A stretch of DNA of 29,866 nucleotides from a virus. The position numbers and the translations under genes were made by a program. Within the stretch, counting starts at the first letter, position 1, and each line of letters begins with the position of its first letter. The notes below the pieces were generated by a model, which was not told the origin of the DNA, did not search any database, and saw only the letters and a program-made list of their open reading frames with translations. The stretch covers positions 1 through 29,866 of the IMG/VR virus record IMGVR_UViG_3300028414_000593. The stretch is one strand, 5' to 3'. Shown piece by piece: positions 1 to 29,866 of this stretch.

Positions 1-163
1 TGTCTATTACATACTGTGTTGTTTTTAACGGTCCTAACCAGCCTGCTTCTTCGCATATATCTTTCGTATATGTTTCCCACGTGCTATATAACTTTATTTG
101 TTCGTTTGCATCATCAAAGCCGTTGTTATAACTATCACCTAAATTTTGTTTTAGATTACTCAT
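1..163 (-). CDS. Unknown protein, N-terminal part (runs off window)
   Basis: An open frame begins at an ATG at 163 and continues without a stop to the window edge, giving 54 residues of the N-terminus. The start overlaps the last 8 bases of the ANL-enzyme gene (ATGAGTAA), the tight spacing of co-translated genes, so it is very likely expressed from the same transcript. The visible part is hydrophilic and rich in Asn, Asp, Lys and aromatic residues (it begins MSNLKQNLGD and contains EEAGWLGPLK). It has no signal peptide or membrane segment. I do not recognise the family. Its position suggests that it works with the adenylating enzyme, perhaps as acceptor or next enzyme, but nothing seen in the sequence proves this. 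Confidence 0.6.
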   Translation of the reverse strand, partial: MSNLKQNLGDSYNNGFDDANEQIKLYSTWETYTKDICEEAGWLGPLKTTQYVID

Positions 164-1544
164 CTTTAATCCATTCTGGGTTATCATTTAATGTATTATA
201 CATATTTACTCGACTTACCTTTGGTATACACGCAGCTTGTCCTAATACTGCGATTGTATCTGTTAATCTTGTATATTTTACTGGACATTTAAAAGATTGC
301 ATTTTACTTTTGCACCATTCTTTTAATTCTGCTGGACTTATATCTCCACTGTATATGCATGCAGGAACAAAGTGTAATTTATCATCTGGCTGTGGATAAA
401 CATATACTTCCTTCACATTAGGATGCTGTGACATAACATGTTCTACTTCGAATGGATATACTTTGCCTCCGCCACGCACAATAATAAGTTCGTTTGCTCT
501 ACCTTTTAGTATCCAATCTCCATTACTGTCTATTTCAGCTATATCTCCTGTATCCCACCAATCACCATCTGGTGTCATGGGACCTCTAAATTCAATAGTG
601 CTATTTTCATTTGACAGTCTATATTCGGCACCAGCATTAACAAGACACTGTATTGGCTTACCTATTGTATCAAAGTTATTGCTGTAATTAACAAGTGTCA
701 TTCCTGTTGCAGCGTCTCCATATCCACATATCCAATTACTATGTCCAAAGAAGTTTTCAAACTCTTCCTTTTGTCCATCAATAAGTTTTGCACCACTGTA
801 TTCAAACACTTTAATATTATGACCACCATTATCACCACTGTCTATTACTTTTTGCCATGCTAAAGGAAAGCCTGCTAACCATGTGGGTTTTACCCATTTA
901 CATGCTTCTGTGTATTCACTTTGTTTATCAATAAGATGCACATGACCGCCTTTGGCAATAGTTGTAAATGTAACTTCTTGTCCCCACCCAATGTAAGGTG
1001 CCATTGCATTTATTGTTTTGTTTGTTTCTGGGTTACGATACCATTTGTTTCCACGTTCACGATAATAGTGTGTTACATCTTGACTAGTGCCATAATTATT
1101 TTCATCTAATTCATATGGAACTGGATAGCTTTTTGTCCAGCCATATGGGTGACTTGTGCCACTACTATAGTAAAGCATTATTTCTTTATCAAGAACTGTG
1201 CTTTTCTCATAATGTAAATGTTCTAACTTTACTGTACCATCTGTGTTAACATGCACAATAGCATTACTGTTATTTGAATCTAATCTAAAACGCCATTCGT
1301 CTTCAGTGCCGCCATATGGTAATGTGGTTGCACACATATCAAGTGCCGCAGCGAATAGATACAAATACGTATGCACTGAATTTATTCCTACTACACTAAT
1401 TCTATGTCCTGCATGATATCCATTTTGTTTATACCACGCATTAATTTTGTGTATTTCTGTTATAAATTCATTGTAAGTTAGTTTTGTATTTTTGTCACTG
1501 ATAGCTAATTGATCAGACGGTATTAGTAAATGATATGGTCTCAT
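156..1544 (-). CDS. ANL-superfamily AMP-forming acyl-CoA synthetase/ligase-like enzyme
   Basis: A 462-residue adenylate-forming enzyme. Enzymes of this family activate a carboxylate as an acyl-AMP and usually pass it to CoA or a carrier thiol. The core motifs are in order: the phosphate loop YYSSGTSHPYGWTK (125-138), YSGAKL (249-254), the adenine-site GYGDAATG (274-281), WDTGD (330-334) whose Asp would bind ribose, the hinge GR (348-349), the GGGKVYPFEVE stretch (358-368) and a C-terminal PKVSR (441-445) whose Lys442 sits where the catalytic lysine belongs. It is somewhat shorter than typical 500-550-residue members, with a trimmed N-terminal domain, but looks intact. It starts at an ATG six bases after a -10 box, with no Shine-Dalgarno site. 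The preceding genes end in a terminator, so it heads its own unit. Substrate unknown. Such enzymes are uncommon in phages, so capture from a bacterium is likely. Confidence 0.85.
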   Translation of the reverse strand: MRPYHLLIPSDQLAISDKNTKLTYNEFITEIHKINAWYKQNGYHAGHRISVVGINSVHTYLYLFAAALDMCATTLPYGGTEDEWRFRLDSNNSNAIVHVNTDGTVKLEHLHYEKSTVLDKEIMLYYSSGTSHPYGWTKSYPVPYELDENNYGTSQDVTHYYRERGNKWYRNPETNKTINAMAPYIGWGQEVTFTTIAKGGHVHLIDKQSEYTEACKWVKPTWLAGFPLAWQKVIDSGDNGGHNIKVFEYSGAKLIDGQKEEFENFFGHSNWICGYGDAATGMTLVNYSNNFDTIGKPIQCLVNAGAEYRLSNENSTIEFRGPMTPDGDWWDTGDIAEIDSNGDWILKGRANELIIVRGGGKVYPFEVEHVMSQHPNVKEVYVYPQPDDKLHFVPACIYSGDISPAELKEWCKSKMQSFKCPVKYTRLTDTIAVLGQAACIPKVSRVNMYNTLNDNPEWIKDE

Positions 1545-1550
1545 GTTTAT

Positions 1551-1579
1551 AGTATATAATAGTAGTATTTATTTGTCAA
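1551..1579 (-). promoter_or_regulatory. Sigma70-type promoter of the ANL gene, leaderless geometry
   Basis: Minus-strand TTGACA (1574-1579), 17-nt spacer, TATACT (1551-1556), then ATAAAC and the ATG at 1544. Initiation 6-8 bases after the -10 box would begin the RNA at or next to the start codon. The spacer also contains AATAAATA (1566-1573), one mismatch from the T4 late consensus, so late expression is possible as well. Confidence 0.75.
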
Positions 1580-1580
1580 T

Positions 1581-1617
1581 ATAAAACTAAATAAAAACCC
1601 AGCACTAAGGCTGGGTT
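1581..1617 (-). terminator. Rho-independent terminator after the tRNA operon
   Basis: On the minus strand the perfect 8-bp stem AACCCAGC/GCTGGGTT (1610-1617 with 1596-1603) encloses a 6-nt loop and runs into TTTTTATTT. It lies just downstream of tRNA-Ala and just before the ANL promoter, closing the 2.8-1.6 kb unit. Confidence 0.85.
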
Positions 1618-1622
1618 GATAA

Positions 1623-1698
1623 TGGTGGAGCTGATAGGGATCGAACCTACGACCTACTGGTTGCAAACCAGTCGCTCTCCCAACTGAGCTACAGCCCC
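1623..1698 (-). tRNA. tRNA-Ala (anticodon UGC)
   Basis: A complete 76-nt cloverleaf including an encoded 3' CCA. The acceptor GGGGCTG pairs with CAGCTCC, giving a G3.U70 wobble, the classic identity element for alanyl-tRNA synthetase, with discriminator A73. The anticodon arm is ACTGG-TTTGCAA-CCAGT and the T arm carries GGTTCGATCC. UGC reads GCA and, with wobble, other Ala codons. It lies 99 nt after tRNA-Thr and before a terminator. A perfect TATAAATA at 1710-1717 just upstream could give separate late expression. Confidence 0.96.
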
Positions 1699-1709
1699 AT
1701 GTCTCTTTA

Positions 1710-1717
1710 TATTTATA
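1710..1717 (-). promoter_or_regulatory. Candidate T4-type late promoter, TATAAATA
   Basis: An exact match to the T4 late -10 octamer lies 11 bases upstream of tRNA-Ala. Initiation about 6 nt downstream would start the RNA next to the tRNA 5' end. An 8-bp motif in AT-rich DNA can occur by chance. Confidence 0.4.
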
Positions 1718-1752
1718 CTTATTAAATTGTTTCTCTTTTGTATTTCCGTTTT

Positions 1753-1786
1753 AAGGCATTTTGCAGCCCGGCAGTCCAATCGCCTT
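1753..1786 (-). other. Imperfect hairpin between the two tRNAs
   Basis: On the minus strand AAGGC (1782-1786) pairs with GCCTT (1753-1757), and beyond a bulged G three more ATT/AAT pairs extend the stem. The loop of about 17 nt is notably GC-rich for this genome. It has no U-tract, so it is not an obvious terminator. It could be a processing signal between the tRNAs or a remnant of a lost tRNA. Confidence 0.3.
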
Positions 1787-1797
1787 TTCTTTATATC

Positions 1798-1873
1798 TGG
1801 TGCCGGTAACAGGATTCGAACTTGTGACCTACTGATTACAAATCAGTTGCTCTACCAACTGAGCTATACCGGC
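1798..1873 (-). tRNA. tRNA-Thr (anticodon UGU)
   Basis: A complete 76-nt cloverleaf with encoded CCA. The acceptor stem GCCGGTA/TACCGGC is perfect, the D arm has TAGCTCAGTTGGTAGAGC, the anticodon arm is ACTGA-TTTGTAA-TCAGT and the T arm is AAGTTCGAATC. It starts 20 bases after the stop of the glycine-zipper gene and probably shares its transcript. UGU reads ACA and, with wobble, other Thr codons. Confidence 0.96.
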
Positions 1874-1890
1874 ATATTCTTTCTACTTTT

Positions 1891-1898
1891 TATTTATC
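1891..1898 (-). promoter_or_regulatory. Possible late promoter before tRNA-Thr
   Basis: Minus-strand GATAAATA, 7 of 8 to the T4 late octamer, overlaps the end of the upstream gene 18 bases before tRNA-Thr. A weak call on sequence alone, strengthened slightly by the matching element before tRNA-Ala. Confidence 0.3.
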
Positions 1899-2445
1899 TA
1901 TATACATCTGTGATTGAATAATCAACACTTACGAATACTTTTTCGTTAATTGAATATTTTGTTTCACTTGTAAATGTATACACTTCTTTCCTTGTGTTTT
2001 GTCTACTTCCCATACTAGGCATTTTAACTGTTACTTTGTATGTTGTAGGCCCAGGTTTTGTAGTTATTCTATTTCTAAGTTCACATTGTTCTACTTGTTT
2101 GTATCCAACGATAGTTTGTTGTCCGCCTTTTTTATTGGCAAAGTCTGCCCCTAAAATTGCACCTAGTATAGTTGCAGCATCTTGTCCTTTACCACCGCCT
2201 ACTTGGTTACCTAGTATACCACCAATAATTGCACCACCTAATACTTCACCTGTTTGTGCTTTACCAGTATTTCCATAAATTGGAACATCTACTATTTTAC
2301 ATGTTCTAATGGGTGTAGTTACTTGTACTTCTGAATATTGTGGTACAACTTTTATTACAACTGCATCTAGTTGTACTGTACCAGCAATTGCCGAGTTGGC
2401 TAATAGTATCGCTGTTGCTATAATAAAATATTTAATCTTGTTCAT
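1894..2445 (-). CDS. Secreted glycine-zipper (2TM) protein
   Basis: A 183-residue exported protein. Residues 1-21 form a signal peptide with basic start MNKIK, a hydrophobic core and ANSAIA before the likely cleavage at Gly22. There is no lipobox cysteine. Residues 66-103 form a glycine zipper with repeated GxxxG steps (GEVLGGAIIGGILGNQ and ILGAILGADF), the pattern of the Rick_17kDa_Anti/glycine-zipper 2TM family of bacterial envelope proteins. Cys49 and Cys121 flank it and may form a disulfide, and the C-terminal part is beta-rich, as in bacterial members. The ATG at 2445 is chosen because AGGAG lies at proper spacing and the signal peptide begins there; the frame is open further upstream. 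Likely acquired from a bacterium. A role in the infected cell envelope, such as lysis or superinfection exclusion, is only a guess. Confidence 0.8.
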   Translation of the reverse strand: MNKIKYFIIATAILLANSAIAGTVQLDAVVIKVVPQYSEVQVTTPIRTCKIVDVPIYGNTGKAQTGEVLGGAIIGGILGNQVGGGKGQDAATILGAILGADFANKKGGQQTIVGYKQVEQCELRNRITTKPGPTTYKVTVKMPSMGSRQNTRKEVYTFTSETKYSINEKVFVSVDYSITDVYR

Positions 2446-2458
2446 AATAATCTCCTGG

Positions 2459-2746
2459 TTATTGTAGTTCGGGGAACATTTGTTTAACGTAATTCTTAAC
2501 AATCACTTCAGTGTCATTGTCTATTCCGTTAACTCGTACTCGTGGATTCTCTGTGCCAAATGTTTTAATTTCTTCTTTAGCAAGATGTAAAAGTTGTCGT
2601 TTATTCATTGTCTGTAAACTTTTTAAATCTATAGATTCGCCGACTAATGCGCTAAGAATATAGTCGCCAACATCTTCGTCACTAAGCGGAACTTCAATTT
2701 TAGCATTGATTCGCTTAACTCCATCTTTATATATTTGTGCTCTCAT
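2459..2746 (-). CDS. Conserved-looking small protein, unknown function
   Basis: A 95-residue hydrophilic protein of mixed charge, without signal peptide or membrane helix, beginning MRAQIYKDGV and ending KQMFPELQ. It is first in the operon that continues with the glycine-zipper gene (13 bases downstream) and the two tRNAs. A strong promoter ends 37 bases before its ATG. No clear Shine-Dalgarno site precedes the start. I do not recognise the family. It resembles the small early proteins that T4-like phages place next to promoters, but no motif gives a function. Confidence 0.7.
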   Translation of the reverse strand: MRAQIYKDGVKRINAKIEVPLSDEDVGDYILSALVGESIDLKSLQTMNKRQLLHLAKEEIKTFGTENPRVRVNGIDNDTEVIVKNYVKQMFPELQ

Positions 2747-2783
2747 GTTTATACCGATTTTCTTTTATAGTCCAATTATATAT

Positions 2784-2812
2784 AATATAACAGTAAGATA
2801 TGGTTTTGTCAA
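2784..2812 (-). promoter_or_regulatory. Sigma70-type promoter with conserved spacer motif
   Basis: Minus-strand TTGACA (2807-2812), 17-nt spacer, TATATT (2784-2789). The spacer ends ATCTTACTGT and the -35 box is preceded by GG, shared with the promoters at 28782-28810 and 29203-29231. Only one half-site (TCTTAC, 2793-2798) of the inverted repeat seen there is intact. It drives the 95-residue gene, the glycine-zipper gene and the tRNAs. Confidence 0.8.
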
Positions 2813-2840
2813 CCGAAATGTCTTGTTTTTTTAGATTTTT

Positions 2841-4130
2841 TTACGACCAGGACTGATCTACGGCAGATCTTACCCAAATTGCAGTAGATCCATCATAATC
2901 TGCATTTGCTATGTATATATGCGACGAGTCAGATGCAATATCACCTTTTTTGTCGCCTGGCGTTCCTATGGTTGAATTAGGAACTGTTTTTCTAACCATT
3001 GGGTTAGGATTAGTTAAATTTGTTGTTGTAATTGGTGAACTATTGCTTACGATTCCACTTTCTGCTAATCCAGTTATTCCGGGATCAGTTGATGCAGATG
3101 GTGGTGCGCCTGCGCTTTTTTCCACTACATTGTTAGGTGATGCTGTGTATGATTCAATTACTCCACAATAGTCATAATTTGGTGTTCTTTCAACTGTGTT
3201 TACTGTAGGTAAATCTTCTGATGCAAGTTGTCCAAGCATTTTTGGTTCCAATAGATATTCAAATATGTTCTTATTTTCAGGACCAACCTTATAGCCACTT
3301 AGGCTTGAATAAGCTGATTTTAATCCACCTGCTACTTGTTGTGCATGTGATAATGTAAGTGTACTTGTGTCAATTGCTGTTCCAACACCTGTGTGCGTTG
3401 ACGATTCTGTTCCTGTTGTAAAAGAACTACCACCATTTGATTCTGTGCCACTAAAATTGTTTTCAAACTCTACTAGATTTTGCATGTCAGATGCAAACGC
3501 TTTTAATTCATTAGTTAATGAGTCAATTGTATTTGCAGGTGCATTAGCAATACTTCCAAATTCATCAATGATATCACCGAGTGACTTGAGTACTCCACCT
3601 TGGAATATTCCTGCATTAAATCCGCCGCCACTTGTACATCCTCCAACATCACTATCAAACATTGTACCTAGTTTATCAAGTAAATCTTTACCTGCGCCTA
3701 AATAGGACCCAAATAAATCTTCTAATACATTTGGAATTGGCTTTGGATTAATTGGTGTTCCACAAAAGTTAATCATATTAGCAATTGCGGCAAATTCTGC
3801 AATTGCGGCATTAAGTCTACCTAACACATTATCAATGTTTGTGTGTGCAATAAATTCATCTAATGCACCTTCGGCTTCTTGTAATGCTTTATATAGCTCT
3901 GGTGGAATTCCAGGAATTCCTAATAATCTGCCAATATTAATTTTCAAACATAATTGTAAATTAGGAAGTAAAATTCCATTACCAGCAAGTAAACTACAAA
4001 TAATTTCTCTTAAACTAAAACTAGTTGTTCTCGCTTCTACTTCGCCTGTGCCAACATCTATAGTAGTACTTGTAACTAAGTCTACATCAGTATTTTTTAA
4101 GTAGTTTGCTGCTGATTGAAAATCTGCCAT
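2841..4130 (-). CDS. Virion structural protein, probably baseplate or spike-associated
   Basis: A 429-residue protein starting in the same four bases where the PAAR gene ends (TAATG overlap). Residues about 45-210 are hydrophobic and Gly/Ala/Leu-rich without being clear membrane helices. The middle (about 230-265) is Ser/Thr/Gly-rich. The C-terminal 40 residues (GTPGDKKGDIA, then HIYIANADYDGSTAIWVRS, ending QSWS) look like a small beta module common at the ends of marine-phage tail fibre and baseplate proteins. Its position directly after the PAAR tip argues for a tail-tip or baseplate role and late expression. The exact T4 counterpart is not evident. Confidence 0.65.
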   Translation of the reverse strand: MADFQSAANYLKNTDVDLVTSTTIDVGTGEVEARTTSFSLREIICSLLAGNGILLPNLQLCLKINIGRLLGIPGIPPELYKALQEAEGALDEFIAHTNIDNVLGRLNAAIAEFAAIANMINFCGTPINPKPIPNVLEDLFGSYLGAGKDLLDKLGTMFDSDVGGCTSGGGFNAGIFQGGVLKSLGDIIDEFGSIANAPANTIDSLTNELKAFASDMQNLVEFENNFSGTESNGGSSFTTGTESSTHTGVGTAIDTSTLTLSHAQQVAGGLKSAYSSLSGYKVGPENKNIFEYLLEPKMLGQLASEDLPTVNTVERTPNYDYCGVIESYTASPNNVVEKSAGAPPSASTDPGITGLAESGIVSNSSPITTTNLTNPNPMVRKTVPNSTIGTPGDKKGDIASDSSHIYIANADYDGSTAIWVRSAVDQSWS

Positions 4131-4423
4131 TACTCGCCGCCTATAGCTGTATTACCGCTACCGCTTGTTGCTTTTGGATTACAATGATTGCCGCCTGGTA
4201 TTGGACATTTGCTATCTCTCTTTGCACTATTACCTACAATAACTACAAGTTTATTATTCACATATACATTTGGATTTGCTGCTTCTAGTTCACCACCGCC
4301 GTGACTGTTTGGATCTACGTCAACACTACATAATTTGTTATTGACATAGACTGTGGTTTGGCCTGCAACTTCAGTTGAGGCTCCACATGCACGACTATCT
4401 GTATTTCTGTGAACTGCTGCCAT
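4130..4423 (-). CDS. PAAR-repeat tail spike tip protein (T4 gp5.4-like)
   Basis: A 97-residue PAAR-type protein, the same length class as T4 gp5.4. These proteins fold as small beta cones that cap the central spike of contractile tails and bind one metal ion. Two PAAR-like repeats are visible, VYVNNKLCSVDVD near 25-37 and VYVNNKLVVIVGN near 53-65, with a HGGG element and a C-terminal cluster CPIPGGNHCN whose Cys and His residues could hold the zinc or iron. It starts 1 base after the Sm-like gene ends. A perfect late octamer at 4511-4518, inside the upstream gene, could supply late transcription apart from the early ribonucleotide reductase genes. Confidence 0.85.
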   Translation of the reverse strand: MAAVHRNTDSRACGASTEVAGQTTVYVNNKLCSVDVDPNSHGGGELEAANPNVYVNNKLVVIVGNSAKRDSKCPIPGGNHCNPKATSGSGNTAIGGE

Positions 4424-4424
4424 A

Positions 4425-4721
4425 TTATGCTTTTGCTAACTGTATACCTGTTGTTTGTTGAATATATGTTGAGCTGGCGTCTTTCGCAGACTTAACTACA
4501 CATATAATACTATTTATATTCAAACGCACTTTAGCATCTGGGCTAACTGTGAACATAAATGGTGATAAGCCTACGCCTTGTTCTGCTGCTACTAAAATAA
4601 GTGGTTTGTTTAGTGAAATGTGTGTTGCTGTTTCTTCTTCAAGTTTCGCAATCATTTCTTCGCCACTGCTTAGTTTGATACTTACTATATCCCCTACTTT
4701 GTAAGGTGCTTCAATAATCAT
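4425..4721 (-). CDS. Small Sm/Lsm-like beta-barrel protein
   Basis: A 98-residue protein whose first 45 residues (GDIVSIKLSSGEEMIAKLEE followed by NKPLIL) follow the Sm1 pattern of V.I.L..GE...A.L, typical of five-stranded Sm-like barrels. The second half (VRLNINSIICVVKSAKD) could supply the Sm2-like strands. Sm-like folds often bind RNA or form rings, but here the fold is an inference from spacing only. The start overlaps the end of the glutaredoxin gene by four bases (ATGA). It lies between nucleotide-metabolism and tail genes, so either an early regulatory role or a structural one is possible. A late promoter for the next genes sits inside it. Confidence 0.65.
   Translation of the reverse strand: MIIEAPYKVGDIVSIKLSSGEEMIAKLEEETATHISLNKPLILVAAEQGVGLSPFMFTVSPDAKVRLNINSIICVVKSAKDASSTYIQQTTGIQLAKA
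4511..4518 (-). promoter_or_regulatory. Candidate late promoter TATAAATA for PAAR and baseplate genes
   Basis: An exact match to the T4 late octamer on the minus strand, inside the Sm-like gene and about 90 bases upstream of the PAAR ATG. It makes biological sense because early nrd genes and late tail genes otherwise share one run. Confidence 0.5.
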
Positions 4722-4975
4722 AATGTAAATCCTGTTCCGTTAAAATTAGTTGTTTCAATGTATGTTGTCAATTGATCATACCCGCCGATGTTTGTTCCAT
4801 TAATAAACACTTGTGGAAAGGTTCGAGCCGTTGGGGCAACTTCCATTAAATCTTCTCTTGTAAAATCTTTATCAAGCATTTTTGCTTCAAACTCGATATT
4901 CATTCTTTCAAGTAATGCCTTAGCCTTATCGCAATAAGGACAATGTGGCTTACTGTATACTACTACATTTGTCAT
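4718..4975 (-). CDS. Glutaredoxin
   Basis: An 85-residue glutaredoxin, a small thiol-disulfide oxidoreductase that would re-reduce the phage ribonucleotide reductase. The active site is CPYC (12-15) after the first beta strand (VVVYSKPH). The TFP (52-54) with the cis-proline loop and VFINGTNIGGYDQL (56-69) with the glutathione-binding GG complete the fold. The length is typical. Its ATG overlaps the nrdB stop by four bases (ATGA), and its stop overlaps the next ATG, so nrdA, nrdB and this gene form one translationally coupled set. Confidence 0.95.
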   Translation of the reverse strand: MTNVVVYSKPHCPYCDKAKALLERMNIEFEAKMLDKDFTREDLMEVAPTARTFPQVFINGTNIGGYDQLTTYIETTNFNGTGFTL

Positions 4976-6105
4976 AAACTAAATCCTTTAAATGTATCCT
5001 CGGATACGTCTTGTTTAACACCACCAACAACATAACTACTAATTTCAGTTTCTTGCGGAGCAACTTGTACTTCTGCGCCTGAAATCCATTTTTGTGTCCA
5101 TGGTAGTGGGTTTGCTTGTGATACAGTGTATGGTGACTTTAGTCCAACTGCGGTCATACGCTTTGATGCGATCCATTCAATATAATCACTTAGTAGCTGT
5201 GTGTTTAGTCCAATCATTGATCCATCTTTGAACAAGTATTCAGCCCATGCCTTTTCTTGATCTACTGCATCAACAAACATTTGGATACAATCAGCTTCTG
5301 TTTCTTTTGCAATCTTAATATAATCTGGGTCATCTTTTGGTAGAACCTTTAATAAAGATTGTGTAAATGCTAAGTGCAAGTTTTCATCACGTGCAATTAG
5401 TTTAATAATCTTAGCATTGCCTTCCATCTTTTTAAGTTCTGCAAATGCCCAAGAGCATGCGAAACTTACATAAAAACGAACGCCTTCTAAGATGTTAACA
5501 CTCATTAGTGTTTTGTATAGTAGCTTCTTCATTTCATACAAGTCTACTTCAACTGTTTTACCATTTACTTTGTGCTTACCAACACCTAGCAAATTATAAT
5601 AAGAAGATAAATCAATAAGCTGATCGTAGCATTCTGAAATGTCTCCAGCACAATCCATGATTTCTTCAATGTCCATCATTCCATCAAATACAATGCTTGG
5701 ATTAGAATAGATATTACGAATAATATGTGTATAACTACGTGAGTGAATTGTTTCACTGAATGTCCAAGTTTGAATCCATGCTTCTAATTCTGGTAAACAT
5801 GCAAGTGGACCAAATGCTTCACTTGGCGCACGGCCTTGTACACTATCTAAAAGAATTTGTCTTTTAAGATTACTTGTAAAAATATGCTGTTCGTGATCTG
5901 TTAATAGTTTAAAGTCATTTGAATCTTTAGTGACATCAACTTCTTCTGGACGCCAAAAGAATCCCAACTGCTTATCAGTTAGTTTATCAAACTGTTTATA
6001 CTTCATAGTGTCATAGCGTTGAATAGCTACTGCGCCGGCAGAATCTAAAAAAGCTAATGCCTTAGTGTGATCTGTTTTGTTGGCTGAATTAAATACTGAG
6101 CTCAT
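4972..6105 (-). CDS. nrdB: Class Ia ribonucleotide reductase, beta subunit
   Basis: A 377-residue small subunit of aerobic ribonucleotide reductase, which generates the tyrosyl radical used by NrdA to make dNTPs for phage replication. All diiron ligands and the radical tyrosine are present by comparison with E. coli NrdB: Asp87 (LLDSVQG), Glu118 and His121 (FSETIHSRSY), radical Tyr125, Glu207 (NILEGVRFY), Glu241 and His244 (ARDENLHL). The length matches bacterial and T4 NrdB, and there is no intron, unlike T4 nrdB. It lies 12 bases after nrdA with AAAGG before the ATG and overlaps the glutaredoxin gene. Confidence 0.97.
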   Translation of the reverse strand: MSSVFNSANKTDHTKALAFLDSAGAVAIQRYDTMKYKQFDKLTDKQLGFFWRPEEVDVTKDSNDFKLLTDHEQHIFTSNLKRQILLDSVQGRAPSEAFGPLACLPELEAWIQTWTFSETIHSRSYTHIIRNIYSNPSIVFDGMMDIEEIMDCAGDISECYDQLIDLSSYYNLLGVGKHKVNGKTVEVDLYEMKKLLYKTLMSVNILEGVRFYVSFACSWAFAELKKMEGNAKIIKLIARDENLHLAFTQSLLKVLPKDDPDYIKIAKETEADCIQMFVDAVDQEKAWAEYLFKDGSMIGLNTQLLSDYIEWIASKRMTAVGLKSPYTVSQANPLPWTQKWISGAEVQVAPQETEISSYVVGGVKQDVSEDTFKGFSL

Positions 6106-6117
6106 TTATATTACCTT

Positions 6118-8421
6118 TTATATTTTGCAGCTATCACAGTCTTCATCATCGACGAGTCCTGGTGCTAATTGTTCTTCGTTTAGTTTGTTGACATCAAGTT
6201 CGCCTTGACCATCGAATGTATTAAAGTAATACAATTGTTTCCCGCCATATTTGTAAAACATCAACAAGTGTTGAATCATTACTGACATTGGTATTTTTTC
6301 ATCTTCGTAAAACTGTGGATTATAACTTGTATTAACACTGATGCCTTGATCAATGTATTTTTGTAATACTGCCATAATTTTTAAATAACCCTCTGGTGAC
6401 TTTTGATCCCATAGTAAATCATACTTGTTTTGCAAACGTCTGTATTCTGGTACTACTTGCTTTAATACACCGTGCTTTGATTGTTTAATACTAACAAGAC
6501 TACGTGGTGGTTCAATTCCATTCGTGCTGTTGCTAATTTGCGCTGATGTTTCTGCAGGCATAAGTGCCATTAGAGTTGAATTACGAATACCTGTTGCTTT
6601 AAGTTGTTCACGCAATCCTTTCCAATCTTGGCGTTCTTTATGCTTGACTAATTCATCAAGATCTTTTTTGTATGTTTCGTTAGGTGTAATTCCTTTTCCA
6701 TACTTTGTTTCTTTGTTGCCACTAATTGTGCCTTTTTCTACGGCTAAATCTGCACTTGCTTTAATAAGATTATAACTCCATGCTTCTGCCCATTCGTCAA
6801 CTAATTCTAATCCTGTTGCATCAATATCTTGATAGTTTAAATCATTCTTAGCCAGCCAGTATGCGAAGTTAACAATACCAACGCCAAGTGGACGTCTATG
6901 CATTGTGCTACGTTCTGCAGCCTTAACAGGATAGTTTTGGTAATCAAGTAATTCATCTAATGCCCTCACTGCCAATCTACAAACACGTTCAAAATCACGT
7001 GTGGTTCTAATATTGCCCCAATTAATTGCGGCAAGTGTACATAGGCTAATTTCACCATCTTCGTCCTCAAAGCTGTTCAATGGCTTTGTTGGTAAGTCAA
7101 TTTCTTGGCATAAATTTGACTGGTGAATAGGTGCTATTTCTTCATCAAATGCACCGTGTGTATTTGCATGGTCTACATTTTGTAAATATACACGCCCTGT
7201 ATTCTTACGTTCTTCCATAAAGCTACCAATTAGCTCAATTGCTGATACAGACTTTTTACGTATATGTGTGTTGCGTTCTGCTGTTTCGTAAAGACGTTTA
7301 AATTCATCTTGGTCATTAAAAAATGCTTCGTATAATCCAGGTACATCTGCTGGTGAGAATAATGTAATGTTTCCACCTGTAAGCAAACGTTCGTACATAA
7401 GTTTATTAAACTGTACACTGTAATCTAAGTGACGTACTCTGTTATCTTCTGTACCTTTGTTATTTTTTAATACTAATAAATCTTCTACTTCTAAATGCCA
7501 TATTGGATAATGCAATGTTGCTGCTCCGCCACGTACACCACCTTGGCTACATGACTTGACTGCACTTTGAAACATTTTGTAAAACGGAATAACTCCTGTA
7601 TGACTTGCATCGCCATTGCGAATAGGTGAGTTAATAGCACGTATGCTACCTGCACCAATACCAATGCCTGCTTTTTGACTCACATACTTTACAATAGCAC
7701 TACTAGTAGCATTAATAGAGTCAAGACTATCATCGGTCTCAATAAGTACACAACTGCTGAATTGACGTTGCGGCGTGCGGAGTCCGGCCATAATAGGAGT
7801 AGGTAAACTAATATCGAAATTACTAATAGCGTCATAAAAATCCTTTACATATTTTAATCTTGTTTTTTGTGGATAGTTAGCAAACAGTGTTGCTGAAATC
7901 ATCATGTATGCTATTTGTGGTGTTTCGTATATTGCACCTGTTACTCTATTTTGTACTAGATACTTTCCCCGAAACTGTTCCATGCCTGCAAATGCAATAT
8001 TTTCATCACGATCATGTCTAATATAGCTATCCATTTGAAAAATTTCTTCTGGACTATAAACGGCGAAAAAATTCTCATCGTAATAACCTAGTTCTACATT
8101 ACGTTTAGCAATTTCATTAAGACTACATGGCTCAAACTGTCCATATACTTCTTTACGTAAATGATAATTGATAAGTCTACCAGCTACCCATTGATAGTTT
8201 GGTGTTTCTTCACTAATAAGATCTGCGGCTGCTTTAATTAAAGTCTCTTGGACTTTTGCTGTTTCAATTCCATTGTAAAACGAAATATGACTTCTAATTT
8301 CTACTTCACTTGGACTAACGCCTGTTATTCCTTCACATGCATAAAAAACTACTTTGTGCATTTTTTCTAGATCAAGTTCCTCTTTAGTTTGATCTCTTTT
8401 AATTACTATTATATTTGTCAT
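6118..8421 (-). CDS. nrdA: Class Ia ribonucleotide reductase, alpha subunit
   Basis: A 767-residue catalytic subunit that reduces ribonucleoside diphosphates to deoxy forms. Residues 1-90 form an ATP cone, the allosteric activity site. Catalytic residues by comparison with E. coli: Cys224 (FSSCVLIET) and Cys461 (SLCTLAAINW) as the redox pair, Asn436, thiyl Cys438 and Glu440 (NLCQE), radical-relay Tyr731 and Tyr732 (QLYYFNT), and the flexible C-terminal pair Cys762/Cys765 (CDSCKI), which would be reduced by the glutaredoxin downstream. GGVRGGAAT marks the substrate loop. It is full length and intact. CGGA precedes the ATG. No clear promoter is visible in the 61 bases upstream, so transcription may come from further up. 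Confidence 0.97.
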   Translation of the reverse strand: MTNIIVIKRDQTKEELDLEKMHKVVFYACEGITGVSPSEVEIRSHISFYNGIETAKVQETLIKAAADLISEETPNYQWVAGRLINYHLRKEVYGQFEPCSLNEIAKRNVELGYYDENFFAVYSPEEIFQMDSYIRHDRDENIAFAGMEQFRGKYLVQNRVTGAIYETPQIAYMMISATLFANYPQKTRLKYVKDFYDAISNFDISLPTPIMAGLRTPQRQFSSCVLIETDDSLDSINATSSAIVKYVSQKAGIGIGAGSIRAINSPIRNGDASHTGVIPFYKMFQSAVKSCSQGGVRGGAATLHYPIWHLEVEDLLVLKNNKGTEDNRVRHLDYSVQFNKLMYERLLTGGNITLFSPADVPGLYEAFFNDQDEFKRLYETAERNTHIRKKSVSAIELIGSFMEERKNTGRVYLQNVDHANTHGAFDEEIAPIHQSNLCQEIDLPTKPLNSFEDEDGEISLCTLAAINWGNIRTTRDFERVCRLAVRALDELLDYQNYPVKAAERSTMHRRPLGVGIVNFAYWLAKNDLNYQDIDATGLELVDEWAEAWSYNLIKASADLAVEKGTISGNKETKYGKGITPNETYKKDLDELVKHKERQDWKGLREQLKATGIRNSTLMALMPAETSAQISNSTNGIEPPRSLVSIKQSKHGVLKQVVPEYRRLQNKYDLLWDQKSPEGYLKIMAVLQKYIDQGISVNTSYNPQFYEDEKIPMSVMIQHLLMFYKYGGKQLYYFNTFDGQGELDVNKLNEEQLAPGLVDDEDCDSCKI

Positions 8422-8482
8422 CTGTTATCCGTTTCTTTAATTAGCTGTAAGTTATTTACAATAACACTTGACGTATAAAGTA

Positions 8483-8917
8483 TTACGTTAACTCGCTAAC
8501 TTGCGTTTTTTCTAGTATAGTAGTGTTAGAATCTAAATCATTCACACTATTTACTTTACCATAATTATAATTTAAAATGTGTGTTTTGTCTACCAAAACT
8601 ATTAAAGAAATATAACTTTCTTTTGAGTTTTGTACAAGCAAAATCTCACATTCTGCATAACCTTCTAGCTGTAATGTATACGCTATTCCCAAAGCTACGT
8701 TATTCTCATCATAGACGCCTTCCCAAATAAAATCCCAAGGTTGGGTCCATGTACTGGCATCATAAATGTCTGTGTGCATACTAGACATCGGTGCCATTTT
8801 CCAAAAGTCTACAACGGCTTGTAGTCTTCCCAGATATTCCATATCTGATAAACTTTTACGAAATTGCCTCCACAAATTCAAACGTTGCTTAGGCGAACTC
8901 TGCCAAAATTCGTTCAT
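8483..8917 (-). CDS. Conserved marine T4-like phage protein, unknown function
   Basis: A 144-residue soluble protein with a Trp-rich N-terminal half (NEFWQSSPKQRLNLWRQFRK, then TWTQPWDFIW near 56-65). It resembles a family I associate with cyanomyovirus genomes, where the N-terminus reads as short helices and the STW.PWD element is constant. No catalytic motif is apparent. AAGG precedes the ATG, and the gene follows the tail-protein gene by 9 bases, so late co-expression is likely. A role as assembly factor or virion protein is an inference from position. Confidence 0.7.
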   Translation of the reverse strand: MNEFWQSSPKQRLNLWRQFRKSLSDMEYLGRLQAVVDFWKMAPMSSMHTDIYDASTWTQPWDFIWEGVYDENNVALGIAYTLQLEGYAECEILLVQNSKESYISLIVLVDKTHILNYNYGKVNSVNDLDSNTTILEKTQVSELT

Positions 8918-8926
8918 TGTATTACC

Positions 8927-9679
8927 TTACGAATTTTGTGTAGATGTTTGTGTGTAGTCGAAATTTAATTCAGTTGTAATCGATGTGTTAAAATTTAATT
9001 TAAATATTTTACCAGTATTTGTTAGTGAAAATTCAACATCACTTAATTCACTGTCGCCAAAATACTTATCTTCAATATTACTGTTTGTGGTGCCTGACAC
9101 TAATATAGTTAATGTGCCTTTACGCATTTTGCCTGCTACGTTAAACAATGTATAATTCATAACAATAGTATTTTTAATATCGCTATTAAACTCTATGCCA
9201 TCTATTTCTTTTACTACATTGCCACTGTTGGTAAATGCTGTTGAATGTAATTTGGTACCAGTTTCGGCAGTAAAAGATGTCACTTCTTTATTATAATGTA
9301 ATGTAAAAGTGTCGTTAAAAGCAGGTGCTCTTCCAAGTCCATGATTGAATGTAAGTGCATCATCATTAATGTCAACACTTGATCCTGGAATAACTAGTGG
9401 GTCAGATGTAGGATTTTGGCCATCATACACAGAAATAGAAAATTCACTTATTCCGTCTAGATCCAATGGTACAACTGATCCTGCACTCTTAACTGTAAAC
9501 TTAACTGTTGCTGTAGTAGTATCTGTACCAGCATCGTCGCCAGTTCTTTGGTCTGTTAGTTGTCCAAGAAATAATCTTTGCTCGTCTGTTGCAAGCATAA
9601 ATTCGCCAGGTGCTAATACAGGTAAATTTGTCAATATGTCTTTTTTGATTATAATCTGTGATACTTTAGTTGTTGCCAT
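8927..9679 (-). CDS. Virion structural protein (tail fibre or whisker type)
   Basis: A 250-residue beta-rich protein. The N-terminus (NLPVLAPGEFMLATDEQRLFLGQ, residues about 18-40) is the motif found at the start of many phage tail fibre and structural proteins, where it probably forms an attachment module. The rest consists of alternating beta strands rich in Thr, Ser and Asn, with no membrane segment. It is preceded by GAGGAA at good spacing, and a CATAAATA late element lies at 9707-9714, supporting late expression. Its specific place in the tail cannot be read from sequence alone. Confidence 0.7.
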   Translation of the reverse strand: MATTKVSQIIIKKDILTNLPVLAPGEFMLATDEQRLFLGQLTDQRTGDDAGTDTTTATVKFTVKSAGSVVPLDLDGISEFSISVYDGQNPTSDPLVIPGSSVDINDDALTFNHGLGRAPAFNDTFTLHYNKEVTSFTAETGTKLHSTAFTNSGNVVKEIDGIEFNSDIKNTIVMNYTLFNVAGKMRKGTLTILVSGTTNSNIEDKYFGDSELSDVEFSLTNTGKIFKLNFNTSITTELNFDYTQTSTQNS

Positions 9680-9706
9680 CTGCTATTCCTCGTTTTCTAT
9701 ATACTG

Positions 9707-9714
9707 TATTTATG
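9707..9714 (-). promoter_or_regulatory. Late promoter CATAAATA for the tail protein gene
   Basis: Minus-strand CATAAATA, 7 of 8 to the T4 late octamer, at the very end of the nuclease gene and 28 bases upstream of the tail-protein ATG, leaving a short leader with GAGGAA. Confidence 0.55.
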
Positions 9715-10402
9715 AAGACATGCCATAAAACTTCTCTAATCTCTTGGCCCATTGTGTAGCCCAATAAGAAAAGTCTTCTTCGGTAGATTCAAACAGTTGC
9801 CACTGGCAATCACCACTACACATAAAGATGGCAATGTTTTCAATCTTTGTTTCAAACATCTCATTATGTGCTAATGCATATGCGGCTCCTTGTAAAAAGT
9901 AGTCGTCAATCCATTCACGTTTTTTAGGTTTGTTAGTTTGCTTAAAATCCATAATAGTTGGCTTGTCTTTATACATGCCCACTAAATCTGTTGTACCTGC
10001 ATATAAATTAGCGGCACATAAATTTACTTCTGTGCCCCATATTTCATTTACATCATTTTCAATATTGTCAATAACAACTTGTGCCATATCCTTGGCTTGT
10101 CTGTGTACAATATTATTTCCAGGGTTATATGTTTCGTATTCACCTAATGCCCAATGTTCTAATATATTGTGCATAACTGTTCCACGATTAGCGGCAGTTG
10201 TAGTAATACGTTGTGCTTCTTCTGTTCCAACACGTTTACGCCAGTTAGCTAATGCTTGTCGCTTTTCTGCTGGTTGTGTAGCACTTAGGATTGTTGTTAC
10301 ACTTGGAACTGGATCGCCGTATGGATTCTCATATAGACGCTTTCCATCTACACTCTGACGCTTTAGTTCTTTGTAATCGTATTTTTTGGTAATGTTTATC
10401 AT
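9710..10402 (-). CDS. PD-(D/E)XK nuclease, RecB/Cas4-like exonuclease
   Basis: A 230-residue nuclease of the RecB-like PD-(D/E)XK group. RGTVMHNILEHW (73-84) carries the characteristic histidine helix, TTDLVG (118-123) the first acidic residue, IMDFKQTN (130-137) the D-x-K core and LQGAAYALA (150-158) the QxxxY-type helix. No four-cysteine iron-sulphur cluster as in Cas4 is evident. Such stand-alone nucleases are common in T4-like marine phages and may act in host DNA breakdown or recombination. The ATG at 10402 is exactly 6 bases after a -10 box, so the mRNA should be leaderless. The promoter lies across the end of the SGNH gene. Confidence 0.85.
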   Translation of the reverse strand: MINITKKYDYKELKRQSVDGKRLYENPYGDPVPSVTTILSATQPAEKRQALANWRKRVGTEEAQRITTTAANRGTVMHNILEHWALGEYETYNPGNNIVHRQAKDMAQVVIDNIENDVNEIWGTEVNLCAANLYAGTTDLVGMYKDKPTIMDFKQTNKPKKREWIDDYFLQGAAYALAHNEMFETKIENIAIFMCSGDCQWQLFESTEEDFSYWATQWAKRLEKFYGMSS

Positions 10403-10408
10403 AGTATT

Positions 10409-10437
10409 AGTATACTACTAATTTACTAAAAAGTCAA
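10409..10437 (-). promoter_or_regulatory. Sigma70-type promoter of the nuclease gene, leaderless geometry
   Basis: Minus-strand TTGACT (10432-10437), 17-nt spacer, TATACT (10409-10414), then AATACT and the ATG. The 15 bases TATACTAATACTATG are identical to those at the uvsW promoter. It overlaps the last codon of the upstream gene. Confidence 0.75.
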
Positions 10438-11228
10438 GTGGTTAGTGCTGATTTAACTTTGTGATTTGCAAGAATATATTCGTCTAATAATCTCTTATTT
10501 CCATGTGGATTAAGATGTTGATCTATCTTGCTTATTGTTATTCCGAGTTGATAATATGGAGTTTGCCAATTGCCTTTAGTGAAATGAGTTTCTACATCTA
10601 CATCCCACGTAGTTGAAGAACGAGTTGGTAGATCTGTTCCGTTCTCATTAGTAACTTGATGACTAAACCGTGTCCAATCAAGTAAAAATATATGCTCAAA
10701 ATTATATAATTTTTCTACGTTTGAATACCATTTTAATTCCCAATCTGTACGCCATTGATTATTACAGTACTGTACTCTCCAAAAATTCTTATTTTTCTCA
10801 AAGTACTTTGCAACGTCATCAAATTCTGTATCTTCTAGACGATCGTTGGGACCATAAGCCCTGTTTGGTCCACTATTGGTGCTACCCCACATAAAAGAAA
10901 AATCACATAGCCACTCTGTCCAATTGTTTCCGATGCTGTGGGTTTTTATGAATTTAAAATCATGTCCTGTTACATCAAATTCAAGTTGCCAGCGACCTAA
11001 ATATGTTCTGTTTAAGAATATAATATCTGCGCCCCACATTTTAGCATCTAATAGAGCCAGCTGAAATCCTTGTATTCCTTGGCCGCCTCTGGAATAATTT
11101 CTATATTCGTGTTGTGGGAATTTTTGAGACAACTGAAATGTCCAGTTGTTCTTGCCTTGTGTTTCTTGTTCGAGTCCAGCAAAATGACTGCACCCAATGA
11201 AGGCTATCTTCTTAGATGCAGTCGTCAT
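10434..11228 (-). CDS. SGNH/GDSL-type hydrolase-like protein
   Basis: A 264-residue protein with the layout of SGNH esterases. Block I is IAFIGCSHFAG with candidate nucleophile Ser14 after a beta strand, block II is NYSRGGQGIQGF (about 44-55), and the C-terminal block is DQHLNPHG (236-243) with Asp236 and His238 in the D-x-H arrangement seen in DltD/AlgX-like members. The usual GxND block III is not clear (IFLNRT is the best candidate), so activity is uncertain. Phage SGNH enzymes often deacetylate surface or virion sugars; the substrate here is unknown. It starts 2 bases after the nitroreductase stop and lacks a visible Shine-Dalgarno site, which suggests reinitiation. Confidence 0.7.
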   Translation of the reverse strand: MTTASKKIAFIGCSHFAGLEQETQGKNNWTFQLSQKFPQHEYRNYSRGGQGIQGFQLALLDAKMWGADIIFLNRTYLGRWQLEFDVTGHDFKFIKTHSIGNNWTEWLCDFSFMWGSTNSGPNRAYGPNDRLEDTEFDDVAKYFEKNKNFWRVQYCNNQWRTDWELKWYSNVEKLYNFEHIFLLDWTRFSHQVTNENGTDLPTRSSTTWDVDVETHFTKGNWQTPYYQLGITISKIDQHLNPHGNKRLLDEYILANHKVKSALTT

Positions 11229-11230
11229 GT

Positions 11231-11938
11231 TTATGTAATTCTATAATATCTTGGATCGTCTCTATCGCTATCGTCTGGTGGAGAATATTCGTGGTCTGCA
11301 ACTAATGGATGGTCGCGCATTTGCAAATATCCATCCGGTCCTGTCCATTCTTCTACTGGATATCCTGCGCCAACCATTAGTCCTGCATGATTAAAATCAT
11401 CTCTGCCTGACCATTCTTTAATTAGTGCTGTAATTGGTCCAGGTTCAAAACATACACAATTACCTGTGTGTAGTCCTTGTCTGTTAGCTTCTAATACTAA
11501 CATTCCCATTCCAGTACCCATTGCAAATCTACTGTTTTGTTCTTCTTCGTTATCTATATCAATTTGGGTTGGATCCCAAAAATCTTCTTCTGGATAATCT
11601 GGTGTTGGATCACAAGCGGCAAATACAAATAGCACCGGTGCTAGTACCTGTGCATTACCTACAAACGTTGCTGGTGTTCCATCTTTGTTTATTTTTGGCA
11701 TGTGCTTTAATGCATTAGCTTCGTCTGGTCGTGCTGTATGTTTCCATATAGCATTACATTTTTCAGCGTTTGTAATTGCATATAAATCAAAATACCGTCT
11801 ACCCTGTTTAAATGGGCCGCCGGTTCCAACTTTTTGTAAATGTTCGATTAGCTCTTCAGGAACTGCATCTGATTTATAGTTTCTCGCACAAATCTTTGAT
11901 CTGTTTACTGCATTGAGTGTTTCTTGTAGATCTTTCAC
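11231..11938 (-). CDS. Nitroreductase-family flavoprotein
   Basis: A 235-residue protein with nitroreductase features. The N-terminal NRSKICARNYKSDAVPEELI (13-32) matches the R.S.R.Y....VP.E.I opening that binds FMN phosphate, the central PVLFVFAACD strand precedes an acidic insert, MGMLVLEANRQGLHTGNC matches the helix with the G-L-G/T-C region, and VGAGYPVE corresponds to the common IG.P end strand. Members use FMN and NAD(P)H to reduce quinones, nitro compounds or flavins; the physiological substrate is not readable. It starts with GTG, supported by AAGGGG upstream and by the conserved N-terminus directly after. It is the first gene after a 78-base gap and is followed closely by the SGNH gene. 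Confidence 0.85.
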   Translation of the reverse strand: MKDLQETLNAVNRSKICARNYKSDAVPEELIEHLQKVGTGGPFKQGRRYFDLYAITNAEKCNAIWKHTARPDEANALKHMPKINKDGTPATFVGNAQVLAPVLFVFAACDPTPDYPEEDFWDPTQIDIDNEEEQNSRFAMGTGMGMLVLEANRQGLHTGNCVCFEPGPITALIKEWSGRDDFNHAGLMVGAGYPVEEWTGPDGYLQMRDHPLVADHEYSPPDDSDRDDPRYYRIT

Positions 11939-12022
11939 TGTATTTCCCCTTATATTATACTCTATTAAGTGTTTAATATTTGTGTCTCGTCTTGCAACGT
12001 AGGGACACTGTTTATATTATAC
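11939..12022 (-). promoter_or_regulatory. Leader with duplicated -10-like element before the nitroreductase
   Basis: The 11-base sequence GTATAATATAA occurs twice on the minus strand, at 12012-12022 and 11950-11960, 62 bases apart. Each contains TATAAT, but no -35 hexamer is visible at the right distance. Between them GTGTC and GACAC can form a 5-bp hairpin. Possibly tandem activator-dependent promoters; weak evidence. Confidence 0.35.
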
Positions 12023-12316
12023 GTCTGCTCGTGTTTGATTAGATCTCGATGCGCCGCTTGTTTCGAATTCGTTAATAGCTGCCATTTCTGCTAGGTAGGC
12101 ATCACATGCTGCTGAATCAACAAACTTAATTACTGACTGATATGTGCCATTACCGTTGTCGGTTTCTGTCAAATCTAAGATCTTGCCTTCTGCTTCAAAT
12201 CTTTCGTGAATAACAATTGCTGCATCACTGATTATTGCATCTTCGGGTACTGTGCCGGCATCATGTGCTTCTGCAATTAGATCTGGAGTTATTGTTGTTG
12301 TTAAATTATGTGCCAT
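12017..12316 (-). CDS. Small protein, unknown, within the structural block
   Basis: A 99-residue acidic soluble protein. The N-terminal 35 residues (NLTTTITPDLIAEAHDAG, then DAAIVIHERFEAEGK) read as short helices. The middle (TETDNGNGTYQSVIKFVDSAACDAYLAEM) resembles the small marine-phage proteins that occur beside tail-fibre genes, with F/Y-VD...A..Y spacing. A strong AGGAG lies before the ATG. It follows the preceding structural gene by 21 bases and is probably on the same late transcript. Function unknown. Confidence 0.65.
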   Translation of the reverse strand: MAHNLTTTITPDLIAEAHDAGTVPEDAIISDAAIVIHERFEAEGKILDLTETDNGNGTYQSVIKFVDSAACDAYLAEMAAINEFETSGASRSNQTRADV

Positions 12317-12337
12317 AGTGGGTATTCTCCTTGTAAT

Positions 12338-12955
12338 TTACCAATATATATGCCATCTGAAAGTCTTTCCAGTAGCTGAATTTGTTAGTCTGTTTACTTT
12401 GTAACCTAAATTACCAAAGTACTTAATTACTGCGTTCATTTGGTTATCTAATGCTCTGTCAGTAAGTGCACCTTGCCATGAAGTAAAGTATGTTGTACTA
12501 GTAGGCGTAGGTGGGACATAGATTCCATCAGTGAAACCTAATGCCGTGTTTGCTGTTCCAGTTCCTATTTCATAGGACCAAGTAGCTGATGCATCAAGTA
12601 CAACATTTAAAACTAAATATCCAGCATCCTTTGATGCTGTTATACCTGTTACCGCTGCATCATTAATGTCTGCAATAATAGAGTTTAAGTTTGTTCCTGT
12701 TGTGCCTAATGTAATTGTTGTTGAATTGATAATAAGTGTATCACCTACATTAACTGTTGGAGAATTTACTGTACCAATCTTTATTGTGCTAGGAGTACAT
12801 TCAGTCATTGTTGTTCCATCGCCGATATAAGTTTCATATACACCGGTTGCACTTGTTGTTATAATAGCATTCATGATGGCAGTACACTCGTTAAAAACAA
12901 CCATATCTTGTGAGCTTTTTGCTCTTGCCTGTGCTGCGTTTAATCCTATGTTCAT
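12338..12955 (-). CDS. Virion structural protein
   Basis: A 205-residue protein. Helical residues 1-40 are followed by a beta-rich Thr/Gly/Ile segment (about 40-150) with a stretch like the flagellin hook IN motif (NSIIADINDAAVTGITASK). The C-terminus (TDRALDNQMNAVIKYFGNLGY, ending TFRWHIYW) is an element I associate with cyanomyovirus structural proteins. No membrane segment. It overlaps the upstream 99-residue gene by four bases (ATGA). Probably a tail or neck component expressed late. The hook-like segment suggests a beta module for assembly rather than homology to flagella. Confidence 0.65.
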   Translation of the reverse strand: MNIGLNAAQARAKSSQDMVVFNECTAIMNAIITTSATGVYETYIGDGTTMTECTPSTIKIGTVNSPTVNVGDTLIINSTTITLGTTGTNLNSIIADINDAAVTGITASKDAGYLVLNVVLDASATWSYEIGTGTANTALGFTDGIYVPPTPTSTTYFTSWQGALTDRALDNQMNAVIKYFGNLGYKVNRLTNSATGKTFRWHIYW

Positions 12956-13251
12956 TTGCTCATCTCTTTGTCTACTTTTTTCTTAGCCAGTTTTGCAACT
13001 GTCTTATCTTGTTTTTCCGGATCAGGTGCATCAACATCGCCATCATTGTTAAAGAACACTACATCATCCTTGATTGTATTTACAACGGGGATACTATCAA
13101 GTAAGTCACGTAGTTCTTGTTCATCAACATGCATGTTTTGTGCATCTAATGTTTTTTCTAATGTATCCAACGATAAAGAAGTTGACCCTTCTGCAGTCAT
13201 CACTGACAGCAGATCAATTAGAGTATGCCTTATTAAATCGTTGTATCTCAT
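12952..13251 (-). CDS. Small acidic protein of the head-assembly block
   Basis: A 99-residue protein. The N-terminal 75 residues could form a small helical or winged fold (RYNDLIRHTLIDLLSVMTAE, then DEQELRDLLDSIPVVNTIKDDVVFF), and the C-terminal 25 residues are charged and lysine-rich (VAKLAKKKVDKE). The stop of the upstream acidic protein abuts its ATG directly (TAAATG), and its own stop overlaps the next gene (ATGA), so it is translationally coupled on both sides. No family recognised. Its surroundings suggest a role in capsid or tail assembly. Confidence 0.6.
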   Translation of the reverse strand: MRYNDLIRHTLIDLLSVMTAEGSTSLSLDTLEKTLDAQNMHVDEQELRDLLDSIPVVNTIKDDVVFFNNDGDVDAPDPEKQDKTVAKLAKKKVDKEMSK

Positions 13252-14028
13252 TTACTTATTCTTTAACTGTGCGAATGCTTGTTTAAGAATAGCTGGTGAT
13301 ACTTTACCTTCCGCTTGTGCTTCTTTAATAGTACGTACTGCTGCCAAGTATGCATCTTCTTTCATTTCACGTCCGTCCATGTCAGAATCGGCATCCATTG
13401 CATCTGCTCCACCAAACTCATCGTCCATTGGTGCATCCATAGGAGCGTCTAAATCATCAAGACCTGCTTCCATGTCGCCTTCTGGTTCACCCATTGGCAT
13501 ATCCATGTCTGTTGTTTCTGGTGCCATACCTTGTGCTGTTAACACTGCATTTCCAACTTGCTCATTTGCAGACTTAACTGCATCTAATGCCGAGCCAATT
13601 GCTGCTTCGGCACTTGAATTAAATGCGTCTGCTTCTGCTGTACCTACTTGTTCTTTCATAGCATTATGAATACTCATTAAGTCTTCAACTTGCATACTTG
13701 CTAAGTTTTCAGCCATTTTTTGTAAGTCATCTGCCATTTGTTTTGCCGCTAGTAGGACTTCAGCTTGATCTAAATCAGCTGATTCTTCTAGCTTCTTTTT
13801 CTCTATTGCCATGTCCATTCCTTCCGCAATTAATAGTAGCTTTTGAAAATCTTTATGAGACACGTCTTGTCCTGCATCTCTTAGACTTGTTATTTTTCTT
13901 TGTGTAGACTCTTGTATTGCTTCTAACTTAGAGCTAGGTGCATTAAAGTCTAGTTTTAAACTAAACACATCGTCAAGCACACGCTTGAGCGTTGTTAGTT
14001 TGTTTTCTTGTAATTGTTGTAATTCCAT
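13252..14028 (-). CDS. Acidic scaffold-like protein
   Basis: A 258-residue, mostly helical protein. Residues 1-165 are predicted coiled or helical (LTTLKRVLDDVFSLKLDF, LQKMAENLASMQVEDLM). Residues 174-219 are a very acidic Met/Asp/Glu/Pro/Gly stretch with repeats such as APMDAPMDDE, and a basic helix of about 35 residues closes the protein. Helical, highly charged proteins of this kind act as prohead core or scaffold proteins in T4-like phages, but no specific T4 match is claimed. The ATG at 14028 is preferred over upstream frame extension because CGGGG and a CATAAATA late promoter lie just before it. Confidence 0.65.
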   Translation of the reverse strand: MELQQLQENKLTTLKRVLDDVFSLKLDFNAPSSKLEAIQESTQRKITSLRDAGQDVSHKDFQKLLLIAEGMDMAIEKKKLEESADLDQAEVLLAAKQMADDLQKMAENLASMQVEDLMSIHNAMKEQVGTAEADAFNSSAEAAIGSALDAVKSANEQVGNAVLTAQGMAPETTDMDMPMGEPEGDMEAGLDDLDAPMDAPMDDEFGGADAMDADSDMDGREMKEDAYLAAVRTIKEAQAEGKVSPAILKQAFAQLKNK

Positions 14029-14056
14029 GTTAGAACCCCGTTTTCCTGTTATATTG

Positions 14057-14064
14057 TATTTATG
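14057..14064 (-). promoter_or_regulatory. Late promoter CATAAATA for the scaffold-like gene
   Basis: Minus-strand CATAAATA, 7 of 8 to the T4 late octamer, sits immediately before the stop of the upstream gene and 28 bases before the ATG at 14028, with CGGGG in the leader. Confidence 0.6.
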
Positions 14065-14065
14065 C

Positions 14066-14674
14066 TTAGAGCAGTGATTTGATCTGTTTTTTGATAGAAT
14101 GTAACTTATGCATAGCGTGTCCTTGCTTTGCAACGTATACATCTGTCTTATAGCTTTCTGTTAATGTTATTGACTTGTGTTTATACATAGCTGCTTCAGT
14201 TAAGTATGCCGCATATCGATCATCAAGTTGAACAATTTTATCAATTTTGTGATCGCCTTTATCAAACATTAAGTTTTTTATTATACCCATTGCACTTTCA
14301 AAAAGTGCTAATTCTTTGTATAGTACTGTGCCAGTGGAATCTTCAATATTGTAAAACTTTTTGTTTACATTTTCTATTACTTTTCTTTCCACTAACTGAA
14401 TTTTATAATTGCCGTCTATTTCTATTGAATCAGTTTCACGGTTACGAACTGCACCTGCTGTTATCAATGATGTGTCATGTTCTGCACTTGCTGCCACTTC
14501 TGTTGCTGCCGTCTTAGTAGCTTCTTCTAATTTAGCTAGTATATCATACATAGCTTTTGCATCTGTAGATACATTTGCTGTGGGCTTAGTTGATTGATTT
14601 GATTCGTGCGTTTGGGCAGCTGAATTTAGCTTGTCCAAAATATCTTGCATTCCACGTACTTCTGGCGACGACAT
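14066..14674 (-). CDS. Unknown protein of the head/tail assembly block
   Basis: A 202-residue protein with two similar short segments near the N-terminus (GMQDILDKLNSAA at 8-20 and AMYDILAKLEEATK at about 40-53), a possible internal duplication of a D-I-L-x-K-L helix. After a flexible Thr/Ala-rich region comes a beta-strand part (YKIQLVERKVIENVNKKFY) and a helical, basic C-terminus ending IKKQIKSLL. AAGGAG precedes the ATG. Short D-I-L..L repeats at the N-terminus could be docking peptides for a partner. No function can be assigned. Confidence 0.65.
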   Translation of the reverse strand: MSSPEVRGMQDILDKLNSAAQTHESNQSTKPTANVSTDAKAMYDILAKLEEATKTAATEVAASAEHDTSLITAGAVRNRETDSIEIDGNYKIQLVERKVIENVNKKFYNIEDSTGTVLYKELALFESAMGIIKNLMFDKGDHKIDKIVQLDDRYAAYLTEAAMYKHKSITLTESYKTDVYVAKQGHAMHKLHSIKKQIKSLL

Positions 14675-14880
14675 TACATACTCCTTGTTTTTTTATAATA
14701 AACTTTTTTGCCTTCAACAACTTTTTTAATTAAGTTCTTGTTTACTAAGCATTGCATAAGATATACATCTCTTTCTGAAAGATCTTCTTTAGATACTGTT
14801 TCAGTTATAGATTCATATACTTTATTTTCCAATTTGTTTACAAATGTTGGGATTCCGCCAGGGCCTAATATAGATCTCAT
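14674..14880 (-). CDS. Small winged-helix-like protein
   Basis: A 68-residue basic protein. Residues 35-64 (SERDVYLMQCLVNKNLIKKV, then GKKVYYKK) have the look of the recognition helix and wing of a small winged-helix domain, which could bind DNA or a protein partner. GGAGG precedes the ATG, which overlaps the upstream stop (TAATG). Its stop overlaps the next gene by one base. It sits in the structural block, so a role in assembly is as plausible as DNA binding. Confidence 0.6.
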   Translation of the reverse strand: MRSILGPGGIPTFVNKLENKVYESITETVSKEDLSERDVYLMQCLVNKNLIKKVVEGKKVYYKKTRSM

Positions 14881-15584
14881 TAGCCGCGCCTCCCGTATGC
14901 GAGTTGTTTTAATCTTTCAATTTCTTGTCTATTTTGATCTGCCAGTTGTGCGTTTGCATTTGACTGTGCTGCATTTTGTCCACGTTGTACATCATCTGGA
15001 TCTGCGCCAACTGATCTTGCTGCGCCTTGTCCTGTTGCTTGTGGATTTTTGAGACCCGGTACACCTCTAGGCACAGGATTTGAAGCATTTCTTTGTTGAT
15101 CTTGTTGATTGTTTGTAAAATCACGCTGGTTGTTATTGTCTTTTGTTGATTGTGCTTTAATTGCCGAAGCTGATGGTTGTTGTGTTCCAACTGTTCCATA
15201 TGCTTCGTCTACTTGTGGTCCATCAATTTGCTCTAAGTAATCAAATAATGTATCTTCACGTGCTAATTCTTGTGGTGACAAATAATCACCTCTATCTCTT
15301 AATTCATCAAATACTGCAAGTTCATCTCTTAGTTCATCTGCGTCCATATCTTCAGGATGTTTACCTGTTGTTGTCCACGGTGATTCTTCTTCTGTTACCG
15401 GCGCATTAATGTTTAGTAATTCTAATACTGCATTTTTATCATTCACTTTTAAGTTATCTATTAAACTAAGTGTTTGAGTAAAATTTAATTCTCTTAGCGA
15501 GTTTGATAATAGCTCCTGATCAATTTTGATATCTTGACCTTCTAAAAATTCTTGTACTTTATTAATTAAACTTTCTGTTTTCAT
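14880..15584 (-). CDS. Low-complexity Gln/Asn-rich protein, unknown
   Basis: A 234-residue protein in three parts: helical residues 1-65 (LINKVQEFLEGQDIKIDQEL), an acidic central part to about 130 with EDMDADELRDELAVFDELRD, and a long Gln/Asn/Ala-rich disordered C-terminus (about 130-215) with NNQQDQQRNASN, ending in a short basic helix and YGRRG. Disordered polar tails occur in phage scaffold and head-completion proteins. There is 1 base between its ATG and the upstream stop. No family recognised. Confidence 0.6.
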   Translation of the reverse strand: MKTESLINKVQEFLEGQDIKIDQELLSNSLRELNFTQTLSLIDNLKVNDKNAVLELLNINAPVTEEESPWTTTGKHPEDMDADELRDELAVFDELRDRGDYLSPQELAREDTLFDYLEQIDGPQVDEAYGTVGTQQPSASAIKAQSTKDNNNQRDFTNNQQDQQRNASNPVPRGVPGLKNPQATGQGAARSVGADPDDVQRGQNAAQSNANAQLADQNRQEIERLKQLAYGRRG

Positions 15585-15585
15585 A

Positions 15586-15873
15586 TCATTTTCTCGCTTT
15601 GTTTAGTTGTCTCACAATTCTACTTTGTGGGTTAACTCTTTTTGTTCTTTGTGCTTTTTTCATCATACGTGAGCCTTTTGCTGCTCTTGTTTTTCTTAAC
15701 ACAAATCTCTTTTTCAAATCTATAGGTTTGCTACATTGAGCCGGTGATGCTACAACACGACCTTTTCTAGGTCCTACTGTACATCTAAACTTAGTAGTAA
15801 CACTTCTGCCTCTGCGAGCATACACTACTTTAGCTTCTGTAACAACGTTACTATATGATTCGTTCAGTATCAT
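15586..15873 (-). CDS. Small very basic protein, probable nucleic-acid or capsid-interior protein
   Basis: A 95-residue protein with Lys and Arg in roughly a third of positions. The middle (YARRGRSVTTKFRCTVGPRKGR, then CSKPIDLKKR) holds two cysteines in a compact basic module. The last 35 residues (KGSRMMKKAQRTKRVNPQSR) form a basic helical tail. It resembles a family I associate with T4-like marine phages next to head genes. Such charge suggests contact with packaged DNA or an acidic scaffold, such as the acidic protein at 13252-14028. The ATG overlaps the upstream stop (TAATG). Confidence 0.65.
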   Translation of the reverse strand: MILNESYSNVVTEAKVVYARRGRSVTTKFRCTVGPRKGRVVASPAQCSKPIDLKKRFVLRKTRAAKGSRMMKKAQRTKRVNPQSRIVRQLNKARK

Positions 15874-16154
15874 TATTGTACCAGTACCTGCATTCCTTGT
15901 AAATTAAGCAATAATAATACAATTGTACTTAATAATCCTGCAATCACAGTTGCCGCTGCACCTATTACTAATTTGTTACCAGAAACTTTATCAGCTGTAT
16001 TCTTATCCGACAACGCTTTAATTGAATCTGACAGATCGTCAACTTTGTTTTCTAATCTTGTAAATTTTTCTTCTAACACGCGATACCTCTCTGCACATAA
16101 GTCTACATGTGCTTCTAGGTTTTCACGCTCTAGTCTTGATTGTTGCATTGACAT
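15873..16154 (-). CDS. Coiled-coil protein with C-terminal membrane helix (XhlA-like)
   Basis: A 93-residue protein. Residues 1-55 form a charged coiled coil (LEEKFTRLENKVDDLSDSIK), and residues about 64-86 form one hydrophobic membrane helix (LVIGAAATVIAGLLSTIVLL). This layout, N-terminal coiled coil and C-terminal anchor, is that of XhlA-type proteins which work with holins in some phages. By position it could equally be a membrane-bound assembly factor. CGGGAA precedes the ATG. It is the first gene after an 80-base gap containing a perfect late octamer and a strong inverted repeat. Confidence 0.65.
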   Translation of the reverse strand: MSMQQSRLERENLEAHVDLCAERYRVLEEKFTRLENKVDDLSDSIKALSDKNTADKVSGNKLVIGAAATVIAGLLSTIVLLLLNLQGMQVLVQ

Positions 16155-16206
16155 AATTCCCGTCCAATTCCATTTAATTACAATCTCTTAAAGAGCTGAT
16201 TTCTAT

Positions 16207-16226
16207 TATATGCATTCGTGCATATA
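16207..16226 (-). repeat. Perfect inverted repeat in a late leader
   Basis: An 8-bp palindromic stem TATATGCA/TGCATATA with a 4-nt loop (CGAA on the minus strand) begins right where a transcript from the late octamer at 16231-16238 would start. It would put a hairpin at the mRNA 5' end, about 50 bases before the next ATG, and could protect the RNA from decay. Confidence 0.55.
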
Positions 16227-16230
16227 GTAC

Positions 16231-16238
16231 TATTTATA
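16231..16238 (-). promoter_or_regulatory. Late promoter TATAAATA
   Basis: An exact T4 late octamer on the minus strand overlaps the stop of the gene at 16234-16701 and precedes a non-coding leader, upstream of the coiled-coil and head-block genes. Confidence 0.65.
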
Positions 16239-16701
16239 TGTTTTCACTAAAACTGAAGTAAGTATTACACTTATCAACTGTATTGGTGTTTATAACATCT
16301 CCGTCTATTACTACAGTTTCATCTAACTGATCGTGTACTGGTACAAAATCAAAATCCTGTGATAATAATGCAGTATTACTATCATTGCCGTACCAGGCAC
16401 GATCTGTATCTGACACAAATTTTAATATCCATACTGTTTGTGTACCAGTAATGCTTGATCCAAATTTGTAATCAGTTAAATTCTGTGATTCTAGTTTTGT
16501 TATACTACTTATAATTGGTTGTGTTCTTAATCCAATTACCTGCATAAATGTATTTAAGTTTTGACTTTGATAAAACTTTTTCTCATTTATTTTTGGACTT
16601 GATACATTTGAATCAGTAATATCTATTAATGTGTATATAGTGTAAAAGGCCGTATTGCCACCGATTACTTCCGACGGTCTTTGTGTTCCTGTAGAGCGCA
16701 T
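16234..16701 (-). CDS. Virion structural protein candidate
   Basis: A 155-residue beta-rich protein (AFYTIYTLIDITDSN, then TQTVWILKFVSDTDRAWYGN), with no membrane segment or enzyme motif. The composition and position, one base after a larger structural-block gene, match small conserved neck or tail proteins of marine T4-like phages. A weak GAG precedes the ATG, so coupling to the upstream gene is likely. Exact role unknown. Confidence 0.6.
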   Translation of the reverse strand: MRSTGTQRPSEVIGGNTAFYTIYTLIDITDSNVSSPKINEKKFYQSQNLNTFMQVIGLRTQPIISSITKLESQNLTDYKFGSSITGTQTVWILKFVSDTDRAWYGNDSNTALLSQDFDFVPVHDQLDETVVIDGDVINTNTVDKCNTYFSFSENI

Positions 16702-16702
16702 A

Positions 16703-17461
16703 TTATAGCTCTGTCATTTTGCCAGCTGCATATCCAGCCGCAAAAGCTGCCGCTCCTCTTGCCACTCGCTTCGCAATCTTTTTAACTTTTCCTTGTCCAA
16801 CAATAAGTCCATTATTTTTAGCAAACTTCATAAACAGTGGACGCATGTCACTTCTGTATGCGGCTGTTTTATAATATCTATCAAGTTGTGTAGCAACTAA
16901 TGTACGCTGTGCTGTAGTTAATTTGCTCCAGTTTTGTGTTAAGCGTCTTGCTGCTCTTAACTTAGGATCTTGTATTGCTAGTTGGCTTTCTAGTCTATAG
17001 AAAAATGATTGTGCTTCACCATGTGACAAATTACCATTTTGTATTTTTCTAAGAAAACCTTTAATTTTATTGTTATCAAGTTGTACTTTACTCATTAACA
17101 TTTTGTCGTTTGCACTATTGACTAACCCTTCTGGTTTGTTTAGTGTAAAAAGTGTTTGATATAAATCTGTTCCGCCTGGGCTTGGTGCAGAAAAGCTACC
17201 TCTAGAAATTGTTGCTTTTGCATAATTGGCTGCCATTGGTGCTGAGTCATAATCTTGACTCATTGCATATAAACTTAACATACTAACAAATGCATGGTCA
17301 GTGATACTACGTGCGCCTTCACGTGAGATTTGCGCTTTTGATTTGTACATACGTGCTTCACCTAAAGATTGCATAAATGGTAGAGCTTTTGAATCTTCGC
17401 TCATTGTGTGTCCACCTTCTAGTTCTGCCCATTGCTTTGCTGTATATTGTTTTTCGTTCAT
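16703..17461 (-). CDS. Conserved structural-block protein, unknown
   Basis: A 252-residue, mostly helical and basic protein. Residues 30-190 contain many short helices (GEARMYKSKAQISREGARSI, SHGEAQSFFYRLESQLAIQD), and the C-terminus (VKKIAKRVARGAAAFAAGYAAG) is a basic amphipathic then Ala/Gly-rich helix that could touch membrane or DNA. The start overlaps the end of the 65-residue gene by four bases (ATGA). I associate this kind of protein with marine T4-like genomes but cannot give a function. Confidence 0.6.
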   Translation of the reverse strand: MNEKQYTAKQWAELEGGHTMSEDSKALPFMQSLGEARMYKSKAQISREGARSITDHAFVSMLSLYAMSQDYDSAPMAANYAKATISRGSFSAPSPGGTDLYQTLFTLNKPEGLVNSANDKMLMSKVQLDNNKIKGFLRKIQNGNLSHGEAQSFFYRLESQLAIQDPKLRAARRLTQNWSKLTTAQRTLVATQLDRYYKTAAYRSDMRPLFMKFAKNNGLIVGQGKVKKIAKRVARGAAAFAAGYAAGKMTEL

Positions 17462-17655
17462 TTTTTATTCTCTTTTGCTATTGCATCACAAGTATCACTT
17501 GCGTATGTTTTAAAGTATCTTGGCGCAAGTGCATGTAAAAATACTGCCCATGCTGCCTTCTCTAAACGCCAACTAATGCTACATGCATGTTTAAAGTGTT
17601 GCCAACGTGTCATTTTTGCTTCGTGTAAGTGTAACTTACATTGCTTACTATACAT
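17458..17655 (-). CDS. Small DUF6356-like protein
   Basis: A 65-residue protein with the pattern H..E..M....H...A..........A...HAL.P..F.T..S (KMTRWQHFKHACSISWR, then AAWAVFLHALAPRYFKTYAS). It looks like the DUF6356 family of small bacterial and phage proteins with conserved histidines and a hydrophobic helix. Function of the family is unknown to me. It begins directly after the stop of the ligase-like gene and overlaps the next start (ATGA), so it depends on coupled translation. Confidence 0.6.
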   Translation of the reverse strand: MYSKQCKLHLHEAKMTRWQHFKHACSISWRLEKAAWAVFLHALAPRYFKTYASDTCDAIAKENKK

Positions 17656-18771
17656 TTAATTGTTCTTTTCCATATTAGCGGCTGTAAAGCCTGCTCTGTT
17701 TACTAGTTTGACATCTTTGCCAATTACATAACCTTCGCCACCTCGTTGTCCACCTGTACTTGCTTCAATATCAGCTGGGTTGGCATCTAGTTGTGCTATA
17801 ATGTTATCTTTAATAGGTCCAATACTACGCATAAATGCAAATACGGCATCTAAACCTTTTTGATGTTGCTTTAAATATTCTACAAGTCTGCCTTGTTTAG
17901 CTTTACTTACCTTAGAACCATCTGCTGTTAACCATTGTACAAAATGCTTACTACCAATTTTACCGGTTGATCTTGTTTTTGCTGCATTGTTCATATACAT
18001 GTACAAGATATCTGGAAAGTTTTTCATTTTAAGTTCTACAGGAGGTGTTAATACTGCATCAATGTCTCCGCCTGCTTGATTAATAAAGTTTTCAAGTTCT
18101 TTTAGTTTAGCACTTTGAATGTCTGGTACATCTGTAAGTGTTTGTGGAGGCATTGCTAACAATGGACCTTCTTGAAACTTAGTTGCATCAACTGAGCTTT
18201 TGTTTCCTTCTAAGTCAATGTGTGCATGTAGCACAACACCTGTATTACTATTGGCAATTTTCTTGCCGATGTCACTTGCAGGATCAACTGAGTACTGTGT
18301 TGTGTTTGGTGTGAATATTAACCTGCCATCTTTTTCTTGTGGTGTTGTAAACCAAAGTAAATCACCATGTACATATCCTCTAAAGTCGCTTGGTGTTGCT
18401 TGCTCAAATGCAGGCCATACACTTTTCATTTGCTTAATAAAGCCGCCGTATTCTTGTGGGTTTTTAGTGTAGCCAGGACGATTCTTTAGCATAGCTTCTA
18501 GACCATCTGCTGATGTGGCTTTGCCGTCATAACCTTTTGCACCAAATCCACTTTTATCTGTTAATATGAACTCGCCGTTTTCATTACGACCAAATATAAC
18601 CGCCGGTGAGCCGTCCCATTTGATAGTTGTATCACTTGGGTTGCTTTCTAAACTGTGCAATGATGCTATTGCTTTTTGGGCACCTGCTTTACCATTCCAA
18701 AGAATGAGGTCTTCGAGGTGTTGGATTCTGGCACTACCTGCCTTCTCTAATAATATTTCTTTGATAAACAT
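17656..18771 (-). CDS. Ligase-fold nucleotidyltransferase-like protein (DUF6267-like)
   Basis: A 371-residue protein with motifs of the covalent nucleotidyltransferase (DNA/RNA ligase) superfamily. Motif I is IKWDGSPA, with Lys51 as the candidate lysine for AMP. A motif III-like GYVHGDLLWF lies at 132-141, motif IV EGYVI at 346-350 and motif V KLVNR at 355-359. Motifs III and IV are about 200 residues apart, far more than in usual ligases, because of a largely helical insertion (about 190-340). The family name I would give is DUF6267, seen in T4-like marine phages. The substrate could be nicked RNA, DNA or a protein. Its start overlaps the stop of the Pol-beta-type nucleotidyltransferase (TAATG), so the two are made together. 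Confidence 0.7.
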   Translation of the reverse strand: MFIKEILLEKAGSARIQHLEDLILWNGKAGAQKAIASLHSLESNPSDTTIKWDGSPAVIFGRNENGEFILTDKSGFGAKGYDGKATSADGLEAMLKNRPGYTKNPQEYGGFIKQMKSVWPAFEQATPSDFRGYVHGDLLWFTTPQEKDGRLIFTPNTTQYSVDPASDIGKKIANSNTGVVLHAHIDLEGNKSSVDATKFQEGPLLAMPPQTLTDVPDIQSAKLKELENFINQAGGDIDAVLTPPVELKMKNFPDILYMYMNNAAKTRSTGKIGSKHFVQWLTADGSKVSKAKQGRLVEYLKQHQKGLDAVFAFMRSIGPIKDNIIAQLDANPADIEASTGGQRGGEGYVIGKDVKLVNRAGFTAANMEKNN

Positions 18772-19706
18772 TAGCCTTCACCTTCTAGTTCTGCTGGAAT
18801 GCCCATGCTTTGAATTTGACCGTTATCTTTAAACTGTCTAATAATTTTATCAACAACTTCACTTGGATAGTTTTTCTTAATTGCTGCTAATAGTGTTTCA
18901 AAACTATATAAATCTTCAGCACTGTCAAGACCAAATTTTGTTGCAATTTCTGTTGGATTTTTAAATGGACCTTCTATTCGTGTATCAATGTTTGCTTTTG
19001 TATAGCCTTGTCCATTTGCTTTAGGTTTAGGTTTACGTGAGATCCAATTTAATCCATCTGATGGGCTCCATATCCAACGCTTTTGTTCTAATGGACGTCC
19101 ATGTTCATTTTGTTCTTCGCTGCTATCTGCTTGATAAACTGCAGCCATTGTTGCTAACATAATATTACGGAAAGTTCCTTTGTAGTTACTAGAACGTCCG
19201 TCTTTACTCATGCCTTTTTCGTGTGGGCTATGATAATATGTTTTCATCCACTCTGGTTCACCTGGCATAAAGTCAATTTGTACTTTACCTGTGCGATTTA
19301 TTCCTTCTTTAGTGTTTTCTGCGTTGTATCCAACAATGTCTACTACTGTCATAAACACACTAGACTTTTTTACATCTTGTATAAGAGGTGATGCTTCTAA
19401 TTTTGCCGCAAATTCTGGTAATTTTTCTGTTGGTAGATCAATTGCTACATCTATATCGCCACTATATTCTTTTTTACCTACGGATCCTAAAACATTGTCT
19501 TTAAGTGACACACCCAAGGACTTTTCTAGTGCTTCTATTGTAGCATCTATTTCAGTATGATGAATTGCGCCAACGCCAGGCATTGCTCCGCCTTCGGATA
19601 GCTTCTTAACATTTACTTTATATAAATTATCGGGCTGAATTTTGCGATGTTTTCTGCTATCACGTGCTTTACGCTTAACTGTGCCTACGATATCTTGAAT
19701 ATTCAT
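18771..19706 (-). CDS. Pol-beta-superfamily nucleotidyltransferase-like protein
   Basis: A 311-residue protein with the signature of the DNA polymerase beta/nucleotidyltransferase fold. Gly74-Ser75 (LGSVGKKEYSGDIDVAID) is followed by the metal-binding Asp84 and Asp86, and KVQIDFM supplies the third acid, Asp145. The helix before it (MPGVGAIHHTEIDATIEALE) is a conserved-looking opener. The C-terminal half (about 150-311) is basic and mixed alpha/beta without a second domain I recognise. Family members add nucleotides to RNA, DNA, proteins or drugs, so the substrate is open. It overlaps both neighbours by 4 and 1 bases, with the ligase-like protein next, suggesting a joint nucleic-acid repair or modification task. 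Confidence 0.7.
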   Translation of the reverse strand: MNIQDIVGTVKRKARDSRKHRKIQPDNLYKVNVKKLSEGGAMPGVGAIHHTEIDATIEALEKSLGVSLKDNVLGSVGKKEYSGDIDVAIDLPTEKLPEFAAKLEASPLIQDVKKSSVFMTVVDIVGYNAENTKEGINRTGKVQIDFMPGEPEWMKTYYHSPHEKGMSKDGRSSNYKGTFRNIMLATMAAVYQADSSEEQNEHGRPLEQKRWIWSPSDGLNWISRKPKPKANGQGYTKANIDTRIEGPFKNPTEIATKFGLDSAEDLYSFETLLAAIKKNYPSEVVDKIIRQFKDNGQIQSMGIPAELEGEG

Positions 19707-19951
19707 TTTTTATTCCTTAGGTTTTTTATACCTCTATTAAAACGTTCAGGATCTCTATTCTTAATACTAAGCATTATACGTTTTTGTATATCTTGGGCAT
19801 CTTCTTCACTATAATTTGCATCTACCATCTCAAGTACATTCATAATTGCACTGATGGCATTGGTACCACGTGATTCCAATATATTAATTCTATCTTTTGT
19901 AGGTGATAGATTATTAATTTCTTCTAATAAACTACGTGTTCTCTTTTTCAT
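19703..19951 (-). CDS. Small basic helical protein, unknown
   Basis: An 82-residue protein, basic and helical (MKKRTRSLLEEINNLSP, then DAQDIQKRIMLSIKNRDPERFNRGI), with no membrane segment. GGAG lies about 10 bases before the ATG, behind a GATAAATA late element and a TATAAT-type -10. It overlaps the nucleotidyltransferase gene by four bases (ATGA), so it is first in that operon and may be a partner or regulator of the pair. No family recognised. Confidence 0.6.
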   Translation of the reverse strand: MKKRTRSLLEEINNLSPTKDRINILESRGTNAISAIMNVLEMVDANYSEEDAQDIQKRIMLSIKNRDPERFNRGIKNLRNKK

Positions 19952-19982
19952 CAGCCCAAACTCCTAAACTGGATATTACTTG

Positions 19983-20020
19983 TATTTATCTATTATACAG
20001 TTATTTGTTAACTTTTTTCA
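19983..20020 (-). promoter_or_regulatory. Late and possible early promoter of the nucleotidyltransferase/ligase operon
   Basis: Minus-strand GATAAATA (19983-19990), 7 of 8 to the late octamer, follows TATAAT with an 18-nt spacer from TTGAAA, a fair sigma70 match at the very end of the helicase gene. Both would feed the operon starting at 19951, so expression may span early and late infection. Confidence 0.5.
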
Positions 20021-21398
20021 ACATGCTTCGTAGTCTATCTGATGCATCTGTGTCTTCAACTATACTCTCTTCTGCAATAGTTTTCTCTTGGTGTGTTACT
20101 GTAGTGTTTCTTTTTAACTTATCCATCATTGCACTCGGTTGATGCATTGTGGATCCTTGTTCATCTTCTGGTAAATCAGTAATACGTAGCCCTGCAATAT
20201 CAAATGCTAAGTCAACTTTCTGTCCAACACCTGCACTACTACGTGTTTTCATAAATTGAATCTGATATCTGCCACGTTCACGCATTGCTGTACTTGTAAA
20301 AATACCAATTACGTTATCTGCTGTCTGGATTTTACTAATACCACCTGCAATATGAGAGTGATCAAACTCTACTTCTTCTACTGCTGCTCTATTTAACTGA
20401 GATGCTGTTGCAAACAATAGATCTTTTTCTACTGCAAAGTTACGTAACTCCTCAGATACAAATTTATCTTTAATAAACAAGTCACTTGGCGGAACTTTAC
20501 GTTGTGCTGGCATCATTAAGTCTAAATAATCAAGTAATACTGCATCTAATTTAATATTATGCTTTACTTCATACTCTTTCATAAAGCTATTTAAATCATT
20601 TACTGTAACACCATTTGGCATTTGCACAATTTGTAGGTTACCTGCTTTTTTACCAATTGCTCCAACCTTTAATCCAACGTCTTCTGCATTTTTAAATACT
20701 TCTTTTGTGTTATATCCTGTAAGCATACTATCAAGACGCATACTACATAGCTCTTCACTAAGTTCCAAACTAATATATAATACATTCTTTCCATCTAACG
20801 CCCAGTTTAATGCTAAATTTTGCAAGAACAAACTCTTACCACCACCTGACGGTGCAGCAAATATATTTAATTCACCTCTATTAAATCCACCATACAGTTT
20901 TTTGTCAATTTCAGTCCAACCTGTGCTTGTTCCACCACGTGCATTGCGAACTTTTTCAATACGTTCTAATGGATTTGCCCAATAGTCTGTACCTAAGTGT
21001 TTAGCAAGCCCAATACCTACTGCTTCTTTAATCATTAATTCTACTGCACCAAATTCACCTTGTTCAAGTAAATCTGTTGAATTCAAAATAGCAGTTTCTA
21101 GTGCTTTGTGTTTACAAAATGTTTCAAACTCATCAATAAACCAATCATCGTGTCTTGCATCTATGTCTTTTAAACTCTGTAGCTCTAATCCAGTTGTTGC
21201 TACAATTTGTTCGCCTGAAGGAAGTGCGCCATAATCGTTTGCATGTTCTTGAATGAACTCTACTGTCTTACGTAATTCTCTTGTAAAATATTCTGGATTA
21301 CATATACCATTAACACGAACAAACAAATCTTGATCGTGTGCTAAAAATTCTACAAATAGTTTTTGTAGTTCAAATGTATATTCTTTTTGTTCACTCAT
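20001..21398 (-). CDS. 41: Replicative DNA helicase, T4 gp41-like
   Basis: A 465-residue DnaB-type helicase that unwinds DNA at the phage fork as a hexamer with the primase. Walker A is APSGGGKS (182-189), the following NVLYISLELSEELCSMR (205-221) carries the H1a glutamate, and Walker B is VLLDYLDL (287-294). Residues 1-140 form the smaller N-terminal domain. Near the C-terminus, QIQFMKTRSSAGVGQKVDL carries the basic residues expected of the arginine finger region. The length is close to T4 gp41 (475). Its start overlaps the primase stop by four bases (ATGA), so the two subunits are made from one mRNA. Confidence 0.96.
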   Translation of the reverse strand: MSEQKEYTFELQKLFVEFLAHDQDLFVRVNGICNPEYFTRELRKTVEFIQEHANDYGALPSGEQIVATTGLELQSLKDIDARHDDWFIDEFETFCKHKALETAILNSTDLLEQGEFGAVELMIKEAVGIGLAKHLGTDYWANPLERIEKVRNARGGTSTGWTEIDKKLYGGFNRGELNIFAAPSGGGKSLFLQNLALNWALDGKNVLYISLELSEELCSMRLDSMLTGYNTKEVFKNAEDVGLKVGAIGKKAGNLQIVQMPNGVTVNDLNSFMKEYEVKHNIKLDAVLLDYLDLMMPAQRKVPPSDLFIKDKFVSEELRNFAVEKDLLFATASQLNRAAVEEVEFDHSHIAGGISKIQTADNVIGIFTSTAMRERGRYQIQFMKTRSSAGVGQKVDLAFDIAGLRITDLPEDEQGSTMHQPSAMMDKLKRNTTVTHQEKTIAEESIVEDTDASDRLRSMLKKVNK

Positions 21399-22402
21399 TT
21401 ACAATATTTCCTTCCAATAACCTGTATTTTTGTAGGATTACTTATAGCACTATCTAATATACTACGCACTGTAAATAATCTGCCGTATTTCATTAACGCA
21501 TCGCCGGCATCGTTGCAATCTTCCCATTCAGGAAATGCAACACTCCATCCGTATTTAACTGCTGCATCTACCATTTTCATTCCTGCCTCGTCGGCATCTG
21601 GTAATACAATAATTTGTTTGTTTAAACTCAAAATAACGTCTGCTTGTTCTTCACTAATAGTATTAGTGCCTGCACTGATTCCATCTGTTATTATAGCATC
21701 TAAAGGACCTTCTGTCAATATAACAATTTCTTTGTCAGCATGTTGTCTGTCTAATCCATAAACAAAGTTTTTAGCTGGTTGTTGATTATAATACTTAGGC
21801 ATTCCTTCTGGTGGCTTACCTATCCAACGACCTGTATATCCAATTACTTTATTTTTATAATAAAAAGGTATTACAAAACGCTTTGACATTCTAGCTGGCT
21901 GTTTAGCCGGACTATACATCAGTCTAGGATCTGTTATATCAAATCCTCTGTTTGTTAAATATTCTACTGCTTCAGTCCAGTTTGTATCTGGCGTATGTTC
22001 CATAAATGGCTTTGTATTTTCAGGCAATGCTACTTCTGGCCAATCAATTACTAGTTTCTTTCTGCGCTCTTGTACCATTAGTGTATGTGTGATATCAAGT
22101 TCACGCATAAGCTCTAATTGTAAACGCTGTACTGCGGCTTCATCTGCACCAAATTTTAATAATAAGTTTTTTAGTCTATTATTAACTTTATTACCTGGAC
22201 TCCAACCTGTTTTATAATGACAGTTAAAGCAATGATACTGAAACTTATCGTCATCAAAGTGAAATCCACCACGTCCACGTGTATCTGGCCTAGCTTGTCC
22301 ATTTGTTATACACATAGGGCAATTACCAGAATGCCAACCACTAGGGCTAGGCTTCCAGTTCGTCGGAATCAGATTTCTGACGTATTCGATCATTAAACTC
22401 AT
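21395..22402 (-). CDS. 61: DNA primase, T4 gp61-like
   Basis: A 335-residue primase that makes RNA primers on the lagging strand in complex with gp41. A zinc ribbon uses Cys28, Cys31, Cys58 and Cys61 (CPMC and CFNC). A TOPRIM domain has Glu231 (LTEGPLDAI) and Asp269/Asp271 (LPDADEAG), the metal-binding residues. The length matches T4 gp61 (342). The ATG is 6 bases after a TAATAT -10 box with no room for a ribosome binding site, so translation should begin on a leaderless mRNA. The promoter sits at the end of a late structural gene, separating early replication genes from it. Confidence 0.96.
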   Translation of the reverse strand: MSLMIEYVRNLIPTNWKPSPSGWHSGNCPMCITNGQARPDTRGRGGFHFDDDKFQYHCFNCHYKTGWSPGNKVNNRLKNLLLKFGADEAAVQRLQLELMRELDITHTLMVQERRKKLVIDWPEVALPENTKPFMEHTPDTNWTEAVEYLTNRGFDITDPRLMYSPAKQPARMSKRFVIPFYYKNKVIGYTGRWIGKPPEGMPKYYNQQPAKNFVYGLDRQHADKEIVILTEGPLDAIITDGISAGTNTISEEQADVILSLNKQIIVLPDADEAGMKMVDAAVKYGWSVAFPEWEDCNDAGDALMKYGRLFTVRSILDSAISNPTKIQVIGRKYCK

Positions 22403-22408
22403 GTGTAT

Positions 22409-22437
22409 ATATTACACTCGAATTATGACTTTGTCAA
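22409..22437 (-). promoter_or_regulatory. Sigma70-type promoter of primase-helicase, leaderless geometry
   Basis: Minus-strand TTGACA (22432-22437), 17-nt spacer, TAATAT (22409-22414), then ATACAC and the ATG at 22402. It overlaps the final codons of the upstream structural gene. Confidence 0.8.
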
Positions 22438-23233
22438 GTGTTCCTTGCGTTTGTGTGAATTTTGCTCTAAGATATTTTATATTAGTACGGAATGTCCATG
22501 GATCAATTCCAGTAAAGCCAATATATGGATAATGTTCATCTGTGTGCGTACCCAATATAATATTAAACCAGTCGTTTTCTGTAGGGTTTTCTTCTAATGC
22601 GCCCTGTATGTAAAAGTTACCTGTATAGTTAGTGGCGTATACTGCCAATGTAATCATTCCATTAACTTTGTTGTATGCACCAGGTCCTGGTAAATGACTA
22701 CTGTAGTAAAATCCATCAGATTCTATAAATGTATCACCTGTAGAAGTTGTTAATGGAATATTTCTTGTTTGGTCGCTTACTTCAACCGTATAATTTGGTC
22801 TTAGGTTTTGATCTACAAATAATGGAAGATTTAAACCCTGTGAATTTACATAGGTAAATACAAGATCAAGGAAACCGTTTTGTATTGAACTTATCTCACC
22901 GGCAGAGACAACTAGCTTAACTTTGCCTTCGTCGAAGTCTAATATTTGACATTTCTTTGCTACTATTTTTGCTTGGGTTTCTCTATTGGTTAAATTAGCC
23001 ATAATAGTTTGACCATGTAGCTGTATTGGTTTACGATCTATGTTTTTTATGTAAAAAATAAACTCATTATCTAAACCGGTAAATAGCTTTAAGAAACGAT
23101 AATTGACAGGAGAGTTTATAGTAGTTCCTGCCGCACTTGCATAGCTACCCAATCCAGCTTTGCTACCTGAGGCATCTATTGCATATAAATCGCCTGTTTG
23201 ATTAATATTATAAGTTGTTGCGTAATTTGACAT
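22412..23233 (-). CDS. Virion structural protein, baseplate type
   Basis: A 273-residue beta-rich protein. The segment FIFYIKNIDRKPIQLHGQTI (58-77), followed by INFO-free strands and VKLVVSAGEISSIQNGFLDL, resembles the N-terminal module of baseplate upper proteins (BppU-like) that attach to the tail. The C-terminal third (NFYIQGALEENPTENDWFNI) has the look of a small beta sandwich. AGGAG precedes the ATG, and a CATAAATA late promoter lies at 23253-23260. It ends directly at the primase promoter. The T4 counterpart is not clear. Confidence 0.65.
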   Translation of the reverse strand: MSNYATTYNINQTGDLYAIDASGSKAGLGSYASAAGTTINSPVNYRFLKLFTGLDNEFIFYIKNIDRKPIQLHGQTIMANLTNRETQAKIVAKKCQILDFDEGKVKLVVSAGEISSIQNGFLDLVFTYVNSQGLNLPLFVDQNLRPNYTVEVSDQTRNIPLTTSTGDTFIESDGFYYSSHLPGPGAYNKVNGMITLAVYATNYTGNFYIQGALEENPTENDWFNIILGTHTDEHYPYIGFTGIDPWTFRTNIKYLRAKFTQTQGTLDKVIIRV

Positions 23234-23252
23234 TCATATTCTCCTGTGTATG

Positions 23253-23260
23253 TATTTATG
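23253..23260 (-). promoter_or_regulatory. Late promoter CATAAATA for the baseplate-type gene
   Basis: Minus-strand CATAAATA, 7 of 8 to the T4 late octamer, 19 bases before the ATG with AGGAG in the leader. It is divergent to the plus-strand element at 23291-23298. Confidence 0.6.
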
Positions 23261-23290
23261 CAAATTACAAAAACCGCTGGTAAAAAAATT

Positions 23291-23298
23291 AATAAATA
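23291..23298 (+). promoter_or_regulatory. Plus-strand late promoter AATAAATA
   Basis: AATAAATA, 7 of 8 to the T4 late octamer, lies 8 bases before the ATG at 23307. Initiation about 6 nt downstream would leave almost no leader, and no Shine-Dalgarno site is present. Confidence 0.45.
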
Positions 23299-23306
23299 TA
23301 TGTACA

Positions 23307-23678
23307 ATGATTGAAAAATATAAAACCTTGTTAGAAGAATTTCCATTCTTAACTGTCATAGAGTATGCCGGAAATGAATACCTAGGAATAATGCAAAATA
23401 TCGATAACCATATAGCTACAATGTATGTTTACGATAGACTAGGATCAAATGCGGAACGTCAATCGTTTTTGAGATTGGGCGATGAGTGGTGGTGGGAAAC
23501 AAATCGGAAACTACCTATCAATATTGCATTATTAAATAGATGGCCATTTAGTGCTACAAGTCAAAGTTTTAATATAAAACAAATGGAAGTAGTTGCTGGA
23601 CCTGAAGTTAGACTAAGCGACAGTATTACAAAACGTATTAAACGCCGTAATATCAGTCTTATAAAGAAAGACCCATAA
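23307..23678 (+). CDS. Conserved T4-like marine phage protein, unknown (only plus-strand gene)
   Basis: A 123-residue protein with an N-terminal beta part (FLTVIEYAGNEYLGIMQN), a Trp-rich centre (LGDEWWWETNRKLPINI) and a basic C-terminus (SITKRIKRRNISLIKK). The GDEWWWE.NR.LPINI element resembles a family I associate with cyanomyoviruses. The ATG at 23307 starts the conserved-looking region; the frame is open 57 bases further upstream, but that part is low complexity. It converges with the DnaE-like gene, overlapping its end by 20 bases. It has its own late-type promoter and shares a 73-base divergent control region with the baseplate-type gene. Function unknown; likely virion or assembly. Confidence 0.7.
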   Translation: MIEKYKTLLEEFPFLTVIEYAGNEYLGIMQNIDNHIATMYVYDRLGSNAERQSFLRLGDEWWWETNRKLPINIALLNRWPFSATSQSFNIKQMEVVAGPEVRLSDSITKRIKRRNISLIKKDP

Positions 23679-24237
23679 CTAGCATATTAAGTTGTAGTAC
23701 AATAGCCATTGCATAACTTATTGCGTGTGCTTTTTTAAAATAATATGTTCCGTCTGTTGGTTTATCCCATACAGTAGCAAACACTGTATTCCAATCTTTA
23801 CCTAATAAATTACGTTTAGCTGGTCTAATGATTGCCAGTACGGCTGCAAGTTCTTCAACGCTTGTTGGTTTCATTCTGCTTACAATGTTGTAGTGTGCAT
23901 GTATGTGAAATAATTTTTCAACAACTTCTTTGTGTTCTAATAAATCCCACATTGGTTGCATTTCAAGTAATTTTTCTAATTGATCATAGCTTTCAACATC
24001 TTTATATAAACTTACATTTAACACATCAAGTTTAAAATAGCCTTTAGCTTCAGCTTCCTTGTGATCAATTGTGCTTAACCCAGTAAATGGATCGCTTGGC
24101 ATTTCATGGAAGTATACACCAGTGTTATGCTTTTTGCGTCTACCATTATCATTAATCATTGCAGGTGTATGTTTAATTAAGTTTAATAACTTAGTTCTAT
24201 CTGCTACATCAATGTCAATATCTGTGTTTACTATCAT
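23659..24237 (-). CDS. Miniature DnaE-like protein (DNA polymerase III alpha palm remnant)
   Basis: A 192-residue protein that reads as a condensed piece of bacterial replicative polymerase DnaE. NTDIDIDVADR (4-14) matches the catalytic PD-D/F-D-D motif with two aspartates. KKHNTGVYFHEMP (35-47) matches the RHAG.HAGGV region. AKGYFKLDVLNVSLYKDV (64-81) matches the G-L-V-K-F-D-F-L-G-L-L/R-T motif with the third catalytic Asp at 71. YYFKKAHAISYAMAIVLQ (near 166-183) matches FNKSHA..YA. The roughly 80-90 residues that normally separate the first motifs are missing, as are PHP, fingers and beta-binding parts. It could be a catalytic miniature, a non-catalytic accessory factor or a decoy. It starts in the stop of the zinc-finger gene (ATGA); the ATG at 24237 is chosen over the frame extension upstream. 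Confidence 0.7.
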   Translation of the reverse strand: MIVNTDIDIDVADRTKLLNLIKHTPAMINDNGRRKKHNTGVYFHEMPSDPFTGLSTIDHKEAEAKGYFKLDVLNVSLYKDVESYDQLEKLLEMQPMWDLLEHKEVVEKLFHIHAHYNIVSRMKPTSVEELAAVLAIIRPAKRNLLGKDWNTVFATVWDKPTDGTYYFKKAHAISYAMAIVLQLNMLVMGLSL

Positions 24238-24914
24238 AAGTGTGCTTCTTCCATAATTCCTTCTACCCATTTAAAATCTTCGGCATGTGTTTTCATAACT
24301 CGTTGCCAATAATATGGATCAATATAATCCGATACCATTTGTATTTGTTCACTTGAGAGCTTCTCTAATAGCTCTTGTGCTTGCGAACTTGCATATACTA
24401 TCCATGGACTAATCCTACCACTACAGATGTGAAATACTGCAAGATTTGGCGCTACTAGACGGAAGTATTCGTTCCATTCACATCCTGTTTCTTTAGCCCA
24501 TTCTCGCATAAACAGTATAGTTCGTTCTATGGCTCTATCTGCACTTTCTGTTTTTAATCTTGTTTTAATCCATGCCGCAAAGTTTCTATCACTTGTCCAT
24601 CTGTCAATTCTTACTTGATTCTTCAATAGCCAACGTGTATATTCTTGTACATCATCAACACGTAAATCTATACAGTACTTTGCATACTTTACAAATGCAG
24701 TATAATACTGACTTGCTACAAATTCATCAAAACTTTTCTCACCTTTTGCATTTGTTCCTATGCGATAAAACAATTGATATGACCTATATGCAAGTTGCAC
24801 ATCTTTGTCATCCTTAGACATATATCTGCGTTTACGTTCGCACATATGCACCGCTAATGTGCTTTCACGTTTAAATACTTTCTTACAATATTCGCATTTA
24901 AAAACTTCTGTCAT
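24234..24914 (-). CDS. Zinc-finger protein, unknown, partner of the DnaE-like gene
   Basis: A 226-residue protein with an N-terminal zinc finger of Cys7, Cys10, His23 and Cys25 (CEYCKKVFKREST, then HMCERKRR), a C2HC variant of the classical finger that often contacts DNA. The remaining 190 residues are helical and charged (FDEFVASQYYTAFVKYAKYC, IRTRLKTE-like segment) without an enzyme motif, with FHICSGRISPWIVYAS near the middle. Both ends overlap neighbours by four bases (ATGA), so it is made stoichiometrically with the DnaE-like and the 152-residue proteins. Resembles T4-like marine phage proteins; a DNA-binding role in replication is an inference. Confidence 0.65.
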   Translation of the reverse strand: MTEVFKCEYCKKVFKRESTLAVHMCERKRRYMSKDDKDVQLAYRSYQLFYRIGTNAKGEKSFDEFVASQYYTAFVKYAKYCIDLRVDDVQEYTRWLLKNQVRIDRWTSDRNFAAWIKTRLKTESADRAIERTILFMREWAKETGCEWNEYFRLVAPNLAVFHICSGRISPWIVYASSQAQELLEKLSSEQIQMVSDYIDPYYWQRVMKTHAEDFKWVEGIMEEAHL

Positions 24915-25369
24915 TTAAGTTTACCAATGAGATCTTTTATTTCTTTGTCCTTTAATCCATACTCTTGTAGCAGTGCCTTAATTTCATCTTTGCTACTGCT
25001 TAACATAATATCAAGTTCATCATCATTGAGATGCGAATAGTTTTCTGCAAACCAATTTTGTAATTTATTTTTCTTGCCTGCTTTACCTGGTGCTATCCAA
25101 GGATGGAATACCGTAGAACCTACTCCAACCAATTGTAGCAACTGATATTGCAACTGCGGGTGTTTTCTTATTGTGTTAAAATGCACATTAACTGCTTCGT
25201 TAGTCCATTCTAAATAATGCTCTGCATACTTACCGCTTGCGTTACTTGTATAACGCATTAATAACCATAAGCCAAGTTTTTTCTTTTCTTCATCTGTGAG
25301 GCTATCATACCACGCTCTGTCTTTAGCGTCAATAGATCTCATTTCTTCTTTAATACTTAACTTGCTCAT
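24911..25369 (-). CDS. Helical protein of the DnaE-like cassette, unknown
   Basis: A 152-residue helical protein, charged at both ends (SIKEEMRSIDAKDRAWYDSL, then LQEYGLKDKEIKDLIGKLK), with a more hydrophobic middle (LQYQLLQLVGVGSTVFHPWI). No catalytic motif. It is chained by ATGA overlaps to the 37-residue ORF upstream and the zinc-finger gene downstream. The start has only a weak GGAAA before it, so translation likely depends on coupling. The promoter at 25480-25508 is the nearest upstream. Function unknown. Confidence 0.65.
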   Translation of the reverse strand: MSKLSIKEEMRSIDAKDRAWYDSLTDEEKKKLGLWLLMRYTSNASGKYAEHYLEWTNEAVNVHFNTIRKHPQLQYQLLQLVGVGSTVFHPWIAPGKAGKKNKLQNWFAENYSHLNDDELDIMLSSSKDEIKALLQEYGLKDKEIKDLIGKLK

Positions 25370-25479
25370 TTATAGTTTCCGTCTATGTCGTAATGCTTAT
25401 TATTATATCGAGCCCATAGCAAACAATTCCACCAAGGATATCCTTGTTTTCTTAATTTCTTATACCACGCCCAATACAT
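25366..25479 (-). CDS. Possible 37-residue Trp-rich micro-protein
   Basis: A short frame beginning MYWAWYKKLRKQGYPWWNCL, with five tryptophans and six tyrosines, ending in a TGA inside the ATG of the next gene (ATGA). The overlap and the coding-like composition favour a real gene. Against it, there is no Shine-Dalgarno site and the -10 box of the promoter at 25480-25508 abuts its ATG, so transcripts from that promoter would begin inside it. It would have to be translated from read-through RNA. Confidence 0.4.
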   Translation of the reverse strand: MYWAWYKKLRKQGYPWWNCLLWARYNNKHYDIDGNYK

Positions 25480-25508
25480 ACTATACTACCAAAGTTCGCC
25501 AATGTCAA
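25480..25508 (-). promoter_or_regulatory. Sigma70-type promoter inside the upstream gene's end
   Basis: Minus-strand TTGACA (25503-25508), 17-nt spacer, TATAGT (25480-25485). It lies over the last codons of the gene at 25486-25986 and would transcribe the 152-residue, zinc-finger and DnaE-like genes. Confidence 0.65.
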
Positions 25509-25986
25509 GCACTTCTGGTAACTTGTTTGCATCTTTAACAAACAGTACACAAGGTGAGTTTGGCTCATCGCTTAGTGGAACACATAACAAGTGTCCATAT
25601 TTTAATTTAGGTGCATACCATTTTACATCACTGTATATGTTAACAATTGAAATATCTACATACTCTGGCTTGAAACCTGTGATTGGATTAAATGCAAATG
25701 CTGTAAAGCCTCTATCATTCAAACTCATTAAACTCATAACTTCAGGGTCGCCTACTTCAGCATCACATATAACAATGTGCCAATCAAGTGGCATACTAAT
25801 AGTTACTTGTCCTAGTTGTAATATTGCCGCTGGTGCATAAAAACTTTCTAAGAACACTAGTGGAATAAAGTAATAATCTATATTGCTTGGGTTTGTATAA
25901 TCAAGAATACCATATCGCAGGTCATCAATAGTTTCTGGAATGTCATCTAAATCATACGTCTCATTTTCTACGGTTAATATTTTCAT
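25486..25986 (-). CDS. Conserved-looking phage protein, unknown
   Basis: A 166-residue acidic, beta-rich protein beginning MKILTVENETYDLDDIPET. The central PLDWHIVICDAEVGDPEVM and FAFNPITGFKPEYVDISIV are distinctive and look like a family found across T4-like marine phages. No enzyme motif is visible. It starts 12 bases after uvsW with GAGA as a weak ribosome site and belongs to the same transcript. The strand-rich core with a D-W-H-I-V-I-C-D motif could be a small binding domain. A role near replication or late regulation is suggested only by its neighbours. Confidence 0.65.
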   Translation of the reverse strand: MKILTVENETYDLDDIPETIDDLRYGILDYTNPSNIDYYFIPLVFLESFYAPAAILQLGQVTISMPLDWHIVICDAEVGDPEVMSLMSLNDRGFTAFAFNPITGFKPEYVDISIVNIYSDVKWYAPKLKYGHLLCVPLSDEPNSPCVLFVKDANKLPEVLDIGELW

Positions 25987-25997
25987 TTAGTTCTCTC

Positions 25998-27452
25998 TTA
26001 ACGCCAATCTGTCTTTTCAATAGTAAAAGGATAATTAGCTTCTTTATAAAATTTCTTACGTTCAGTAAGATGCTTTTTGCTAAACTTGGCTGTGCTAGTC
26101 ACATCCCAAATTTGCACAAAATCTTTGTCTTCGGCTTTACGCACTCCACGTCCTATTGACTGGATAACTCTAACAAACGACTTCCCAGGTTCAAGAAGTA
26201 TAAGGTTAAATATACGTGGAATATTAATACCAACGGCAGCCACACCATAGGTTGCGACAGTAATGCTATTAGTTGCTTCATTAATTTCATCATATGCGTC
26301 CTTTCTGTCAGTGACTTTCATAGCCCCTTTAACAAAAGTAACATTTGGTATATTTTCTGCAATTATCTCACCGCTTGCAATTCTATCAACTAATACAAGT
26401 GTATTCCCAGATTCAGCAACTGTTGAAATAAAGTTACTAAGATATCCCATACGTTCTTTATTTGTTGTTAAATATTTTAATTCACTTTGATAATCGTTAT
26501 ATACCGCTGTTTCTTTTAATTGAACTACATTAACGTGACAGTTACTTAGAACTCCCATGTCTTGTAATTCGCTTGCACTTAGTTTGTTTGTAACCTCACC
26601 TAAGCATGCTTGTAAACTTGTTTTAGCATGATCTTCTTTTGGTATAGTTCCTGTTAATCCCCAACGTAATGGAATGTGTGCAAATTCCTTAGTAAGCATA
26701 TCTTTTAAGACATCTGCTTTTGCTTGGTGAACTTCGTCTACGATAACACAAACAACTCCATCTGAAAACTCTTTTAAACTCATATCGTCTAGACCATCTC
26801 TGAATCTTTTCTTAATACTATTCAAGCTCTGCCATGTGCATATTGTATGGGTGCGTCCTATATCTTTTTTGTCGCCATAATAAACTCCAACGTCAAGTCC
26901 TAAATTCTCATAATCATCAAATGTCTGTCTCACTAAATCTTTGTTTGGGACAATAACAATTGACCTTCCATACTTTTCCACTCGTTCAGATAGAGCTGCT
27001 GTGATCAGTGTCTTACCAGCACCAGTGGCAATTTCTTGCAAGCATTGTGGCGTAGTAAGATATTTGTTTACAATAGTAATTTGATAATCTCGCAATACAA
27101 CTGGCTGTCCTGCAATAGGATGCTTTTCTGGCCAAGTCTTGTGTGCAAAAGTAGATTCATCTACTGCAACAAAATCAAATGATTCGTTAGATTGTCGTCT
27201 GTCGTCTACGTCAATAGAATAACCATTGTCCATAATAATAGGTAACAACCTATCAAGTAGATTAACATATGTCACACCGCCTACACTAAAGAAACTTACA
27301 CATCCATCCCATCTACCTAGTTTATACGCTGGTACATGAAATGCATACGGCATAAAGAACTTTAGTTCTTTCTCGCATTTTTTACGGGTGTTTAAATCGA
27401 GACCTTCGATTTTACAGTTTACTTCGTCTTTGATTACTATTGTACAATTCAT
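25998..27452 (-). CDS. uvsW: UvsW-type recombination and repair helicase
   Basis: A 484-residue superfamily 2 helicase like T4 UvsW, which remodels forks, unwinds R-loops and drives branch migration. After an N-terminal region typical of UvsW (about 1-115), the Q-like VVLRDYQ precedes Walker A ATGAGKT (142-148). DEVH (239-242) is motif II, LTGTIPK (267-273) motif III, and QSIGRGVR (431-438) motif VI with the arginine finger. The length fits T4 UvsW (about 500). In T4 this gene is late. Here it has a strong sigma70-type promoter whose -10 box is 6 bases from the ATG and lacks a Shine-Dalgarno site, so early leaderless expression is expected. Confidence 0.95.
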   Translation of the reverse strand: MNCTIVIKDEVNCKIEGLDLNTRKKCEKELKFFMPYAFHVPAYKLGRWDGCVSFFSVGGVTYVNLLDRLLPIIMDNGYSIDVDDRRQSNESFDFVAVDESTFAHKTWPEKHPIAGQPVVLRDYQITIVNKYLTTPQCLQEIATGAGKTLITAALSERVEKYGRSIVIVPNKDLVRQTFDDYENLGLDVGVYYGDKKDIGRTHTICTWQSLNSIKKRFRDGLDDMSLKEFSDGVVCVIVDEVHQAKADVLKDMLTKEFAHIPLRWGLTGTIPKEDHAKTSLQACLGEVTNKLSASELQDMGVLSNCHVNVVQLKETAVYNDYQSELKYLTTNKERMGYLSNFISTVAESGNTLVLVDRIASGEIIAENIPNVTFVKGAMKVTDRKDAYDEINEATNSITVATYGVAAVGINIPRIFNLILLEPGKSFVRVIQSIGRGVRKAEDKDFVQIWDVTSTAKFSKKHLTERKKFYKEANYPFTIEKTDWR

Positions 27453-27458
27453 AGTATT

Positions 27459-27487
27459 AGTATACTATAGTTTAGTTGCATTGTCAA
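27459..27487 (-). promoter_or_regulatory. Sigma70-type promoter of uvsW, leaderless geometry
   Basis: Minus-strand TTGACA (27482-27487), 17-nt spacer, TATACT (27459-27464), then AATACT and the ATG at 27452. The -10-to-ATG segment is identical to that of the nuclease gene at 10402. Confidence 0.8.
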
Positions 27488-27495
27488 TTGATCTA

Positions 27496-27828
27496 TTAAC
27501 TTTCTAGATAATGTTTTAGAAATAACAATGCAATCATTGTTACCGAAATAGAACTTAATAGAGATATCCAAAAGTTCCAGTGATTTAATGTAATAACAAA
27601 CATTGGAAAGAACACTAAACTAACTAAAACAAAATATATTGTTTCTTGTGCTAGTTGTTGAAATACTTTCACATCAACGCCTGAATAATACATAAAGATG
27701 ATACTGATAACACTACCCAATGGTATGCCAAGTATTAATGCACCAAGTGTAGGATTACCACGCTGAGCCGCTGTGACAACTCCTGCTACGATTAATCCAC
27801 CTATGATTGCTTTGAGTATAAATTCCAT
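27496..27828 (-). CDS. Four-helix membrane protein (DUF3147/GlpM-like)
   Basis: A 110-residue integral membrane protein with four hydrophobic helices, at about 5-20, 28-47, 62-82 and 85-105. The opening KAIIGGLIVAGVVTAAQRGN and the LGALILGIPLGSVISIIFMY helix resemble the DUF3147/GlpM group of small bacterial membrane proteins of unclear function. It could act as a holin or alter membrane transport; neither is shown. No ribosome site precedes the ATG. A CATAAATA late element lies 5 bases upstream, so the mRNA would be nearly leaderless. It stands alone between the uvsW promoter and a terminator. Confidence 0.65.
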   Translation of the reverse strand: MEFILKAIIGGLIVAGVVTAAQRGNPTLGALILGIPLGSVISIIFMYYSGVDVKVFQQLAQETIYFVLVSLVFFPMFVITLNHWNFWISLLSSISVTMIALLFLKHYLES

Positions 27829-27833
27829 GTTAA

Positions 27834-27862
27834 TATTTATGTCATAAAAAAAGGCTTGTCAA
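27834..27862 (-). promoter_or_regulatory. Composite promoter overlapping a terminator
   Basis: TTGACA (27857-27862) lies in the loop and falling arm of the terminator hairpin. A 17-nt spacer leads to TAAATA (27834-27839), which is also part of a CATAAATA late octamer (27834-27841), 5 bases before the ATG at 27828. The -10 is a poor sigma70 match, so the late reading is more likely. Confidence 0.5.
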
Positions 27863-27874
27863 CCAAGCCTTTTT
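27846..27874 (-). terminator. Terminator after the AAA+ gene (possibly bidirectional)
   Basis: An 11-bp perfect stem (27848-27858 with 27864-27874) with a 5-nt loop, followed by a T7 run on the minus strand and a T-run on the plus strand. It lies 12 bases after the AAA+ stop. Confidence 0.9.
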
Positions 27875-27886
27875 ATTGTTGTTATA

Positions 27887-28750
27887 TTACAGTCGACGCA
27901 TACACGTAACTTCTGCAACACGTTTCCACTTCTCGCCACCCATTGACTTTTTAAGGTCTGCAAGTTTAGTAACCATACGCAAACTAATCTCACGCATCTT
28001 TTCTTTATTGTCTACCATAAATGCCATTAGTTCGTTTTCACTTTCTTTGCTAAACTGGTATTCATTAAGCATACCATCTGCAACGATTTGCTTACAACGT
28101 AATACTTTCTCACGTGTAGTATCCATTGTAAGATCTAAATAGTGACAACGTGACATGATAGCATCTAAGTGATCTTTAATCTTACCACGCACCTTGTCAA
28201 ACTTAAGGTTAGTAATAAAGATAACACTACCTCTAAATTCAAAGCTATCTGGAATGCCTTCTCGACGTAGCAATGCACTGTCTGTATTCCAGTTTAGTGT
28301 TCGCTTTTTACTTGAGTCAAGTGCCGCTTTAAGCAAGTTAAGACTTGTCTCATCATACAATACTGTATCACAATCATCTAACACAAGAACACTATTACGA
28401 TCTGCATTTTCAAACAAAACCTTATACAAACCAATTGCACTTGAGGCACCTTTGATAACTTCAAAACGCATCTTGTTGCCTGCTAGTTTATCAAACAAAC
28501 TGTTCTTTTCTAAGACAGCTTCTACACCAAATGATTTACCAACGCCTGGAGGTCCGGTAACAACCATACCTCGCACAACACCATCAATTGATGCTTGCGT
28601 CATATCATCTAGGATACTAAAACGTTCACGCATACGTTCGATAATCTGATCATCACTTTCGTTTGGATTATCAACTGCGTCATTTACAACCTCAATTAGT
28701 TTGGTTGCTTTCGAAGGACGACCACGTTTTTTAGTAACTAATTTTTGCAT
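27887..28750 (-). CDS. AAA+ ATPase with N-terminal AT-hook-like motif
   Basis: A 287-residue AAA+ protein. The N-terminus KKRGRPSK (7-14) contains the RGRP core of an AT-hook, which binds the minor groove of AT-rich DNA. Walker A is GPPGVGKS (66-73), Walker B VLVLDDCD (121-128), sensor 1 ITN (179-181) and a likely arginine finger Arg201 (IMSRCHYL). Only one ATPase domain is present, with a short helical lid. I recall similar stand-alone ATPases in marine T4-like phages, function unknown; DNA-loading or remodelling is plausible. The ATG at 28750 is preferred over the TTG two codons upstream because AGGAG lies 7 bases before it. A strong promoter with an operator-like dyad precedes it and a terminator follows, so it is monocistronic. 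Confidence 0.85.
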   Translation of the reverse strand: MQKLVTKKRGRPSKATKLIEVVNDAVDNPNESDDQIIERMRERFSILDDMTQASIDGVVRGMVVTGPPGVGKSFGVEAVLEKNSLFDKLAGNKMRFEVIKGASSAIGLYKVLFENADRNSVLVLDDCDTVLYDETSLNLLKAALDSSKKRTLNWNTDSALLRREGIPDSFEFRGSVIFITNLKFDKVRGKIKDHLDAIMSRCHYLDLTMDTTREKVLRCKQIVADGMLNEYQFSKESENELMAFMVDNKEKMREISLRMVTKLADLKKSMGGEKWKRVAEVTCMRRL

Positions 28751-28781
28751 TAACAACTCCTATTTGTTAGTTTATAATTAT

Positions 28782-28810
28782 ATATTACAGTAAGATGTCT
28801 TACTTGTCAA
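28782..28810 (-). promoter_or_regulatory. Sigma70-type promoter with operator-like dyad (AAA+ gene)
   Basis: Minus-strand TTGACA (28805-28810), 17-nt spacer, TAATAT (28782-28787). The spacer contains the perfect inverted repeat GTAAGA-CA-TCTTAC (28790-28803), and AAAAGG precedes the -35 box. Protein bound there would block or reshape RNA polymerase contact. Confidence 0.85.
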
Positions 28811-28818
28811 CCTTTTAT

Positions 28819-29169
28819 TTACGCCACTTCTGCGAAACCAAAGTTAGCAACAACAGATTGCTTACCAGTTTCATCTTCAACAATGTCACCAACGCTAACA
28901 CTATACATACGTGATAAACGTTCAATGTTTTCTTCTGGACCCATGTTACCTACAGTAAATACATTCTCTAGGCTCTCGGCAGTAATGTTTGATACATGTG
29001 TGTAATACCCACGTCTAAATGCATCACCGGCAACTGCACCTGTATCATTTTTACGAAGACCCATGTCTAACTTTAAAGATTGCTTGTGAACTGCATCATG
29101 CCCTTCTGCATTGATTAAGTCAACTTCAGCGTCTGTTAAGTGGATTTGATATAGTTTAAATTGTGCCAT
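28819..29169 (-). CDS. Small conserved protein, possibly YodL-like
   Basis: A 116-residue soluble protein. The start KLYQIHLTDAEVDLINAEG is typical of a small family I associate with marine T4-like phages and is reminiscent of YodL-like domains. The middle (GDAFRRGYYTHVSNITAESL) and the acidic SVSVGDIVEDETGKQSVVA end are also distinctive. No enzyme motif. The ATG at 29169 is chosen because GAGG lies before it, although the frame is open to 29214. It has its own consensus promoter with a dyad in the spacer. No terminator is seen after it, so it may read into the AAA+ gene. Confidence 0.7.
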   Translation of the reverse strand: MAQFKLYQIHLTDAEVDLINAEGHDAVHKQSLKLDMGLRKNDTGAVAGDAFRRGYYTHVSNITAESLENVFTVGNMGPEENIERLSRMYSVSVGDIVEDETGKQSVVANFGFAEVA

Positions 29170-29202
29170 TTTTACGTCCTCTTTTTTATTTAATATACTA
29201 CT

Positions 29203-29231
29203 ATTATACGGCAAGATGTCTTGGTTGTCAA
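29203..29231 (-). promoter_or_regulatory. Perfect-consensus sigma70-type promoter with operator-like dyad
   Basis: Minus-strand TTGACA (29226-29231), 17-nt spacer, TATAAT (29203-29208). The spacer holds the inverted repeat CAAGA-CA-TCTTG (29212-29223), and AAAAGG precedes the -35 box, as at 28782-28810. Confidence 0.9.
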
Positions 29232-29242
29232 CCTTTTCATAC

Positions 29243-29270
29243 AGAAAAGAACCCTTATATTACAAGGGTT
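29243..29270 (-). terminator. Terminator after the OB-fold-like gene
   Basis: On the minus strand AACCCTT and AAGGGTT (29264-29270 with 29250-29256) form a 7-bp stem with a 7-nt loop, followed by CTTTTCT. It lies 18 bases after the stop and before the next promoter. Confidence 0.75.
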
Positions 29271-29287
29271 TAAAAGTTTTTTTGAAA

Positions 29288-29866
29288 TTATTTTACTAAA
29301 GTTAGCTTAACTCTGTTGAAAAGAGTCTCTTTTGCTTGACTGTATTTGCTGATTTCTTGCTTGTTAACAGTGCCACGAATAGATATTGTTTTACCTTCAA
29401 TGATGTCAGTTAAATCTGGCTGTTCTCTCCACCAAAACTTAACAATATCTCTGTTATCAGATACGGCTGTAATCATATACACATCACTTGACTGTATAAA
29501 CTTAACATCTATTACATCTACTTCGATGTCATAGCGAGCGCCTTTTTTACCAACAAATTGACTGATGTGTTTTAATTGCAACATACGGTCATTTAGTGCT
29601 TCACGCTTCTGATCAATTTTAACTGAATTTGGAACACTAGCAAGAATACTTACGTGAAAGTTATTAACATTTTCCTCTATTGCTTTAACTAGTCCACCTT
29701 CAAAATTACTTAATCCGCCGCCAAGTTTTTTCATCATTAATTTACCATTAATGCGTTCAATTTCAGCAGTTGCTTGATCTACGTATTTTTGATTGGGAAT
29801 GTATTTTCCAGCAAAGTTTTTTACTGTTTGAATGATAACTGTTTTGTTATCTTTAATGTCAGTGTA
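29288..29866 (-). CDS. Unknown protein with OB-fold-like C-terminus (5' end outside window)
   Basis: The frame runs open to the window edge, giving 192 residues with no stop; an internal ATG at 29737 is not needed as a start. The N-terminal part is helical (TVKNFAGKYIPNQKYVDQAT, IERINGKLMMKKLGGGLSNF). Residues about 85-190 look like a five-stranded OB fold: YDIEVDVIDVKFIQSSDVYM, then IVKFWWREQPDLTDIIEGKT and ISIRGTVNKQE. The G..V...G.V strand ends and the aromatic WW suggest single-strand nucleic-acid binding, but no family is recognised. It ends in a terminator just before the next operon. Confidence 0.65.
   Translation of the reverse strand, partial: YTDIKDNKTVIIQTVKNFAGKYIPNQKYVDQATAEIERINGKLMMKKLGGGLSNFEGGLVKAIEENVNNFHVSILASVPNSVKIDQKREALNDRMLQLKHISQFVGKKGARYDIEVDVIDVKFIQSSDVYMITAVSDNRDIVKFWWREQPDLTDIIEGKTISIRGTVNKQEISKYSQAKETLFNRVKLTLVK

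Follow-up and report, generated by a model that had tools for sequence, protein, structure and literature searches.

A fixed promoter geometry predicting leaderless mRNAs for several genes of an uncultured phage and its relatives

In bacteria, leaderless genes whose -10 box lies some 12 nt upstream of the start codon have been described (Zheng et al. 2011, PMC3160421), and a '-10 region adjacent to ORFs' is described for Deinococcus-Thermus (PMC12340547). Leaderless signals were reported for few proteobacterial genomes, namely 2 of 117 alpha and 15 of 239 gamma (Zheng et al., PMC3160421). Among phage mRNAs, that of lambda cI is leaderless (PMC3160421, PMC9031893). T4-superfamily phages are described as using host sigma70 for early promoters, with NATAAATA as the late promoter element in cyanomyoviruses (PMC2984593). 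Among the open-licence PMC papers listed by searches, no title or displayed abstract mentions leaderless transcription in this superfamily, which is weak evidence of absence, and a term search of PMC11079468 and PMC6892783 found neither 'promoter' nor 'leaderless'. The sites studied here resemble the bacterial ones, as these sources present them, in that TANNNT is positioned for a start at the start codon and a Shine-Dalgarno (SD) site is missing, but they differ in belonging to phages, in having a full TTGACA -35 box, in comprising two promoter classes and in standing beside leadered promoters. A phage mRNA that begins with AUG would be a feature shared with lambda cI; in lambda, however, a single regulated gene is leaderless, whereas here several conserved gene families are predicted to be so. 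The kinds of promoter boxes are those of the T4 superfamily. The Thermus phage P23-45 is said to have a leaderless class.

We analysed a stretch of viral DNA of 29,866 bases (hereafter, the window). The pattern TTGAC[A/T]-N17-TANNNT-N6-ATG occurs in it four times vs. a mean of 0.02 in 100 dinucleotide shuffles, none of which reached four matches. All four sites (Table 1) have the 17-nt spacer and the 6-nt gap between the -10 box and ATG at the coordinates given by the first-pass annotation, their hexamers are TTGACA- and TATAAT-like with spacers within the 16-18 nt expected of sigma70-type promoters, and none of the four has an SD site before the start codon. The observation that two of them share 15 bases (TATACTAATACTATG) is correct, but the shared 15-mer was rejected as a signal, since in orthologues the letters at these positions differ and the spacing is kept. 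Another promoter-like site, TTGACA-N17-TATATT, lies at 2812. The statement that most other genes of the window have SD sites did not survive a simple motif count, which gave 13 of 37 other starts including position 2448, scored as motif-bearing though it is no start codon.

Table 1. Predicted promoters and start codons in the window
Feature	Coordinates	Strand	Details
Leaderless promoter, AMP-binding (acyl-adenylating) enzyme gene (predicted)	1542..1579	-	-35 TTGACA 1579-1574; -10 TATACT 1556-1551; gap 1550-1545; ATG 1544-1542
Leaderless promoter, PD-(D/E)XK exonuclease gene (predicted)	10400..10437	-	-35 TTGACT 10437-10432; -10 TATACT 10414-10409; ATG 10402-10400
Leaderless promoter, primase gene (predicted)	22400..22437	-	-35 TTGACA 22437-22432; -10 TAATAT 22414-22409; ATG 22402-22400
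Leaderless promoter, UvsW-like helicase gene (predicted)	27450..27487	-	-35 TTGACA 27487-27482; -10 TATACT 27464-27459; ATG 27452-27450
Late-type box	27826..27841	-	CATAAATA 27841-27834; TTAAC; ATG 27828-27826; gene 27496-27828; predicted leaderless late start
Leadered sigma70-type promoter, AAA ATPase gene (27887-28750)	28748..28810	-	TTGACA-N17-TAATAT; spacer dyad GTAAGACATCTTAC; leader with TAGGAG; ATG 28750-28748
Leadered sigma70-type promoter	29167..29231	-	TTGACA-N17-TATAAT; spacer dyad CCAAGACATCTTGC; leader with AGAGGA; ATG about 29169

The same gap was measured with a strict promoter pattern at 2,381 clustered gene starts in related viral contigs, start codons being set by a simple first-ATG rule. 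In the pooled histogram, weighted to the four query genes through which the relatives' loci were gathered, 77 starts form a sharp peak at 6 nt, flanked by 7 starts at 5 nt, 7 at 7, 4 at 8 and 4 at 9; the range 10-20 nt holds only 6 starts, and a broad second mode of 105 spans 21-37 nt. A mirror-pattern control gave no starts at gaps 5-7, and shuffles gave about 0.1 per gap. The scan thus clearly produced the opposite of what had been set beforehand as a refutation, a 6-nt gap no commoner than others. In seven long unselected contigs (1,007 starts), 25 starts had gaps of 5-7 nt, of which 23 were exactly 6; the four query families account for 15 of these 25 starts, and the remaining 10 precede other genes. 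The spacer is 17 nt in 81 of the 94 relatives' cases with gaps of 5-8 nt, and its sequence is little conserved while the gap stays (mean identity 0.38 for the nuclease and uvsW vs. 0.30 when shuffled). The fixed arrangement noticed originally is both far above chance and conserved in diverged related phages.

An SD-like motif precedes 95 of 122 starts with gaps of 20-45 nt vs. only 1 of 94 with gaps of 5-8 nt, thus extending to 93 of 94 starts in relatives the absence of SD sites claimed for the four window genes. By this contrast the two gap modes differ in kind; starts without a strict promoter carry the motif in 753 of 2,135 cases. A pyrimidine stands immediately before ATG in 64 of the 77 gap-6 starts (83%) vs. 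43% of the 2,135 other starts and 57% of the leadered class. The leadered promoters have a pyrimidine (68%) and A (63%) at +6/+7 after the -10 box, i.e., at the distance of the gap-6 class. Internal starts preceded by an SD motif show no enrichment within codons 2-31 (3 of 95 vs. 129 of 2,286). The geometry, its conservation, the two-mode gap distribution, the SD contrast and the initiator bias are read from sequence, and from them we infer the RNA 5′ ends and the mode of translation: the four sites are very probably sigma70-type promoters at which transcription would start at the A of the start codon, yielding leaderless mRNAs as an evolved, gene-specific phage trait. Such mRNAs would be translated without an SD site; presumably a ribosome carrying initiator tRNA takes the 5′-terminal AUG, as in the leaderless pathway. 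Real promoters with very short leaders of a few nt, whose ATG is used via the same pathway or by non-SD initiation, would be an alternative. The choice of transcription start on a genome can vary by 1-3 nt, and starts at gaps of 7-9 nt do exist, including the primase in L139/L140 with a gap of 9; the peak exactly at 6 with sharp shoulders and the pyrimidine at the predicted -1 position, as expected for a start at A, make this reading unlikely.

The trait was then followed gene by gene. The promoter of the acyl-adenylating enzyme gene (AMP-binding by Pfam) follows tRNA-Ala (1698-1623) and then a terminator-like hairpin (1617-1596). It was not found at L251, L252 and L253, the three orthologous loci detected outside near-identical copies, where an AGGAG-type motif is present, and this gene therefore had to be dropped as a conserved member of the set. 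The exonuclease (phrog_298), whose -35 box shares bases with the stop codon of gene 10434-11228, has a strict promoter at gap 5-8 in 22 of 29 clustered members. For uvsW this holds for 20 of 78, and 55 of 78 have no strict upstream promoter, so that the trait is restricted for uvsW; the primase family has it in 13 of 24. Leadered arrangements were seen in one nuclease, three uvsW, one primase and one dNMP kinase member. When a promoter is present, the primase, exonuclease, UvsW, dNMP kinase and an unassigned family of 350-400 aa mostly have the leaderless form.

The primase site requires care, because its -35 box sits within the last codons of gene 22412-23233 (ending in GTLDKVIIRV), whose stop TAA (22414-22412) forms the start of the -10 box. 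Part of its conservation is due to this coding position, the box overlapping conserved L/V-D-K codons. This overlap would fit a reading in which AT-rich sequence and coding constraint (a C-terminal xTTGACAAA) mimic promoters without any function, as would a 12/12 promoter-like site at 21718 that is merely a TOPRIM coding stretch. Where the Asp codon of the C-terminal motif upstream of the primase is GAC, a promoter with a gap of 5-9 nt follows in 29 of 29 cases, and where it is GAT, such a promoter is absent in 3 of 3. As they come from related sequences, these counts serve as a qualitative pattern only. A primase promoter newly placed after the upstream gene is seen in L050 and L162, with gaps of 7 and 6 nt, respectively. 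The Asp codon pattern and the relocated promoters, the shuffle and mirror controls, the unrelated upstream contexts of the nuclease and uvsW sites among relatives, and the lack of a peak in T4 (249 starts) and 121Q (575 starts), where the same script found none at gaps 4-7, make mimicry by chance or compaction hardly credible.

Besides the sigma70-type promoters, a separate leaderless peak, at N5-ATG, is formed in the relatives by late-type boxes ([CT]ATAAATA), which suggests that the late promoter class would include a leaderless subclass. The window has one such match, weak alone since at least one also turned up in 25 of 100 shuffles, and the arrangement recurs with gap 5 before a similar protein (MEF[IL/V]..AIIGGL..) in L267, L289 and L294. 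In the pelagiphage HTVC008M, where late genes show the trait, 7 of the 15 late-type boxes within 40 nt stand at exactly N5. Predicted leaderless starts are thus not confined to early promoters. The same phages also carry sigma70-type promoters with 20-45-nt leaders that include SD sites, some of these promoters having a spacer dyad; in the AAA ATPase family the promoter lies at a gap of 20-50 nt in 26 of 39 members. The first-pass annotation had proposed a dedicated leaderless set marking early genes. The four genes are presumably expressed early, and those conserved members that have names belong to nucleotide and replication functions and carry sigma70-type promoters, as that proposal would have it; however, the late-type leaderless peak, the many leadered sigma70-type promoters, and the leaderless form of a TonB-receptor-like gene in G002 and of a gamma-glutamyl cyclotransferase family all speak against it, and we consider a set dedicated to early genes improbable. 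A host guess from the TonB-receptor-like gene gave 12 pattern matches, none confirmed.

By protein (UvsW, primase, exonuclease), the cultured phages that match best are RaK2-like jumbo phages (RaK2, PA5oct, 121Q, SCTP-2), which share the gene order, such that the earlier 'T4-type' label is right only in a loose sense. The RaK2-like group is defined by genomes >200 kb with a RaK2-like core. Proteins and gene order would fit it; the longest related contigs, possibly incomplete, have 204,772 and 204,100 bases, the window being a fragment. A near-identity DNA search of its first 20 kb against cultured phages returned eight records, matching only tRNA stretches. Unlike the window, 121Q and RaK2 have leaders with SD-like motifs before the UvsW, primase and exonuclease genes, and in T4 and 121Q the promoter boxes lie further upstream of the gene than in the phages studied here. 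The same test gave a few leaderless-type cases in PA5oct, SCTP-2 and P-SSM2: in PA5oct the exonuclease, with a gap of 7, and the primase, with GTG at a gap of 6, look leaderless, as does the SCTP-2 primase, with gap 6 at a start 96 nt upstream of the annotated one. The leaderless trait is gene- and lineage-specific.

As to a regulatory purpose, we tentatively suggest, as a rather doubtful possibility, that in a large aquatic group of T4-superfamily phages leaderless mRNAs are a standing second mode of expression, served by host-sigma70 and phage late promoters, with each gene allotted to one mode: replication enzymes needed in low copy would be leaderless and other early genes leadered, some with a spacer dyad, so that ribosomes or initiation factors that change in the course of infection could move translation from one set to the other. 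With PA5oct and HTVC008M in culture, the leaderless prediction can be tested now. If it is true, some annotated start codons, e.g., those of the SCTP-2 and PA5oct primases, would be wrong; the trait would matter when such genes are expressed in E. coli; leadered and leaderless, early and late messages could be compared within one infection; and a sizeable group of phages abundant in aquatic habitats would begin some of their replication and some of their late messages at the AUG.

The fixed promoter geometry reported in the first-pass annotation was borne out at all four sites of the window, where TTGAC[A/T], 17 nt, TATACT or TAATAT and 6 nt precede the ATG, such that the RNA is predicted to start at its A. 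This exact pattern gave 4 matches vs. a mean of 0.02 in 100 dinucleotide-preserving shuffles, none of which reached 4. By Pfam and PHROGs, the four genes encode an AMP-binding enzyme, a PD-(D/E)XK-type exonuclease, a Toprim primase and a UvsW-like helicase (the Pfam scores of the primase and nuclease were below the curated cut-off, with concordant tblastn and PHROG matches). A perfect TTGACA-N17-TATAAT at 21718-21690, within the primase TOPRIM coding region, is probably a chance product of coding.

Promoter features of the window
Feature	Position	Strand	Remark
Predicted leaderless promoter-start, AMP-binding enzyme	1579-1542	minus	from sequence
Predicted leaderless promoter-start, exonuclease	10437-10400	minus	from sequence
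Predicted leaderless promoter-start, primase	22437-22400	minus	from sequence
Predicted leaderless promoter-start, UvsW-like helicase	27487-27450	minus	from sequence
Late-type box CATAAATA-TTAAC-ATG	27841-27826		gene 27496-27828; 1 match, within chance alone (25/100 shuffles)
Sigma70-type promoter with leader	28810		
Sigma70-type promoter with leader	29231		
Spacer dyad	28804-28787	minus	also in loci L265, L267, L289, L304 and others
Spacer dyad	29225-29208	minus	also in loci L265, L267, L289, L304 and others

To follow the geometry in relatives, IMG/VR was scanned with the four proteins, which gave at least 80 loci each for uvsW, primase and nuclease and 6 for the acyl ligase. ORFs were called in 296 loci by a simple rule (first ATG, at least 70 aa), and clustering of the upstream 45-mers at 80% identity left 2,381 of 3,113 distinct starts. 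The gap was taken as the distance between the ATG and the −10 box of TTGACN-N16..18-TANNNT. In the resulting histogram, which is selected for the query genes since the loci were picked via them, 77 starts had a gap of 6, with 7 at 5, 7 at 7, 4 at 8, 4 at 9, 6 in total at 10-20 and 105 at 21-37; the mirrored pattern gave 0 at gaps 5-7, and shuffles about 0.1 per gap. The 6-nt spacing stands far above its neighbours, so the refuting outcome named in the initial reading, a 6-nt spacing no commoner than others, did not occur. As a check, all genes were scanned in seven long contigs, where 25 of 1,007 starts had gaps of 5-7 (23 at 6) vs. 54 at 20-40. Fifteen of the 25 belong to the query families (7 primase, 5 nuclease, 2 uvsW, 1 acyl ligase) and ten to other genes, five of which begin with the P-loop of the dNMP-kinase family.

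The two promoter classes clearly differ in their surroundings. A Shine-Dalgarno-like motif precedes 1/94 starts at gap 5-8 vs. 95/122 at gap 20-45 and 753/2,135 without a strict promoter; 30 more starts have gaps outside both ranges. The spacer dyad AAGA-NN-TCTT occurs in 31 of the 122 leadered promoters and in 0 of the 94 leaderless ones. In leadered early promoters the dyad (GTAAGAYRTCTTAC or near) lies between −35 and −10, often followed by TATACTGTAAGTATA, and resembles a repressor operator. Of 77 gap-6 starts, 64 have a pyrimidine immediately before the ATG, vs. 43% of other starts and 57% of the leadered class. In leadered promoters a pyrimidine is preferred at the 6th base after the −10 (68%) and A at the 7th (63%), so the A of the ATG occupies the position from which transcription of the leadered class apparently begins.

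The arrangement is gene-specific. At the uvsW, primase and nuclease loci of relatives the geometry is the same, while spacer letters and upstream genes differ. Among clustered members, gaps of 5-8 were found in 22/29 nuclease, 20/78 uvsW and 13/24 primase starts, and also in 12/27 of an unassigned 350-400 aa family and 4/5 of the dNMP kinases. In the AAA ATPase family, 1/39 had a gap of 5-8 and 26/39 a gap of 20-50; the exception (L019), like L027 (gap 2), was rejected as a start misplaced by the first-ATG rule, with an in-frame ATG downstream after AGGAG or GGAG. Counted by family, 85 had a promoter within 50 nt upstream; gaps of 5-8 occurred at least once in 21 of them, gaps of 9-19 in 8 and gaps of 20-45 in 66. 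The acyl-ligase promoter is absent from L251, L252 and L253, and the remaining three loci are near-identical copies. This phage-encoded acyl-adenylating enzyme (156-1544) was itself found at only six IMG/VR loci, three near-identical and three at 84-85%. Separately, in the phage contig G002 a gene resembling TonB-dependent receptors (L283 8103-9866) has a sigma70-type promoter at gap 5.

The primase −35 lies inside the 3′ end of the upstream gene, in the codons for G[TS][LVI]DK, and the −10 begins with that gene's stop codon. The motif was found at 32 distinct ORF ends. Its Asp is encoded by GAC in 29 of these, every one followed by a promoter and start at gap 5-9, and by GAT in three, none of them with such an arrangement; genome-wide, GAC makes up 31% of Asp codons. 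Because the sequences are related, we present this split as a pattern, with no significance test. In L050 (GAT) and L162 the promoter sits after the upstream gene, at gaps of 7 and 6.

Late promoters show a similar distribution. For the [CT]ATAAATA box, a gap of 5 is shared by 18 starts, with 1 at 4, 3 at 6, 2 at 7, 0 at 9-14 and 51 at 15-26. T4 late transcription starts about 6 nt after the late box, so a box followed by N5-ATG predicts a start at the A of the ATG. ATAAATA boxes exactly 5 nt before the ATG also occur in L267, L289, L294 and phage HTVC008M (L382-L384), and such boxes possibly mark a leaderless late class.

Cultured phages were scanned with the same script, nearly whole except SCTP-2 (343 of 440 kb). 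Sigma70-type gaps of 4-7 were found at 25/1,062 starts in related contigs, 1/404 in PA5oct, 5/419 in SCTP-2 and 2/304 in P-SSM2, and at 0/575 in 121Q, 0/249 in T4 and 0/150 in HTVC008M (5 at 8-13). T4 is uninformative for the early class, as none of its starts showed the sigma70 pattern within a gap of 40 nt. Late boxes at gap 4-7 numbered 20 in related contigs, 1 in PA5oct, 3 in SCTP-2, 1 in P-SSM2 and 8 in HTVC008M (7 at exactly 5; several of the seven genes listed are annotated as structural), with 0 in 121Q and 0 in T4, where all 23 late boxes within 40 nt have gaps of at least 8. In PA5oct the arrangement is TTGACA-17-TATAAT-7-ATG for the exonuclease and TTGACA-17-TATAAT-6-GTG for the primase; the SCTP-2 primase frame has TTGACA-16-TAGCAT-6-ATG. 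The predicted leaderless primase starts lie 96 nt upstream of the annotated one in SCTP-2 (L311 12282) and 6 nt downstream in PA5oct (L309 37885), so that both annotations are probably off. The corresponding genes of 121Q and RaK2 have leaders with Shine-Dalgarno-like motifs. In a flexible pattern count over seven jumbo genomes, forward matches exceeded control matches in six; these mostly lack gene context, and the count is therefore left out of the argument.

Leaderless genes and −10-adjacent starts are already known in bacteria, as are single phage cases; our paper searches of an open-licence library turned up no description of a conserved, gene-specific leaderless class that spans both sigma70 and late promoters in phages of the T4 superfamily. 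Most likely, the host sigma70 polymerase would start the RNA at the A of the ATG, and the ribosome with initiator tRNA would take the 5′ AUG, a route described for bacterial leaderless mRNAs (PMC9031893, PMC3160421). Since the leaderless replication genes sit among structural genes, a promoter accommodated in the last codons of the preceding gene may allow their expression before late transcription at little cost in space.
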